The translations under genes were made by a program, and so were the position numbers. The notes beneath the pieces are model-generated. The model saw only the letters and a program-made list of their open reading frames with translations. It searched no databases and was not told where the DNA came from. Of a stretch of 64,000 bases of DNA, positions 1 through 64,000 are shown piece by piece; within the stretch, counting starts at the first letter, position 1; each line of letters opens with the position of its first letter. Source of the stretch: Pseudoxanthomonas wuyuanensis (GTDB taxonomy: Bacteria; Pseudomonadota; Gammaproteobacteria; Xanthomonadales; Xanthomonadaceae). The stretch spans positions 69,737-133,736 of the forward strand of contig NZ_OCND01000003.1 in assembly GCF_900215535.1 (NCBI RefSeq), given 5' to 3'.

Positions 1-1
1 C

Positions 2-3000
2 AGCGTCGGCAGCGTAGGCGCCGAACGCACCATCACCAACGTGGCGGCTGGCCGGATTTCCGGCAGCTCGACCGATGCCATCAACGGCTCGCAGTTGTTC
101 GCCACCAACCAGGCCATCGCGGCCATCGCGGCCAGCACGCCCGTTCACTACTTCAGCGTGAACGATGGTGGCACGCAACAGGCTAACTATCTCAACGACG
201 GCGCGACGGCGCCTTTTGCCATTGCGATTGGGAGCAATGCCACCGCGACAGGGTCTTATGGGACTGCGGTTGGTGAGGGCGCCACAGCTATCGGCGATTG
301 GGCGACGGCTTATGGTAATGACGCCAATGCGGGTACCACCACGGCCACGGCCATCGGTGCAGGCACCAGCGCCACAGCCACATTCGCGTTCGGCGCGGGT
401 TTCCAGGCCACTGCCAGCGGGGTGTCGTCCACGGCAGTGGGCCTGCACGCCAACGCATCGGGTGAGAGCGGTATCGCGGTAGGCACCGACGCTGCGTCCA
501 CGGGGACCTACGCCATAGCGATCGGGCGCAACGCCAGCGCAACGGGATCTCACGGGACGGCCGTCGGTGAGGGCGCAACAGCCATCGGCGATTGGGCGAC
601 GGCGTACGGCAACGGCGCCAATGCAAGCACCACCACGGCCACCGCCATCGGCGGGGGCACCAGCGCCACCGCCACGTTCGCATTCGGCGCGGGTTACCAG
701 GCCACCGCAGGCGGGATAGCGTCCACGGCTGTGGGTCTGCACGCCAATGCAACGGGTGAGAGCAGCATCGCCATAGGCACGGATGCCGTCGCCGATTCCG
801 ACGAGGCAGTCGCCATCGGCCGGGGCTCCGTCGCCACCGGCGGTCGCGCCGTGGCCATCGGCTCGGGCAATGTCGCCAACGGCGATGGCGCGGTGGCCAT
901 TGGCGATCCCAATACCGCGACTGGTAATGGTGCGATTGCCTCGGGCCTGGACAACACCGCCACCGGCAACGGCTCGGTGGCGATGGGCAACACCAATATG
1001 GTCGGCGGCGGCGGCCAGGCGGTCAGCACGCCGGGCACCGCCGCACAGGGCGCGGTGGGTATCGGCTACCAGAACACGGTGATCGGCCAGGGCAGCGTGG
1101 CCCTCGGCAGCACCAGCAGCGCGCTGGCCGCCGGCGCGGTCGCTTTCGGCGATACCGCGGTGGCCAACAATGCCGGCGATGTGGCGCTGGGCTCGGGCTC
1201 GGTGACCGATACCGCGGTGGCCACGGCCAGCACGGTCATCGACGGGGTGACCTACAACTTCGCCGGCACTACGCCGACCAGTACGGTCAGCGTGGGTGCG
1301 GTGGGTAGCGAACGCACGATCACCAACGTGGCAGCGGGCCGGATCTCCGATACCTCGACCGATGCGATCAACGGTTCACAGCTGTATGCGACCAACCAGG
1401 CGATCGAAGCAGTCGCCACGACCGCCAGCGCCGGCTGGAACCTTAGCGCGCAGGGCGCCAACGCGACCAATGTGGCGCCGGATGAAACGGTCGACCTGAA
1501 CAACAGCGACGGCAACATTGTCGTGTCGAAGACCGCGACCGACGACGACGTCACCTTCGACCTGGCTGCTGATATCACGGTCGACAGCGTGACCGCGGGC
1601 GGCACGGTGCTGAACACCAATGGCCTGACCATTGCCGGTGGCCCCAGCGTGACCACCACCGGCATCAACGCTGGCGGTCTGGTCATCAGCAACGTCGCCC
1701 CGGGCGTGGCCGGCACCGATGCGGTCAACGTCGACCAGCTGACCTCCGTAAGCACCGCCGGCCTGAACTTCACCGGCAATGACAACACCGCCGGCGACGT
1801 GCACCGCGACCTGGGCCAGACCTTGGCCATTCAGGGCGGCGCCAGCACGGCCGGCACCTACAGCGGCGGCAACCTGCGCACGGTCACCGACCCGGTCACC
1901 GGCGCCATCCAGCTGCAGATGGCCGACTCGCCGGTGTTCGGCGCCACCACCGTCAACGCCGGCGGTACTGGCATCATCAGCGGCGTGACCGCCGGTGTGG
2001 CCGATACCGATGCCGTCAACGTCAGCCAGTTGAACGCCATTGGCGACATCGCCAATGCGGGCTGGAATATCAGCGCGCAGGGTGCCAACGCGACCAACGT
2101 CGCCCCGGACGAAACCGTTGACCTCAACAACAGCGACGGCAACATTGTCGTGTCGAAGACCGCGACCGACGACGATGTCACCTTCGACCTGGCCGCTGAC
2201 ATCACCGTGGACAGCGTCACCGCTGGCAACAGCGTGCTGAACACCAGCGGCCTGACCGTCGATGACGGCGTCAACAGCACCAGCGTCGGCTCGACCGGCC
2301 TGGTCATCACCGGTGGCCCCAGCGTGACCACCACCGGCATCGATGCCGGCAGTCTGGTCATCAGCAACGTCGCCCCCGGCGTGGCCGGCACCGATGCGGT
2401 CAACGTGGATCAGCTGACTTCCGTCAGCACCGCCGGCCTGAACTTCACCGGCAATGACAACACCGCCGGCGACGTGCACCGCGACCTGGGCCAGACCTTG
2501 GCCATCCGGGGCGGCGCCAGCACCGCCGGCACCTACAGCGGCGGCAACCTGCGCACGGTCACCGACCCGGCCACCGGCGCCATCCAGTTGCAGATGGCCG
2601 ACTCGCCGGTGTTCGGCGGCACCACCGTCAACGCCGGCGGTACTGGCATCATCAGCGGCGTGACCGCCGGTGTGGCCGATACCGATGCCGTCAACGTCAG
2701 CCAGTTGAACGCCATTGGCGACATCGCCACTGCCGGCTGGAACCTCAGCGCGCAAGGCGCCAATGCCACCAATGTGGCGCCGGATGAAACGGTCGACCTG
2801 AACAACAGCGACGGCAACATCGTGGTCAGCAAGAACGCGACCGACGACGACGTCACCTTCGACCTGGCCGACGACATCACCGTCGACAGCGTGACCGCCG
2901 GCGGCACGGTGCTGAACAGCAATGGCCTGACCATTGCCGGTGGCCCCAGCGTGACCACCACCGGCATCAACGCTGGCGGTCTGGTCATCAGCAACGTCGC

Positions 3001-5905
3001 GCCCGGCGTGGCGGGGACCGACGCGGTCAACGTGGATCAGTTGACCGCGGTAGGCAACATCGCCAATGCCGGCTGGAACATCACCGACGGTACCAACAGC
3101 GGCAATATCGCGCCGAACGAGACGCTGACGGTGGCGGCGGGCAGCAACGCCACGGTGGTCTATGACGACAGCACCGGCACGATGACCGTCGGCGTGGTGG
3201 CCGATCCCAGCTTCAACAGCATCACGGTTGGCGATACGGTCATCAATGACGGCAGCATCAGCTTCACCAGCGGCGGTCCCAGCATCACCAATATCGGCAT
3301 CGATGCCGGCAATACCACCATCACCAACGTGGCAGCCGCCGTCAACAACACCGATGCGGTCAACCTGGAGCAGGTGACCAACCTGGTGGAGGGGGCGACC
3401 ACGCGCTACTACAGCGTCAACGACAACGGCGTGCAGGGCGGCAACTACAACAATGATGGCGCCACCGGCATCAACGCGATGGCGGCCGGCGTGGGCGCAA
3501 GTTCCGCCGGTGCGCAGGGCGTGGCATTGGGCAACAACGCCAGCGTGATCACGGATGGCGGGGTGGCGCTGGGCTCGGGTTCCCTTTCCGACCGTGTGGT
3601 CGCGCCGCAGTCCGGCGGCATCATTGCCGGTACCGGCCTGATTCCGTACAACACCACCGACAAGACGTTGCTGGGCGCCGTGTCGGTGGGTACCGACACC
3701 TCTTATCGCCAGATCACCAACGTCGCCGACGGCACCGAAGATCAGGACGCGGTGACGCTGCGCCAGTTGAGGAATGGACTGAGTTCGTTCGCGGTAACGC
3801 CCACCATGTACTTCCACGCCAACTCGACGGCGCCCGATTCGCTGGCGATCGGCGCCGAGTCGGTGGCCATCGGCCCGAACACCACGGTCAATGGCGACAA
3901 CGGCATCGGTATGGGCAATGGCGCGCTGGTGCAGCAGACGGCGCCGGGCGGTATTGCGATTGGCCAGGACACCATCGTCAATTTTGCCGATGGCGTCGCG
4001 CTGGGCACCAACGCGGTTACCAACGGCATCCAGGCCATGGCGCTGGGCGCAGGCGCCACCGCCAACGAGCCGGGCAGCGTCGCGCTGGGTGCCGGTTCGG
4101 TGACAGCGGTGGCGGTGGCGACGCCCAGCACGACGATCGACGGGGTGACCTACAACTATGCCGGCACCGCGCCGACCAGCACGGTCAGCGTGGGCGCGGC
4201 GGGTACCGAGCGCACCATCACCCATCTGGCGGCCGGTCGCATCTCGGCCGACAGCACGGATGCGGTCAACGGCTCGCAGCTGTTCGCGGCCCACCAGTCG
4301 ATCGAGAACCTCAGCACCCGGATCGATGCCAGTGCAACCCACTACTACAGCGTCAACGACAACGGCGTGGTAGGCGGCAACTACAACAACGACGGCGCCA
4401 CCGGCATCAATTCGCTGGCCACCGGCGTGGATTCGGCGGCGTCCGGGGATGCCTCCGTGGCCATCGGTTTTGGCGCCACCGCTGCCGATGCCAACAGCGT
4501 GGCGCTGGGTTCGAATGCGACGACGGCGGCAGCGGTGGGAACGGCGAGCATCGTCATCGGCGGAACCACCTACAACTTCGCCGGTACCGCGCCGGTCGGA
4601 ACCGTCAGCGTGGGTGACGTGGGCGCCGAGCGCACCATCACCAACGTGGCGGCCGGCCGCATCGGCGCCGACAGCACGGATGCGGTCAACGGTTCGCAGC
4701 TGCACGCGACCAACCAGGCCATCGCCAATCTGAGCAACACGGTCAATGCTTCCACGGCGCACTACTACAGCGTCAACGACGGTGGCGTGCAGGGCGGCAA
4801 CTACAACAACGATGGCGCCAGCGGCGTCAACGCGGTGGCCTCCGGCGTCAATGCCGCGGCCAGCGGCCAGGGCAGCGTTGCGGTGGGCGCCAACAGCAAT
4901 GCCGCCGGTGCGGGCTCGGTGGCGGTGGGCTCGGGGTCGCAGTCCACGGTGGCCGGCGGTGTCGCCATCGGCGCCGATTCGGTCTCCAGTACGGCCGCCG
5001 GCGTTGCCGGTTATGTGCCTGCGGGTGCGACCGCCGGACAGGCAGCCGCCATTGCCGCCACCACCAGCACTTCCGGCGCGGTCAGCGTGGGCGATGCCAG
5101 CAGCGGCCTGTACCGCCAGATCACCGGCGTGGCTGCCGGTACCGCGGCCAGCGATGCGGTCAATGTCGCGCAGTTGCAGGCGGTGCAGAACCAGCTCAAC
5201 GCCACCGCAACCCACTACTACAGCGTCAACGACGGCGGCGTGCAGGGCGGCAACTACAACAACGATGGCGCCACCGGCGTGAACTCCATGGCCGGCGGCG
5301 TCAACTCCACCGCCAGCGGCAGCAACAGTGTGGCACTGGGCGCCAACAGCAACGCTTCGGCGGCCAATTCGGCGGCGTTGGGTTCCGGCTCGCAGGCCAC
5401 GCACGTCAACAGCGTGGCCATCGGCAACGGCTCGGCCACCACCGTTGGCGCGCAGACCGGCTACAACGCCGCCTACGTGGGCAGCAGCAACTCGACCGGC
5501 GAAGTGAACATGGGCGGACGCACGATTACCGGCGTGGCGCCCGGCATCGCCGGCACCGACGCGGTCAACGTCAACCAGTTGAACGCAGGCGTGAACCACG
5601 CCGTCAACCAGGCCAACCAGTACACCGACATGCGCCTGGCCGAACTGGACAACGACGTGTGGACGATGGAGCGCGGCTACCGCGGCGCGACTTCGTCGGC
5701 GATGGCCATGGCCGGCCTGCCGCAGGCCTACCTGCCGGGCAAGAGCATGCTGGCGGTGGGTTTTGGCGGATACCAGGGCGAGTACGGGATGGCGGTCGGC
5801 CTGTCGGGCATCACCGACAACGGCCGCTGGGTCTACAAGGCTTCGGCCAGCGGCAACACCTCGCGCGATTGGGGCTTCTCGGTAGGCGCCGGGATCCAGT
5901 GGTAG
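2..5905 (+). CDS. Trimeric autotransporter adhesin, 5'-truncated by window edge
   Basis: The reading frame is open from base 2 (SVGSVGAERTITNVAAG), so the true start lies upstream; 1967 residues are visible. The protein is built of YadA/Hia-type parts: left-handed head repeats of the form AxAIGxxAxATG (residues about 60-330), neck motifs (TNVAAGRIS...STDAINGSQL), and Trp-ring and stalk segments. Five or more copies of a HYYSVNDxGVQGGNYNNDGA motif follow towards the C-terminus. The last ~75 residues (MRLAEL...GAGIQW) match a YadA membrane anchor, ending in an aromatic residue as outer-membrane barrels do. By family knowledge it forms a homotrimer whose C-termini make one 12-strand pore and whose passenger is a surface fibre for adhesion. 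A duplicated segment of near-identical DNA lies about 675 bp apart (around 1.66-2.06 kb and 2.33-2.73 kb). The OmpA lipoprotein gene that follows is its likely partner. Confidence 0.93.
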   Translation, partial: SVGSVGAERTITNVAAGRISGSSTDAINGSQLFATNQAIAAIAASTPVHYFSVNDGGTQQANYLNDGATAPFAIAIGSNATATGSYGTAVGEGATAIGDWATAYGNDANAGTTTATAIGAGTSATATFAFGAGFQATASGVSSTAVGLHANASGESGIAVGTDAASTGTYAIAIGRNASATGSHGTAVGEGATAIGDWATAYGNGANASTTTATAIGGGTSATATFAFGAGYQATAGGIASTAVGLHANATGESSIAIGTDAVADSDEAVAIGRGSVATGGRAVAIGSGNVANGDGAVAIGDPNTATGNGAIASGLDNTATGNGSVAMGNTNMVGGGGQAVSTPGTAAQGAVGIGYQNTVIGQGSVALGSTSSALAAGAVAFGDTAVANNAGDVALGSGSVTDTAVATASTVIDGVTYNFAGTTPTSTVSVGAVGSERTITNVAAGRISDTSTDAINGSQLYATNQAIEAVATTASAGWNLSAQGANATNVAPDETVDLNNSDGNIVVSKTATDDDVTFDLAADITVDSVTAGGTVLNTNGLTIAGGPSVTTTGINAGGLVISNVAPGVAGTDAVNVDQLTSVSTAGLNFTGNDNTAGDVHRDLGQTLAIQGGASTAGTYSGGNLRTVTDPVTGAIQLQMADSPVFGATTVNAGGTGIISGVTAGVADTDAVNVSQLNAIGDIANAGWNISAQGANATNVAPDETVDLNNSDGNIVVSKTATDDDVTFDLAADITVDSVTAGNSVLNTSGLTVDDGVNSTSVGSTGLVITGGPSVTTTGIDAGSLVISNVAPGVAGTDAVNVDQLTSVSTAGLNFTGNDNTAGDVHRDLGQTLAIRGGASTAGTYSGGNLRTVTDPATGAIQLQMADSPVFGGTTVNAGGTGIISGVTAGVADTDAVNVSQLNAIGDIATAGWNLSAQGANATNVAPDETVDLNNSDGNIVVSKNATDDDVTFDLADDITVDSVTAGGTVLNSNGLTIAGGPSVTTTGINAGGLVISNVAPGVAGTDAVNVDQLTAVGNIANAGWNITDGTNSGNIAPNETLTVAAGSNATVVYDDSTGTMTVGVVADPSFNSITVGDTVINDGSISFTSGGPSITNIGIDAGNTTITNVAAAVNNTDAVNLEQVTNLVEGATTRYYSVNDNGVQGGNYNNDGATGINAMAAGVGASSAGAQGVALGNNASVITDGGVALGSGSLSDRVVAPQSGGIIAGTGLIPYNTTDKTLLGAVSVGTDTSYRQITNVADGTEDQDAVTLRQLRNGLSSFAVTPTMYFHANSTAPDSLAIGAESVAIGPNTTVNGDNGIGMGNGALVQQTAPGGIAIGQDTIVNFADGVALGTNAVTNGIQAMALGAGATANEPGSVALGAGSVTAVAVATPSTTIDGVTYNYAGTAPTSTVSVGAAGTERTITHLAAGRISADSTDAVNGSQLFAAHQSIENLSTRIDASATHYYSVNDNGVVGGNYNNDGATGINSLATGVDSAASGDASVAIGFGATAADANSVALGSNATTAAAVGTASIVIGGTTYNFAGTAPVGTVSVGDVGAERTITNVAAGRIGADSTDAVNGSQLHATNQAIANLSNTVNASTAHYYSVNDGGVQGGNYNNDGASGVNAVASGVNAAASGQGSVAVGANSNAAGAGSVAVGSGSQSTVAGGVAIGADSVSSTAAGVAGYVPAGATAGQAAAIAATTSTSGAVSVGDASSGLYRQITGVAAGTAASDAVNVAQLQAVQNQLNATATHYYSVNDGGVQGGNYNNDGATGVNSMAGGVNSTASGSNSVALGANSNASAANSAALGSGSQATHVNSVAIGNGSATTVGAQTGYNAAYVGSSNSTGEVNMGGRTITGVAPGIAGTDAVNVNQLNAGVNHAVNQANQYTDMRLAELDNDVWTMERGYRGATSSAMAMAGLPQAYLPGKSMLAVGFGGYQGEYGMAVGLSGITDNGRWVYKASASGNTSRDWGFSVGAGIQW

Positions 5906-5911
5906 CTCCCC

Positions 5912-5960
5912 GGAGCGGCAGGCCAACGCAGCACCCACCCCAGGCACGGCCTGCCGCTCC
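5912..5960 (+). terminator. Hairpin after the adhesin gene
   Basis: A perfect 13-bp inverted repeat, GGAGCGGCAGGCC at 5912-5924 and its complement at 5948-5960, has a 23-base loop and starts 7 bases after the adhesin stop codon. There is no T-run, so it may be a 3'-end stabilising hairpin rather than a classical intrinsic terminator. It could reduce read-through into the next gene. Confidence 0.5.
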
Positions 5961-6073
5961 ATCTACCGCCGGTACAGATTGCGGGCGGCGGAAGTTTCAG
6001 GACATGAAGAACCGACCAGGGCATCCGACCAGCCACCGATATCCAGAGACGACATTCAAGAGGCGACAGAGAC

Positions 6074-6904
6074 ATGGACATCAGGAATAACTCCGCGCGA
6101 ATCACCCGATTTGCGCTATGCGCCCTCATCGCAGCCGCTGTGCTGCCGGCCTGCACCAGGCATGTAAGCCGCGGCATCGCGCCGGACGCCCAGGCGGACG
6201 AAGTGATCTTCCCGTCCGCCGACAATGTCGTGCTCAAGGAAGGCACCTTCCCCAACCTGGACAATCTGCGCCAGATCGGCCCGGGCCTCAGCAAGGATCA
6301 GTTGTACGACTTGATTGGCCGGCCGCATTTTCGCGAAGGCTACGCTGCCCGCGAGTGGGACTACCTGTTCCACTTCCGCCAAGGCGGCAAGATCGTCACC
6401 TGCCAGTACAAGGTGATTTTCGACAAGGATTACCTGGGCCAGGCTTTCCACTGGTCGCCTGCCGGATGCGCCGATCTGCTGAAGACCGATGCGCCCGGGG
6501 CGGATGCGCCGGTTGCCCGCGCGCCGCAGCGCTTCGAGCTTTCCGCCGACGCGCTGTTCGCCTTCGGCCGTTCCGATCTGAAGGATATCCAGCCGCGGGA
6601 ACGCGAAGAGTTGGCCGCCATCGCCAGCCAGCTGAAGGACTCCAAGGCGGCCATCATCCAGGTGATCGGACATACCGATCGCATTGGAAGCGAAGCGGCC
6701 AACCAGGCGTTATCGCAACGCCGGGCACAGACCGTGCGCGAGTTCCTGATCCAGAATGGCGTGGCGGCGGATGGTCTCAGCGCGCATGGGGTAGGGGAGT
6801 CGCAACCGGTGAAGCAATGCGCCGATTCGCTGCCGCATGACGAACTGGTGGCCTGCCTGCAGCCCAACCGCCGCGTCGAAGTGGCTGTCATGGGATTCCA
6901 ATAG
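6074..6904 (+). CDS. tpgA: TpgA-like OmpA lipoprotein (adhesin-associated)
   Basis: 276 residues. The N-terminus has a lipoprotein-type signal (ALIAAAVLPAC, Cys27). Residues about 65-130 resemble a SmpA/OmlA (BamE-like) domain (GLSKDQLYDLIGRPHF, EWDYLFHF). The C-terminal ~110 residues are an OmpA peptidoglycan-binding domain (VIGHTDRIGSEAANQALSQRRA). This SmpA plus OmpA layout directly after a trimeric autotransporter is that of TpgA in Acinetobacter Tol5, which binds peptidoglycan and holds the adhesin in the outer membrane. The role here is inferred from domain order and position. It lies 168 bases downstream of the adhesin, with a hairpin between them, so it may have its own promoter. The region before the ATG has only a weak purine stretch (AGAGAC). 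Confidence 0.82.
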   Translation: MDIRNNSARITRFALCALIAAAVLPACTRHVSRGIAPDAQADEVIFPSADNVVLKEGTFPNLDNLRQIGPGLSKDQLYDLIGRPHFREGYAAREWDYLFHFRQGGKIVTCQYKVIFDKDYLGQAFHWSPAGCADLLKTDAPGADAPVARAPQRFELSADALFAFGRSDLKDIQPREREELAAIASQLKDSKAAIIQVIGHTDRIGSEAANQALSQRRAQTVREFLIQNGVAADGLSAHGVGESQPVKQCADSLPHDELVACLQPNRRVEVAVMGFQ

Positions 6905-6960
6905 CACCGCGGCGTTGCTTTCAACGCAGTGCGGCCTGAACCTTGTATCGAGGCATTCGA

Positions 6961-7416
6961 ATGAAAAAGCTGGTTTCTGCAATCGGAATTCTGCTGCTGC
7001 TGACCACCGGCGTTGTGGCCGCGCAACAACCGCCATCGGCGGCGCGCCCGGCCGCCGGCGCCATAGATCCCAATGCGATACGCGATGCGGGGCTGCGCGT
7101 GGCCACGGCGGTGGACGCCGGGCAGGTGGCCGCGTTATGGGATGAATCCTCGGCCGTTACCAAGAAGACGGTGACGCGCGATGCGTTCGTCGCCGGCATC
7201 AACCGCTCCCGCCAGCCGCTGGGAAAAACCGCCAACCGCAACTGGCTTTCGGTACGCCGCCAGTCCGGCGACGGCGCCGCGTTGCCGCAGGGCCTGTACG
7301 CATCGGCCGAGTTCCTGGCCGAATTCGCCGGCAAGCCGCCGGTACGCGAACTGGTGTCGTTCCGGCTGGACGAGGACGGTACCTGGCGCTTCGCCGGCTA
7401 CGCCGTACAGCCGTGA
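6961..7416 (+). CDS. Secreted DUF4019-family protein
   Basis: 151 residues from the ATG at 6961, chosen because GAGG lies 8 bases upstream and the first residues (MKKLVSAIGILLLLTTGVVA) form a signal peptide; an in-frame start 18 bases earlier lacks this logic. The mature part (AGLRVATAVDAGQVAALWDESS, then NRNWLSVRRQ, then a C-terminal FRLDEDGTWRFAGYAVQ) fits DUF4019, a small periplasmic domain of unknown function with an NTF2/cystatin-like look. It follows the TpgA-like gene by 56 bases and may be cotranscribed. No catalytic residues are known for the family. Confidence 0.7.
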   Translation: MKKLVSAIGILLLLTTGVVAAQQPPSAARPAAGAIDPNAIRDAGLRVATAVDAGQVAALWDESSAVTKKTVTRDAFVAGINRSRQPLGKTANRNWLSVRRQSGDGAALPQGLYASAEFLAEFAGKPPVRELVSFRLDEDGTWRFAGYAVQP

Positions 7417-7487
7417 CGGTTAAGCGAATCGACGCTGGCTTTCGGGCGCCGTACGCCATCGCTCGAAATGGTTGAAAGAAGTTCCCC

Positions 7488-7514
7488 CTTGCAGGTCGCC
7501 GAGCGGCCTGCAAG
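7488..7514. terminator. Hairpin between convergent genes
   Basis: CTTGCAGGTCGC and GCGGCCTGCAAG pair over 12 positions with one G-T pair and a 3-base loop. The hairpin sits between the convergent ends of the DUF4019 gene and the histidine kinase gene and could stop transcription from both sides. It has no clear T-tract. Confidence 0.5.
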
Positions 7515-7516
7515 CC

Positions 7517-9235
7517 CTAACCGGATGTCCGGGCCATCCGCAATATGTCCAGCAACTGCTGCTCGGTAAACGGCTTGGGCAATCGGGTGATGCCGTGTTC
7601 GTCGGGAAGCGTGGAAAAACGGTCGGAGATCAGCGTCCGCTGCGCCTTCGGCAGCATGTTGCCAATCTGCCGCAGCAGCATCAGCCCATCGGTATCGGGG
7701 ATGTCGTAGTCGGCGATCACGGCGTCGATGGCCGCGGTGGACTGCAACAGGCGGGAAATCGCCTCGTCGCCATGGCGGGTGGCGATGAGACGGCAGCTGT
7801 GCGCGGTCAACGTCGTTTCCAGAAGCTGCAGGATCTCCTGGTCATTGACCACCAGCAGGATGCACCGCTGCTCGGCCGCAGCCGCTTCAGCCGCGGGGTC
7901 GTGCGGCGCCAGCGGCAGGTGCAGACAGATGCGCGTGCCCTGGCCGGGCGCACTGTCCACTTCAATATCGCCGCCGACGTCGGCGATGAAACGGTGCACG
8001 ATCGCCATGCCGATACCGGTCCCCTTGTCCTTGGGCTTGGTGGTGAAGAAAGGCTCGAACAGACGGGCGACGACGTCCTGGGTCATGCCGATACCGGTGT
8101 CAATCATATGCACAAGCGCATGCGTGCCGCTTGACTCGATGCTCAGCGTGAACTGGCCCCCCTGCGGCATGGCATCGCAGGCATTGCTGGCCATGTTGAG
8201 CAGCGCAAGTTCCAGTTCATCGCGATCCATCTCCACCGCCAGGCCGCGCGGAGGTATGTCCAGCTGCACCTGGATGCCATCATGGAACATCGGCAGAATC
8301 AGCGAGCGCATTTCTTCGACGGCTTCGGCCAGATCGAACCTGGACACCTGCTTGGCCTGCGTGCGGCTGAAGCTCAGCAGGCGGCGGGTGACCACGGCGC
8401 CGCGCCGCGCCGCCTGGCGAATCCCGGGCAGGATGGCGTCGACGGGGATGCCGCGCTTGCCCAGCGGCGTGGCCAGCCCCAGGATGATGCTGAGGATGTT
8501 GTTGAAATCGTGGGCGGCGCCGGTGGAAAGCCGGCCGATGGTTTCCATTCTCTGTGCGTGCAGCAGGCGGGCGTAGGCGCGCTCCTTTTCGTCGATCTCG
8601 CGCTCCAGCTCCATGCAGGTTGCATTGAGCTCCTCGCTGCGCTGAATCGCCCGTTGCGAGGACAGGATCAGCCGGTCCAGGATCACCGCCAGGACCAGGA
8701 AGTTCATCCCGGAAAGGAACAGGTTCGGCAACACCTCGGCTGCGGCGGCCGCGTTGGTCGCATGCGCCAGATCCACCCACGCGCCGATCGCCAGCGCAAC
8801 CGCATTGGCCGCGGCAGTCCACCAGACCGCAGTCCTTCCCAGCAACAGGCCGGCAAACAACAACGGCATCAGATGCGTCATCTGCAGGCCGGACTGCGCC
8901 TGCAGTCCGTAGGTCAGGTAGGTGAACCCGATCAGGGACAGGCTGCCGATGACGGTCAGGCTGGCCGAAAGCCGGAACAGCCCTTTGCGCAACAGCCAGA
9001 AGCAGCCCCATGCGTACAGGCTGATGGTCAGCGCGATGAAGCTTTCGCGGCGTTCGGCCACGTCCGCGGCCGTGCAGGAAACGACCGCCATCGTCAACGC
9101 CGTCGCGCCGATGATGGCAAGTATGGTCTGAAGCATCAGCGCATTGCGTCTGTCCTGCGGTGCTGCAACGGGAACACGCCCCATCCAGCCGAGGAGGCGG
9201 CGGCCAATATCCAGCGAGGCTTCATGGGAGGACAT
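7517..9235 (-). CDS. Membrane hybrid sensor histidine kinase
   Basis: 572 residues if started at the ATG at 9235 (MSSHEASLDIG); a GTG at 9271 would add 12 residues, and neither start has a strong ribosome site. About five or six hydrophobic segments (residues 30-190) make a membrane sensor without a large periplasmic loop. A short coiled coil follows (SEELNATCMELEREIDEKE), then a dimerisation/phosphoacceptor domain with the CckA-like box GAAHDFNN, then an ATPase domain (NACDAMP, DTGIGM, FEPFFTTK, GTGIGMAIV). The C-terminal receiver has an Asp in VIADYDIPDTDG and a Lys in RLPKPF, but its usual first acidic pair reads VND, so one acidic residue is replaced. The response regulator encoded just upstream on the same strand (104-base gap) is the likely partner. 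The signal sensed is unknown. Confidence 0.88.
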   Translation of the reverse strand: MSSHEASLDIGRRLLGWMGRVPVAAPQDRRNALMLQTILAIIGATALTMAVVSCTAADVAERRESFIALTISLYAWGCFWLLRKGLFRLSASLTVIGSLSLIGFTYLTYGLQAQSGLQMTHLMPLLFAGLLLGRTAVWWTAAANAVALAIGAWVDLAHATNAAAAAEVLPNLFLSGMNFLVLAVILDRLILSSQRAIQRSEELNATCMELEREIDEKERAYARLLHAQRMETIGRLSTGAAHDFNNILSIILGLATPLGKRGIPVDAILPGIRQAARRGAVVTRRLLSFSRTQAKQVSRFDLAEAVEEMRSLILPMFHDGIQVQLDIPPRGLAVEMDRDELELALLNMASNACDAMPQGGQFTLSIESSGTHALVHMIDTGIGMTQDVVARLFEPFFTTKPKDKGTGIGMAIVHRFIADVGGDIEVDSAPGQGTRICLHLPLAPHDPAAEAAAAEQRCILLVVNDQEILQLLETTLTAHSCRLIATRHGDEAISRLLQSTAAIDAVIADYDIPDTDGLMLLRQIGNMLPKAQRTLISDRFSTLPDEHGITRLPKPFTEQQLLDILRMARTSG

Positions 9236-9339
9236 TGGCGAAATGGTACCGGTACTTGCCTGCGGCCGCACCGGAGCCGCGCTCCGGGGCGGCGCCGGGC
9301 CAGCCGCCGGGATGACGTTCTGGCTTGTTCCGCGCCGGG

Positions 9340-10146
9340 TCAGGCATTGAAGATATAGCCGACACCGCGGATGGCCATCAGCGGAAGCTGCTGCCCGGTC
9401 ACCCGCAGCACCTTGGCGCGGAAGCGGTGGATCAGCATTTCCAGCTTGTTGGGAGTGAACGTACGAATCTCGCCCATCAGGCGCGAAGCCAGTTCGTCCC
9501 GGTGCACCGTCTTGCCGCCGGCGGCAATGAGGACATTGACGATGATCCGCTCGGGAGGGGAAAGAATGACCGCGCGGTCGTCCGGCGCCAGCAGGTGCCA
9601 GCCGTTGCCGGAGAGCCGCCAGTTGGTTGCCGCCTTGATCTGGGCGTCGGCCGCATTGCCGGGGCCATCGCCGACCCTGCGGATGATGGTGCGTACCCAG
9701 GCGAGCAGCACGTCGCTGTCTATAGGCTTGGAGAGATAGGCGTCGGCGCCGCTGGAAAGGCCGCGGATACGGTCGGCATCGGAGTCCATGCCGGTGAGGA
9801 TGATGATCGCGGCCTTGGTCAGCGAACGCAGGTGCTTTATCGAGCGGAATCCGTCTTCGTCCGGCAGGCCGATATCGAGCAGGATAAGGTCGAAGCTCTG
9901 GCCGGCCAGGCAGCGATACATTTCCAGCGCCGTGCCGACGCCGGTGCAGGCATAGCCCGCATCGGCAAAGGCGGGAAGCAGCACGGCGTTCCGCAGATCG
10001 TCGTCGTCCTCCACCACCAGCAGGCGGTACCGCTGCATCTGCAAGGAAGCGCGGCGGGGCTGCTGCCTGGGCGGTGCCGGGACGGCAGCGGAGCGGCAGT
10101 CCTCATCGACGGCGCTGGAGATGGCGGGAAGTGTCGAATGGGTCAT
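9340..10146 (-). CDS. OmpR-family response regulator
   Basis: 268 residues from the ATG at 10146, which has GAGAGA about 7 bases upstream; an in-frame start 45 bases earlier is less likely. After a 40-residue low-complexity leader comes a receiver domain (LLVVEDDDD, phospho-acceptor Asp in LILLDIGLPDEDG, Lys in YLSKPID). A winged-helix DNA-binding domain follows (SPPERIIVNVLIAAGGKTVHRDEL to MAIRGVGYIFNA). It is transcribed towards the hybrid kinase and divergently from the giant DUF11 gene, so it may control that operon across the shared 486-base region. A similar regulator (42887-43615) lies at the other end of the DUF11 block; the two share wording such as [18 protein letters not shown] and [18 protein letters not shown]. 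Confidence 0.88.
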   Translation of the reverse strand: MTHSTLPAISSAVDEDCRSAAVPAPPRQQPRRASLQMQRYRLLVVEDDDDLRNAVLLPAFADAGYACTGVGTALEMYRCLAGQSFDLILLDIGLPDEDGFRSIKHLRSLTKAAIIILTGMDSDADRIRGLSSGADAYLSKPIDSDVLLAWVRTIIRRVGDGPGNAADAQIKAATNWRLSGNGWHLLAPDDRAVILSPPERIIVNVLIAAGGKTVHRDELASRLMGEIRTFTPNKLEMLIHRFRAKVLRVTGQQLPLMAIRGVGYIFNA

Positions 10147-10302
10147 GGACGTCTCTCGTGTGCGGTGCCATCCAATGGCGCGAGTGGCCAAACAGCAGGA
10201 CGAAGAGTGAATGGACTACTGGGATAACCGTCACGCAACAGAAAAATTCTTCCCGTCATCAAGATTACATTCTATATCCGACTCCCTCTTGCCAAGGCAA
10301 GC

Positions 10303-10318
10303 ACTACATCCATGTAGT
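10303..10318. promoter_or_regulatory. Palindrome, candidate operator 1
   Basis: ACTACAT, 2 bases, ATGTAGT: a perfect 7-2-7 inverted repeat. It shares the core ACAT-N2-ATGT with the palindrome at 10398-10417, 97 bases away centre to centre, as expected for two sites of one dimeric regulator. The regulator is not shown by sequence. Confidence 0.4.
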
Positions 10319-10397
10319 TGCTTCGGCATGTGACTTTCGCCACGCCTGCGCTCTGTTTTTGCAGAGCGGGTCGCAATCAGGACCGCTTGGAGCAGCG

Positions 10398-10417
10398 GCA
10401 TGACATCAATGTCATGC
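10398..10417. promoter_or_regulatory. Palindrome, candidate operator 2
   Basis: GCATGACAT, CA, ATGTCATGC: a perfect 9-2-9 inverted repeat about 215 bases before the giant DUF11 start. It shares the ACAT-N2-ATGT core with the 10303-10318 site. It could be an operator or an upstream activating site. Confidence 0.45.
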
Positions 10418-10632
10418 AATGCAATGCAATTTTTCGAAAAGATCATTTCCTTGCGGCCATCCGATCGCCTGCCTAGATTCGGCCGCGATTGTCGGTGAGT
10501 GCCTTCGTTGCAGATGCAACGATTCCCGAATCCATCGGCGGGCTCATCGCAATCGGAAGCATCGCCAGCCAATGACGCGTGCGGCTCTGCATGGCGCACC
10601 GGTCGAATGACGTAATCCAGGGGAGGGAACGC

Positions 10633-13600
10633 GTGAATTCCACGTCTCAGCATCAGGTGGCGCAGTCCAATCGCCCTGGCATATTTCCTTTCGTTCTGGC
10701 CGCACTCGCGGCGGTAGGCACGCTTGTCGGCGTGCCGGCCCTGGCCCAGTCCTCCGTCACCAACGTGGCACGCATCGCCAATCCGTCCGGCGTGCCCTGC
10801 GTGGACGCCGATACCAATCCGAACTGCGAGCGTACCGACAACGCGGTGGTCGACATCACGCCGTTGCCAATCATCAGTTCGTCTAAAGCCGCAGCTCCCG
10901 CCAGCGATGCGACGGTAAACCCGGGCGATACCATCACCTATACGGTCAGCACCACGGTGGCGGATGGGTCCACCACGGCGGATTTCCAACTGATCGACAC
11001 GGCCAGTGCCGGACTGACGCTGGGGACGATCACCACGCAAGCACCGGAGTTCGGCGGCAGCTGCGCTGTCTCGGGGCAAACGTTGACGTGTGCGTTGCCG
11101 TCGGGCACGGCGGTGGGCACCTATGACGTCAGCTATACCGCCACCGTCAACGCGAACGCGACCGGTACGGTCGACAATCAGGTCGCGATCTCCGGCGGCG
11201 GGGATCCGGATCCGCTCTGCGATCCGTGCTCCACGCAGCACACCATCATCCCGGCCGCGGTCACCCGCGCCAAGACCAGCAACCCGGCCTCCGGTTCTTC
11301 GGTGGAAGTGGGCGATACCATCACTTATACCCTGACGCTGACCGTCGCCGGCTCCGCCACCACGCAGTTGGAAGCGTTGCAGGACACCTTGGGAACCGGC
11401 CTGAGCTTTGGTTCCATCGTCAGCCAGTCGGCAGAATTCGCCGGCAGTTGCGCCGGTTCCGGTCAGGCGCTGACCTGTTCGCTGCCGTCGGGCACGCTGC
11501 CGGGCGTCTACGAGGTCGTATACACGGCTACCGTTGCCGCTGGCGCGACCGGTTCGCTGAGCAATACGGTGAACGACTGCGCGGCGATCGGCGACACCTG
11601 TGGCACCAGCCATGAAGTGTCCGCCGTGACGGTCGCCAAGTCGGCCAGTCCCGCCGATGGCGCGTCGGTGGAAGCCGGCGACACCGTCACCTATACGCTG
11701 ACCTATACCGTGACCGGCGGCGCTTCCACCGAAGCCAAGACCGCCAACGACCAATTGGGTGCAGGTCTGACGTTCGGTGCTGTCGGTGCGATCAGCGATC
11801 CGGCCCAGCTGAGCTGCACCGGCGGTTCGCCGATGGCCTGCACCTTGGCCACTGGCGCACCCGCCGGCACCTACACGGTCGAGTACACCGCCACTGTCGA
11901 TGCGAATGCCAGCGGTAGCGTGAGCAACACGGTGACCGGTGTCGACTGTGCCACCGCGGGCGGCTGCGAGACCACCCACGATGTGTCGTCCGTCACCGTC
12001 GCCAAGTCGGCCAACCCGGCCAGCGGTGCGTCGGTGGAAGCCGGCGACACCATCACCTATACGTTGACCTATACCGTGACCGGCGGCGCTTCCACCGAAG
12101 CCAAGACCGCCAACGATCAGCTGGGCGCGGGCCTGACTTTCGGCGCCATTGGCACGATCAGCGATCCGACCCAGCTGAGCTGCACCGGCAGCTCGCCGAT
12201 GGCCTGCACGCTGGCGGCCGGCGCACCGGCCGGCAGCTACACGGTGCAATACACCGCCACGGTCGATGCGGGCGCCGCCGGCAACGTAAGCAACACGGTG
12301 ACCGGCGTCGATTGCGCCACCGCGGGCGGTTGCGAGACCAGCCACGAAGTGTCGGCGGTGACGGTCGCCAAGTCGGCCAGCCCGGCTACCGGTGCATCGG
12401 TGGAAGCCGGCGACACCATCACCTACACGTTGACGTTCGACGTCACCGGCGGTGCATCCACCGAAGCCAAGACCGCGAACGACCAGTTGGGCGCGGGCCT
12501 GACCTTCAGCGCCGTGGGCGCAATCAGCGATCCGACCCAGCTGAGCTGCACCGGCGGCTCGCCGATGGCCTGCACGCTGTCGGCCGGCGCACCGGCCGGC
12601 AGCTACACCGTGCAATACACCGCCACGGTCGATGCGGGCGCCACCGGCACCGTCACCAACAGCGTGAGCGGCGTCGATTGCGCCACGACGGGCGGTTGCA
12701 CCACTTCGCATGAGCTGTCTTCGGTCACCGTAGCCAAGTCGGCCAGCCCGGCCACGGGCACGTCGGTGGAAGCCGGCGACACCATCACCTACACGTTGAC
12801 GTTCGACGTAACCGGCGGCGTGTCCACCGAAGCCAAGACCGCCAACGACCAATTGGGTACGGGCCTGACATTCGGTGCGGTCGGCGCGATCAGCGACCCG
12901 GCCCAGCTGAGCTGCACCGGGGGTTCGCCGATGACGTGCACGCTGGCGCAAGGCGCGCCGGCGGGCACCTACACCGTGCAGTACACCGCCACGGTCGATG
13001 CGGGCGCCACCGGCACCGTCACCAACACCGTGAGCGGCGTCGACTGCGCCACCGTGGGCGCTTGCACCACCACGCACGAATTATCTTCGGTCACGGTCGC
13101 CAAGTCGGCCAGCCCGGCCACGGGCGCGTCGGTGGAAGCGGGCGACACCATCACCTATACGCTGACCTACACCGTGAGCGGCGGCGCGTCCACCGAAGCC
13201 AAGACCGCCAACGACCAACTGGGCGCGGGCCTGAGCTTCGGCGCGGTGGGTGCGATCAGCGACCCGGGCCGGCTGAGCTGCACCGGCGGCTCGCCGATGG
13301 CGTGCACGCTGGCTGCCGGCGCACCGGCGGGCACCTACACCGTCCAATACACCGCCACCGTCGATGCCGGTGCTACCGGCAGCGTCACCAATACGGTGAC
13401 TGGTGTCGATTGCGCGACCGCCGGTGGTTGCGAGACCAGTCACAACCTGTCGTCCGTCACCGTGGCCAAGTCGGCCAATCCCGCCAACGGCGCCTCGGTG
13501 GAAGCCGGCGATACCATCACCTACACATTGACCTACAACGTGACCGGTGGTCCGTCGCCGGTGGCCAAGACCGCCACCGATCAACTTGGAGCAGGCCTGA

Positions 13601-16600
13601 GCTTCGGAGCCTTGGGCGCGATCAGCGACCCGGGCCAGCTGAGCTGCACCGGCGGTTCGCCGATGGCGTGCACGCTGGCCGCCGGCGCACCCGCCGGCAC
13701 CTATACCGTTCAGTACACCGCCACCGTCGATGCCAATGCCACCGGCATCGTCACCAACACGGTGAGCGGCGTCGACTGCGCCACGGCCGGCGGTTGCACT
13801 ACCACCCACGTGCTGTCGGCGGTGACCGTCGCCAAGTCGGCCAATCCCGCCAACGGCACCTCGGTGGAAGCCGGCGAAACCATCGGCTACACGCTGACCT
13901 TCACCGTGCTGGATGCGGCATCGTCAGAAGCCAAGACCGCCACCGATCAACTGGGCGCGGGCCTGACCTTCGGCAGCGTCGGCGCCATCAGCGACCCGGG
14001 CCAGCTGAGCTGCACCGGCGGTTCGCCGATGGCCTGCACGCTGGCGGCCGGCGCACCGGCGGGCACCTATACCGTTCAGTACACCGCCACCGTCGATGCG
14101 AGTGCCGCAGGCAGCCTCACCAACACCGTGAGCGGCGTAACCTGTGCCACGACGGATGGCTGCACCACCTCGCACGATGTGTCGGCGGTGACCGTGGCCA
14201 AGTCGGCCAGCCCGGCCAGCGGCGCATCGGTCGAAGCCGGCGACACCATCACCTATACGCTGACCTACAACGTCACCGGAGGCGCTTCTGCGGAAGCGAA
14301 GACCGCCAACGATCAATTGGGCACCGGTCTGACCTTCGGTGCGGTCGGTGCAATCAGCGATCCGGGCCAACTGAGCTGCACCGGCGCTTCGCCGATGGCG
14401 TGCACGCTGGCCGCCGGCGCTCCGGTAGGCACCTACACCGTGCAATACACCGCGACGGTCGACGCTGGCGCCACGGGTAGCGTCACCAACACCGTCAGCG
14501 GCGTCGACTGCACCACGGCCGGTGGCTGCACCACCGCGCACGATCTGTCTTCGGTCACTGTCGCCAAGTCGGCGAGCCCGGCCAGCGGCGCATCGGTGGA
14601 AGCCGGCGACACCATCACCTATACGCTGACCTATACGGTGACCGGTGGTCCGTCTTCGGAAGCGAAAATCGCCAACGACCAACTGGGCGCAGGCCTGACC
14701 TTCGGTGCCGTGGGCACGATCAGCGATCCCGGCCAGCTGAGCTGCACCGGCGCTTCGCCGATGGTATGCACGCTGGCGCAAGGCGCACCGGCGGGCAGTT
14801 ACACCGTGCAGTACACCGCCACGGTCGATGCGGGTGCCACGGGTAGCGTCACCAACACGGTGAGCGGCGTCGATTGCGCCACCGCGGGCGGCTGCACGAC
14901 CTCGCACGATGTGTCGGCCGTGACGGTGGCCAAGTCGGCCAATCCCGCCAATGGCACCTCGGTGGAAGCCGGCGACACCATCACCTATATGCTGACCTAC
15001 ACCGTGACCGGCGGTTCGTCGCCGGAAGCCAAAACCGCCAACGACCAGTTGGGCGCAGGTCTGACCTTTGGTGCCGTGGGCGCGATCAGCGATCCCGGCC
15101 AGCTGAGCTGCGCTGGCGGTTCGCCGATGGCCTGCACGCTGGCGGCCGGCGCACCGGCAGGCACCTATACGGTGGAATACACCGCCACGGTCAATGCCGG
15201 TGCGACGGGCGCACTGACCAATACGGTGAGCGGCGTGACCTGCGCCAGTGCCGGCGCTTGCACCACCTCGCACGATGTCTCGACCGTGACGGTGGCCAAG
15301 TCGGCGAGTCCGGCCAGTGGCGCGTCGGTGGAAGCCGGCGACACCATCACCTACACGCTGACCTACACCGTGACCGGTGGCGCATCCACGGAAGCCAAGA
15401 CCGCGAACGATCAACTGGGTACCGGACTGACCTTCGGCGCGATCGGCAGCATCAGCGACGCCAGCCGCCTCAGCTGCACCGGGGCTTCGCCGCTGGTGTG
15501 CACGCTGGCGGCCGGCGCACCGGCAGGCAGCTACACCGTGCAATACACCGCGACGGTGGATGCTGGAGCAAGCGGCGCCGTCACCAACACGGTGACGGGT
15601 GTGCCGTGCACCACCGCAAGCGGCTGTACCACCACCCACGACCTGTCTTCGGTCACCGTGGCCAAGTCGGCCAGCCCAGCCACCGGCACGTCGGTGGAAG
15701 CCGGCGACACCATCACCTACACGTTGACCTATACCGTGACCGGTGGTGCGTCCACCGAAGCCAAGACCGCCAACGATCAACTCGGCGCAGGCCTGGTCTT
15801 CGGTGCGGTGGGCGCGATCAGCGATGCCAGCCGGTTGAACTGCACCGGCAGCTCACCGATGACGTGCACGCTGGCGACCGGCGCACCGGCAGGCACCTAC
15901 ACCGTGCAGTACACCGCCACCGTCGGCGCGGACGCCTCCGGCGCCGTGACCAACACTGTGGGCGGCATCGACTGCGCCACTGCGGGCGGCTGCACCACCT
16001 CGCACGACATCTCGGCGGTGACGGTGGCCAAGACGGCCAATCCGGCCAGCGGTACGTCGGTGGAAGCCGGCGACACCATCACCTATACGCTGACCTATAC
16101 CGTCATCGGTGGCGCGTCCACCGAAGCCAAGACCGCCAACGATCAACTGGGCGCCGGCTTGACCTTCGGTGCGGTGGGCGCGATCAGCGACCCCAGTCAG
16201 CTGAGCTGCACCGACGGTTCGCCGATGGCCTGTACCTTGGCTGCCGGCGCACCGGCAGGCACCTACACGGTGGAATACACCGCCACGGTCAATGCCGATG
16301 CAACGGGCGCTTTGACCAATACGGTAAGCGGCGTGACCTGCGCGGCGACCGGCAGTTGCACCACGTCGCACGACGTATCGACGGTAACAGTGCAGAAGAC
16401 CGCGGCCCCCGCCAACGGCTCGTCGGTGGAAGCCGGCGACACCATCACCTACACGCTGACCTACACCGTGGTCGGTGGCGCTACGACGGAAGCCAAGACC
16501 GCCAGCGATCAGCTGGGTGCGGGCCTGACCTTTGGCGCCATCGGGACCATCAGCGATGCCAGCCGCCTCAGCTGCACCGGGGCTTCGCCGCTGGTATGCA

Positions 16601-19578
16601 CGCTCGCGGCCGGCACTCCGGCGGGCACCTATACGGTGGAATACACCGCTACCGTCAACGCCGATGCCACCGGCGCGGTAACCAACACGGTGACCGGCGT
16701 ACCTTGCGCCGCGGCCGATGGCTGCACCACATCGCACGACATCTCGGCGGTGACGGTGGCCAAGTCCGCCAACCCGGCCAGCGGCGCATCGGTGGAAGCC
16801 GGCGACACCATCACCTATACGCTGACCTACACTGTCACCGGCGGTGCATCGTCCGAGCCGAAACCCGCCACCGACCAGTTGGGCGCTGGTCTGACCTTCG
16901 GTGCGGTGGGAACCATCAGCGACGCAGGCCAGCTGAGCTGCACCGGTAGCGTGCCGATGGTCTGCACCCTGGCGCAGGGTGCGCCGGCGGGCACCTATAC
17001 GGTCGAATACACCGCTATCGTCAACCCCGATGCCGCCGGTACCGTCACCAACACGGTGAGCGGCGTCGACTGCGCCAGCGCAGACGGCTGCACGACATCG
17101 CATGACGTGTCGACGATAACGGTGCAGAAGAGCGCCAATCCCGCCAGCGGCACCCCGGTGACCGCGGGCGAGACCATCACCTACACCTTGACCTTCGTCG
17201 TAGATGGCGGCGCTTCCACTGAAGCCAAGGTCGCCAGCGATCAGTTGGGCGCCGGCCTGACCTTCGGAGCCATCGGGGCCGTCAGCGATGCCAGCCAGCT
17301 CAGCTGCGCCGGCGCATCGCCGATGACGTGCACATTGGCCGCGGGTGCGCCCGCCGGCACCTATACGGCCGAATACACCGCCACCGTGGACATGGCGGCT
17401 GTCGGTACCGTCACCAACACGGTCAGCGGCATCGCTTGCGCCACCACCGACGGTTGCACCACCTCGCACGACCTGCGCGCCAGCGTGGCGGTGATCAAGA
17501 CGTCACTGCCCGATGTCGGCACTGAGGTGAGCGTGGGCGACACCCTCCAGTACACGCTGACCGCCACAGTCGAACACGGCACCACCGACAACGAAGTGCG
17601 CCTGACCGACACCCCCGGCGCAGGCCTGACCATCGGCGCGCTGCCGGCTGGCTGCGCGGCGGGGACCGGACAGATCGTCTGCACGCTGCCGGCGGGTACG
17701 GTCCCGGGTACCTACACCTTCGTCTACGACGCCACCATCGACGCATCCGCCAACGGCAGCGTCGCCAATGTGGTGGTGGCGACGCACAACAGCAGTTCCA
17801 TCGAGGTCACCTGCGCCAGCTGCAACACACAGCACGTCGTGGTGGAGCGGCCGTCGCTGCGCGTAGCCAAGACCTCCAGCGTACGCGAGGCGCGTATTGG
17901 CGACCTGGTGCGCTACACCGTCACGGTGGAAAACGTCGGCGCCACCAATGCCAACAACGTCTCGCTGCTGGACACGCCGCCGGCCGGTTTCACCTACGTC
18001 GAAGGCTCGCTGTCGGTGGTGGATGGCGACAACGCCGCCACCACAAGCGGCCAGAACCCGATCCGCTTCGACGGCCTGGATATCGCCGCCGGACAATCGG
18101 CCACGCTGGTCTACCTGATGCGGGTCGGCGCCGGTGTGCGTCCGGGCGTGCACGTCAACCAGGCGCAGGCGGTGTCGTCCACCGGCACCCCGATCTCGAA
18201 CATCGCCACGGCCGAGTTGACGCTGGCATCCGATCCGCTGATCGACGACAGCCTGATCTTCGGCACCGTGTTCAACGACCGCGACGGCGATGGCTGGCAG
18301 GACAACGCAGCGCTGACCGGCGTGCGCGTGCAGGGTGGCTTCGCGGCTGGCGCCTACGTGCCGAATTCGACTTCGATCGACCGCGGCCACGGTGCGCAAC
18401 CGCTGTCGGATGCCAGCGCACCGCTGCTGCACGGCGTCGATGTGGGCGCCATCGCAGCGCGGCAGTCGGAAGCCGATCCGGTGGAGGCGCACCAAGTGGT
18501 CATTAGCCAGCGCCTGGCCGAGCCGAGCTTCACCGACGACTTCGTGCTGACCAGCGATCAAGGTGTGACCGTCCGCATGGACGCGGACGGCCGCACCACC
18601 GTGCAGAAGAGCGGCGAAGCGGCGAAGGGCTTGAATGCGGCCGCACCGACGGTGGAGCGCCGCATTGCGCAGGGCGAGGGCGGCTTTGTAGTCGACTACG
18701 TCATCAGCAATGACGGCATCGACGAGCGCGGCCTGCCGGGCGTGCGCATCGCCTCGGTCGAAGGCCTGTTGATCGAGACCGATCAGTTCGGCCGCTATCA
18801 CCTGGTCGGCATTCCGGGCGGCGCCGCCAGCCGCGGCCGCAATTTCATCCTGAAGGTGGATCCGGCCACGCTGCCAGGCGGTACCCAGATGACCACCGAC
18901 AATCCGCTGATCCGCCGCATCACCCCCGGGCTGCCGGTGCGCTTCGACTTTGGCGCGAAGATTCCGGTCGAAGAAATCCCCGGCGGCACGCGGCAGATCG
19001 ATCTGGAACTGGGCGAAGTGATCTTCGCGCCCGGCAGCGCCGAAGTCCACGAGGCCTATCTGCCGGTGATCGCAAGCATCACCGCCAAGCTGGACGAATA
19101 CCGTGGCGGAGACGTGGTGATCAGCGTCGACGGCGATGGCGATGCGCTGGCGTTCGACCGCGCCGCAGCGGTGAAGGCGGCGCTGATGCAACGGCTGCCG
19201 ACCGAACTGGTCCCGGCCGTCAGCGTCAGCGTGCGCACCGATGCCAGCGACCCGGCCACCCGCGTCGCCGGGCTGGATGGCCAGGGCGCGTTGCTGGGTA
19301 CGGTGCTGTTCGATACCGACCGTTCCGACATCCGTCCGGAGTTCGCGCCGCTGCTGGATCGCATCGCGGCCTATCTGGAGCAGGCCGGCGGCGGCACCGT
19401 ATCGATCGTCGGACATGCCGATCTGCGGGCCTCGGATGCCTACAACCTTGCACTGGGCATGCGCCGCGCCCGCGCGGTCTACGAAGCCTTGGCCGCGCGG
19501 TTGAGCCCCGAAGTGCGAAGCCGGGTGCGTGTAGAGCCCGCCCGCAATCCGGCATCGACCGCAGCCGACAGCCAGTGA
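10633..19578 (+). CDS. Giant DUF11-repeat surface protein with OmpA domain (module A)
   Basis: 2981 residues from the GTG at 10633, preferred because GGGAGGGA lies just upstream; an in-frame ATG at 10579 would add 18 residues before the signal peptide. The signal peptide ends near residue 38 (GVPALA-Q). Two divergent DUF11-like domains come first, then 16 tandem DUF11-type units of exactly 122 residues (about 332-2283; each opens VTVAKSA.P..G.SVEAGDTITYTL and carries two short Cys-containing stretches). A divergent unit and a canonical DUF11 domain (RIGDLVRYTVTVENVG, about 2405-2520) follow. Next is an SdrD-B/EF-hand-like stretch (FGTVFNDRDGDGWQD), then SVEGLLIETDQFGRYHL. At the end a degenerate and a canonical OmpA-like domain sit in tandem (about 2790-2975; VGHADLRASDAYN). 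It is likely a long stalk fixed to peptidoglycan by its C-terminus. It is co-directional with, and 11 bases before, the barrel gene. Its function is unknown. Confidence 0.9.
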   Translation: MNSTSQHQVAQSNRPGIFPFVLAALAAVGTLVGVPALAQSSVTNVARIANPSGVPCVDADTNPNCERTDNAVVDITPLPIISSSKAAAPASDATVNPGDTITYTVSTTVADGSTTADFQLIDTASAGLTLGTITTQAPEFGGSCAVSGQTLTCALPSGTAVGTYDVSYTATVNANATGTVDNQVAISGGGDPDPLCDPCSTQHTIIPAAVTRAKTSNPASGSSVEVGDTITYTLTLTVAGSATTQLEALQDTLGTGLSFGSIVSQSAEFAGSCAGSGQALTCSLPSGTLPGVYEVVYTATVAAGATGSLSNTVNDCAAIGDTCGTSHEVSAVTVAKSASPADGASVEAGDTVTYTLTYTVTGGASTEAKTANDQLGAGLTFGAVGAISDPAQLSCTGGSPMACTLATGAPAGTYTVEYTATVDANASGSVSNTVTGVDCATAGGCETTHDVSSVTVAKSANPASGASVEAGDTITYTLTYTVTGGASTEAKTANDQLGAGLTFGAIGTISDPTQLSCTGSSPMACTLAAGAPAGSYTVQYTATVDAGAAGNVSNTVTGVDCATAGGCETSHEVSAVTVAKSASPATGASVEAGDTITYTLTFDVTGGASTEAKTANDQLGAGLTFSAVGAISDPTQLSCTGGSPMACTLSAGAPAGSYTVQYTATVDAGATGTVTNSVSGVDCATTGGCTTSHELSSVTVAKSASPATGTSVEAGDTITYTLTFDVTGGVSTEAKTANDQLGTGLTFGAVGAISDPAQLSCTGGSPMTCTLAQGAPAGTYTVQYTATVDAGATGTVTNTVSGVDCATVGACTTTHELSSVTVAKSASPATGASVEAGDTITYTLTYTVSGGASTEAKTANDQLGAGLSFGAVGAISDPGRLSCTGGSPMACTLAAGAPAGTYTVQYTATVDAGATGSVTNTVTGVDCATAGGCETSHNLSSVTVAKSANPANGASVEAGDTITYTLTYNVTGGPSPVAKTATDQLGAGLSFGALGAISDPGQLSCTGGSPMACTLAAGAPAGTYTVQYTATVDANATGIVTNTVSGVDCATAGGCTTTHVLSAVTVAKSANPANGTSVEAGETIGYTLTFTVLDAASSEAKTATDQLGAGLTFGSVGAISDPGQLSCTGGSPMACTLAAGAPAGTYTVQYTATVDASAAGSLTNTVSGVTCATTDGCTTSHDVSAVTVAKSASPASGASVEAGDTITYTLTYNVTGGASAEAKTANDQLGTGLTFGAVGAISDPGQLSCTGASPMACTLAAGAPVGTYTVQYTATVDAGATGSVTNTVSGVDCTTAGGCTTAHDLSSVTVAKSASPASGASVEAGDTITYTLTYTVTGGPSSEAKIANDQLGAGLTFGAVGTISDPGQLSCTGASPMVCTLAQGAPAGSYTVQYTATVDAGATGSVTNTVSGVDCATAGGCTTSHDVSAVTVAKSANPANGTSVEAGDTITYMLTYTVTGGSSPEAKTANDQLGAGLTFGAVGAISDPGQLSCAGGSPMACTLAAGAPAGTYTVEYTATVNAGATGALTNTVSGVTCASAGACTTSHDVSTVTVAKSASPASGASVEAGDTITYTLTYTVTGGASTEAKTANDQLGTGLTFGAIGSISDASRLSCTGASPLVCTLAAGAPAGSYTVQYTATVDAGASGAVTNTVTGVPCTTASGCTTTHDLSSVTVAKSASPATGTSVEAGDTITYTLTYTVTGGASTEAKTANDQLGAGLVFGAVGAISDASRLNCTGSSPMTCTLATGAPAGTYTVQYTATVGADASGAVTNTVGGIDCATAGGCTTSHDISAVTVAKTANPASGTSVEAGDTITYTLTYTVIGGASTEAKTANDQLGAGLTFGAVGAISDPSQLSCTDGSPMACTLAAGAPAGTYTVEYTATVNADATGALTNTVSGVTCAATGSCTTSHDVSTVTVQKTAAPANGSSVEAGDTITYTLTYTVVGGATTEAKTASDQLGAGLTFGAIGTISDASRLSCTGASPLVCTLAAGTPAGTYTVEYTATVNADATGAVTNTVTGVPCAAADGCTTSHDISAVTVAKSANPASGASVEAGDTITYTLTYTVTGGASSEPKPATDQLGAGLTFGAVGTISDAGQLSCTGSVPMVCTLAQGAPAGTYTVEYTAIVNPDAAGTVTNTVSGVDCASADGCTTSHDVSTITVQKSANPASGTPVTAGETITYTLTFVVDGGASTEAKVASDQLGAGLTFGAIGAVSDASQLSCAGASPMTCTLAAGAPAGTYTAEYTATVDMAAVGTVTNTVSGIACATTDGCTTSHDLRASVAVIKTSLPDVGTEVSVGDTLQYTLTATVEHGTTDNEVRLTDTPGAGLTIGALPAGCAAGTGQIVCTLPAGTVPGTYTFVYDATIDASANGSVANVVVATHNSSSIEVTCASCNTQHVVVERPSLRVAKTSSVREARIGDLVRYTVTVENVGATNANNVSLLDTPPAGFTYVEGSLSVVDGDNAATTSGQNPIRFDGLDIAAGQSATLVYLMRVGAGVRPGVHVNQAQAVSSTGTPISNIATAELTLASDPLIDDSLIFGTVFNDRDGDGWQDNAALTGVRVQGGFAAGAYVPNSTSIDRGHGAQPLSDASAPLLHGVDVGAIAARQSEADPVEAHQVVISQRLAEPSFTDDFVLTSDQGVTVRMDADGRTTVQKSGEAAKGLNAAAPTVERRIAQGEGGFVVDYVISNDGIDERGLPGVRIASVEGLLIETDQFGRYHLVGIPGGAASRGRNFILKVDPATLPGGTQMTTDNPLIRRITPGLPVRFDFGAKIPVEEIPGGTRQIDLELGEVIFAPGSAEVHEAYLPVIASITAKLDEYRGGDVVISVDGDGDALAFDRAAAVKAALMQRLPTELVPAVSVSVRTDASDPATRVAGLDGQGALLGTVLFDTDRSDIRPEFAPLLDRIAAYLEQAGGGTVSIVGHADLRASDAYNLALGMRRARAVYEALAARLSPEVRSRVRVEPARNPASTAADSQ
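11626..17481 (+). repeat. 16 tandem repeats of 366 bp coding DUF11 units
   Basis: Sixteen consecutive copies begin every 366 bases, from the codons for VTVAKSASPADG at 11626 to VQKSANPASG in the last unit (starting 17116). The divergent unit at 11260 is also in 366-base register. No unit has gained or lost a codon. The copies differ by scattered substitutions (for example GGASTEAK, GGPSSEAK, DAASSEAK). Such long similar tandem DNA is prone to copy-number change by recombination and to assembly collapse. Confidence 0.93.
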
Positions 19579-19589
19579 AGGAGCACGCC

Positions 19590-22500
19590 ATGACGCTGAA
19601 GATGAAGCTGCTCGACTACACCTTGATCGGCCTGCTGGCGGGTCTGCCGTCGCTGGCGATGACGCAGGAGGTTCCGCCGAGTTCGCTGGCCACCGGCACC
19701 GGACAGGACCCGCCTACTTTGCCGGACTGTGCCGGCGACGAATGCCGTGCTGGCGAAGACCTGTTGTTTCGGCTGCGCACCCGCGGCGAGCGCGAACCGG
19801 TCACTGGCGAGGTGAAACAGCCCGATTCGCAGACGCTGCAACCGGACCGCCGCGTCACCGTGGCGATGGAGCCGCCGGGCCGGGCGCGCGTGGCGGGCAA
19901 GTTCAGCCTGCAACTGCCCAACGGCGGCGTGATCTGGGCCACCGAAGACCCGGCGCTGGGGCAACCCGAACTGACGGTATCGGCGCCCAGTTTCGCCGCG
20001 TTCGATGGCAAAGCGGTCTCCAAGCCGCTGCAGTTCTATGTGCGCAGCAACTATTCCAGCTTCATCGAGCGCTACGAGCTGACCCTGTACCGTGCCACCG
20101 ACATTGATCTGGTCGAGCCGGTGGCCACCGTGCCGATGGATGTCGCTGCGGTGTCGCGTGCCGAATGGGATGGCAGGCTGTCGGCCAAGTACCCGTTCCG
20201 CGCTGGCGACGAATTGCTCTACGTACTGCGCGCCTACGACAACGAGGGCAACTTCGACGAAACCCTGCCGTCGACGCTGCAACTGGTGACGCCGGAGGAA
20301 GCCGACCGCGGCGGCCAGCAACTGCGGGCCAGCACCGAAAAAGCGCTGGGCACTGCGTTGACGACGGAACAGGCGCAGAACCAGAGCCTGATCGAAAACG
20401 CGTTCGCCGGCAACGGCTTGCGCCAGCAGAATATTCCGATCTACGGCTCGCGCATCCGCATCCAGGGCCGCAATCTTCCGACCGGGCACACGCTGCTGAT
20501 CAATGGCGACAGCTATCCGGTGGATCTGGAGCGCAAGTTCGCTGCCGAATACCTGGTGCCGGTCGGCCGGCACGCGTTCGAGGTGGAACTGCGCGGCGGC
20601 GGCGACGATTTCGGCGGCACGCCAGCCTCTGGAACGCCGAACATGGCCGGACTGCGCCATACCCTGGATGTGGACGTCAGCGGCCGCTACTTCTTCGGTG
20701 TGGCGCTTGCCGATATCACCGTGTCGCAGAACAAGATCAGCGGCTCGGTCGAGCCGTTCCAGGTTGATTCGCGCTACGAGGACGACATCATCAGCGATGG
20801 CCGGCTGGCGTTCTACGGCAAGGCCAAGCTGCGCGGAAAGTATCTGGTTACCGCCCAGGCCGATACCACCGAGCGCGATCTGGAGCATCTGTTCGACGGC
20901 TTCGGCCAGGCCGACCCGCAGGACATCTTCCGCCGCCTCGATCCGGATCTGTACTACCCGGTGTACGGCGATGACTCCACCACCTGGCGCGACGTGGACA
21001 CGATGGGCCGGTTCTACCTGCGCATGGATTGGGACAAGAACCAGGCGCTGTGGGGCAACTACCAGACCGGCTTCACCGGCACCGAGTACGGCCAGTACGT
21101 GCGCTCGCTGTACGGCGCGGCACTGGACTGGCGTTCGCGCGGGGCCAACCGCTGGGGCGATCCGGTCACCGAGGTGCGCGCATTCGGCTCCGAAGCGCAG
21201 ACCGCGCCGGGCCACAACGAATTCATCGGCACCGCCGGCAGCCTGTATTACCTGCGCCACACCGATCTGTTGCCGGGTTCTGACCAGGTGGCGCTGGAGA
21301 TCCGCGATCTGACCACCGGCCGCACCGAAAACCGGGTAACCCTGCAGCGCGGCGCGGATTACGAGATCGACGAATTGCAGGGACGCATCATACTGACGCG
21401 TCCGCTGACAATGATCACCCGCGAAAACCTGAAGACCATCACCCGCGATACGCCGCTGGACGGCTACGAGCAACGCCTGATCGTCGATTACGAATGGGTG
21501 CCTTCCGGCTTCGACGCCGACGAGGTCAGTGCCGGCGTCCGCGGCAAGCACTGGTTCGGCGACCACGTCGGCGTCGGCGCGACCTACGTGGACGAAAACC
21601 GCGCCGGCGAGGATTACACGCTGGCGGCCGGCGACATCACCTTGCAGGCTGGCCGCGGCACCTACATCAAAGCCGAGTACAGCCAGACCGAATCGTTCAG
21701 CGCGCCGGTGTTCTTTTCCGACAACGGCGGCCTGGCGTTCACCCAGATCAATCCGGTCGGCCCGCGCGAAGGCGAGGCCAAATCGGTGGAAGCGCGGGTC
21801 AACTTCCGCGAACTGGGCTGGACTGAACAGGACTGGTCGATGGGCGCCTGGTGGCGGCACGTCAGCGCCGGCTATTCGATCAGCCGTTACGACAACGGCC
21901 AGGCGGTGGAAGAGCAGGGCATGGAACTGCTGGGCCACTTCACCCCGGCCTTCGGCATCTACGCGCGCTATACCGAAGCCCAACGCGGCAACGAAGCGCT
22001 CGACCAGGCGCAGCTTACCGCCGAGTGGCGTATCGGCGATAACAGCACCCTCACCACCGAGTTGCGCCGTGTCGAAGAACGGCGGACCGCGGGCGAGGCG
22101 AACGGCACATTGGGTGCGGTGCGCTACAGCCAGCGCATCGGCACGGCGGTGGACCTGTACGGCACGGCGCAGTTCACGCTGGACGACGACAGCGGCGCCT
22201 ACGCCAACAACGACGCCTACACGCTGGGCGGCAAGTACCTGTACGGCGATATGTCCAGCGTCGGCGCGGAGGCCACCCATGGCGACCGCGGCGATGCGGC
22301 GCAGGTCAATGCCGAATACCGCTTGACGCAGCAGCAGACCGTCTACGGCAGCTACACCGTTTCCACCGACAGCACCGACTACGACCCGCTGTTCAACCCG
22401 CGCCGGCAGAGCGGCTGGACGCTGGGCCAGCGTTGGCGGTTGTCCAACCAGCTCAACGTCTTCAACGAGAGCCAGCAGCTGAAAAGCAATGGCGAGTCCG

Positions 22501-23324
22501 GCCTGGCGCACACCTTCGGCATGGATTTCTTTCCCTCGGTGGGCTGGAATCTTGGCCTCACGCTGTCCGATGGCGAACTGATCAGCAGCGGCGGCGGCGT
22601 GGTCGATCGGCGCGCGGTCAGCGTCAGCGGCGGCCGCACTTCGCCGGACACCGACTGGCAGAGCAAGCTGGAATGGCGGCGCGACAACGGCGCGGAGCAG
22701 CGCACGCAATGGGTCGTCACCAACCGCTTGCTGCACAAAATCAACGAAAGCTGGCGCATCGCCGCGCGGCTGAACTATGCCGACACCGACGACGAACTCA
22801 ATCCCGCCGCCGGCGCCAAGTTCATCGAAGGCAACGTCGGTTTCGCCTGGCGGCCGTGGAACAGCACGCGCTGGGGCATGTTCGGCCGCTACACCTACCT
22901 GTACGACCTGGCCACGCTGGGACAGATCGGCGGCGCCGAGTACGACCAGCGCACCCAGGTGGTCTCGCTGGAAGGCGTCTACAAGTACGACCAGCGCTGG
23001 GAATTCGCGGCCAAGGCCGCCCGGCGCGAAGGCGAAGTGCGCTTCGGCCGCGGTACCGGCGCGTGGTTCGACTCGGCTACCACATTCGCGTCCGGACAGA
23101 TCCGCTACGACTTGCGCCAGCAGTGGCACGCATTGGCCGAATACCGCTGGCTTGACGTCAAGGATGGAGGTAAACGCCAAGGATGGCTCCTCGGCGTCGA
23201 CCGCGACCTCGGCCGCAACTTCCGCGTTGGCGTGGGCTACAACTTCACCGAATTCAGCGACGACCTGACCGATTTCGATTACGACCACAAGGGCTGGTTC
23301 ATCAACTTCGTGGGGAGCTATTGA
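19590..23324 (+). CDS. Outer-membrane beta-barrel partner of DUF11 protein (module A)
   Basis: 1244 residues from the ATG at 19590, with AAGGAG 7 bases upstream; an in-frame GTG at 19575 overlapping the previous stop is less likely, and the paralogue supports an MxxKMKLLDYTLIG start. The signal peptide ends near residue 25. Residues to about 400 form a periplasmic-looking region (GVIWATEDPALG, IPIYGSRIRIQGRNLP, GRYFFGVALADITV). The remainder alternates polar and aromatic residues with repeated motifs (LDPDLYYPVYGDDSTT, GRFYLRMDWDKN, DYEWVPSGFDADE) and ends in ...NFVGSY, like an outer-membrane barrel. Similar proteins in other Proteobacteria carry names such as OmpA-family or TonB-dependent-receptor-like, but I see no TonB plug. 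Close linkage to the giant DUF11 gene, repeated in module B, suggests it anchors, exports or assembles that protein. That role is inference. Confidence 0.85.
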   Translation: MTLKMKLLDYTLIGLLAGLPSLAMTQEVPPSSLATGTGQDPPTLPDCAGDECRAGEDLLFRLRTRGEREPVTGEVKQPDSQTLQPDRRVTVAMEPPGRARVAGKFSLQLPNGGVIWATEDPALGQPELTVSAPSFAAFDGKAVSKPLQFYVRSNYSSFIERYELTLYRATDIDLVEPVATVPMDVAAVSRAEWDGRLSAKYPFRAGDELLYVLRAYDNEGNFDETLPSTLQLVTPEEADRGGQQLRASTEKALGTALTTEQAQNQSLIENAFAGNGLRQQNIPIYGSRIRIQGRNLPTGHTLLINGDSYPVDLERKFAAEYLVPVGRHAFEVELRGGGDDFGGTPASGTPNMAGLRHTLDVDVSGRYFFGVALADITVSQNKISGSVEPFQVDSRYEDDIISDGRLAFYGKAKLRGKYLVTAQADTTERDLEHLFDGFGQADPQDIFRRLDPDLYYPVYGDDSTTWRDVDTMGRFYLRMDWDKNQALWGNYQTGFTGTEYGQYVRSLYGAALDWRSRGANRWGDPVTEVRAFGSEAQTAPGHNEFIGTAGSLYYLRHTDLLPGSDQVALEIRDLTTGRTENRVTLQRGADYEIDELQGRIILTRPLTMITRENLKTITRDTPLDGYEQRLIVDYEWVPSGFDADEVSAGVRGKHWFGDHVGVGATYVDENRAGEDYTLAAGDITLQAGRGTYIKAEYSQTESFSAPVFFSDNGGLAFTQINPVGPREGEAKSVEARVNFRELGWTEQDWSMGAWWRHVSAGYSISRYDNGQAVEEQGMELLGHFTPAFGIYARYTEAQRGNEALDQAQLTAEWRIGDNSTLTTELRRVEERRTAGEANGTLGAVRYSQRIGTAVDLYGTAQFTLDDDSGAYANNDAYTLGGKYLYGDMSSVGAEATHGDRGDAAQVNAEYRLTQQQTVYGSYTVSTDSTDYDPLFNPRRQSGWTLGQRWRLSNQLNVFNESQQLKSNGESGLAHTFGMDFFPSVGWNLGLTLSDGELISSGGGVVDRRAVSVSGGRTSPDTDWQSKLEWRRDNGAEQRTQWVVTNRLLHKINESWRIAARLNYADTDDELNPAAGAKFIEGNVGFAWRPWNSTRWGMFGRYTYLYDLATLGQIGGAEYDQRTQVVSLEGVYKYDQRWEFAAKAARREGEVRFGRGTGAWFDSATTFASGQIRYDLRQQWHALAEYRWLDVKDGGKRQGWLLGVDRDLGRNFRVGVGYNFTEFSDDLTDFDYDHKGWFINFVGSY

Positions 23325-23325
23325 G

Positions 23326-23958
23326 GTGACGACAGCGGTGAATGTCCTGGCAGGCTGTGGACGACGCACGGTCATCGCAAGCCTGGGTTTGATCGCTGCC
23401 GCACCCGCTATCGGATGGGCCGCCGAAGCGGCATCGCAAGCGCGGCCCACTTCGATCTCCGGAATCGTCAGCACATTCGGCACCGATGTGATGAACGCCG
23501 AAAGTACGCTCCCTGATGGCGGGTTGCTGGAAGACGTAGTGTGTATTCCTGACGGCACCCCGGCGGGTAGTCGCTCGGACCGCGCATACACTCGCCCCGG
23601 TCCGCAGATCGATGCCAGCGCCGAGAGTACCTGCACCAATATGCCGACGGTAAATCTGAGCATCGCCAAGGGCGCCAATCCCACCGCGGTGCGCAGCAGG
23701 CAACCGGTGACCTACACCTTCCAACTGGATAACGACGGCCCAGGTCCGGGCGACGGCGTAGTGTTCCGCGATCCGGCAGTGGCCGGCGTTGATTGCAGTG
23801 CGGCGACGCTGATGTGCAGCGCGTCGGGTGGCGCGACCTGCCCGGCAACGCTGGACGTGGCGAGCTTGCAGGGCACTGGATTGGTCATCCCTGTCTTTCC
23901 GGCTGGCGGTGCGCTGCAGTTGATGATGAGTTGCACGGTAACCGCGGAAGGGCTGTGA
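23326..23958 (+). CDS. Short DUF11-like secreted protein, probably a partial duplicate
   Basis: 210 residues from a GTG one base after the barrel stop, with GGGGAG inside the end of the barrel gene as a ribosome site, so translation is probably coupled. A Cys-containing hydrophobic N-terminus (VIASLGLIAAAPAIGWA) looks like a signal peptide. Residues from about 50 (FGTDVMNAESTLPDGG, then GSRSDRAYTRPG, DASAEST.CTN) and the DUF11-like tail (NNDGPGPGDG type, ...MSCTVTAEGL) align with the last ~165 residues of the larger protein at 24262-27648 (FGTDVVITENTLPAGW, GSRSGSAYTIPG, ...MSCTVTATGQ). It looks like a truncated, diverged copy with its own signal. Whether it is functional is unclear. Confidence 0.65.
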   Translation: MTTAVNVLAGCGRRTVIASLGLIAAAPAIGWAAEAASQARPTSISGIVSTFGTDVMNAESTLPDGGLLEDVVCIPDGTPAGSRSDRAYTRPGPQIDASAESTCTNMPTVNLSIAKGANPTAVRSRQPVTYTFQLDNDGPGPGDGVVFRDPAVAGVDCSAATLMCSASGGATCPATLDVASLQGTGLVIPVFPAGGALQLMMSCTVTAEGL

Positions 23959-24261
23959 TCGACAGGATGGAATGGATAAGAAGATAGGCGCCTGAGCAAA
24001 CATCAGGTAAGCGGTACTACGTAGTAGCGGCATCCCGGCGCGAGTTCCTGTTGGTCAGGCGCACCGCAGGGAATCGCGCAAGAGCTCGCCGCGGAACACC
24101 GCTCCTAAGCGATATGTTGCGTAGCGATTGGGACAAGATGGCGTATAGGGAACTCCGTTGTAGGAGCGACGTGAGTCGCGATGAGGCTTTACCGGCAACG
24201 TGCCATCGCGACTCACGTCGCCCCTGCAAATAGACAAGGCGGAAAATCAGAGGCTAGTCGA
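23959..24261. other. Intergenic stretch with palindromes
   Basis: No convincing gene. It contains the palindrome TACTACGTAGTA (24015-24026) and a pair of REP-like elements in inverted orientation (24159-24227). The short frames across it are translations of these repeats. A promoter for the next gene should lie here but none is clear. Confidence 0.5.
24159..24227. repeat. Inverted pair of REP-like palindromes
   Basis: 24159-24183 and the reverse complement of 24203-24227 agree at 23 of 25 positions, with a 19-base loop. Each arm itself contains the palindrome GCGAC-GTGA-GTCGC. This is the layout of a REP doublet, as common in Pseudomonas and Xanthomonadaceae. A related single element is at 39463-39487. 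Such doublets can act as transcription-end or mRNA-stabilising structures. Confidence 0.7.
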
Positions 24262-27200
24262 ATGAAGAACAACAGCTCGCACCCAAAATGGCTCGCAAAG
24301 ATGGCGCCAGAGGACGGTGGCCCGCACCACCGGGCCAAAGCCCTCCATCGCCTAGTTTCCATCGCCATTTTTCTGGCGTTTTCCGCTTCTGCGCTGTGGA
24401 CCGGCAATGCGCAGGCCCAGATCGTGCTGCGCGAAACCTTTGGTTCGGCCAACGCCACCTTGCCGACAGCGTTGAGCACCGCCGACGGCAACTGGACCAG
24501 CGCTGCCTGCCTCAATGGCCAGATCGTCGCCACCGGTGGAGACTCGGCTTCCGACGGCGCCGGCTCCACGCACTATCTGTTCCACAACACCGCCACTTGC
24601 GCCTATACCGCCGGTCAGGCGGTGTGGCGCACGGTTTCGGCGATCGATGTGCAGCCGAACACGAGCTATGTGTTTTCGTACTGGACGATGGTGGCCAACC
24701 AGGTCAGCAACCCGACCCTGAGTCAGGTCGTCACGCCCAACGCCGGCACTGTCACGGTGGTCAGCACGACCAACCCCGCCTACCCGGCGACCAACAACAG
24801 CTGGATCCGCCGCATGGTGGTATTCACCACCAGCGCCACCACCACCGCAGTCAACCTGCGCATCAACAACGCCAACACGGCCTCCGCCGGTAACGACTTC
24901 GGCATCGACGACGTAGTGCTGGCGACAATGCCGACCATCACCCTGACCAAGACCACACAGAACGGCACCGGCGGTCCGTTTACGTTCGCCCTGACCAATA
25001 CCCGGCAGGCCAGCGGAACGGTGACGACCACCGCGGCAGGCACACCCACCGTGGTGGACGGCGATGCCAATGCCGCTGTCACCGACTTCACCGTGTCGGC
25101 GCTCGGCACCGCCGTCACCATCAACGAATCGACGCTGCCGGCGCTGTGGAACTTCGCCAGCGCCAGTTGTACCAATTCCTCGGGTGCGGCGGTCGGTACG
25201 CTCAGCGGCCGGCAGATCACCATTCCGGCCGGAGCCGTGGCGATGGGCGAGCGTTTTACCTGCTCCTACGTCAACAGCACGCCGCCCAGTTTCGGAAGTT
25301 GCACTTCGGACATGTTTCTGGCGCAGAACTCACCGACGCAGGTGTTCAGGGCCGATACGTCCAGCAATCCGTTCACCTATCCGGCGATCGGTCCGGCTTC
25401 GTCGCTCACCTACAATGCGGTCGGCTACGATCCTGCGAGCAATTATCTCTACGGCACATACTGGGACACTGCGGCAGGCAACTACCGGTTGCTGAGGATC
25501 GCCAGCAACGGTGCGGTGCAGGACCTCGGGGCCATCTCCGGTGGCGGGATCAACGTGGATGGCGCCGGTATCGCCTCGGGCGAGATTGGCACGGATGGCT
25601 ATTACTATGTCAAGCGCAATCCCGCCACCACCCAGATGTGGCGGGTCAATCTCTCGACCCGCGCGGCCACGCTGATCACGCTCAGCCAGGCGATCGCGTC
25701 GGCGGATCTGGCCTGGCACAACGGTCTGCTCTATGCGCACGCGCAGGACACCGGCCTGTTGCACTCCATCAATCCGACTACCGGCGCGGTGACCACGGTT
25801 GGCGCGGCGGGCGTCGTGACCGGCAGCTTCGGTTCGATGTTCGGCGCGAGCAACGGCGTTTTCGGTAGCCGTAACGAAGGCGGTTTCTACCAGTTCAACC
25901 TGACGACCGGTGTGGCAACGTTGATCTCCGACTCGCCGCCTAGCGGCAACAACGATGGCGCCAAGTGCGCGACCAGCCCGTTGGACCTGCCGGCGGATCT
26001 GGCCATCACCAAGACCGACAACAGCAGTACCTACACACCGGGCAACAACGTCGTGTACACCATCGAGGTCAGCAACAACGGCCCCTTTGGCGCGCAGAAT
26101 GTGCAGGTGGTGGATGCGCTGCCCACCGGCATCACCACGGCCAGTTGGACTTGCGCCACGACCTCCAGCGGCGGCGTGTGCGGCGCGGCCAGCGGCAGCG
26201 GCGCCATCAATACCACCGCCAACCTGCCGGCTGGGGCGTCGGTGACCTACACATTGACGTTGTTCGTGCCGTCGACGTTCTCGGGCAATCTGGTCAACAC
26301 CGCTACGGTGACCGCGCCGGCCGGCACTATCGACCCGGACACCTCCAACAACAGCGCCTCGGACACCGACAGCCAGTTCCCGCTGCCAGAGCCCAACGTG
26401 GCCAACCTCAGCTGCAGCAGCGATGCCAGCCTGCTCAATACGGCTTACGACGGTAATGGCGGCCGGCTCACGTCCGGCGTGGATGCGCATTGGCAGGTGG
26501 CGCTGACCACCACGCCCATCACCGGCGCTCCGCCGGGAGGCTTAAGCTACAACGCCGCCACGGTAGTGACCAATCCGCCGGCCAACTACATGGTCTCGCC
26601 CTACAACAACGCCAGCTGGATCTCGCATGCGGCGGACGCCGTTCACCCCACCAACGTCAACTACGACATCTTCTACCGCTACCAGCTCAATCTGGGGCCG
26701 GGCACGGACCCGGCCGTGTTGGCGCCGCGGCTGGACTTCTATAGCGACAACTCGGTCATCGAAATCTGGATCAATGGGGTGGCGCAGAACATCCAGTCCA
26801 ACTATGGCGCCGCCGACCCGTATTTCTATGCCGGGTTCACCGCAGCCAATCCGGCTGCCGGCACGTTGGTCGGGCCGTGGCTGAGCGGCTTCAACGAGAT
26901 CGTCGTGCATGTCAAATCCGGACCGGGCGCGCAGGCATTCCTGGCCCAGGTGGTACTGCCGCAATCGGTCTGCCAGCCGGCCACGGTCACGTTGAACAAA
27001 ACGACGCGGCTGATTGCCGGCGGCCCGTTCGGCTTCGGCCTGACCAATACCGAGCAGGCGAGCGGTTCGGTCAGCACCACGGTGGTGGATACGCCTACGC
27101 AGGTGGATGGCGACAGCAGTTCGGCTGGTACCGCTGAACCGTTCGCGGTGACCACATTCGGCACCGATGTGGTGATTACCGAGAACACGCTGCCGGCCGG

Positions 27201-27648
27201 ATGGCTGCTGACCGATGCGACATGTACCTCCGGCGGCACACCGGTGGGCAGCCGCTCCGGCAGTGCCTATACGATACCCGGCGGCTTGATCGATGCCAGT
27301 GCCGAGAGCTTCGAATGTACGTTCACCAACACGCCGACCACCAGCCTGCGCATCGACAAGACGGTCAGTCCGACCACCGCGCGCGCCGGCGACACCGTGA
27401 CCTATGCCATTACCGTCAACAATGATGGCCCGGGTCCGGGCGATGGCGCGGTAATGGCCGATCCCGAAGTGCCTGGCGTGGATTGCACCGCCGCCACGCT
27501 GAGCTGTAGCGCCAGCGGCGGTGCGGCGTGCCCGGTGGCGGTGGACGTGGCGACGCTGCAGGACGCTGGATTGACGATTCCCACGTTCCCTGCGGGCGGT
27601 TCGTTGCAATTCGAGATGAGCTGCACGGTAACGGCAACGGGGCAGTGA
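24262..27648 (+). CDS. Secreted DUF11/DUF6923 multi-domain protein without anchor
   Basis: 1128 residues from the ATG at 24262 (AGAGG upstream); a frame extension to 24181 lies inside the REP repeat and is rejected. The signal peptide ends near residue 52 (TGNAQA). Order of parts: a lectin-like N-terminal region (to ~225), a prealbumin-like fold (TITLTKTTQNGTGGPFTFALTN), a DUF6923-type propeller-like region (~345-575; VFRADTSSNPFTY, GYDPASNYLYGTYWD), a DUF11 domain (DLAITKTDNSSTYTPGNNVVYTI), and a region of unknown fold (~711-905; DIFYRYQLNLGPGTDPAV, IEIWINGVAQNIQ). A second prealbumin-like fold and a final DUF11-like domain end in MSCTVTATGQ. There is no OmpA domain, LPXTG-like motif, PEP-CTERM or barrel, so attachment to the cell is not explained. 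It sits between the two DUF11 modules and may be displayed by one of the two barrel proteins (inference). Confidence 0.8.
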   Translation: MKNNSSHPKWLAKMAPEDGGPHHRAKALHRLVSIAIFLAFSASALWTGNAQAQIVLRETFGSANATLPTALSTADGNWTSAACLNGQIVATGGDSASDGAGSTHYLFHNTATCAYTAGQAVWRTVSAIDVQPNTSYVFSYWTMVANQVSNPTLSQVVTPNAGTVTVVSTTNPAYPATNNSWIRRMVVFTTSATTTAVNLRINNANTASAGNDFGIDDVVLATMPTITLTKTTQNGTGGPFTFALTNTRQASGTVTTTAAGTPTVVDGDANAAVTDFTVSALGTAVTINESTLPALWNFASASCTNSSGAAVGTLSGRQITIPAGAVAMGERFTCSYVNSTPPSFGSCTSDMFLAQNSPTQVFRADTSSNPFTYPAIGPASSLTYNAVGYDPASNYLYGTYWDTAAGNYRLLRIASNGAVQDLGAISGGGINVDGAGIASGEIGTDGYYYVKRNPATTQMWRVNLSTRAATLITLSQAIASADLAWHNGLLYAHAQDTGLLHSINPTTGAVTTVGAAGVVTGSFGSMFGASNGVFGSRNEGGFYQFNLTTGVATLISDSPPSGNNDGAKCATSPLDLPADLAITKTDNSSTYTPGNNVVYTIEVSNNGPFGAQNVQVVDALPTGITTASWTCATTSSGGVCGAASGSGAINTTANLPAGASVTYTLTLFVPSTFSGNLVNTATVTAPAGTIDPDTSNNSASDTDSQFPLPEPNVANLSCSSDASLLNTAYDGNGGRLTSGVDAHWQVALTTTPITGAPPGGLSYNAATVVTNPPANYMVSPYNNASWISHAADAVHPTNVNYDIFYRYQLNLGPGTDPAVLAPRLDFYSDNSVIEIWINGVAQNIQSNYGAADPYFYAGFTAANPAAGTLVGPWLSGFNEIVVHVKSGPGAQAFLAQVVLPQSVCQPATVTLNKTTRLIAGGPFGFGLTNTEQASGSVSTTVVDTPTQVDGDSSSAGTAEPFAVTTFGTDVVITENTLPAGWLLTDATCTSGGTPVGSRSGSAYTIPGGLIDASAESFECTFTNTPTTSLRIDKTVSPTTARAGDTVTYAITVNNDGPGPGDGAVMADPEVPGVDCTAATLSCSASGGAACPVAVDVATLQDAGLTIPTFPAGGSLQFEMSCTVTATGQ

Positions 27649-28569
27649 AACAGCGTGCGGTGGTACCGGCAGGTACCACCGCACGGCATGGAAGTGGGAG
27701 CGGCGTCCCCGCCGCGAGCGCTTGTTCCTGAACCACCGCAGCAGACAAAAACACGCAACTTCAACTCTTGCTGTCGTCTAGATTGCGTGCTTTGGAGCAA
27801 CGCCGGTCAAGCCAAAGCTTGTCAGCCCGGCGAACGCCGGGATCCATTTTGCTCAGTGGCTCGCGGGAAAGTGCACGGCGGGCCAGCGGCTGTCGTAGAG
27901 CGATTCCGGCTTGACCCCCGTTAGGCTGTTGAGCGCCGCCGGGGTTTTTCAGCATCTTCTTCGGCTGCCTCTCTGTTGCTCACACAGACGGTATACCTGC
28001 GCAGTTGCCGCAACCTGCGGCACCGTCACGCCTGCGTCTTGCCGTTGTTGCGCTTGCTGCGGCGAAAGCGAACCGGACAAGGCATTCGGACATCCATGCA
28101 AGCGCCGTTGGAGAAGACATCTGCTTGCGGTCGGCACGGTTCGCGGTCCGGCACCAACGTAGCTGCATGCACCCGATCGATGCACTGGCGCAACCGCCTG
28201 GCGCAGGAAATGGCGCGTTCGTCGATGCGCGCCATATCCGCGATATCCAAAACAGCTTGACCCACCGGTGTCGCTGGACGGCCGGATTGCGGTGCCACCG
28301 ATGGCGGCCGTAGCGCAAGCGATTGCCGGATGCGCGGCGCGGAGAGTGCTGGAAAGCGTGGGAATCACACGGATGGCGCGCGCTCGCCAGGGGCAACGGC
28401 GGCCGTCGTTTCTGTGGGGCCGACGGGATAGCGGCCGGGGAGGAATGGAGAGTTTCGGTGAAGTTCTGTAATTCAAACCGAGACGCTTATCACAGAAGAT
28501 GCCGGCCCACAAACACATCGAATTTTTGACCCGCATCAGTTTTTGCCGGTCAGCTGGGACGTGGCGACT
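27649..28569. other. Long intergenic region before module B, no clear gene
   Basis: About 920 bases with no reading frame that looks like a known protein, has a good ribosome site or resembles a neighbour. There is a repeat-like hairpin CCCGGCG-AA-CGCCGGG near 27829-27844. The last ~110 bases before the DUF11 gene are AT-richer (GTAATTCAAACC, CGAATTTTTGACC) and probably hold its promoter. Parts may be a decayed gene, but I cannot identify it. Confidence 0.5.
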
Positions 28570-31500
28570 ATGAGCAAACAAGACAAGATCCCGGGCGCGG
28601 CAGGTTGCCGTGCCCGTGCCCTGCACGTGCTGCATCCATGGATGAGCCGGCGACTGTCCGGAGGATGGACGCTGCTTGTCCTGCTGGCGGCGCTGATGTT
28701 CGGCGTGGCGCTGCCCGCGGCGGCCAACGAATGCCGCCTGGCCGATCCGAATTCCAACGGCGAACACGTCGGCACGATCTGCTGGTTCCAGTTCGGCGCG
28801 GTCGACGAGGATCTGTTGAGCGGCACCAGCAACGTGCCTTTCGAATTCGACCTGCCGGACGGCTCCAGGGTGGAGCTCAACGTAAGCGTCAGCGGCGGCA
28901 GCGCGGCGAATCCGCGGTTGACCGTGCGCCAGGCACCGACCTGGACAGGTTCCAACTTCAGCGGCAATTCCGGCTTCTACACCATCTTCACGCCGAATGC
29001 GGCGGCGCTGCATTCGCCCGACGGGCGCGGCAACGGGGCCGTATTGACGCTGTCCGACATCCGCCTGTATGCGCCCGATGGCACCGAGGTCACCGATCTG
29101 CCATTCGAGATAGTGGTGGCCGACGCCGAGCGGCTGAACTCCAATCCGGAGCATCTTGATTTCGGCGTGGTGTCCGGCGGCACGCCGTGGAACGTACTGG
29201 AGTGGCTGGGCAATGCCCCGGCCGCGGCGGTGCAGCAGGGCACGCCGGCCACGCTGGATCCGGGTATCGCCTCGGCCTGTCTTGGCAGCTACGTCGACTG
29301 CCTCCGTTTCAAGGGCATGACCAGCGGCAGCGACGCCAATGCAGTGGTGCTGACGTCGCAAAAGGTGGTGGGCAGCGCGCAGCCGTTCACCGTGATGGGG
29401 CAGATCCACTCCGCCGCCGGCCAGGGCTTTGCGATCGGTGTGCGCTGCTGCGCGATGCGCCTGCGCAAGGTGCTGCCCGAGGGGCGGGCCGATCCGGCCG
29501 ACCAGTTCACCTACAGCATCGTCAACGTCAACGACCAGACGGTGAGTACCGGCACCACGACCGGTTCGGCCACTGGCGCCTACCCGTACATCAGCACCAT
29601 GGCTATGTCCGGCAATGCGCTCACCCTGGTCGAGGAGATGGCGCCCGGTAGTGCTTCGACGCTGGAAGCCTACGCGCGTCGCATCGTCTGCGTGAACACC
29701 CGCACCGGCCAGACGGTGCTCGACGACACCTACAACCCGAACGCGCCGCCGACGCTCAACGTCCTGGAAATGGGCGACGTGGTCGATTGCGATCTGATCA
29801 ACACGCCGCTGTCGCCGGAAGTCTCGGCGCAGAAGACCGCCGACCCGGCCGACGGCACCCAGGTGCAGCCCGGCCAGACCATTACCTACACGCTGACCGC
29901 CACCGTCGCCACTTCGGCCACGACCGCCCCCTTGCGGTTGGTCGACACCCTCGGCGCGGGCCTGACTTTCGGCACCGTCACCGATCCCGGCGACTTCACC
30001 TGCAGCGGTGTGCTCGATTGCGTGCTGCCGGCAGGCACCGCTCCGGGCACCTACGCGTTGACCTATACCGCCACGGTCGATGCCAATGCCAGCGGCACCG
30101 TCGGCAACAGCGTGGCCATTACCGAGAACGGCGGCGATCCGGACCCCGAGTGCACGAGCTGTACCACCGGGCATCCGGTCGCAACGGCAGTGGCCTACGA
30201 TTTTTGCCCGGTCGGCGCGAATCCGATTTTCAGCATCGTCAACGGCGTGGACGTCTATCGCTACGAGCCGGGCGCTGGCGCCGATGCCGTGGTGCCTGAA
30301 CTGGCACTGCCGCTGGCCGGCAACGTCAACGGGATGATGGTGGACCCTGTCCGCAATCGCCTGCTGTTCGTCCAGCGCGTGACCAGCAGCAACACAGTGC
30401 TGTGGGCGTATGACGCCGCCAACGGCGGGTGGTACGAGGCGCAGGCGTCGTTCGCTTCGCCGGATTTCCCGCGCGCCGGAATGGCGCCCAACGGTATCGG
30501 CTACATGATTGCCGGCGGCACTGCGACGCCGCAGGTCTGGCGGGTGACCGCCGATGGCGCGTTCGGCTACACGGCTGCGCTCGCCGGTACGCTGGCGTTC
30601 GACATCGCGCCGACCGATCTGGGTTCCGGCGACATCGCCTTCGATGCCGCCGGCAATGGCTGGCTGTCGGCCGGCCAGGATCTGTACCGCTTCGATCCGG
30701 CCACCCTGCAGGCGACGCGACAGGCGCGGCCGCTGCTGAACGGCACCCCGAGCACGATCAACTGGGCCGGCGTGGCTTTCGGCTCGGACGGCACCTTGTA
30801 CGTGGCCAACAACGGCGGCAGCGGCCAGCCCGCCACCTACTACGCCTACAACCCGGCCACCGGCGTGCTGACGCCGCAGGTGGCCACCGCCGCCGGCGCT
30901 TCGCGCGACCTCGCGTCCTGTGCGTTCCCGGTGCTGGCCGAACCCGAACTGTCGGTCGCCAAGACGCTGGCCGAAGTCAACGGCGTGGCCTACACGCCGG
31001 GTGCCGCTGTCCGGGCCGGCGACGTGCTGACCTACGCCATCGCCATTGCCAATGCCGGCGGCGCCGTCGGCACCCTGTTCCCGGGCGATGTGGTGGAGAC
31101 GCTGCCGGCCGGCACCGCATCCGTGGCCGCGGGCAACGATTTCGCCTGCACCGGCAGCGATTGCCGGAATACCGCGACGTTCAACATCGCCGCCAATGCC
31201 GCGGTGACCCTGAATTTTGTGGTGCAGATCGACGATCCGTTGCCGCCAGGCATCGGCAGCATCGACAACGCCGTGACCGTTCGCGATGTGGATTGCGCGG
31301 CACCCGGCAACGACTGCGACGAAACCACGCCGATTGCGCCGGCGGTCGTGGTGACGAAGGCCGCCGCTCCTGGCGACGGCAATGAAGTACAGGCCGGCGA
31401 CACCATCACCTACACCCTGACCGCCACATTGAGCGGCGGCGCCACCACCGATGTCTTCACCCTGACCGACACGCTGGGTGCGGGCCTGAGCTTCGGCGCG

Positions 31501-34500
31501 GTGACCAATGCCGGCGGCTTCACCTGCAGCGGGCAACTGGAATGCACGCTGCCGGCAAACACCGCTCCCGGCACCTATGCGGTGACCTACACCGCCACGG
31601 TCGATGCCGATGCCTCCGGTACGGTCGGCAACAGCGTGGCCATCACCAGCGACGGCGGCGATCCGGATCCGGAATGCACGACCTGCAGCACCGAACACCC
31701 GATCGCGCTGCCGGTAATCGGCACGGTGAAGTCGGCCAACCCCGCCAGCGGCAGCCAGGTGCAGCCCGGCGACACCATCACCTACACGCTGACCACGACG
31801 GTGGCGACTTCGGCGACGACCGCACCGTTCGTGCTGACCGACACGCTGGGCGCTGGCCTGAGCTTCGGTGCCGTTGTCGATAGCGGCGACTTCAGCTGCA
31901 GCGGCCAGCTGGTGTGCACGCTGCCGGCTGGCACGGTCGCCGGTGTCTACACGGTGACCTACAACGCGACGGTCAATGCCGATGCCACCGGTACGGTCGG
32001 CAACAGCGTGGCCATCACCGGCAACGGCGGCGATCCGGATCCCGAGTGCACGAGCTGCAACACCGAGCACCCGATCGTGCTGCCGACGATCGGTACCACC
32101 AAGTCCGCCAATCCGGCCGCTGGCAGCCAGGTGCAGCCGGGCGACACCATCACCTACACGCTGACCACCACCATCGCCAGCTCGGCCACGGCCGCGCCGT
32201 TCCGGCTGGTCGACACGCTGGGCGCGGGCCTGACCTTCGGCGCGGTAACCGATGCCGGCGGCTACACCTGCAGCGGCCAATTGGAGTGCACGCTGCCGGC
32301 CGGCACACTGCCGGGTACCTATGCGGTGACCTACACCGTCACCGTCGATGCCGATGCCACCGGCACGGTCGGCAACAGTGTGGTCATCGCCGAAGACGGC
32401 GGAGATCCGGATTCGGCATGCACGGTCTGCCAGACCGAGCACCCGATCGCGCTGCCGGCCATCAGCACGGTGAAGTCGGCCAACCCGGCCAGCGGCAGCC
32501 AGGTGCAGCCGGGCGACACCCTCACCTACACGCTGACCACCACCATCGCCACCTCGGCGACGACCGCACCGTTCGTGCTGACCGACACGCTGGGTGCGGG
32601 CCTGAGCTTTGGCGAAGTGACCAACGCCGGCGGGTTTGCCTGCAGCGGGCAACTGGAGTGCACGCTGCCGGCCGGCACGCTGCCGGGCAGCTATGCGGTG
32701 ACCTATACCGCCACCGTCGATGCCGATGCCACCGGTTCGGTCGGCAACAGCGTGGTCGTCACCAGCGACGGTGGCGATCCGGATCCGGAATGCACGAACT
32801 GCAGCACCGAACACCCGATTACGCTGCCGACGATCGCGACGGTCAAGACCGCCGATCCGGCCGATGGCAGCGAAGTGAGGCCGGGCGATACGCTGACCTA
32901 TACGCTGACCACGACCATCGCGACCTCGGCGACGACGGCACCGTTCGTGCTGACCGATACGCTGGGCGCGGGCCTGAGCTTTGGCGAAGTGACCGATGCC
33001 GGCGCGTTCGCCTGCAGCGGTGAGTTGGAGTGCACGCTGCCGGCCGGCACGCTGCCGGGCAGTTATGCGGTGACCTACACCGCCACCGTCAACGCCGGTG
33101 CCACCGGTTCGGTCGGCAACAGCGTGGTGGTCACCGGCGACGGCGGCGATCCGGATCCGGAGTGCGCGACCTGCGCCACCGAGCACCCGATTGCGCTGCC
33201 AACGATCGCGACGGTCAAGACCGCGGATCCGGCCGATGGCAGCGAAGTACGGGCGGGCGACACGCTGACCTATACGCTGACCACGACCATCGCGACGGCG
33301 GCCACGACCGCACCGTTCGTGCTGACCGACACGCTGGGCACGGGCCTGAGCTTCGGTGCGGTGACCAGCGCCGGCGAGTTCACCTGCAGCGGCCAGCTGG
33401 AATGCACGCTGCCGACCGGCACGCTGCCGGGCACCTATGCGGTGACCTACACGGCCACGGTCGATGCCGATGCCGTCGATTCGGTCGGCAACAGCGTGGT
33501 CGTCACCGAGGGCGGCGGCGATCCGGAACCGGAGTGCACGAGCTGCAGCACCGAGCATCCGCTGGCCGAGCCGGTCATCACCATCGTCAAGAGCGCCAAC
33601 CCGGGCGCGGGTGGCGAGGTCAGCATCGGCGACACCATCGACTACACGTTGACGGTGACGATTGAGAACGCGGCCATTCCGTCCGAATTGCGCCTGACCG
33701 ACACCCCGGGTGCGGGCCTGAGCGTCGGCGCGATGCCGGCCGGCTGCAGCAACGGTGCAGCGCAGATTGTCTGCATCATGGCCGCCGGTACGGTGCCGGG
33801 TACCTACACCTTCGTCTACCCAGCGACGGTCAACGCCAATGCCACCGGTGAGGTGCGCAACGCGGTCACCGGCGAGCATGTCGGCAGCAGCATCGTCCCG
33901 ATTTGCGAGAGCTGCGACACCTCGCACCGGGTGCTGGAGAGCGCGGAACTGCGCATCGTCAAGGCCGCGGGCGTGCGCACGGCGCGCATCGGCGACCTGG
34001 TGCGCTACACGCTGACGGTGGAGAACGTCGGCACCGCCAACCTCAGCAACGGCACCGTCATCGACACGCCGCCAGCGGGCTTCAGCTACGTGGAAGGTTC
34101 GATGAGCGTGGCCGACGGCGATGGCGCCTTCGTGCTGGCGGCGGGCCGTTACCCGCTGCGCATCGGCGGACTGGACATTGCCGCCGGCGAGCAGGCGAGC
34201 ATCGTCTACCTGTTGCGGGTCGGCGCCGGCGTGCGCCAGGGCACTCAGGTCAACGAGGCGGTGGCGCAGAACCCGGCCGGCAACCCGATTTCCAATGTCG
34301 CCACCGCGCAGGTCACGGTGGAGTCGGACCCGCTGCTCGATGACAGCCTGATCTTCGGCACCGTCTTCGACGACCGCGACGGCGACGGCTGGCAGGACAG
34401 CGCGGCCCTGAGCGGGGTGAGGGTGCAGGGCGGCTTTGCCGCGGACGCCTACATCGCCGGCTCCACGGTCATCGACCACGGTGCCGGGCCCCAACCGGTG

Positions 34501-35658
34501 GCCGACGCCAGCGCTCCGCTGCTGCATGGCATCGACCTGGACCAGCTCGCTGGCCGCCAGTCGCCGGCCGATCCAGGCCCGCGGGTGGTGATCCGCCAGC
34601 GCCTGCGTGAGGCGGCATTCACCAACGACTTTGTGTTGACCACCGAACAAGGAGCGATCGTGCGTATGGATGCGTCTGGCACCACCAGGCTGGAGCACAG
34701 CGGTGACGCCGCCAAGGGCCGCAACGCGGCCGCACCGACCGTGGAGCGGCGCATTGCCCAGGGCGAAGGCGGTGTGGTGGTCGACTATGTCATCGGCAAT
34801 GCCGGCATCGACGAGCGCGGCGTTCCCGGCGTGCGCGTGGCCTCGGTGGACGGGCTGTTGATCGAGACCGACCAGTACGGCCGTTACCACCTGGCCGATG
34901 TGCCAGGCGGCGAGCGTGGCTACCGCAACTTCATCCTCAAGGTCGACCCGTCGACGCTGCCGCCGGGCACGCCGTTCACCACCGACAACCCGCTGGTAAG
35001 GCGGATCACTCCCGGCATCCCGGTGCGCTTCGACTTCGGCGTGAAGCTGCCAGTGGTCGAAATCCCCGGCAGCACCGAACAGGTCGAACTGATGCTGGGC
35101 GAGGTGATCTTTGCGCCGGACAGCGCGGAAGTGCGGGACGAGTACCTGCCGGCAATCGCAAAGATGGCCGAACAGGTCAACGCCTACGGCGGCGGCGAGG
35201 TGGTGATCAGTGCCGACGGCGACCGCCAGGCGCTGGCCTTCGACCGCGCCAGCGCGGTGCGCGAGGCACTGCTGGCGCAGGTGGCGCCGGAGCATCGCCC
35301 AGCGCTGACGGTCACCGTGCGCACCGATGTGCACGAGCTGATGGCCGGCGCCAACGAGAGCGGCGCACTGCTGGGGACGGTGCTGTTCGACACCGACCGT
35401 GCGCAGATAAGGCCGGAGTTCGCACCGCTGCTCGACCGTGTGGCGGCCCGGCTGTCAAGCATGGGCGGCGGCACCGTGGCGCTGGTCGGGCACACCGATG
35501 TGCGTGGCTCGCATGCCTACAACACGGCGCTGGGAATGCGCCGGGCGCGAGCGGTGTACGAGGCTCTGGCCGAACGATTGAGTCCCGAGGTGCGCGCCCA
35601 GGTGCGCGTGGAGTCCAGCAACGATCCGACAGCCCCTGTCGGTCCGGAACGCAAGTGA
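28570..35658 (+). CDS. Giant DUF11-repeat surface protein with OmpA domain (module B)
   Basis: 2362 residues from the ATG at 28570 (MSKQDKIPG); GTG at 28561 and TTG at 28543 are weaker in-frame options. The signal peptide ends near residue 52 (ALPAAA-NE). The N-terminal ~250 residues (CRLADPNSNGEHVGTICWFQF, VPFEFDLPDGS) resemble a surface-adhesin module of the CshA type. Then come one DUF11 unit (EVSAQKTADPADG), a DUF6923-like propeller region (~544-790), a diverged DUF11, and six 124-residue DUF11 units (~926-1669). A divergent unit, a canonical DUF11 (RIGDLVRYTLTVENVG), the SdrD-B-like FGTVFDDRDGDGWQD and tandem degenerate/canonical OmpA domains (VGHTDVRGSHAYNTALGMRRA) close the protein. 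From the divergent unit onward it matches module A closely, while the N-terminal half is different. So anchor and stalk base are conserved and the tip is variable. Confidence 0.9.
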   Translation: MSKQDKIPGAAGCRARALHVLHPWMSRRLSGGWTLLVLLAALMFGVALPAAANECRLADPNSNGEHVGTICWFQFGAVDEDLLSGTSNVPFEFDLPDGSRVELNVSVSGGSAANPRLTVRQAPTWTGSNFSGNSGFYTIFTPNAAALHSPDGRGNGAVLTLSDIRLYAPDGTEVTDLPFEIVVADAERLNSNPEHLDFGVVSGGTPWNVLEWLGNAPAAAVQQGTPATLDPGIASACLGSYVDCLRFKGMTSGSDANAVVLTSQKVVGSAQPFTVMGQIHSAAGQGFAIGVRCCAMRLRKVLPEGRADPADQFTYSIVNVNDQTVSTGTTTGSATGAYPYISTMAMSGNALTLVEEMAPGSASTLEAYARRIVCVNTRTGQTVLDDTYNPNAPPTLNVLEMGDVVDCDLINTPLSPEVSAQKTADPADGTQVQPGQTITYTLTATVATSATTAPLRLVDTLGAGLTFGTVTDPGDFTCSGVLDCVLPAGTAPGTYALTYTATVDANASGTVGNSVAITENGGDPDPECTSCTTGHPVATAVAYDFCPVGANPIFSIVNGVDVYRYEPGAGADAVVPELALPLAGNVNGMMVDPVRNRLLFVQRVTSSNTVLWAYDAANGGWYEAQASFASPDFPRAGMAPNGIGYMIAGGTATPQVWRVTADGAFGYTAALAGTLAFDIAPTDLGSGDIAFDAAGNGWLSAGQDLYRFDPATLQATRQARPLLNGTPSTINWAGVAFGSDGTLYVANNGGSGQPATYYAYNPATGVLTPQVATAAGASRDLASCAFPVLAEPELSVAKTLAEVNGVAYTPGAAVRAGDVLTYAIAIANAGGAVGTLFPGDVVETLPAGTASVAAGNDFACTGSDCRNTATFNIAANAAVTLNFVVQIDDPLPPGIGSIDNAVTVRDVDCAAPGNDCDETTPIAPAVVVTKAAAPGDGNEVQAGDTITYTLTATLSGGATTDVFTLTDTLGAGLSFGAVTNAGGFTCSGQLECTLPANTAPGTYAVTYTATVDADASGTVGNSVAITSDGGDPDPECTTCSTEHPIALPVIGTVKSANPASGSQVQPGDTITYTLTTTVATSATTAPFVLTDTLGAGLSFGAVVDSGDFSCSGQLVCTLPAGTVAGVYTVTYNATVNADATGTVGNSVAITGNGGDPDPECTSCNTEHPIVLPTIGTTKSANPAAGSQVQPGDTITYTLTTTIASSATAAPFRLVDTLGAGLTFGAVTDAGGYTCSGQLECTLPAGTLPGTYAVTYTVTVDADATGTVGNSVVIAEDGGDPDSACTVCQTEHPIALPAISTVKSANPASGSQVQPGDTLTYTLTTTIATSATTAPFVLTDTLGAGLSFGEVTNAGGFACSGQLECTLPAGTLPGSYAVTYTATVDADATGSVGNSVVVTSDGGDPDPECTNCSTEHPITLPTIATVKTADPADGSEVRPGDTLTYTLTTTIATSATTAPFVLTDTLGAGLSFGEVTDAGAFACSGELECTLPAGTLPGSYAVTYTATVNAGATGSVGNSVVVTGDGGDPDPECATCATEHPIALPTIATVKTADPADGSEVRAGDTLTYTLTTTIATAATTAPFVLTDTLGTGLSFGAVTSAGEFTCSGQLECTLPTGTLPGTYAVTYTATVDADAVDSVGNSVVVTEGGGDPEPECTSCSTEHPLAEPVITIVKSANPGAGGEVSIGDTIDYTLTVTIENAAIPSELRLTDTPGAGLSVGAMPAGCSNGAAQIVCIMAAGTVPGTYTFVYPATVNANATGEVRNAVTGEHVGSSIVPICESCDTSHRVLESAELRIVKAAGVRTARIGDLVRYTLTVENVGTANLSNGTVIDTPPAGFSYVEGSMSVADGDGAFVLAAGRYPLRIGGLDIAAGEQASIVYLLRVGAGVRQGTQVNEAVAQNPAGNPISNVATAQVTVESDPLLDDSLIFGTVFDDRDGDGWQDSAALSGVRVQGGFAADAYIAGSTVIDHGAGPQPVADASAPLLHGIDLDQLAGRQSPADPGPRVVIRQRLREAAFTNDFVLTTEQGAIVRMDASGTTRLEHSGDAAKGRNAAAPTVERRIAQGEGGVVVDYVIGNAGIDERGVPGVRVASVDGLLIETDQYGRYHLADVPGGERGYRNFILKVDPSTLPPGTPFTTDNPLVRRITPGIPVRFDFGVKLPVVEIPGSTEQVELMLGEVIFAPDSAEVRDEYLPAIAKMAEQVNAYGGGEVVISADGDRQALAFDRASAVREALLAQVAPEHRPALTVTVRTDVHELMAGANESGALLGTVLFDTDRAQIRPEFAPLLDRVAARLSSMGGGTVALVGHTDVRGSHAYNTALGMRRARAVYEALAERLSPEVRAQVRVESSNDPTAPVGPERK
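31345..33576 (+). repeat. 6 tandem repeats of 372 bp coding DUF11 units
   Basis: Six consecutive units start every 372 bases (31345, 31717 and so on; the divergent seventh begins at 33577, in register). Each encodes 124 residues opening with a VKSANPASGSQVQPGDTITYTL-type sequence and closing with GDPDPECTSCSTEHP. Unit length differs from the 366-base units of module A, and the unit sequences are more alike within each array than between arrays. Confidence 0.9.
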
Positions 35659-35672
35659 GAGGGGACCGGATC

Positions 35673-38600
35673 ATGAAGATGAAGCTGCTTGACTACACCT
35701 TGATTGGCATCCTGGCAGGGATGTCGCAGATGGCCCTGGCGCAGGCGCAGGGCACGGACGCCGCGTCCGCCGCTGCTGGCCAGGACGGCGGTGCGGCACA
35801 GCCGACGATGGACTGCGGCGCCACCGGTTGCATGTCCGACGAAGGATTGCTGTTCAAGCTGCGCACGCGCAGCTACGACCATCCGGTGACGGAGGGCACC
35901 AGTGCGGGTTCGTCCTCGGCGGCGCTGCAGCCGGACCGGCGCGTGAGCATCGGGCTGGAAGCGCCCGGCCGCGCGGTGGCGCAGGGACGCTTCTCGGTGA
36001 ACCTGCCCGGCGGCGGGGTCATCTGGGCGACTGAAGACCCGACCCTGGGCCGGCCCGAGCTGTCGGTATCGGCGCCGACGATGGTGCCGTTCGACGGCAC
36101 CGCCATCACCGGCCCGGTGCGCTTTTTCGTGCGCGGCAATTACTCGGCCTTCATCGAGCGGATGGAGCTGGCGGTGTTCCGCGGCAACGACGGCGACCTG
36201 GTGGAGCCGTTGGCGCAGGTGCCGATTGACGTCGCGGCGGTGTCGCAGACCGAGTGGGACGGCGCCCTGCCATCGAACATCCGCTTCCGCGCCGGCGACG
36301 AGCTGGTCTACGTGCTGCGTGCCATCGATGCCGCCGGCAACGTCGACCAGACCCACCCGCGGCGGCTGCAGCTGGTGCGGCCGGAAGAGGCCGAACGCGG
36401 CCGGCAGGTGCTGCGCGAGAGCACCGAGCGTGCGCTGGGCACCGCGTTGAGCCAGGAGCAGGCGCAGACCCAGCAGCTGGTCGATGACGCGTTCTCCGAG
36501 AGCACGCTGCGCTACCAGAACATTCCCATTTACGGCTCGCGCGTGCGCGTGCAGGGGCGCAACCTGCCGGCCGGCTACGGCCTGCTCATCAACGGCGACA
36601 GCTACCCGGTGGACCTGGAACGCAAGTTCGTGGCCGAGTACCTGATGCCGGTGGGCCAGCACGCGTTCGACATCGCCCTGCAGGGCGGCCAAGGCGCCAC
36701 GCCGGCGCAGTACCGGCTGGACGTGGACGTGAGCGGGCGCTACTTCTTCGGCGTCGGCCTGGCCGACATCACCGTGTACCAGAACAAGGCCAGCGGTCCG
36801 GGCCGCGAGCTGGCCCTGGCCGGGCGCGAGGACGACCTCCTCAGCGATGGCCGGCTGGCCTTCTACCTGAAGGCCAAGGCACGCGGCAAATACCTCATCA
36901 CCGCCCAGGCCGACACCCAGGACCGGCCGCTGGAGGACCTGTTCGACGGCTTCACCCAGGCCGACCCGCAGGACATCTTCCGGCGCCTGGACCCGGACCT
37001 GTACTACCCGACCTATGGCGATGACTCCACCACCTACCGCGATGTCGACACGATGGGGCGGTTCTACCTGCGGGTGGACTGGGACAAGAACGAAGCGCTG
37101 TGGGGCAACTTCGCCACCGGCATCACCGGCACCGAGTACGCGCAGTACGTGCGCTCGCTGTACGGGGCGGCGCTGAACTGGCGTTCGCGCTCGGCCAATG
37201 CCTGGGGCGACCCGGTGAGCGAGCTGCGCGCGTTCGGTTCCGAGGCGCAGACCGCACCGGGCCATAGCGAGTTCCTCGGCACCGGCGGCAGCCTGTACTA
37301 CCTGCGCCATACCGACGTGCTGCCGGGTTCGGACCAGGTGGTGCTGGAAGTGCGCGACCTGACGACTGGCCGGGTCGAGCAGCGCATCGACCTGCAGCGC
37401 GGGGCCGACTACGAGATTGACGAGTTGCAGGGGCGGCTGCTGCTGACCCGGCCGCTGGCGCAGATTACCCGCCAGAACGTCCCGGGCATCACCCGCGACA
37501 CCCCGCTGGACGGCTACGAGCAACGGTTGCTGGTGGACTACGAGTGGGTGCCGTCGGACTTCAATGCCGACGAGGTGACCGCCGGCGTGCGTGGCAAGCA
37601 CTGGTTCGGCGACCATGTCGGCGTGGGCGTCACCTATGTCGACGAGAACCGCGCCGGCGAGGACTACACGCTGATGGCGGCCGATGTCACGCTGCAAGCG
37701 GGCAAGGGCACCTACCTGAAGCTGGAGCACAGCCGCACCGAAGCGACCAGCGCCCCGGTGTTCTTCTCCGACAACGGCGGCCTGTCCTTCACCCGCCTCA
37801 ACCCGACCGGCCCGCGCGAGGGCGAGGCCAGCGCGGTCGAGGCGCGGGTCAACTTCCGCGAACTGGGCTGGAGCGAACAGGACTGGAGTGCGGCCGCGTG
37901 GTGGCGTCAAGTTGACGCCGGCTACTCCATCTCGCGCTACGACAACGGCCAGGCCGTGGAGGAGCACGGCGCCGAACTGCTGGGCCAGTTCAGCGCCAAC
38001 CTGGGCATCTACGCCCGCTACAGCAAGGCCGAGCGCGGCAGCGAGTCGCTGACCCAGGCCCAGCTCAATGGCCAGTGGCGCATCGACGAGGACGGCACGC
38101 TGGAGGCGGAGCTGCGCCGCGTCGAAGAACAGCGCAGCAGCGGCGACGTCGCCGGCATGCTGGGCGCGCTGCGCTACACCCACCGCTTCGGCACCGCGCT
38201 GGACGTGTACGGCACCGCCCAGTTCACCCTGGACGATGACGATGGACGTTATGCCGACAACGACGCCTACGCGCTGGGCGCCCGCTACAACTTCGCCAAC
38301 CTGTCCAACATCGGCGCCGAAGTCACCACCGGCGACCGCGGCGATGCGGCCACCGTCAGCGGCGAGTACCGGCTCAGCCCGCAGCACAGCTTCTATGGCA
38401 GCTACAGCGCTTCCACCGACAGCACCGAGTACGACTCGCTGTTCAACCCCAACCGCCAGAACGGCTGGACTTTCGGCCAGCGCTGGCGGCTGTCCAACCA
38501 GGTCAACCTGTTCAACGAGAGCCAGTTTTTGAAGAGCCGCAGCGAGTCGGGCCTGGCGCACACCTTCGGCATGGACTTCTACCCGGCGGTGGGCTGGAAC

Positions 38601-39374
38601 CTGGGCTTCACCCTCAGCGACGGCGAACTGACCAACAGCAGCGGTGGCCAGGTCGACCGCCGCGCCATCAGCGTCAGCGGCGGACGCACCTCGCCGGACA
38701 CCGACTGGCAGAGCAAGCTGGAGTGGCGCCGCGACAGCGGCGTGGAGCGGCGCACGCAGTGGGTCAGCACCCACCGCCTGAGCCACAAGCTCAACGAGAG
38801 CTGGCGCATCGCCGGGCGCTTCAACTATGCCGATACCGATGACGAACTGAACCCGGCCGCCGGCGCCAAGTTCATCGAGGGCAACCTGGGCTTTGCCTAC
38901 CGGCCGTGGAACAGCAGTCGCTGGGGGCTGTTCGGCCGCTACACCTACCTGTACGACCTGGCCACGCTGGGGCAGGTGGGCGGCGCGCAATACGACCAGA
39001 AGAGCCAGGTGCTGTCGTTCGAGGGCGTATACCGGCTCAACCAGAACTGGGAAGTGGCGGCCAAGCTGGCGCGTCGCGAAGGCGAAGTGCGCTATGGCCG
39101 CGGCACCGGGCAATGGTTCGACTCGGCCACCACCTTCGCTGCCGGCCAGCTGCGTTACGAACTGCTGCAGAAGTGGCATGCCCTGGCCGAGTACCGCTGG
39201 CTTGACGTCAAGGACGGAGGTACGCGCCAGGGATGGCTCCTGGGGGTGGACCGCGACATCGGCCGCAACTTCCGCCTCGGCGTGGGCTACAACTTCACCG
39301 AGTTCAGCGACGACCTGACCGACTTCGACTACGACCACAAGGGCTGGTTCGTCAACTTCGTGGGGAGCTATTGA
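35673..39374 (+). CDS. Outer-membrane beta-barrel partner of DUF11 protein (module B)
   Basis: 1233 residues from the ATG at 35673, with GAGAGGGGA upstream and 14 bases after the DUF11 stop. It is a close paralogue of the 19590-23324 product over its whole length: same signal (MKMKLLDYTLIG), IPIYGSRVRVQGRNLP, GRYFFGVGLADITV, LDPDLYYPTYGDDSTT, DYEWVPSDFNADE and the same end ...DYDHKGWFVNFVGSY. Gaps are few and lie in the N-terminal linker and the loop around residue 340. DNA similarity is high too, pointing to duplication of the two-gene module within the genome. Role as partner or exporter of the DUF11 protein is inferred from conserved pairing. Confidence 0.85.
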   Translation: MKMKLLDYTLIGILAGMSQMALAQAQGTDAASAAAGQDGGAAQPTMDCGATGCMSDEGLLFKLRTRSYDHPVTEGTSAGSSSAALQPDRRVSIGLEAPGRAVAQGRFSVNLPGGGVIWATEDPTLGRPELSVSAPTMVPFDGTAITGPVRFFVRGNYSAFIERMELAVFRGNDGDLVEPLAQVPIDVAAVSQTEWDGALPSNIRFRAGDELVYVLRAIDAAGNVDQTHPRRLQLVRPEEAERGRQVLRESTERALGTALSQEQAQTQQLVDDAFSESTLRYQNIPIYGSRVRVQGRNLPAGYGLLINGDSYPVDLERKFVAEYLMPVGQHAFDIALQGGQGATPAQYRLDVDVSGRYFFGVGLADITVYQNKASGPGRELALAGREDDLLSDGRLAFYLKAKARGKYLITAQADTQDRPLEDLFDGFTQADPQDIFRRLDPDLYYPTYGDDSTTYRDVDTMGRFYLRVDWDKNEALWGNFATGITGTEYAQYVRSLYGAALNWRSRSANAWGDPVSELRAFGSEAQTAPGHSEFLGTGGSLYYLRHTDVLPGSDQVVLEVRDLTTGRVEQRIDLQRGADYEIDELQGRLLLTRPLAQITRQNVPGITRDTPLDGYEQRLLVDYEWVPSDFNADEVTAGVRGKHWFGDHVGVGVTYVDENRAGEDYTLMAADVTLQAGKGTYLKLEHSRTEATSAPVFFSDNGGLSFTRLNPTGPREGEASAVEARVNFRELGWSEQDWSAAAWWRQVDAGYSISRYDNGQAVEEHGAELLGQFSANLGIYARYSKAERGSESLTQAQLNGQWRIDEDGTLEAELRRVEEQRSSGDVAGMLGALRYTHRFGTALDVYGTAQFTLDDDDGRYADNDAYALGARYNFANLSNIGAEVTTGDRGDAATVSGEYRLSPQHSFYGSYSASTDSTEYDSLFNPNRQNGWTFGQRWRLSNQVNLFNESQFLKSRSESGLAHTFGMDFYPAVGWNLGFTLSDGELTNSSGGQVDRRAISVSGGRTSPDTDWQSKLEWRRDSGVERRTQWVSTHRLSHKLNESWRIAGRFNYADTDDELNPAAGAKFIEGNLGFAYRPWNSSRWGLFGRYTYLYDLATLGQVGGAQYDQKSQVLSFEGVYRLNQNWEVAAKLARREGEVRYGRGTGQWFDSATTFAAGQLRYELLQKWHALAEYRWLDVKDGGTRQGWLLGVDRDIGRNFRLGVGYNFTEFSDDLTDFDYDHKGWFVNFVGSY

Positions 39375-39417
39375 TGGTCTCCGCAAGTTGAGGTTGCAGA
39401 GGCCGACTTGAGAGGAG

Positions 39418-39439
39418 CCGTGCCGGCATGCCGGCACGG
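39418..39439. terminator. 22-bp perfect palindrome after module B
   Basis: CCGTGCCGGCA joined directly to TGCCGGCACGG gives a perfect 22-base palindrome 43 bases after the barrel stop. It may end or stabilise the module B transcript. A related sequence (GTGCCGGCATGCCGGCGCC) lies near 48435-48453, so it may be a dispersed repeat. Confidence 0.45.
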
Positions 39440-39462
39440 GTAGGTCGCGACGGGAGCATCAA

Positions 39463-39487
39463 CGTCGCGACTCACATCGCTCCCACA
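39463..39487. repeat. Single REP-like element
   Basis: CGTCGCGACTCAC at the start of this element, followed by a CTCCCACA end, matches the right arm of the 24159-24227 doublet with a few changes. It lies between the convergent barrel and GGDEF-EAL genes. Confidence 0.6.
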
Positions 39488-39602
39488 AGGGCCCTAGCAA
39501 CGCCGAAAAGACCAAAGCCCGTCATCCCGGCTGTTGAACGCCGCCGGAATGGCGGCTGATGCAGCGCTGCCCCTATTCGTGCTTTTGCAGAATGCGCGCC
39601 GG

Positions 39603-42290
39603 TCAACCGCCCACCGCGTGCCGCCATTCCGGGTCGGGACGCTGGAACATCACCCGTTCGGGGCGATGCAGCGCAAAGCCCTGGCCGTAGTCCACACCCA
39701 GCGAGCGCAGCGTGGCCGACATGTGGCCGCCGCTGACCCATTCGGCCACCACTTTCAACCCGCGCTGGTGGCCGATCTGGGCGATGGCGCTGACGATGGT
39801 GCGGCTCATCGGCTCGGTGTCCAGATCGCGGATGAAGCTGCCGTCGATCTTGATCAGATCCGCCGGCAGATTCTTCAGGTAGCCGAACGAGGACATACCG
39901 GCGCCGAAGTCGTCCAGCGCGATCATACAGCCGGCCTGGCGCAGGCGCTCGATCACGCGCACCACTTTCAGCAGGTTGCGCACCGCCACCGTTTCGGTGA
40001 TCTCGAAACACAGCTTGTGCGCCGGCACGGCGTACTGGGCGATCAGCGCAAGGATGAAATCGGCCAGGCCGTCGTCTTCGATGCTGGCCCCGGACAGGTT
40101 GATGGCGCACGCGCCCAGCCGTGCGCCGGCAGGATGCAGATCGGAGAAGTGCGCCAATGCATTGCGGATTACCCAGCGATCGATGGCCGGCATCAGCCCG
40201 TAGCGCTCGGCCGCGGGCAGGAAGGTCCCCGGCAGTACGATGCCGCCGTCTTCGTCGCGCAGGCGCAGCAACAGCTCCACCGCCGGTGCGCCGGCCAGCG
40301 ACGCCTCCAACGGCACGATTTCCTGGTAGTCCAGCAGCAGGCGATCCTGATCCAGCGCCCAGCGCAACCGATTGGCCCATTCCATTTCGCTGTGCCGGCG
40401 CGTGGTTTCGTTGTCTTCGCGATAGACATGCACGCGGTTGCGGCCGTTTTCCTTGGCCAGGTAGCAGGCGGTGTCGGCCCAGGCCAGCAGATCCTTCAGG
40501 GTCGGCTCGCCCTGGTCCACCACCACCACGCCAATGCTGGCGCTGACCGTATAGGTGTTCTCCTGCCAGACGAACATCTGCGCTTCGATGCATTGGCGCA
40601 GGCGTTCGGCGAACGCGCGGGCGCCGTCGGCATCCAGCCCGAACGCCATCAGGCCGAACTCGTCGCCGCCCAGCCGCGCCAGCACGTCGCCGCTGCGCAA
40701 CTGCTGGCGCATGGTCAACGCCAGTTGCACCAGCAGCTGATCGCCGGCCATATGGCCGGAGACGTCGTTGATCAGCTTGAACTGATCCAGATCGATGTAC
40801 AGCAGCGCGCACGGTTCGCCGCCTGGCGTGTTCCGGCGTTCGACCAGCGCCTGTTCCACCCGGCGCTCGAACTCGCGCCGGTTGCACAGCTCGGTCAGCG
40901 CATCATGGCTGGCCTGGTAGCTCAGGCGCTCGGTCAGTTCGCGCTGCTCGGAAATGTCGGTTGCCACCATCAGCAGATGGACTTCGCCTTCCATTTCCAT
41001 ATGCGCAATCGAGACATTGGCCCAGAACGTGCCGCCATCGGCGCTGACCAGCATCGCCTCCAGGCTGCCGTGGTCGTGGCCGGCGGCGGCCGGATCGTCG
41101 ATGCGCTGGCGCAGCCGCGGTTCCGCAAACAGCATGGTCAACGGCACGCCGCCGGTCTCGCCCAGGCGCAGGCGCGCGGCCTGGTTGGCGTAGACGATGC
41201 GGCCATCGCGGCCGTCGGCCAGCAGTACCAGCGCCGGCAGCAGTTCGTTGAGCGCACGGAAACGGGCTTCGCTTTCGCGAAAGCGCGCGCTCATCTGCTG
41301 CGCCATCGCCAGCGCGCGGCGGCGGGTGGTGGCCAGCGACCATGCCAGCAGCGACAGCAGCAGGCTGATGGCCACGCCCGCGACGATGACGGTGCGCAGG
41401 CGCCCGGTATAGATGGCGACGTGGCGGGGCTGCAACTGCAGTTCCCAGCGCCGGCCGCCGAACTCCAGCGTGCGCACAAGCGGCGCCGCATCCGCCGCGA
41501 CGGCGGTGCCGGAATCGAAAAACGTCTGCGCCAGCGGATCGCCGGCGTCGCGGACGCGCACCCGGAACTGGTCCAGTACCGGGCCCTGCAGGGCCTGCTG
41601 CACCAGCGGTTGCAGCCGCAGGCTGATGGCCAGCGCGCCGATTTCGCGCTGGCGCCGCTCGGCCACGGTGGCCGGGATGGGACCGTGCGAATACACCGGC
41701 AGCCGCACCGTGACCCCCAGCGCCTCAATCCCGGCCCGTTCGAACTGGACGAACTTGAACGGCGCCGAGATGACCGGCGTGTCGGTATCGCGCGCCCGCT
41801 GCAGGGCCAGCAGGTTGACCTTCTGCTCGGCAATGTTGAAGCCGATCAGGAATTCATTGCCGCGCAGCGGAGCGGCCACTTCGTAGGGGTAGGCCACGCG
41901 CCGCGGGTTGGCCGGGTCGGGCTGGCGGCGGGCGAACACGGTGGCGACATGGCCCGGCACCAGTTCCGGTATCCGCAGATTGTCGTTGTACTGGGCGAAA
42001 TGCCGCTGATCCAGATGGCCGCTTGAAAGGAAGACCGTCTGCATTGCGCGCAGCATGATGGCGGCGTCCTGCAGCGGGACCTGCAGGTCCTGCGCGCTCT
42101 TGTCCGCCAGTTGCTGCTGCGATGCCTGCGTACGCCGCTGCACATCGCGCCATTCGCGATCCGCCAGCCAGCCGGTAGCCAGCAGGCCGGCGACCAGCAC
42201 CGCAGATGCCCAAACCGCCGGCGACAGGCCCAGCAGCCGGCGGGCGCTGGGCCCTGGCGGCGATTGTGGCGGTGATGTGATGGTTTCCAC
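39603..42290 (-). CDS. CHASE-PAS-GGDEF-EAL cyclic-di-GMP enzyme
   Basis: About 895 residues from a GTG at 42290 with AGGTAG upstream; a GTG at 42365 would add 25 residues but has no ribosome site. A membrane segment (SAVLVAGLLATGWLA), a periplasmic CHASE-like domain (~60-300) and a second membrane segment (VIVAGVAISLLLSLLAWSLA) come first. Then follow a PAS domain (ARFRALNELLPALVLL), a GGDEF domain with intact RLGGDEF and an inhibitory-site RSGD five residues before it, and an EAL domain. The EAL signature reads ELLLR (Glu kept), with NLSG, FEITET, DDFGAG and VAE also present. Both synthesis and breakdown of cyclic di-GMP look possible. It is convergent with module B and divergent from a response regulator, so it could tune surface attachment through c-di-GMP (inference). 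Confidence 0.92.
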   Translation of the reverse strand: METITSPPQSPPGPSARRLLGLSPAVWASAVLVAGLLATGWLADREWRDVQRRTQASQQQLADKSAQDLQVPLQDAAIMLRAMQTVFLSSGHLDQRHFAQYNDNLRIPELVPGHVATVFARRQPDPANPRRVAYPYEVAAPLRGNEFLIGFNIAEQKVNLLALQRARDTDTPVISAPFKFVQFERAGIEALGVTVRLPVYSHGPIPATVAERRQREIGALAISLRLQPLVQQALQGPVLDQFRVRVRDAGDPLAQTFFDSGTAVAADAAPLVRTLEFGGRRWELQLQPRHVAIYTGRLRTVIVAGVAISLLLSLLAWSLATTRRRALAMAQQMSARFRESEARFRALNELLPALVLLADGRDGRIVYANQAARLRLGETGGVPLTMLFAEPRLRQRIDDPAAAGHDHGSLEAMLVSADGGTFWANVSIAHMEMEGEVHLLMVATDISEQRELTERLSYQASHDALTELCNRREFERRVEQALVERRNTPGGEPCALLYIDLDQFKLINDVSGHMAGDQLLVQLALTMRQQLRSGDVLARLGGDEFGLMAFGLDADGARAFAERLRQCIEAQMFVWQENTYTVSASIGVVVVDQGEPTLKDLLAWADTACYLAKENGRNRVHVYREDNETTRRHSEMEWANRLRWALDQDRLLLDYQEIVPLEASLAGAPAVELLLRLRDEDGGIVLPGTFLPAAERYGLMPAIDRWVIRNALAHFSDLHPAGARLGACAINLSGASIEDDGLADFILALIAQYAVPAHKLCFEITETVAVRNLLKVVRVIERLRQAGCMIALDDFGAGMSSFGYLKNLPADLIKIDGSFIRDLDTEPMSRTIVSAIAQIGHQRGLKVVAEWVSGGHMSATLRSLGVDYGQGFALHRPERVMFQRPDPEWRHAVGG

Positions 42291-42886
42291 CTGCGCTACC
42301 TGGAGTCCTCGGGGTGGGCGGTGCCTGGCAACACCGGCTTGCAGGGCAGGGTATACCGCCAGCACAGGGCGCAGATGCCGGACCGGCCCCCTGGCCTGGC
42401 TCTAGCCGGTCGGACTTTGGCTGGCCGGGCCGCTTAATCCGCTTGCGCGGCCCTGTTTTCCGCCGATTCTCGACCAGAAGGGCCACTCCTGGGCTGCGAA
42501 TCGTCAAAAAACTGCCCTCGCGCAATCGAATTCTCGCCCCGCTCCCCAAGCCCGACAGGCCGCTAGCGCATACATCGGTCTATAACAGCCAACGCGTTCG
42601 TTCGCTGTTATGGGTCATATCGGCCCCGGCCGCCTGTTCTTGATGCGCCGCCGCCGGGCTAGAGCGTGTGATGGCCTTCGCACTCACCCCAAAGGCCATA
42701 ACACGCTCTAGGGCGGCAGCGGAGCCGATGCCTGCCGTGCCGGTCAGGGGAGCGCCGTCACGGAAGCGATTCCATCGACAAGGCGGTAAAAATAGTGACT
42801 TTCGGCACGCGCCGCTTATGCTTTGGCAGGTCGGAGCGGGCCTGGTCATCCTGCCAGGCACCGGCAAGCACCAGACGGGGGTCACA
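42291..42886. promoter_or_regulatory. Divergent intergenic region with inverted repeats
   Basis: About 600 bases between the GGDEF-EAL gene and the response regulator. No convincing gene. An inverted repeat ATAACAGC / GCTGTTAT (42582-42589, 42604-42611) lies in an AT-richer part and may be an operator. A CTAG-ended repeat element is at 42659-42711. Frames that extend the regulator leftwards run through this repeat and are rejected. Confidence 0.5.
42659..42711. repeat. CTAG-ended inverted-repeat element, short form
   Basis: Arms of 20 bases (42659-42678 and 42692-42711; outer sequence CTAGAGCGTGT) pair with one mismatch around a 13-base loop. The right half matches the right end of the longer element at 48204-48357 (CCTTCGCACTYACCCCAAAGG and on). 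It is a dispersed palindromic element of the REPIN or MITE kind. Confidence 0.75.
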
Positions 42887-43615
42887 TTGAGCGCCATATC
42901 AGCCATTCCACCGGACCGCACGCGCGTGGCGATCGTCGAGGACGACGACGAACTGCGCGAACTGATGGTTTCCGACCTGGCCGAGCGCGGGCTGGCGGTA
43001 CAGGGGCTGGCCAGCGCCGAAGCGCTGTACCGCCACCTGTCGGTGCAGGACTGCGACATCGTGGTGCTGGACGTCGGGCTGCCAGGCGAGAACGGCTACT
43101 CGGTGGCCCGCCATCTGCGGCAGATTTCTTCAGTCGGCATCGTCATGCTGACCGGCCGCGGAAGCCGGGGGGACATGGTGCACGGGCTGGACAACGGCGC
43201 CGATCTCTATCTGGTCAAGCCGGTGGATCTGGATGTGCTGGCTGCCCATGTGAGCAGCCTGGTGCGGCGGCTGGCAGCCAACGCCGCGATGGCGGCAATC
43301 CCGGCAGCGGCTGCGAAAATTTCCGCGCCGCAATGGTCGTTGGGCGCCGGCGGCTGGAGCCTGTGCCCGCCGCACGGCAGCGCGGTGGCGTTGAGCGAGG
43401 CCGAACGCGCGTTCCTGCAGCCGCTGTTCGCCGCGCCGGGCACGCCGGTGAGTCGCGAAACGCTGATCCGCACGCTCAGCGACGATCCGTGGCATTTCGA
43501 TCCGCACCGGCTGGAAGTGCTGCTGCATCGCCTGCGCACGCGGGTCAAGGCGGCCACCGGCCTGGTGCTGCCGGTGCGTGCGGTGCGTGGGACCGGGTAC
43601 CTGTTTACCGGCTAG
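42887..43615 (+). CDS. OmpR-family response regulator (paralogue of the 9340 gene)
   Basis: 242 residues from a TTG at 42887 ([12 protein letters not shown]), chosen because GGGGG lies about 7 bases upstream and the length then fits the family; longer frames run into a repeat. Receiver domain: [10 protein letters not shown], Asp in [13 protein letters not shown], Thr in IVMLTGRG, Lys in YLVKPVD. The C-terminal winged helix is [15 protein letters not shown] to [13 protein letters not shown]. No kinase gene is adjacent; the divergent gene is the GGDEF-EAL protein. It could act with the hybrid kinase at 7517-9235 or with a kinase outside the window. Confidence 0.85.
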
Positions 43616-43641
43616 GGCGCCGGTTGCCGCCGCCTCGTGGC

Positions 43642-44399
43642 TCAATTCCTGAGCTTGTAGCCGGTCCTGAAGATCCACCATACCGCGGCCAGGCACAGGA
43701 TCAGGAAGCCGACGATCGCCGCCACGCTGATGGCGACGTTGACGTCGGACACCCCGTAGAAGCTCCAGCGGAAGCCGCTGATCAGGTACACCACCGGGTT
43801 GAACAGGGTGATCTTCTGCCACACCGGCGGCAGCATGTTGATCGAATAGAACGCGCCGCCCAGGAAAGTCAGCGGGGTGACGATCATCAGCGGGATGACC
43901 TGCAGCTTCTGGAAGTCGTCGGCCCACAGGCCGATGATGAAGCCGAACAGGCTGAAGGTCACCGCGGTCAGCAGCAGGAAACACAGCATCCACAGCGGGT
44001 GGGCGATTTCGTAGGGCACGAACACCCGCGCGGTGATCAGGATCAGCACGCCCAGCATCAGCGATTTGGTCGCCGCCGCGCCAACGTAGCCGATCACCAC
44101 TTCCACGTACGACACCGGCGCCGACAGCAGCTCGTAGATGGTGCCGGCCCACTTGGGCATGTAGATGCCGAACGAGGCGTTGGAAATGCTCTCGTTGAGC
44201 AGCGACAGCATGATCAGGCCGGGAATGATGAAGGCGCCGTAGCTGACCCCGTCGATGTCGCCCATCTTCGAACCGATGGCCGCGCCGAACACCACGAAAT
44301 ACAGCGAGGTCGACAGCACAGGCGAGGCGATCGACTGGGTGATGGTGCGGAAGGTGCGCGCCATCTCGAAACGGTAGATGGCCTTGATGGCATGCCAGT

Positions 44400-44403
<4 letters not shown>
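43642..44403 (-). CDS. yadH: ABC-2 type transporter permease (YadH-like)
   Basis: 253 residues with about six membrane helices ([64 protein letters not shown].. type, [17 protein letters not shown]). The family signature [19 protein letters not shown] and the following [14 protein letters not shown] are as in YadH. It overlaps the ATPase gene by ATGA, so the two are translationally coupled and make one exporter. Substrate unknown; YadGH-type systems are annotated as lipid, polysaccharide or drug exporters. Confidence 0.88.
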
Positions 44404-45404
<1,001 letters not shown>

Positions 45405-45590
45405 GGAAGGCATCCTGTGAACGGGTCCAATAGCCTAATCCAGTCGCGCGCCGAAGGTTGTGCGCAGGCTGGTCGGATTTGCGGGATTCACCATCCCATC
45501 GCGAATCCGCGCAGGCTCGACCGTGCCGCCATTGAAGCATTCGCGTCATCAAGCCCGTTTAGGCTGCCGCCCCCAACAGGGGACCTGCCA

Positions 45591-46517
45591 ATGAAGACCT
45601 ACCGTATCCGGCGCGCGCCGGCGCTTTCGTTCTGCCTGCTGGCGCTGGGTGCGTGCGGCCGCCACGATACGCCGGCAACCGGGCCGCTGCCGCCAGCCGC
45701 TGCGGCGGCGCCGGCAGCCGTCGATCATCTGGATCAGCTGCGCCAGCGCGCGCAACAGGCGATGCGCGACAATCGCCTGTATGCGCCGGACGGCGACAAC
45801 GCCATCGAGTACTTTCTGGCGGCGCGGGAGCGCCAGCCGGACGATACCCGCACTCATGCGGCGCTGATCGAACTGCAGCCCTACCTGCTGATTGCCACCG
45901 AACAGATGCTGGAGCGGGGGGAACGGGAACAGGCGCAGCGGTTGCTGCAACTACTGATGCGGGTGGATGCGCAGGCGCCGGCGTTGCCGCGACTGCAGGC
46001 GGCGCTGGAACAGCTGCAGCGGAGTCCGGCGGCACCGCAGACGGACGTGGCTGCCGATATTCGCGCCGGCGATGCATCTGTGGTGGCCGTGAAAACCGCA
46101 GCGGCTGCCGCCGCCGCGAGCCTGCCCGCTTTGCCGACTCCCATCCCCGAAGCCGAAACCGTGCCGCCCCTGCCGCCGCCCGCCCCGGCAACGGCATTGG
46201 TGCCGCCAGCGCCGGCAGCGGAAGTGCCGCGCCCGGCACCGGCTCCTGTCGGCACGGCCGCAGCGCTGCCACGCCTGCTGCAGGACGCGCAGCCGCGCTA
46301 TCCACTGCCGGCGCTGCGTGGCCGCATCGAAGGCGCGGTCGAAGTGGCGTTCGACATCCAGCCCGACGGCAGCGTACGCAACGCGCGCATGTTGTCGGCC
46401 ACGCCCGAAGGCGTCTTCGATGCCGCAGCGCTGGCGGTGGCATCGCGCTGGCGGTTCGAGCCCAGCGGACAGTCGCATCGCTCCCAGCGTACGGTGCGTT
46501 TCCGGTTACCGGACTAG
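45591..46517 (+). CDS. TonB C-terminal-domain lipoprotein
   Basis: 308 residues from the ATG at 45591 (AGGGGA upstream). The signal ends in a lipobox LALGAC (Cys22) rather than the usual TonB membrane anchor. Residues 40-140 are helical and TPR-like ([31 protein letters not shown]). A Pro/Ala-rich linker (~180-230) follows, then a TonB C-terminal fold ([28 protein letters not shown] to [11 protein letters not shown]). True TonB needs a cytoplasmic-membrane helix to reach ExbBD. A lipidated form is more likely a periplasmic or outer-membrane adaptor of unknown role. It is divergent from the ABC exporter. Confidence 0.75.
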
Positions 46518-46521
46518 GCGA

Positions 46522-46677
46522 GGAGTGAGGGGTAGAGGAGTGAGGAGTGAGGGAACGCCGTTCCGATACCTCACGCGATGCCGCCCGCTCTACTCACTCC
46601 TCACTCCTCGTTCCTCGTTTCTCGCTTCTCGTTTCTCGCTCCTCGTTCCTCACTTCTCACTTCTCACTCCCCATTCC
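46522..46677. repeat. Heptamer repeat array with inverted arms
   Basis: The purine arm (GGAGTGA copies at 46522, 46537 and 46544) is followed by 12 contiguous 7-mers of TCRYTYC type at 46594-46677 (TCACTCC, TCACTCC, TCGTTCC, TCGTTTC and so on). The arms are complementary and can form a long hairpin after the TonB-domain gene. The array ends 6 bases before the -10-like box of the next gene. Confidence 0.85.
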
Positions 46678-46695
46678 CCGCCCCATAATGGCGGC

Positions 46696-47379
46696 ATGAA
46701 CGATTCCGCCACCGAACTGCTGCAAACCGTCGAACAGGAAACCGGGCCGTCGCCGCAATGGTCGGTGCTGTGGCTGCATGGCCTGGGTGCCGATGGCCAT
46801 GACTTCGCGCCGATCGTGCCGGAACTGGTTCGCAGCGACTGGCCCGCGCTGCGCTTCGTCTTTCCGCATGCGCCGGTGCGGCCGGTGACGATCAACAACG
46901 GCGTGCCGATGCGCGCCTGGTACGACATCGTCGGCATGGATTTTCCCAATCGCGCCGACAGCGACGGCGTCAGCCAGTCCATCGTCCAGGTCGAAGCGTT
47001 GATCGCGCGCGAGCGGGCGCGCGGCATTGCCCCGGAGCGGCTGTTGCTGGCCGGCTTCTCGCAGGGCGGGGCGATTGCGCTGGCGGCCGGACTGCGCAGG
47101 CAACAGCCCCTGGCCGGCCTGATTGCGTTGTCGACCTATCTGCCCGGTGCGGACCAGGCCGCCGCGGCGCTGGCCGATGCCGCCCTGCAGCAACCGATCT
47201 TCATGGCCCATGGCCAGGGCGATCAGGTGATTCCGCTCGCCTATGCCGAACGCAGTGCACAGATCCTCACCACGTTGGGGTTTACCCTGCAATGGCACCG
47301 CTATCCGATGGCGCATCAGGTCTGCGCGGAGGAAATCCGCGATCTGGGTGACTGGATGTCGCATCGCTTTGCGTTGTAA
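46696..47379 (+). CDS. Alpha/beta-hydrolase carboxylesterase (phospholipase/carboxylesterase family)
   Basis: 227 residues. Nucleophile elbow GFSQGG (Ser about 119), catalytic Asp in HGQGDQVIP and His in YPMAHQV make a full triad. The oxyanion region is WLHGLGADGHDF. Length and motifs fit the EstB/acyl-protein thioesterase-like family (PF02230), which cleaves short-chain esters or lysophospholipids. The ATG at 46696 is preceded by CATAAT and 6 bases and by no Shine-Dalgarno sequence, as if the mRNA were leaderless. The same 16 bases surround the hemC start. It lies 96 bases upstream of the algR-type gene. Confidence 0.9.
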   Translation: MNDSATELLQTVEQETGPSPQWSVLWLHGLGADGHDFAPIVPELVRSDWPALRFVFPHAPVRPVTINNGVPMRAWYDIVGMDFPNRADSDGVSQSIVQVEALIARERARGIAPERLLLAGFSQGGAIALAAGLRRQQPLAGLIALSTYLPGADQAAAALADAALQQPIFMAHGQGDQVIPLAYAERSAQILTTLGFTLQWHRYPMAHQVCAEEIRDLGDWMSHRFAL

Positions 47380-47475
47380 GACACAGTAGCGGCGGTCCGC
47401 CGTGACGCCGGCGGCGAGCCGGCGTTACCATGCGCCCGTCCCTCCATCGCTGTCCCTGCAGAGGATGCCACTGGC

Positions 47476-48207
47476 GTGAAGGTAGTCATCGCCGACGACG
47501 AACCCCTGGCCCGCGAGCGCCTGCGCCTGTTGCTGGCCGAACATGCCGGCGTCGAACTGATGGCCGAAGCGGACAACGGCCTGGCCGCGCTGCAGGCCTG
47601 TGCCGAGCATCGGCCCGACCTGGTGCTGCTGGATATCGCCATGCCGGGCGTCGATGGCCTGGAGGCCGCACGCCACCTGGCCGCGTTCGACCCGCGCCCG
47701 GCGGTGGTGTTCTGCACCGCCTACGATGCGCATGCGCTGTCGGCATTCGAGGCGGCCGCCATCGATTATCTGATGAAGCCGATCCGTCCTGAGCGGCTGG
47801 CCGCCGCGCTGGAGCGCGCGCGCACCTTCATCGCCGGCCGCGAAACCCAGGGACCGGCCGCGCCCAACCGGCAGGCGCGCACGCATCTGTGCGCGCGCCT
47901 GCGCGGCAGCCTGCGGCTGATCCCGCTCGAGGAAGTGCATTATCTGCAGGCCGAGGAAAAGTACGTGGTCGTGCACCATGCGCGCGGCGAGGACTTGATC
48001 GAGGAGTCGCTGAAGTCGCTGGAAGAGGAATTCAATGGCCGTTTCGTCCGCATCCACCGCAACTGCCTGGTTGCGCGCCACGAGCTGATCGAACTCAAGC
48101 GCGTCGGCGATGGCCATGTGCAGGCCATCCTGCGCCACGGCAAGGCGCCACTGGAAGTCAGCCGCCGCTGCGTGGCCGGGCTGCGGGAAACGGTCAAGAA
48201 TCTCTAG
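47476..48207 (+). CDS. algR: LytTR response regulator AlgR
   Basis: 243 residues from a GTG at 47476 (GAGGA lies 12 bases upstream). Receiver domain: VVIADDEPLARERL, Asp in LVLLDIAMPGVDG, Lys in YLMKPI. The LytTR DNA-binding domain follows (LIPLEEVHYLQAEEKYVVVHH, RFVRIHRNCLVARH). Position just before hemC matches algR in Pseudomonas and Xanthomonadaceae, where it controls exopolysaccharide and type IV pili. The usual algZ/fimS sensor gene is not beside it; the upstream neighbour is the esterase. Its last codons run into a CTAG-ended repeat, which supplies the stop codon. Confidence 0.9.
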   Translation: MKVVIADDEPLARERLRLLLAEHAGVELMAEADNGLAALQACAEHRPDLVLLDIAMPGVDGLEAARHLAAFDPRPAVVFCTAYDAHALSAFEAAAIDYLMKPIRPERLAAALERARTFIAGRETQGPAAPNRQARTHLCARLRGSLRLIPLEEVHYLQAEEKYVVVHHARGEDLIEESLKSLEEEFNGRFVRIHRNCLVARHELIELKRVGDGHVQAILRHGKAPLEVSRRCVAGLRETVKNL

Positions 48208-48357
48208 AGCGTGTTATGGCCTTTGGGATGAGATGCGTTGCGTGCCAGCGCCGTTGCACGCCTTCGCCAGGCGGCCAGCCCGACCGGCGGCGTGCGCCTT
48301 GCCTGACACCGCGACAGCAGCCTTCGCACTTACCCCAAAGGCCATAACACGCTCTAG
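48204..48357. repeat. CTAG-ended inverted-repeat element, long form
   Basis: Perfect 24-base arms (48204-48227 and 48334-48357, outer end CTAGAGCGTGTTATGG) enclose 106 bases. Both ends carry CTAG, compatible with insertion at a TA-containing CTAG site. It shares its right 37 bases with the 42659-42711 element. It lies between algR and hemC; its left end contains the algR stop codon. No protein is encoded inside. Confidence 0.82.
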
Positions 48358-48525
48358 CGCGTGCCATGGGCTGTGGCTTGTGGCAACCGCGTCGGTCCCG
48401 AGATGGCCTTACCGATACTCCGTGGCGACTGACCGGTGCCGGCATGCCGGCGCCACTGCCGCATCGAGAACGGGACTGCTGAGCCGCACCGGGCTTTTTC
48501 CGCCGGGCTGCGGGATAATGGCGGC

Positions 48526-49443
48526 ATGAAACCGCTGCGCATCGCCACCCGCAAAAGCCCGCTTGCCCTGTGGCAGAGCGAACACGTCGCCGAGCGCCTG
48601 CGCGCCGCGCACCCGGGGTTGACGGTCACGCTGATTCCGATGAGCACGCGCGGCGATGAAGTGCTGGATCGCTCGCTGGCGGCGATCGGCGGCAAGGGCC
48701 TGTTCCTGAAGGAACTGGAACTGGCGATGCTGCGCGGCGAGGCCGACTGCGCGGTGCACTCGCTGAAGGACGTGCCGATGGAACTGGAAGGCCCGTTCGC
48801 CTTGCCGGCCATCCTGGCCCGCGCCGATCCCGCCGATGCCTTCGTTTCCGATCGATACGCGGGCATCGATGCGCTGCCGCAGGGCGCGCGGGTGGGCACC
48901 TCGTCGTTGCGGCGGCAGGCGCAGCTGCGCGCGCGCCGGCCGGATCTGCAACTGCTGGATCTGCGCGGCAACGTCAACACGCGCCTGGCCAGGCTGGACG
49001 CCGGCGACTACGACGCCATCGTGCTGGCCTGTGCCGGCTTGCAACGGCTGGGCTTTCAGGCGCGCATCCGCGCGCGGCTGCAACCGCCGGACTGGTTGCC
49101 GGCACCGGCGCAGGGCGCGATAGCGATCGAATGCCGCGCCGACGATGCCGCCACCGGCCAGTTGCTGGCGGCGTTGGATCATGCGCCCACCCGCCGCTGC
49201 GTGGAGGCCGAGCGCGCGATGAACCGCGCCTTGCACGGCAGTTGCCATGTGCCGGTGGCCGCTTTCGCGGAATTGCAGGGTCAGGCGATGCAATTGGCGG
49301 GACTGGTCGGCTCGGCCGAGCACGGCCTGCTGCTGCGCGCCGCTGCCAGCGCAGATGCGGATCAGTCGCCCGAATCGCTGGGCCGGCAGGTGGCCGAGCA
49401 ATTGCTGGCCCAGGGCGCCGGCGATCTGCTGGGTGGGGATTGA
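48526..49443 (+). CDS. hemC: Porphobilinogen deaminase (hydroxymethylbilane synthase)
   Basis: 305 residues; joins four porphobilinogens into hydroxymethylbilane for haem and sirohaem synthesis. Diagnostic segments: [86 protein letters not shown], and the dipyrromethane-binding Cys in [11 protein letters not shown]. Length is usual. The start ATG is preceded by GATAAT and 6 bases with no Shine-Dalgarno sequence (possible leaderless start). It follows algR across a repeat element; hemD is not next, since the downstream gene is on the opposite strand. Confidence 0.97.
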
Positions 49444-49486
49444 AGCGAAAACGCTTCAAGGCAACGCTTGTTCAGGGTTGCCTTGA
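49442..49486 (+). terminator. Two stacked hairpins after hemC
   Basis: GAAGCG-AAAA-CGCTTC (49442-49457) begins at the hemC stop codon. A second 10-bp stem TCAAGGCAAC / GTTGCCTTGA (49456-49465, 49477-49486) follows. The two share two bases and may be alternatives. No T-tract is present. They probably end or protect the hemC transcript. Confidence 0.5.
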
Positions 49487-49540
49487 TCAGGCCCTGCAAC
49501 AAGGAAGGCAAAGGCCGAGCATTTCCCGATTCCCGGCCCG

Positions 49541-50440
49541 CTACTTGAACTTGTAGACCACGTTCATCGTGGTCAGCGTGTCGGTCTTCTTGCGGTCGTC
49601 GTCGACATTGCTGTTGTGGCGCGCCTGCCAGCCGGCCTTCAGCGCCAGGTGCGAATTCATCGCCACCGACACGCCAAGATCGTTCTGGGCGAAGGTGTTG
49701 TAGTCGCCGGATTCGACCAGCAGCGTGTTGACCAGTTCGGTGTTCTCGCTCATCGCGTACTTCAGGCCGAGCCGGCCGCGTGCGATGGGGCCGGCCTGCT
49801 CCTCATCGTCCAGGCGGTGATGGGTACGGCGGTAGCCGGGACCGATCTGCAGATCCAGTTGCGCTTTCTCGCCGTCGACGACCCGGTTGCCGTAGCTCAG
49901 GCTCAGCGACTGTTGCCGGCTGTAGGTGCCGAAGTCGTCCTGTTCGTGGCGCAGCGAAGTGTTGATGGTGCCGCGCGCATCCATCAGATAGGCGGAGTTG
50001 CCGTTGACGGTGTAGCGGTTGGCGGTGGTGCGGCGCTCGAGCCGGGTACTGCCGTCGGCGGCGGTGCTGGTGAATTCGCCGGTGGCGCGCAGACCGGACA
50101 GATCGAAGCTGTGCGCCCAGAAACCGTCGGCGTATTTCAGGTTCAGGCGGCCGTTGAGGCTCTCGGTGGTGCTGTTGCCGTTGGCGGAGGCATAGCCGAG
50201 TTCGCCGTTGCCGGTCCACTTGGGCCGCGGCTCGGCCGGGGCCAGCGTTTCAGGCTGCGGGTGCGGCGGCTGCGGCCGCAACGGCCGCTGCGCAAGGGGG
50301 CGGTACGGGACGGCTTGCTTGGCGATGGGTTTGGCCAGTTGCGGTAGCGCGCCCTGCTTGATGTTCTGCGCGGCCCACGCCGGGGTGGACAGCGCGGACA
50401 TCGCCGTGAGCAGGGCAATGGAATGGAGCGAGCGGGGCAT
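49541..50440 (-). CDS. DUF481 (YdiY-like) outer-membrane protein
   Basis: 299 residues from the ATG at 50440, with GAGG 7 bases upstream and a signal peptide (MPRSLHSIALLTAMSALSTPAWA); an in-frame start 69 bases earlier is rejected. A Pro/Gln-rich linker (~30-70) precedes a region of regular beta strands (GELGYASANGNSTTESLNGRLNLKY, FDLSGLRATGEF, LSLSYGNRVV, RGRLGLKYAMSEN), ending NVVYKFK. This matches the DUF481 family, which includes E. coli YdiY, thought to be outer-membrane barrels of unknown role. Confidence 0.85.
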   Translation of the reverse strand: MPRSLHSIALLTAMSALSTPAWAAQNIKQGALPQLAKPIAKQAVPYRPLAQRPLRPQPPHPQPETLAPAEPRPKWTGNGELGYASANGNSTTESLNGRLNLKYADGFWAHSFDLSGLRATGEFTSTAADGSTRLERRTTANRYTVNGNSAYLMDARGTINTSLRHEQDDFGTYSRQQSLSLSYGNRVVDGEKAQLDLQIGPGYRRTHHRLDDEEQAGPIARGRLGLKYAMSENTELVNTLLVESGDYNTFAQNDLGVSVAMNSHLALKAGWQARHNSNVDDDRKKTDTLTTMNVVYKFK

Positions 50441-50611
50441 GGATAACCTCGGCAGGCGGAGCGGACGCGGGGGAGGAGGGATCTTCCGTAATCTTGGAAA
50501 CGCTTTCATGATACCGGTGGGCCGATCTTCACTTCAACCCAAGTAGTTGTTTGAATTCGCCTTTCCGGCCCGATTCCGGTATGCCATGTCATGGCAGATT
50601 CAGTTTCGCAT

Positions 50612-51501
50612 TCAACGGCGGCAATAGCGTCGGTCCAGATCGAGCTGTTGTTGCAGCGCCCGACGGCCGGCTTCGGAACCATCGGTCATCAGGCCGGCAA
50701 GGTTCTCGCGGATCTCCGGGCACGGATCGGTGGTGTAGTTCGGTCCACCCAGCATCTGTCCGATCATGCGCAGCGTGCGTTGCTAGGGCGTGTCATCGCT
50801 TCCCGAGTAGGTCGCGTTGGTTCTGGCGGGCCGTCAGCCGGTGTTGCGCGGCGCAGCGTCTGACTGGCCGTCAGGTCAAGCCGCGCGGCGACGGATGGCG
50901 GCCCGCCAGGCCCAACCCGCAGGGCCGTTCTTGCGCGTGTCCGGTGCCGCGTCATCACTCAGGCGAGGACCAACGTCCACTTCCTCGTTCTTCCTTGCCC
51001 CGAACACGCGCAAGAACGGCGCGGCCTGCTCGGGAAGCGATGGCACGCCCAGGGCGGCGGCCGCATCGCGAAGCGGTCGCCGCGCTCGCCGCCCGGCAAC
51101 TGCGCGCGCCGGCTGCGCAGCGGGTCGGCGTCGAAGCCGTTGGGGACCGATTGCGCGGCCCATGCGGCAGCCTGGCCGGCTAGTTCGGCCGCCGATGCGT
51201 GGGCGGTTTCAACGGCAGCGGCCGGCGTCGGTGCGGATTCGGAAGGAGCGCCGTCCACGCTGGCGCGGGCGGGCATCCGGTCGCGAGCCGGCGGTGTCGG
51301 CAACCGGGCCGGTAGTGGCGGTGACGGCGGTACGGCCGGTGGCGGCCGCGGCAGGAACACCACGCGTAGCCGCGAGATGTCGCGGCCGGTCGTTTCGTAG
51401 CGCGGTTTGATGGCCAGCAGCCAGAACAGGCCGATATGGACCACCGCCACAGTGAGGCAGGCGAACGCCTGCGCGGTTCTTCCCTGGGGTGCTTGCCGCA
51501 T
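50612..51501 (-). pseudogene. TonB-like N-terminus secreted/membrane protein gene split by a MITE
   Basis: From the ATG at 51501 (GGAG upstream) a frame reads MRQAPQGRTAQAFACLTVAV with one membrane helix (VAVVHIGLFWLLAI), a Pro-rich stretch and a conserved-looking block (LRSRRAQLPGGERGDRFAMRPPP, to residue 150). It then enters foreign sequence and stops after 180 residues. Beyond the insert the same strand encodes QRTLRMIGQMLGG, TTDPCPEIRENLAG and RRYCRR, ending at 50612. Removing 266 bases (the 263-base element plus one 3-base flank copy) joins both parts in one frame of 207 residues, as I recall for a family of uncharacterised Xanthomonadaceae proteins. The truncated protein lacks the Cys-containing C-terminus and is probably inactive. 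Confidence 0.8.
50787..51049. mobile_element. 263-bp MITE-like element inside a gene
   Basis: Terminal inverted repeats of 30 bases (50787-50816 and 51020-51049) match at 27 positions; the outer ends are GGCGTGYCATCGCTTCCCGAG. Inside are further inverted repeats, including a perfect 17-base pair (50924-50940 and 51004-51020) and CTGGCGGGCC / GGCCCGCCAG, so the whole folds strongly. No transposase is encoded. Flanks are TAG (left) and CAG (right), an imperfect 3-base duplication. The left end with its flank (CTAGGGCGTGTCAT) resembles the ends of the elements at 42659 and 48204 (CTAGAGCGTGTTAT). Confidence 0.8.
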
Positions 51502-51582
51502 TCCAATCTCCGTTGAATGCGGCGAGTTTGAATACGGATGGGTTAACCGGAAGTTATCCGGAAACGCTGCGCCTGGCTGCTT

Positions 51583-52230
51583 TCATTCCGGCACCATCAC
51601 CCGGATGCCCGGGTCGTTGTAGCGCGAATAGCGCAGCGTCATGACGTAGGGACCGCCTTCGCCCTGGCCGCTGTGGCGCAGTTGCAGCGGCAGGCCATCG
51701 GCGCCGACCCAGTAGGTGAACTCGCCCGGTTCCGGAAAACTGTGGCGGACCTGGTATTTGCGTGCCGGTATGCCCTGCAACGGTTCGCTGCCGAGGAATT
51801 CGGCCGACAGTCCGTCCAGGTTCTGCGCGATCTTCAGCGGATCCCGCCACTGGCTGATCGTGCCTTCGGGAATCGGCACCCGGGTGCGCTGGCCGTGCAT
51901 GTCCATGTACATGGTGTCGCCGATGATGATCTGGGTGCCGACCGGCAGGTCTATCCGGTAGCGGTCCGGGGCGGCGAATTCCATTTCGCTGGCCATCGGG
52001 CGCTCGCCTTCGATACGCATGCTGGCGTGGAAACTGCGTGCGGCCAGGAAGCGATCCATCGAAGCGGTGACTTCCGCCAGCGCGTCCTGGCTGGACAATG
52101 CCGGGTCGATGGCTGCAGCGCCTGCGCTGCCGGCGGGGACGGCCACCTCCTCGGCAGGCGGTGCATCGGCCTTGCAGGCGCTCAGCAGCATGGCGATCAG
52201 GGCGGTCAGCAGCAATCCGGGACGGGTCAT
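51583..52230 (-). CDS. LolA/LppX-like lipoprotein
   Basis: 215 residues. Signal MTRPGLLLTALIAMLLSAC gives a clear lipobox (LSAC). A linker (to ~45) is followed by an alternating-strand domain (SFHASMRIEGE, MASEMEFAAPDRYRIDLPVGTQIIIGDTMYM, ARKYQVRHSFPEPGEFTYWVGADGLPLQL) that resembles the half-barrel fold of LolA, LppX and related proteins. A ligand or partner is not evident. A 9-bp stem (52257-52265 with 52277-52285) lies just upstream of its start. Confidence 0.7.
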   Translation of the reverse strand: MTRPGLLLTALIAMLLSACKADAPPAEEVAVPAGSAGAAAIDPALSSQDALAEVTASMDRFLAARSFHASMRIEGERPMASEMEFAAPDRYRIDLPVGTQIIIGDTMYMDMHGQRTRVPIPEGTISQWRDPLKIAQNLDGLSAEFLGSEPLQGIPARKYQVRHSFPEPGEFTYWVGADGLPLQLRHSGQGEGGPYVMTLRYSRYNDPGIRVMVPE

Positions 52231-52436
52231 AGGACTCCAGGCAGCAGGCGGGGGTTCCGGCGGTCAGTCTGCACCGGACCGCCGGCCTCTGGCGATACCC
52301 GGAGCGGGGCGGCAGTTTGGGTCCGTGCGTTGAGGGCATCCACAGGGTAGAACCACCTGCGGACGCCGGGCACCGCACGGGCCCAAGCTGCCGCCGGCAG
52401 CGCGCCCTGTTCTTGCCTATCAACGCAAACCGGACG

Positions 52437-52464
52437 GTGACAACGGCCACCGGTCGGCCATAAT
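52437..52464 (+). promoter_or_regulatory. Sigma70-type promoter of the WYL regulator gene
   Basis: GTGACA (52437-52442), a 16-base spacer and CATAAT (52459-52464); each box differs from consensus at one position. The ATG follows 6 bases after the -10 box and there is no Shine-Dalgarno sequence, so transcription probably begins at or next to the start codon. Confidence 0.5.
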
Positions 52465-52470
52465 CCGCGT

Positions 52471-53442
52471 ATGGACAAGATAGAACGCATCACTGCGCTG
52501 CACCGTATCCTCAAGGCCGCCCGTTACCCGGTCACGGTCAAGCGGCTGCAGGAGGAACTGGGCTGCTCGCGCGCCACCGTCTACCGCGACCTGGCCTATC
52601 TGCGCGATGCGCTGATGGCCCCGGTGGAGGGCGATGGCGAGGCCGGCTTCCGCTACCAGGCCGGCGAGAGCGAACGCTTCGAACTGCCCGGCCTGTGGCT
52701 GAGTTCGGAAGAACTGTACGCGCTGCTGGCGGCCCAGCAATTGCTGGTGCGCACCGGAGGCGGCGTGCTGTCGGGCGCGCTGGCGCCGCTGCAGAAGCGC
52801 ATCGAAGGCCTGCTGGCCGACCACGCCGGCGTGGCGCAGTGGCCGGTGGAGCGGGTACGGGTGATCCCGCATCGCGGCCGCCGGCTCGACGAAGCCAGTT
52901 TCCGCGCGGTCGCCTCGGCGGTGCTGGAGCGCAAGCAGCTGGCGTTCGAGTACCGCGCGCGGTCCACCGACGAACGCACCCGCCGCACGGTGTCGCCGCA
53001 ACGCATCACCCACTATCGCGACAACTGGTACCTGGATGCCTGGGATCATGAGCGCCGGGCGCTGCGCAGCTTTGCCGTCGACCGCGTTGTCGGCGCGCGG
53101 GTGCTGGAAGAACCGGCGCAGGATCTGGACAACGCCGAGTTGAACCAGCACCTGGCTTCCAGCTACGGCATCTTTTCCGGCGAACCGAAAGGCTGGGCCA
53201 CGATCATGTTCAGCCCCAAGGCCGCGCGCTGGGTGGCCGACGAGCAATGGCATTCCAAGCAGGAAGGCCGCCACCTGCCCGATGGCCGCTACGAACTGAA
53301 AGTACCCTACAGCGTCTCGCGCGAGCTGCTGATGGACATTCTGCACTACGGCGCCGACGCCGAGATCATCGAACCGGCGGTACTGCGCGAGCAGGCCAAG
53401 TCGCTGCTGGAACTGGCGCTGAGCAACTACGGGCGGAAGTAG
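52471..53442 (+). CDS. HTH-WYL transcriptional regulator
   Basis: 323 residues. An N-terminal HTH_11/DeoR-type helix-turn-helix (KIERITALHRILKAARYPVTVKRLQEELGCSRATVYRDLAYL, residues 3-45) is followed by a WYL domain. That domain carries AFEYRARSTDERTRRTVSPQRITHYRDNWYLDAWDHERRALRSFAVDRV at about 155-205 and a C-terminal WCX extension (KGWATIMFSPKAARWVADE to SNYGRK). WYL domains bind nucleic-acid-like or nucleotide ligands; target genes are unknown. It is monocistronic by position. Confidence 0.92.
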   Translation: MDKIERITALHRILKAARYPVTVKRLQEELGCSRATVYRDLAYLRDALMAPVEGDGEAGFRYQAGESERFELPGLWLSSEELYALLAAQQLLVRTGGGVLSGALAPLQKRIEGLLADHAGVAQWPVERVRVIPHRGRRLDEASFRAVASAVLERKQLAFEYRARSTDERTRRTVSPQRITHYRDNWYLDAWDHERRALRSFAVDRVVGARVLEEPAQDLDNAELNQHLASSYGIFSGEPKGWATIMFSPKAARWVADEQWHSKQEGRHLPDGRYELKVPYSVSRELLMDILHYGADAEIIEPAVLREQAKSLLELALSNYGRK

Positions 53443-53449
53443 TGCAGCG

Positions 53450-53484
53450 GGGGCTGGGGACTCGGGACTGGGTTGGGGACCGGG
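53450..53484. repeat. Short G-rich heptamer array
   Basis: Five consecutive 7-mers (GGGGCTG, GGGACTC, GGGACTG, GGTTGGG, GACCGGG) follow the WYL gene. It is a second heptamer class next to the TCRYTYC arrays elsewhere. Confidence 0.5.
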
Positions 53485-53589
53485 CCCGCTTTCATCGCCC
53501 GCTGACGCGAATGCCTGCCGCCGGGCGGGTTGGCAAAAGAGAATGGCGGGGTTCGCCGTCGCGCGATGCGGGGCGCAGGTCCGCTGAAG

Positions 53590-54168
53590 TTACGGCATTT
53601 CCGGTTCGGCGAATCCCGGTTGGCCGACCTGCTCGGGCAACTGCGGGACGCGTACCAGCTGGCGTGCATTGACGCCGTGGTCGCGCATCTTCATCACCAG
53701 CTGCCGGTACAGGGCATCGTCCATGGTTGGCGCGCGGCCGTAGATCCAGCCCATGTCGCGGCCCGGGTAGTCGATCAGCGCCCATGAATAGTCCGGCGCC
53801 ACTTCCAGGATGCGCAGCTTGGCCGGTATCACGCCATAGAAGCGCTGCGCCCATTCGCGATTGCCGGTACCGCCCTTGACCTTGGCGCGCGATTCCAGCG
53901 CTTCGACCGGCTGGGAGAAGCCTTCCTGGTGGATGTAGCGGGCGGCAATCCGGCCATCCCCACGCAGCGTGTATTCCTGGCGGCTGGCGACATGGCCGCG
54001 CTCGGCGAAGTAGGGAATGTGCGCGATGACGTACCAGGTCCCCATGAAGCGCTCCAGATCGACGTCCGATTGGCTGCGCGCATCGCCGACCGGTTGGCTG
54101 GCGCAGGCGGCCAGCAAGGCCAGAAGCAGGCCAATCAGCGGGAGGCGCAGGATGCGGGGTCGAGCCAT
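53590..54168 (-). CDS. blc: Bacterial lipocalin Blc (outer-membrane lipoprotein)
   Basis: 192 residues. The signal ends LLAAC (lipobox, Cys22). The lipocalin signature GTWYVIAHIPYF is at about residue 43, followed by the usual strands (RQEYTLRGDGRIAARY, AKLRILEVAPDYSWALIDYPGRDMGWIYGR) and the C-terminal helix (VMKMRDHGVN). Binds lipids such as lysophospholipids or fatty acids in the outer membrane. Length slightly exceeds E. coli Blc because of a C-terminal tail (PQLPEQVGQPGFAEPEMP). Convergent with the WYL gene. Confidence 0.92.
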   Translation of the reverse strand: MARPRILRLPLIGLLLALLAACASQPVGDARSQSDVDLERFMGTWYVIAHIPYFAERGHVASRQEYTLRGDGRIAARYIHQEGFSQPVEALESRAKVKGGTGNREWAQRFYGVIPAKLRILEVAPDYSWALIDYPGRDMGWIYGRAPTMDDALYRQLVMKMRDHGVNARQLVRVPQLPEQVGQPGFAEPEMP

Positions 54169-54262
54169 GCGTTGGATTCCAGATAGTCGAGCGAACAGGT
54201 GTAGCAGCGTTTCGGGACGGAAGGATTACCAGTGAGCCCACACACAACGGTGCAAGCATTCT

Positions 54263-54285
54263 GGCAGTGCAAACGTTGCACTGCC
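54263..54285. promoter_or_regulatory. 10-3-10 inverted repeat in a divergent promoter region
   Basis: GGCAGTGCAA, ACG, TTGCACTGCC: perfect arms lying between the divergent lipocalin gene and the small membrane-protein gene. It may be an operator or an mRNA hairpin. No regulator is linked to it by sequence. Confidence 0.4.
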
Positions 54286-54354
54286 TGTGAAGAAGTCGCA
54301 AGCGTTGAGATGGCGCCGCGGCAATCTGCCGGCAGTTCCCAACGGAGTGTCCGT

Positions 54355-54648
54355 ATGCCCCGGTTCGTCTACCGCGTCGCTGTTTCCCCACCCCGGCCCG
54401 ATCCTCGCCTGGAACGTTGGCTGCGAACCGCCGTGCTGGCAGGACTGGCGCTGGTCCTGTTGCTGCCGGTTGCGCGTGGACACAGCCAATGGCTGGGCTG
54501 GGCGCCGTTGTGGCTGGTCGGCATGCCGCTGGCGGCGTGGTGGTCGCTGTACCGCTTCCGCTTGCCGCCGTTGCCGGCGGCGCTGGCGCCGTCCCGCCCG
54601 CGCCGGCGCCAGCGCGCGCAGGCCCGGCGCAGGTTGCGCGCCGCCTGA
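54355..54648 (+). CDS. Small membrane protein of unknown function
   Basis: 97 residues from the ATG at 54355, with GGAG 8 bases upstream. Two hydrophobic segments (WLRTAVLAGLALVLLLPVA and LGWAPLWLVGMPLAAWWSLY) are followed by a very basic tail (SRPRRRQRAQARRRLRAA). Probably an inner-membrane protein with cytoplasmic tail. It precedes the prolyl oligopeptidase gene by 77 bases. I do not recognise a named family. Confidence 0.6.
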   Translation: MPRFVYRVAVSPPRPDPRLERWLRTAVLAGLALVLLLPVARGHSQWLGWAPLWLVGMPLAAWWSLYRFRLPPLPAALAPSRPRRRQRAQARRRLRAA

Positions 54649-54725
54649 CCTTCGGCAGGGGGATGGCTGACGGGCCTTGTGCTAGCGTGAAGGCTTCATG
54701 CCTGCCCTTCACGGAGCCGTCCGCA

Positions 54726-56987
54726 ATGCCCAAACTCGCCCATGCCTGCCTGGCCGCTGGTCTCGCCATGGCCGGCGCCGCTTCCGCCCAAGCCAAGGAG
54801 AACACGATGGCCGATGACCCGTATGCATGGCTGGAGGAAGTGGAAGGCGCCAAACAGCTGGAATGGGTCAAGGCGCTCAACGCCAAGGCGGAAGCGGAAA
54901 TCGCCGCCACCCCGGAGTTCAAGCGGCTCGAGGCCGACATCCGCGCCATCCTGGATTCGGACGCCAAGATTCCCGGCGTGCAGAAGATCGGCGATTACTA
55001 CTACAACTTCTGGAAGGACAAGCACCACGAGCGCGGCCTGTGGCGCCGCACCACGCTGGAGGAGTACCGCAAGGCGCAGCCGCAGTGGGAAACCGTGCTG
55101 GATCTGGATGCGCTGAACAAGGCCGAAGGCAAGAACTGGGTCTGGCACGGCGCCGATTGCCGCAAGCCTGAGTACACCCGCTGCCTGATCGCGCTGTCGC
55201 GCGGCGGCGCCGATGCCGACGAAACCCGCGAGTTCGATCTGACCAGCAAGACCTTCCTGAAGGACGGCTTCTACCGGCCCGAGGCCAAGGGCGCGCTGGG
55301 CTGGAAGGACGCCGATACCGTCTATGTCTTCACCGACTTCGGCGACGGCAGCATGACCAGTTCCGGCTACCCGCGCATCGTCAAGGAATGGAAGCGCGGC
55401 ACGCCGCTCAGCGCCGCCACCGTGGTCTACGAAGGCAGGCCGGACGATATGTACATCGCCGCCTACCACGACGATACGCCGGGTTTCCAGCGCGATTTCG
55501 TCAGCCGCACGCTGGCGTTCTACAACGACGAGCTGTATCTGCGAAGCGATGCACATGGATGTGCGAGTGACGCGGGCGCAGGATGCGCAGAAGCGTCCGA
55601 TGCACATGGATGTGCGAGTGACGCGGGCGCAGGATGCGCAGGAGCGTCCGGCGAGCTGGTCAAGATCGACGCGCCCAACTCGGCCAACAAGGGCGTGCAC
55701 CGGCAGTGGCTGACGCTGGAACTGCGCGAGCCATGGACCGTCGGCGACAAGACCTACGCGGCGGGCAGCCTGCTGGCGGCGAAGTTCGATGACTTCATGG
55801 CCGGCAAGCGTGACTTCGACGTGCTGTTCGCGCCGACCGAAAAGACCTCGCTGGCCGGTTTTGCCTGGACCAGGAACCACCTGGTGTTGAATGTGCTGGA
55901 GGACGTCAAGAACCGCCTGAGCGTGCTGACGCCATCCGATGCGCATGGATGTACGAGTGACGCGGGCGCAGGATGCGCAGAAGCGTCGGCCGATGGCTGG
56001 AAGACCAGCGAATTCGCCGGTGCGCCTGCGTTCGGCACCATCGGCGTCAGCGCCGTCGATGCCGACGACAGCGATGCGGTCTGGCTGACCGTCACCGACT
56101 ACCTGACCCCGACCACCCTGTCGCTGGCCGAGGTATCCGGCAACAGCCAGGGCAAGCAGCCGGAACAGCTGAAATCGATGCCGGCGTTCTTCGATGCCTC
56201 TACCCACGTCATCGAGCAGCACTTCGCCACCAGCCAGGACGGTACCCGCGTGCCGTACTTCCTGGTCCGGCCGAAGGACCTGAAATACGACGGTAGCACG
56301 CCGACCCTGCTGTACGGCTACGGCGGCTTCGAGATCTCGCTGACGCCCGGCTATTCCGGCGGCGTCGGCAAGGGCTGGCTGGAGAAGGGCGGTGTCTACG
56401 CCGTGGCCAACATCCGCGGCGGCGGCGAATACGGCCCGCGCTGGCACCAGGCCGCGCTGAAGGCCAACCGGCACAAGGCCTACGAGGACTTCGCCGCGGT
56501 CGCGCAGGATCTGATCGCGCGCAAGATCACCTCCACCCCGCACCTGGGCATCCAGGGCGGCAGCAACGGCGGGCTGCTGACCGGCAACATGCTGACCCAG
56601 TACCCGGATCTGTTCGGTGCGGTGGTCGTGCAGGTGCCGCTGCTGGACATGAAGCGCTACAGCCACCTGCTGGCCGGCGCCTCGTGGATGGCCGAGTACG
56701 GCAATCCGGACACCGCCGACTGGGAATTCATCCGGACCTTCTCGCCGTACCACCTGTTCGATGCCGGCAAGGACTACCCGCCGACGCTGTTCATGACCTC
56801 CACCCGCGACGACCGCGTGCATCCGGGCCATGCGCGCAAGATGGCGGCCAAGATGCTGGAAGCGGGCAAGGACGTGCGCTACTACGAGAACATCGAAGGC
56901 GGCCACGGCGGCGCGGCCAACAACGCGCAGGCCGCGCACATGAGCGCGCTGGCCTACACCTTCCTCTGGCAGCAGCTGGCCAAATAG
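54726..56987 (+). CDS. Prolyl oligopeptidase (S9A), with in-frame repeat insertions
   Basis: 753 residues from the ATG at 54726 (GGAG upstream, signal MPKLAHACLAAGLAMAGAASAQA). A seven-blade propeller is followed by an alpha/beta-hydrolase domain: YGYGGFEISLTP, ANIRGGGEYGPRWHQAA, catalytic Ser in GIQGGSNGGLL, Asp in TSTRDDRVHPGHA, His in IEGGHGGAAN. It cleaves short peptides after proline in the periplasm. Within the propeller are insertions of a 17-residue unit SDAHGCASDAGAGCAEA, two in tandem (residues about 274-307) and one more (about 404-420). These are translated DNA repeats; without them the flanking propeller sequence reads through. It lies 121 bases upstream of a second S9 peptidase. 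Confidence 0.9.
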   Translation: MPKLAHACLAAGLAMAGAASAQAKENTMADDPYAWLEEVEGAKQLEWVKALNAKAEAEIAATPEFKRLEADIRAILDSDAKIPGVQKIGDYYYNFWKDKHHERGLWRRTTLEEYRKAQPQWETVLDLDALNKAEGKNWVWHGADCRKPEYTRCLIALSRGGADADETREFDLTSKTFLKDGFYRPEAKGALGWKDADTVYVFTDFGDGSMTSSGYPRIVKEWKRGTPLSAATVVYEGRPDDMYIAAYHDDTPGFQRDFVSRTLAFYNDELYLRSDAHGCASDAGAGCAEASDAHGCASDAGAGCAGASGELVKIDAPNSANKGVHRQWLTLELREPWTVGDKTYAAGSLLAAKFDDFMAGKRDFDVLFAPTEKTSLAGFAWTRNHLVLNVLEDVKNRLSVLTPSDAHGCTSDAGAGCAEASADGWKTSEFAGAPAFGTIGVSAVDADDSDAVWLTVTDYLTPTTLSLAEVSGNSQGKQPEQLKSMPAFFDASTHVIEQHFATSQDGTRVPYFLVRPKDLKYDGSTPTLLYGYGGFEISLTPGYSGGVGKGWLEKGGVYAVANIRGGGEYGPRWHQAALKANRHKAYEDFAAVAQDLIARKITSTPHLGIQGGSNGGLLTGNMLTQYPDLFGAVVVQVPLLDMKRYSHLLAGASWMAEYGNPDTADWEFIRTFSPYHLFDAGKDYPPTLFMTSTRDDRVHPGHARKMAAKMLEAGKDVRYYENIEGGHGGAANNAQAAHMSALAYTFLWQQLAK
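55545..55646 (+). repeat. Two tandem 51-bp repeats inside a coding region
   Basis: Copies 55545-55595 and 55596-55646 differ at only a few bases. Each contains two small hairpins, GCACAT-GG-ATGTGC and GCGCA-GGA-TGCGC. They keep the frame because 51 is divisible by three. Confidence 0.85.
55935..55985 (+). repeat. Third 51-bp repeat copy inside the same gene
   Basis: Same unit with substitutions (GCGCATGG, TGTACG in place of GCACATGG, TGTGCG), also in frame, 288 bases after the second copy. Three copies in one gene suggest a dispersed repeat tolerated in surface loops. Confidence 0.85.
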
Positions 56988-56996
56988 AACCCCCTA

Positions 56997-57012
56997 CCCT
57001 GCGAAGGCAGGG
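56997..57012 (+). terminator. Short hairpin after prolyl oligopeptidase
   Basis: CCCTGC-GAAG-GCAGGG begins 9 bases after the stop codon and is followed by a G/A-rich stretch (GAGGAGTGGGGAGGG). Likely a transcript-end hairpin; no T-run. Confidence 0.45.
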
Positions 57013-57108
57013 AGGAGTGGGGAGGGGGCACGCAGTCATGCAGGATCGCGCATTCGGTCCGCCCTCGCTCCGCCACACCATTGCATCCCGCCACCCCGGA
57101 CCCCATCC

Positions 57109-59232
57109 ATGAAGCCGACCCTCTTTCTGCTGGCAGCCACCGTCCTGATGAGCGCTTCCTCCGTTTCCGCCCTTGCCGCACCCGCCACGGCGCCCGATGC
57201 CGCCAGACACCCGCATGTGGTCAAGGCGCCCTTCGGCGCCGAACGCAGCGACGACTACTACTGGCTGCGCGACGACAAGCGCGAAAAGCCCGAGATGCTG
57301 GCTTACCTGCAGGCCGAGAATGCCTATGCCGATGCGGCGATGGCGCCGTTGCAACCGCTGCAGGAAAAGCTGTACGCCGAAATCGTCGGCCGCATCAAGC
57401 AGGATGACGCCAGCGTGCCGTACCGCCTGCGCGGCTGGTGGTACTACACCCGCTTCGAGACCGGCAAGGACTACCCGATCCATGCGCGCCGCCAGGGCAG
57501 CATGGAGGCGCCCGAGCAGGTCCTGCTCAACGTCAACGAACTGGCCGAGGGCAAGGGCTACTACAACGTCGGCGACCTGGAAATCAGCCAGGACAACCGC
57601 ATCCTGGCCTACGCCGAGGACGAAGTCGGCCGCCGCCAGTATGTGATCCGCTTCAAGAACCTGGAGACCGGCGAAATCTACCCGGACACCATTGCCGGGG
57701 TGTCGCCCAACCTGGTCTGGGCCGACGACAACAAGACCCTGTTCTACGTCGAAAACGATCCGGAAACGCTGCTGACGGTGCGGGTCAAGAAGCATGTGCT
57801 GGGCACGCCGGCCGAACAGGACGAACTGGTCTACGAGGAACGCGACGACAGCTTCTACATGGGCATCCGCCGCAGCCGCGACGATCGCTTCATCTGCATC
57901 GGCGTGGAAAGCACCGTGTCCTCGGAAATGCGCTGCACGCCGGCCGCTGCGCCGGGCGAGTTCACCGTGCTGGCGCCGCGTGAGCGTGATGTCGAATACG
58001 ACGCCGACCACCTGGACGGGCGCTGGGTCATCCGCACCAATGCCGGCGCCAGGAACTTCAAGATCGTCACCGCGCCCAGCGATGCCACCTCGCGCGCGCA
58101 GTGGACCGACTGGTTGCCGCATGACGAGGACGTCTACATCGAAGGCTTCGAGCTGTTCGACGGCTTCACCGCCGTCAGCGAGCGCTCGCAAGGCCTGGAA
58201 CGCATCCGCCTGATCAAGGCGGACGGCGCCCAGGAATACGTCAAGGCCGACGAACCGGCCTATTCGATGGGCCTGGACGTCAATTCCGAACACGACACGC
58301 CGTGGCTGCGCTACAGCTACACCTCGCTGACCACCCCGGCGACCACCTATGAGCTGAACACGCAGACCGGCGAGCGCCGGCTGATGAAGCAGCAGCCGGT
58401 GATTGGCTACGACGCCTCGCAGTACACCACCGAACGGGTCTGGGTGGAGGCGCGCGACGGCGTCAAGGTGCCGGTGTCGCTGGTCTACCGGAACGGTTTC
58501 AGGAAGGACGGCACCGCCGCGCTGCTGCAATACGGCTACGGCAGCTATGGCGCCTCGATGGACCCGGGCTTCAGCGGGCCGGTGGTCAGCCTGCTGGATC
58601 GCGGCATGGTCTACGCCATCGCCCATATCCGCGGCGGCCAGGAAATGGGCCGCGCCTGGTACGACGATGGCAAGCTGCTGAAGAAGCAGAACACCTTCAA
58701 CGATTTTGTCGACGTCACCGCCGCGCTGGTCAAGCAGGGCTATGCGGCGCCGGACCGCGTGGCCGCGATGGGCGGCAGCGCCGGCGGCCTGCTGATGGGG
58801 GCGGTCGTCAATATGGCGCCGCAGCAGTACCGGGTCATCGTCTCGCAGGTGCCGTTCGTCGATGTGGTCACCACCATGCTGGACCCGACCATTCCGCTGA
58901 CCACCAACGAATACGACGAATGGGGCAATCCCGAAAAGCGCGAGTACTACGAGTACATGCTGGGCTATTCGCCCTACGACAACCTCAAGCCGCACGACTA
59001 TCCGGCGATGTTCGTCGGCACCGGGCTGTGGGACTCGCAGGTGCAGTACTGGGAACCGGCCAAGTACGTGGCGCGCCTGCGCGATGTCAACACCGGCTCG
59101 CTGCCGGTGCTGTTCCGCACCAACATGGAAGCCGGCCACGGCGGCAAGTCCGGGCGTTTCCGCCGTTACCGGGAAATGTCGGAGTACTACGCGTTCGTGC
59201 TGGATCAACTGGGCGTGGGCCAGACCAGGTAG
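57109..59232 (+). CDS. ptrB: Oligopeptidase B-type S9 serine peptidase
   Basis: 707 residues with a signal peptide (MKPTLFLLAATVLMSASSVSALAA), unlike the cytoplasmic E. coli enzyme. Family landmarks: DDYYWLRDDKREKPE, YNVGDLEISQDNRILAYAEDEVGRRQY, YGYGSYGASMDPGFSG, AHIRGGQEMGRAWYDDGK. Catalytic Ser is in MGGSAGGLLMG, Asp in GLWDSQVQYWEP and His in MEAGHGGKSGRF. Cleaves short peptides after Arg or Lys. It and the preceding prolyl oligopeptidase are distinct S9 subfamilies placed side by side. Confidence 0.92.
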   Translation: MKPTLFLLAATVLMSASSVSALAAPATAPDAARHPHVVKAPFGAERSDDYYWLRDDKREKPEMLAYLQAENAYADAAMAPLQPLQEKLYAEIVGRIKQDDASVPYRLRGWWYYTRFETGKDYPIHARRQGSMEAPEQVLLNVNELAEGKGYYNVGDLEISQDNRILAYAEDEVGRRQYVIRFKNLETGEIYPDTIAGVSPNLVWADDNKTLFYVENDPETLLTVRVKKHVLGTPAEQDELVYEERDDSFYMGIRRSRDDRFICIGVESTVSSEMRCTPAAAPGEFTVLAPRERDVEYDADHLDGRWVIRTNAGARNFKIVTAPSDATSRAQWTDWLPHDEDVYIEGFELFDGFTAVSERSQGLERIRLIKADGAQEYVKADEPAYSMGLDVNSEHDTPWLRYSYTSLTTPATTYELNTQTGERRLMKQQPVIGYDASQYTTERVWVEARDGVKVPVSLVYRNGFRKDGTAALLQYGYGSYGASMDPGFSGPVVSLLDRGMVYAIAHIRGGQEMGRAWYDDGKLLKKQNTFNDFVDVTAALVKQGYAAPDRVAAMGGSAGGLLMGAVVNMAPQQYRVIVSQVPFVDVVTTMLDPTIPLTTNEYDEWGNPEKREYYEYMLGYSPYDNLKPHDYPAMFVGTGLWDSQVQYWEPAKYVARLRDVNTGSLPVLFRTNMEAGHGGKSGRFRRYREMSEYYAFVLDQLGVGQTR

Positions 59233-59246
59233 GTCGCGGCAGGATC

Positions 59247-59268
59247 TTCCCGCCGCTTGCGGCGGGAA
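59247..59268 (+). terminator. Hairpin after oligopeptidase B
   Basis: TTCCCGCCGC-TT-GCGGCGGGAA, a perfect 10-2-10 stem 14 bases after the stop. On either strand it resembles a terminator stem without a long T-tract. Confidence 0.5.
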
Positions 59269-59305
59269 TGCCGTGGCGCTGCCGCGGATGAGGTAAAAGG
59301 AAACG

Positions 59306-59734
59306 GTGAACGACACCCCGCCTGCCAAGGGCCAGCCCCGTACCCGCTTCCGCTGGGCCTGGTGGCTGCTGGCCTACCTCAGCCTGGGCCTGGGCATCGT
59401 GGGCGTATTCGTGCCGGGGCTGCCGACCACGGTGTTCGTCCTGCTGGCCGCCTATGCGGCTTCGCGCGGGTCCGAACGCCTGCACCGTTATCTGATGTGG
59501 CATCCGCGCTTCGGCCCGATGATCCATGACTGGCAGGCGCATGGCGCGGTGAGCCGCCGGGCCAAGTGGGCCGCGACCTGGACCATGTTGTTCTGCGCGC
59601 TGGTGCTGCTGGGCATCATGCTGGCTGTCGGCTCGCATCGCTGGTGGATGACGGCGCTGCCGATCGCCTGCATGGCTGCGGTGGCGGCCTGGCTGTGGCG
59701 GCGTCCGGAACCGCCGGATTTTCCACCGCGCTGA
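59306..59734 (+). CDS. DUF454 (YbaN-like) inner-membrane protein
   Basis: 142 residues from a GTG at 59306 (AAGGA 5 bases upstream). Signature LAYLSLGLGIVGVFVPGLPTTVFVLLAAYAASRGSERLHRYL followed by WHPRFGPMIHDWQAHGAVSRRAK is the DUF454 core. Three or four membrane helices in all. Function unknown. Confidence 0.88.
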   Translation: MNDTPPAKGQPRTRFRWAWWLLAYLSLGLGIVGVFVPGLPTTVFVLLAAYAASRGSERLHRYLMWHPRFGPMIHDWQAHGAVSRRAKWAATWTMLFCALVLLGIMLAVGSHRWWMTALPIACMAAVAAWLWRRPEPPDFPPR

Positions 59735-59845
59735 GCCGGCCGTTCATGCGCCGGAATGCGCCACCGGTTGCCGCACCGCGCAACGCCGGCTGACGGCCTG
59801 CCCGGCCCGATGCGATTTGCCCGGGAATTGATGGCACGCGCTGGC

Positions 59846-59851
59846 TATACT
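59846..59851 (+). promoter_or_regulatory. -10-like box before lptM
   Basis: TATACT lies 7 bases before the lptM ATG, with no Shine-Dalgarno sequence between. A matching -35 box is not clear. It fits a leaderless start. Confidence 0.35.
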
Positions 59852-59858
59852 CGCCGTC

Positions 59859-60089
59859 ATGAAAACACTCTCCCGTTTTGCCATCATCGCGGCCGTCATT
59901 GGCCTGCTGGCCGCCTGCGGCGCCAAGGGCCCGTTGTTCCTGCCGGAAAAGCCGCTGCAGGAAGCGGCGCCCGCCGAAGACGCCGCGACGCCGCCGGGTG
60001 AGGATGCGCCCGATGCGCCGGCACAGCCTGAAGACGACGAAACTCCGGCCGAAGAAGAACCCGCTGCGGCGGCCGACGGGGATGAATAA
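59859..60089 (+). CDS. lptM: LptM (YifL) lipoprotein
   Basis: 76 residues. Signal with lipobox LLAAC (Cys20) followed at once by [12 protein letters not shown], the LptM signature. The rest is an acidic Ala/Pro/Glu tail. LptM assists oxidative maturation of the LptD/LptE lipopolysaccharide translocon. Its place directly before dapF, with an 8-base overlap, is the usual one. Confidence 0.93.
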
Positions 60090-60945
60090 CCCGGTCGCCA
60101 GCGCGCCGGGATCGCTGCGTTTCAGCAAGATGCACGGCGCGGGCAACGACTTTGTCGTGCTGGATCTGCGCGCTGGCGCCGCGCCGCCGGATGCGGCGCT
60201 GGCCTCGCGATTGGCCGACCGCCACCGCGGCGTCGGCTGCGACCAGATCCTGACCATCGAGGCGCCGCGTGCGCCGGGTTCGGTGGCCGCGTACCGGATC
60301 TGGAACTCGGACGGTTCGCCCTCGCAACAGTGCGGCAACGGCGCGCGCTGCGTCGCCGCCTGGCTGGTGCGCGACGGCGCCGCGCAGGGCCAACGCTTCC
60401 GCCTGGACAGCCCGCTGGCCACGCACGAGGTGGAAAACCTGGGCGAAGGCCAGTACGCGATCGCGATGGGCGTGCCCGAATTCGAGCCCGCGCGCATTCC
60501 GCTGCACGGCTATCCGCACGCGCAGCCCGAATACGAGGCCGACGTGGGCGAAGGTCTGCGGCTGCGTTTTGGCGCGGTGTCGATGGGCAATCCGCATGCG
60601 GTCATCGAGGTCGCATCGGTGACGCAGGCGCCGGTGGCCAGCCACGGGCCTGCGCTGCAGCAATCGGCATGTTTTCCGCAATCGGTCAATGTCGGTTTTG
60701 CCCAGGTCCAATCGCGCGCGCGCATCGGTCTGCGCGTTTTCGAACGCGGCGTCGGCGAGACGCTGGCTTGCGGCAGCGGCGCCTGCGCGGCAGCGGTGGT
60801 GCTGATGCAGCGCGGTCGCATCGATCATGACGTGGTTGTTGCGTTGCCGGGCGGCGAGCTGCGCATCCGCTGGCCGGGACCGGGCGAAGAGGTCATCATG
60901 TCCGGGCCAAGCGCATTCGTATTCGAAGGGGAATGGAACCGATGA
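60082..60945 (+). CDS. dapF: Diaminopimelate epimerase
   Basis: 287 residues from the ATG at 60082, overlapping the end of lptM; GACGGGG just upstream. Converts LL- to meso-diaminopimelate for lysine and peptidoglycan. Both catalytic Cys motifs are present: [10 protein letters not shown] and LACGSGACA. Also [21 protein letters not shown] and VSMGNPHAV. Overlaps the next gene by ATGA. Confidence 0.97.
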
Positions 60946-61631
60946 GCGATCATCCCGACAAGGGCGCAGCAGAAAAGCTGGGCGCGCATGAAGTGGCGGC
61001 CTGGTTGCGCCGGCACCCCACGTTCCTGAAACAGTTTCCGGATCTTGCGCTGAGCCTGATCGTGCCGCGCGACGACGGTCCCACTGCATCGCTGGCCAGC
61101 TACCAGCTGGAAGTGCTGCGCGACAAGAACCGCGGCCTGTCCAAGCGGCTGGGCGATCTGTTCGCCAATGCGCAGGAGAACGAGCGGCTGGCCGTGCGCA
61201 CCCATCAGCTGACGCTGGCGCTGCTGAAACAGAACACCGCCGCCGATACGCTGCGCGCGATGGCCGCGGCGCTGGCCGAGGATTTCAATGGCGACCGCGT
61301 CAGCATTGTGCTGCTGCGGCCGGTGGCCGGGCTTGAAGACGCCGACTGGCTGCAGGTCATTGCCCAGGACAGCCCGCATCTGGCGCCGTTCCGCGACTGC
61401 CTGAAAGACGGCGAGCCGATCTGCGGCCGCCTGCAACCGGAGAAGAACTCGTTGCTGTACGCCGCGCGTGCCGACGAAATCCAGTCCTCGGCTCTGCTGC
61501 CGCTGCCCGGCGTGGGCCTGGTGGCGGTCGGCAGCCGCGACGGCAACCGCTTCTATCCCGGCATGGGCACGCTGTTCCTGCGCATGATGGGCGAGGCGCT
61601 GGCTGCGGCGCTGAAGCGTTTCGATGGCTGA
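60942..61631 (+). CDS. DUF484 family (GAF-like) protein
   Basis: 229 residues from the ATG at 60942 in an ATGA overlap with dapF; an ATG 9 bases earlier has worse spacing. The N-terminal helix-rich part ([43 protein letters not shown]) and GAF-like C-terminus ([38 protein letters not shown]) are typical of DUF484. Conserved between dapF and xerC in many gammaproteobacteria; molecular role unknown. Confidence 0.92.
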
Positions 61632-61718
61632 GCCGGCGGCTTTCGCTGTCGTTGCCCCGCGCCGCGGCTTGCGGCAGCCGGATGACGGGCCGGGCGGGCG
61701 GCCGCTTCGCTGGCGGCT

Positions 61719-62693
61719 GTGAACAGAACGGCCAAATCGAAACCAACGGCGGCCGGCGTTGCCGCTGGAAAATGCAATCCGGATGAAGGCGGCGGATGGC
61801 TCCAGCCCGTTGACGATTTCCTTGCGCATCTGCAGGTCGAACGCCGCATGTCGGCGCATACGCTGGATGCTTACCGGCGGGATCTGGGCGCGTTTTCCGA
61901 GTGGGCGCAAAAGAACGGCATCGGCGAGCCGATAGCGGTGCAGACCGAACAGTTGCGCGCCTTCATCGCCGCCGAGCACCGGCGCGGGCTGTCGCCCAAG
62001 AGCCTGCAGCGGCGCCTGTCGGCCTGCCGCAGTTTCTACCAGTGGCTGCTCAGGCATGGCCGCATCGCCGCCAGTCCGGCCGCCGGCCTGCGTGCGCCGA
62101 AAGCGCCGCGCAAGCTGCCACAGGTGCTGGATGCCGACGAGGCCACGCGCCTGGTCGAAGTGCCCACCGATGCGCCGCTGGGCCTGCGCGACCGCGCGCT
62201 GCTGGAGCTGTTCTATTCCTCCGGTCTGCGCCTGAGCGAGCTGTGCGCGCTGCACTGGGGCGATCTGGATCTGGCCGACGGCCTGGTCACCGTGATCGGC
62301 AAGGGCAACAAGCAGCGCAAGGTGCCGGTCGGCTCGCATGCGCGCAATGCGCTGGCGGCGTGGCAGAGCGAACAGGGCGCCACCCGCGAAATGCCGGTGT
62401 TCCCCGGCCGCGGCGGCGGTCCGATTTCGCAGCGCGCCGTGCAGATCCGGATCAAGCAGCTGGCGCAGCGGCAGGGGCTGTTCAAGCATGTGCATCCGCA
62501 TATGCTGCGGCACAGCTTCGCCAGCCACATCCTGGAATCGTCCGGCGATCTGCGCGGCGTGCAGGAATTGCTGGGCCATGCCGACATCGCCACCACCCAG
62601 ATCTACACCCACCTGGATTTCCAGCATCTGGCCAAGGTCTACGATGCCGCGCATCCGCGCGCCAAAAGGCGAGTAAAGAGTAAAGAGGAGTGA
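61719..62693 (+). CDS. xerC: Tyrosine recombinase XerC
   Basis: 324 residues from a GTG at 61719. Resolves chromosome dimers at dif with XerD. N-terminal SAM-like domain ([23 protein letters not shown]) and catalytic domain with the full set: Arg in [11 protein letters not shown], Lys in [11 protein letters not shown], His and Arg in [10 protein letters not shown], His in LLGHADI, Tyr in [10 protein letters not shown]. The first ~25 residues are poorly conserved, so the true start might be later. The last residues (RVKSKEE) and the stop codon are encoded by heptamer-repeat DNA, so the C-terminal tail has been altered by the array. Confidence 0.95.
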
Positions 62694-62776
62694 GAAGCGA
62701 GTGATGGCTCTGCTTTTCTTTCATTTCTCACTCCTCTTTACTCTTCACCCATTTCTCTCGCTCTTGAACTCGTTCC
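62677..62776. repeat. Heptamer array with inverted arms after xerC
   Basis: A perfect 20-base inverted repeat (62677-62696 and 62725-62744, purine arm then pyrimidine arm) encloses a 28-base loop. In the pyrimidine direction, 7-mers run in phase from 62721 (TCATTTC, TCACTCC, TCTTTAC, TCTTCAC) with decay to about 62776. It includes the xerC stop codon and ends 39 bases before hslV. Confidence 0.85.
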
Positions 62777-62814
62777 GCTCATCCCCACCTCTGTAGGAAC
62801 ACCCCGGAGGCCGC

Positions 62815-63366
62815 ATGGACCCCAGCCAGAATCCCAACGTTTTCCACGCCACCACCATCATCTCGGTCCGCCGCAACGGCCATGTCGCCGTCGCCGGCGA
62901 CGGCCAGGTCACCCTGGGCCACACGGTGATGAAGGGCAACGCGCGCAAGGTGCGCCGGCTGGGCCGCGACGGCCAGGTACTGGCCGGTTTCGCCGGTGCC
63001 GCCGCCGATGCGTTCACGCTGTTCGAACTGTTCGAAGCCAAGCTGGAGAAACACGGCCAGCTGCAGCGCGCCGCGGTCGAACTGGCCAAGGACTGGCGCA
63101 CCGAGCGCCGCCTGGGCAAGCTGGAAGCGTTGCTGGCGGTGGCCGACAAGGAAACCTCGCTGATCATCAGCGGCACCGGCGACGTGATCGAGCCGGAAGA
63201 CGGCATCATCGCCATCGGTTCCGGCGGCTCCTACGCACTGTCGGCGGCCCGCGCGCTGATGACCCATACCGAGCTGGACGCCAAATCCATCGCAGTCGAA
63301 TCGCTCAACATCGCCGGCGACATCTGCATCTATACGAATCGCAACGTGGTGGTGGAGGAGCTGTAG
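62815..63366 (+). CDS. hslV: HslV protease subunit of HslUV (ClpQ)
   Basis: 183 residues with GGAGG before the ATG. The catalytic Thr is exposed after removal of [12 protein letters not shown] (TTIISVRR). Other landmarks: [68 protein letters not shown]. Forms the proteolytic dodecamer of the heat-shock HslUV complex. It is followed by hslU, but 371 bases away instead of the usual few. Confidence 0.97.
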
Positions 63367-63732
63367 GGGCGAGGAACGAGTGGAGAGGAACGATGAAGCT
63401 AGAAACGAGTGAAGAGGAACGATGAAGCTAGAAACGAGTGAAGAGGAACGATGAAGCTAGAAACGAGTGAAGAGGAACGAGAAACGAGTAAAAGCCTGCT
63501 CAGAGACATCGTTTCTTCTCTCCGCTCCAGCTGTTGCCGTTGCTTCTCACTCGTTTCTCACTCCTCTCCACTCGTTCCTAGCCCCTCGTTGCCCCCCACT
63601 CACTTCTCACTCCTCTTCACTCGTTTCTCGTTCCTCTTCACTCGTTCCTAGCCCCTCGTTGCTCCCCACTCGTTTCTCGCTCCTCTCCACTCGTTCCTAG
63701 CTCCTCACTCCTCCCCACTCGTTCCCAGCTCC
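63367..63732. repeat. Long heptamer array between hslV and hslU
   Basis: The left part is purine-rich: GGAACGA, GTGGAGA, GAAACGA, GTGAAGA units, including three perfect copies of a 29-base unit at 63392-63478 (three 7-mers plus one 8-mer). After a ~65-base spacer, 27 contiguous 7-mers in perfect phase run from 63544 to 63732 (TTCTCAC, TCGTTTC, TCACTCC, TCTCCAC, TCGTTCC, TAGCCCC and so on). The two arms are largely complementary (TCGTTCC with GGAACGA, TCTTCAC with GTGAAGA) and can form a very long hairpin. The array stops 5 bases before the hslU start. No gene lies inside. Confidence 0.9.
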
Positions 63733-63737
63733 TGCCC

Positions 63738-64000
63738 ATGCCCCAGACCTTCGATACCTCCGCCACCATGACCCCGCGCGAGATCGTGCAGGAACTCGAC
63801 CGCCACATCGTCGGCCAGCACGCGGCCAAGCGCGCGGTCGCCATCGCGCTGCGCAACCGCTGGCGGCGCATGCAGCTGGGCGACGAACTGCGCAACGAGG
63901 TGATGCCCAAGAACATCCTTCTGATCGGTCCCACCGGCGTGGGCAAGACCGAAATCGCCCGCCGCCTGGCCACGCTGGCCAATGCGCCGTTCGTCAAGGT
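63738..64000 (+). CDS. hslU: HslU ATPase subunit, 3'-truncated by window edge
   Basis: The first 87 codons are visible, from the ATG at 63738: [41 protein letters not shown], then Walker [20 protein letters not shown]. (Sequence given here only as landmarks: [16 protein letters not shown] and GPTGVGKT.) HslU unfolds substrates for HslV. The bases before the ATG (CAGCTCCTGCCC) are the end of the heptamer array and contain no Shine-Dalgarno sequence, so initiation must be atypical or coupled to structure. Confidence 0.95.

Follow-up and report, generated by a model that had tools for sequence, protein, structure and literature searches.

A 64,000-nucleotide stretch of the Pseudoxanthomonas wuyuanensis genome, referred to here as the window, carries two gene pairs, each encoding a giant fibre protein followed by a barrel-like protein. 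The locus raises the question of whether the two products of a pair belong together and, if so, whether the barrel serves to bring the fibre to the cell surface and to hold it there. The analysis described below leads us to the view that in each pair an adhesin-type fibre is encoded together with a giant barrel predicted to lie in the outer membrane, the latter likely being the dedicated exit gate and collar of the former; we put the probability of this reading at about 0.6.

The gene pairs and their fibre proteins

Two copies of the pair are present where the original prediction, made from the letters alone, had placed them, and all parts of the two pairs given here lie on the forward strand. 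Fibre 1 (10633..19578; GTG start; 2981 residues) comprises a signal peptide, about 20 CLIPPER/DUF11 units, an SdrD-like base, and a degenerate and a canonical OmpA domain. Fibre 2 (28570..35658; ATG start; 2362 residues) has a signal peptide, a CshA_NR2 tip, SpaA_3, about 10 CLIPPER units and a base with the same three domains. Barrel 1 (19590..23324) has a putative ATG at 19590 in an open reading frame that is open from a GTG at 19575, and barrel 2 (35673..39374) has a putative ATG at 35673 in a frame open from a GTG at 35655. The fibre lengths, the signal peptides and a barrel size of about 1,240 residues were borne out, and the barrel gene, expected within 15 bases of the fibre gene, follows it after 11 bases in pair 1 and 14 bases in pair 2.

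The presence of many DUF11 units in each fibre was confirmed with Pfam, which finds DUF11/DUF7927 repeatedly in both proteins; the PF01345 (DUF11) matches reach E-values of 1.3e-105 in fibre 1 and 7.7e-71 in fibre 2. The CLIPPER array of fibre 1 (10882..18216) consists of 20 units, mostly with a period of 122 residues, of which 18 carry a K/D/N isopeptide-type motif and 19 contain four cysteines. The CLIPPER-bearing part of fibre 2 (29830..34314) has 10 units, eight of them with the motif. These isopeptide Lys/Asp/Asn counts come from a loose motif test, devised after a stricter column-mapped test scored 0 everywhere, including the one CLIPPER unit of solved structure. With the loose test, six of nine units of the Acinetobacter fibre that contains the solved unit are positive, that unit among them.

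The two ends of the fibres are of different character. Fibre 2 starts with an adhesin-type CshA_NR2 tip (28774..29442; residues 69-291; E 1.1e-11), and Pfam recognises no adhesive domain in the tip of fibre 1. The conserved base of fibre 2 (34327..35655) is made up of an SdrD-like domain with an insertion, a degenerate OmpA fold (35023..35322; 98% by hhalign; alpha/beta in the predicted model) and a canonical OmpA domain (35383..35607; Pfam) that matches Pal and OmpA structures. The canonical OmpA domain of fibre 1, of the peptidoglycan-binding type, occupies 19306..19509 (residues 2892-2959; Pfam). Thus, of the tandem C-terminal OmpA domains that had been proposed, the second is canonical in both fibres (PF00691), but the first turned out to be a degenerate OmpA fold. 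Similarly, the proposed SdrD-B-like stretch is called as SdrD_B by Pfam in aligned relatives but not in either window fibre.

Base and barrel had been expected to be kept between the copies while the tips differ, and this is what the comparison gives: the fibre bases are 68-69% and the barrels 73-75% identical, and the CshA_NR2 tip occurs in fibre 2 only. A recent duplication was considered and rejected, since each pair is nearest to pairs in other genomes; in addition, a third CLIPPER gene (24181-27648) sits between pair 1 and pair 2. Hence the two copies stand, but not as a fresh duplication. Judged by their nearest relatives, the window copies are old paralogues.

The barrel proteins and their predicted structure

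Neither barrel has a Pfam or NCBIfam family above the cut-off; DUF2490 and OMP_b-brl are the only Pfam matches, both below it. Models of the PF03797-type autotransporter barrel, POTRA, TpsB, the plug and the TonB receptor do not match either protein at an E-value of 0.01. The size of the barrel is a prediction by AlphaFold2, which gives about 40 strands (pLDDT 78.6, pTM 0.73). In barrel 2 the predicted giant beta-barrel domain (36741..39368) contains 44 strands of at least six residues (38 of at least nine), 34 of the 44 lying in the better-predicted C-terminal 618 residues. Confidence is low in model residues 320-330, 377-403 and parts of 400-560, and there may be fewer strands, or two barrels instead of one. 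The first 300 modelled residues form strand-rich domains and a helical pair. The last residue of the barrel is aromatic, which is usual for Bam substrates. An alternating, amphipathic pattern is seen in 40 of 47 predicted barrel strands; this test is non-discriminating because several soluble N-terminal strands alternate as well. A Foldseek search with the model returned SprA chains at E ~1e-7, TonB-dependent receptors and many unrelated barrels scoring alike, with TM-scores on the query of 0.09-0.20 among the 50 matches listed.

Pairing and fusion across genomes

The original prediction, that fibre and barrel form a dedicated two-component system, came with a proposal to search for their co-occurrence. 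This search was run, and barrels mostly lacking DUF11 neighbours are clearly not what it found. In the best 80 genome loci, the fibre base lies directly upstream of the barrel in 77; the exceptions include one locus with the fibre directly downstream (L036) and one that ends at a contig edge (L082). The fibres of L008, L133 and L134 were missed by the first fibre-base profile and were assigned by record annotation, extra sequence and a reading of the C-terminus, respectively. Of 398 genomes sampled from the phylum, 57 contain the barrel family, distant and partial relatives counted in, and all 21 full-length barrels fetched from this sample have a fibre (19 upstream, 1 downstream and 1 fused). 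Within the host family (198 genomes), a fibre base comes before the barrel in 73 of 79 cases; in one more the order is swapped, and the other five barrels are fragmentary or lie on truncated contigs. Seen from the fibre, 73 of 77 bases have a barrel after them. Around one barrel (L085), the 10 kb to each side contain no fibre, and a 344-residue fibre-base fragment (L158, genome G444) has no barrel within the 14 kb examined. When 6,086 mechanical open frames were compared all against all, no third conserved neighbour gene emerged, as the clusters that recur in over 20 loci resemble shadow frames belonging to the fibre and the barrel; a rarer third partner, in clusters of at most 16 loci, could have been missed.

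The two families also share their descent. Distance matrices of fibres and barrels agree over 62 pairs (r 0.70, a value reached by 0 of 500 permutations). In 17 comparisons where the barrels are at least 80% identical, identity averages 0.81 in the bases vs. 0.22 in the tips, seven of which are without a match.

In one search, 36 of 115 analysed proteins turned out to carry CLIPPER units and barrel in a single chain. Their domain order is CLIPPER-barrel in 16 and CLIPPER-OmpA-barrel in 20, with no other arrangement, and the barrel always ends within 10 residues of the C-terminus. These fusions bear on the strongest alternative, according to which the fibre leaves the cell through another machine, e.g., type II secretion, and the barrel does no more than keep the fibre base in place at the outer membrane. 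Plain signal peptides on the fibres are in line with it, folded and isopeptide-locked CLIPPER domains would suit an exporter of folded proteins, and a separate OmpA-type helper adjoins an exported adhesin in the same window (a TpgA-like gene at 6074-6904; match of 158.9 bits, below the NCBI cut-off of 350). However, a barrel that is always C-terminal to the fibre reproduces the autotransporter order, and about 40 predicted strands would seem excessive for a collar, so we regard this alternative as unlikely, though it is the one to be taken most seriously.

The location of the peptidoglycan module varies: it is at the fibre end in both window pairs, at the barrel N-terminus in L006, L127, L128, L129 and L132, and on a third gene in L004 and L123-L125. 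LysM is found at the barrel N-terminus in five among 120 proteins listed. Among the 21 phylum-wide loci, canonical OmpA was found in just 12 and nine keep at most a degenerate OmpA-like tail; the peptidoglycan grip is therefore not universal. On sequence evidence, fibre-barrel pairing is nearly obligate, recurs across Proteobacteria and sometimes takes the form of one fused protein. The same comparisons show the stalk-OmpA-barrel order in fusions, the moving peptidoglycan domain, and tips that are exchanged while base and barrel are conserved. Near-obligate pairing, natural fusions in one order and matched descent strongly support a dedicated system of two components.

Three further readings are much less probable. 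The barrel could be distantly related to SprA and export several substrates, as in a T9SS-like translocon. The SprA chains among the Foldseek matches and a predicted strand number close to that of SprA speak for such a relationship, but those matches also include many unrelated barrels with similar scores, the barrel is without an NCBIfam match and there is nearly one fibre per barrel; we consider this improbable. Slightly less credible still is a periplasmic fibre that spaces the peptidoglycan from the outer membrane and has the barrel as its foot in the membrane. The OmpA ends do have matches among solved structures, namely peptidoglycan-associated OmpA and Pal domains; however, 10-20 tandem CLIPPER units would, from commonly quoted sizes, extend several times the width of the periplasm, the tip of fibre 2 is of the adhesin type, and divergence is far more rapid in the tips than in the base. 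Finally, a TonB-dependent receptor beside a functionally unrelated fibre, as suggested by the label 'TonB-dependent receptor' on many family members in public records and by such receptors among the Foldseek matches, is very improbable in view of the lack of plug and TonB-receptor Pfam matches in both window barrels, the strand-rich domains and helical pair in the first 300 modelled residues, and near-obligate pairing and fusion with the fibre.

A separate candidate, that the fibres are T11SS cargo, was also rejected: in the part of PMC12282271 available, DUF11 is mentioned once, within a list of DUF1194 architectures, and the other mentions are of DUF1194.

Proposed working and comparison with known systems

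Taking the barrel as the exit gate and collar of its fibre, the fibre is likely a peptidoglycan-anchored, cross-linked adhesin mast threading its own giant barrel; both the passage of the stalk through the barrel and adhesion are what we infer. After Sec export, the Bam machinery would insert the barrel, as its aromatic last residue suggests. The SdrD/OmpA base of the fibre would remain periplasmic, beside the N-terminal strand-rich domains of the barrel, and its canonical OmpA domain would hold peptidoglycan. The CLIPPER stalk would exit through the wide barrel with the N-terminal tip outermost and, via isopeptide bonds and disulphides, would resist pulling and proteases. An OmpA end in the periplasm and a tip at the surface would agree with the order of the domains, with the CshA_NR2 domain at the tip of fibre 2 and with the rapid change of the tips.

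More tentatively, and with the odds somewhat against it, the module may represent an unnamed export and anchoring system with the largest known outer-membrane barrel family (about 40 strands, more than SprA), passing folded, covalently cross-linked masts whose OmpA base is clamped to peptidoglycan, with one-, two- and three-gene forms on one plan. Neither a description of the fibre-barrel system nor an experiment on a member of the barrel family was found in the open-licence PMC papers searched. The barrel family is likely the missing partner of Gram-negative CLIPPER fibres, and the pairing would account for the way in which such fibres are mounted on Gram-negative cells. Should the predicted number of strands be right, the barrel would equal or exceed the largest solved outer-membrane barrel, and the module would be a simple two-gene model for exporting folded, cross-linked domains. 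The natural fusions should make structural work practical.

Gram-negative CLIPPER (DUF11) fibrillar adhesins with an OmpA-like anchor have already been described, and one domain, 9IFR from Acinetobacter (B9T28_05395), has been solved and shows the isopeptide bond (PMC12617251, PMC10952558). The route of the fibres across the outer membrane is unaddressed in the main texts of these two papers, from which the words 'barrel', 'outer membrane' and 'operon' are absent. The 2129-residue Acinetobacter fibre of L059 contains the 9IFR domain unchanged. Residue 748 of the solved domain is Asp in the published text consulted and Asn in the locus translation. Tip, CLIPPER stalk and OmpA-like end are as in the window fibres; the difference is the family-specific barrel gene that follows the fibre gene here, 12 bases downstream in L059.

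The fused members resemble type Va autotransporters in having the passenger first and a C-terminal barrel. A classical autotransporter barrel has 12 strands, as compared to about 40 predicted here; moreover, the window has two genes, no autotransporter barrel model was matched, and 20 of the 36 fusions have OmpA separating the passenger from the barrel. The claim that the module is distinct from type V secretion thus holds as far as barrel models are concerned, but the fused forms keep the type V order. In two-partner secretion (TpsA/TpsB, type Vb), an exported fibre and a dedicated barrel are likewise encoded in an operon, whereas the window barrel matches no POTRA or TpsB model and is predicted to be much larger, and the fibre has an OmpA end. 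TpgA, which acts with trimeric autotransporter adhesins, is also an OmpA-type helper of an adhesin, but it is a separate small protein and no giant barrel is involved. Inverse autotransporters (intimin/invasin, type Ve) similarly combine an Ig-like fibre with a barrel in the outer membrane and a domain presumed to bind peptidoglycan, but in the reversed order of periplasmic domain, 12-strand barrel and passenger, according to the part of PMC3467248 available. SprA, the type IX translocon, is also a very large barrel, described in the available part of PMC7463736 as having 36 strands, a width of ~7 nm and enough room for folded cargo. No sequence relation between SprA and the window barrels was detected, and SprA belongs to a multi-gene machine, whereas the barrel described here is accompanied by a single adjoining fibre gene.

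Fibre and barrel genes as a linked pair

Fibre 1 (10633-19578, + strand) and fibre 2 (28570-35658, +) both open with a signal-peptide-like stretch. Barrel 1 (19590-23324, +) and barrel 2 (35673-39374, +) come next, with putative ATGs 11 and 14 bases after the respective fibre genes. The original prediction of two copies, each with a barrel gene within 15 bases of the stalk gene, is thus borne out; both barrel open frames overlap the upstream fibre stop by 4 bases. These are the only barrels at E 1e-3 in the genome (4.67 Mb, 33 contigs). The MKLLD-like start of the barrel signal peptide (e.g., at 35673) is kept in several relatives.

Between the two pairs lies a free-standing 1155-aa CLIPPER/SpaA_4/DUF6923 protein (24181-27648, +), in which an OmpA or barrel match was not found. 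A 210-aa frame directly after barrel 1 (23326-23958, +) resembles it at the C-terminus and is possibly a fibre remnant. The modules are flanked by a CHASE-PAS-GGDEF-EAL protein and two-component genes (39603-42365, -; 7517-10191, -; 42668-43615, +); the fibres are conceivably under c-di-GMP control. Near the window edge, a YadA-type trimeric autotransporter (41-5905, +) precedes an OmpA+BamE protein (6074-6904, +), TpgA-like below the cut-off, so that this stretch is rich in adhesins.

The fibre base lies directly upstream of the barrel in 77 of the best 80 genome loci. The three exceptions are a locus with the fibre directly downstream (L036), one cut by a contig end (L082), and one from a Caulobacterales MAG (L085) having a full-length barrel and no fibre found within 10 kb on either side. 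The N-terminus of the latter barrel carries repeated VSIRARFGAEAE-like stretches. Since the best 80 loci are the closest relatives, 398 genomes were drawn across the phylum; 57 match the barrel at E 1e-10, the window genome and distant and partial relatives being counted. The draw contains 22 full-length barrels besides those of the window genome, and all 21 whose neighbourhoods were examined at length (one of them, L126, spread over two frames) have a fibre partner: 19 upstream, one downstream (L133/L153) and one fused (L137). The remaining barrel (genome G388) has a fibre base upstream too, in a short locus (L105). The host family, sampled with 198 genomes, gave 79 barrels and 77 fibre bases; this count excludes 25 barrel rows with weaker matches (24 from a divergent subfamily and one 177-residue contig-edge fragment) and six fibre rows (five OmpA-only and the second piece of one counted fibre). 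On the same strand and within 3 kb, 73 of the 79 barrels lie after a fibre base; the order is swapped in one genome (G457), and the other five are fragments or have a contig ending just upstream. Four fibre bases are unpaired: that of G457, two in the fragmented genome G490, and a 344-residue remnant in G444, with no barrel found in the 14 kb examined. Because some species recur, the three samples partly overlap. A giant frame also adjoins the barrel in all six plasmid records examined (of 25). The module is found on plasmid records of several Alphaproteobacteria (L003, L005, L007, L008). In two loci with the divergent barrel subfamily (~200 bits), fibre, barrel and a separate OmpA gene stand in a row; one is from the host family (L142), the other from another family of the same class (L140).

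Fibre domains and the solved CLIPPER structure

Pfam finds DUF11, DUF7927 and related isopeptide-type domains and one OmpA domain in each fibre. Seeded from the units in the window and then broadened with 39 fibres, a CLIPPER unit profile counts 20 units for fibre 1 and 10 for fibre 2; Lys/Asp/Asn are present, by a loose motif test, in 18 and eight of them, respectively. Each unit has four cysteines, except the last of each fibre. The N-terminus of fibre 2 carries CshA_NR2 and then SpaA_3; no domain was recognised in the fibre 1 tip.

The C-terminal 817 residues of fibre 2 were modelled with AlphaFold2 (pLDDT 89.6, pTM 0.53), giving Ig-like domains, an SdrD-like region and a pair of alpha/beta domains. 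Foldseek matches of this model include PrgB, a streptococcal antigen I/II-type domain, SdrD and many integrins, and one domain fits the solved CLIPPER domain 9IFR at 2.0 A rmsd. Tandem OmpA domains had been predicted at the stalk end. Only the second is canonical, Pfam calling one OmpA domain per fibre; the first has a degenerate OmpA fold (hhalign 98%), to which the short tails seen in other fibres are also related (89%), their relation to canonical OmpA being weaker (66%). Each of these values comes from a single-pair comparison.

The 9IFR fibre has a barrel partner as well. Locus L059 derives from the strain of PMC12617251; its 2,129-aa fibre frame is identical to 9IFR across all 121 aligned residues, and a barrel of the window family begins 12 bases downstream. 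The main text of that paper lacks the words 'barrel', 'outer membrane' and 'operon', with 'porin' occurring once, on archaea. PMC10952558, which describes proteobacterial CshA_NR2 polypeptides with DUF11 repeats and OmpA-like anchors, likewise lacks the three words in its main text. Asp-748 is given as the catalytic residue in PMC12617251; at the 748-749 site, the locus translation has Asn at 748, within LNDTLG.

Barrel model, shared descent and tip exchange

The sole Pfam hits are DUF2490 in barrel 1 and OMP_b-brl in barrel 2, neither of which reaches the cut-off; NCBIfam gives no match to either barrel, and a PDB sequence search with barrel 2 none at E 1. There are 1,448 relatives at E 1e-3 among 7,998 candidates scored, and among the 120 listed a Pseudoxanthomonas protein (94%) is the closest named one to barrel 2, on which basis the phylum was taken as Pseudomonadota. 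The AlphaFold2 model of barrel 2 (residues 60-1239, 103 aligned sequences, pLDDT 78.6, pTM 0.73) has N-terminal strand-rich domains and a helical pair, and then a predicted run of 44 strands of at least 6 residues (38 of at least 9) over model residues 304-1179; 34 of the 44 fall within 562-1179, the better-predicted part. Porin alignments, known by their range end points only, cover ~300-1180, as expected if the first and last barrel strands meet. Foldseek returned the Mtr complex, SprA, LptD, SlpA and TonB receptors, with low TM-scores throughout. SprA, the type IX translocon barrel, is described as having 36 strands and ~7 nm inside (PMC7463736); the present barrel is predicted to be of that size or larger, its strand number being approximate.

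Fibre-base and barrel distance matrices correlate over 62 pairs (r 0.70, reached in none of 500 permutations), owing partly to shared species history. Genomes with several pairs are more telling for matched descent: for seven of nine paralogues examined, the closest fibre base and the closest barrel come from a single foreign locus; of the other two, one is a tie and one a mismatch, and some of the nine are each other's nearest and hence not independent. In 17 comparisons of barrels at least 80% identical, taken from 39 complete-looking fibres with mechanically set start sites, mean identity is 0.81 for fibre bases and 0.22 for the first 350 fibre residues, and seven have no tip match at all. 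A conserved chassis of base, anchor and barrel carries a swapped tip.

Proposed passage through the barrel

A search with the fused protein L137 matched 355 of 7,985 candidates scored; of the 120 listed, 115 were new and analysed. CLIPPER units and barrel share one chain in 36, a share inflated because the query is itself fused; the others are OmpA-barrel (9) or barrel only (70). The order is CLIPPER-OmpA-barrel in 20 and CLIPPER-barrel in 16, and the barrel ends the chain in all 36. This domain order, read from sequence, is the finding, not the fusion frequency. Canonical OmpA sits at the fibre end in five of the 21 phylum-wide loci, at the barrel N-terminus in four and on a third gene in three, and was not found in nine. 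LysM replaces OmpA in five of the 120 listed barrel relatives, at the barrel N-terminus in all four examined (P0039, P0047, P0083, P0088). A peptidoglycan-binding domain on either partner would mean that the base of the fibre and the N-terminus of the barrel share the periplasm.

Given a periplasmic OmpA, the fused chain must exit somewhere between OmpA and tip, placing the fibre N-terminus outermost. The nearest pore would be the barrel, whose ~40 predicted strands would leave room for an Ig-like domain in its folded state; folded cargo is described as fitting through the 36-stranded SprA (PMC7463736). Less probably, the barrel is a mere collar at the base of a fibre exported by another machine. 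Because of the fused order, the nearest pore, the predicted width and the SprA comparison, we favour the putative passage of the fibre through the barrel, with a probability of roughly 0.6.

The fibre on its own is of a known kind. The original prediction had set the pair apart from type V secretion, and by sequence fibre and barrel do lack that family's membership features; as a two-partner export module, however, they would work in the manner of type V secretion.
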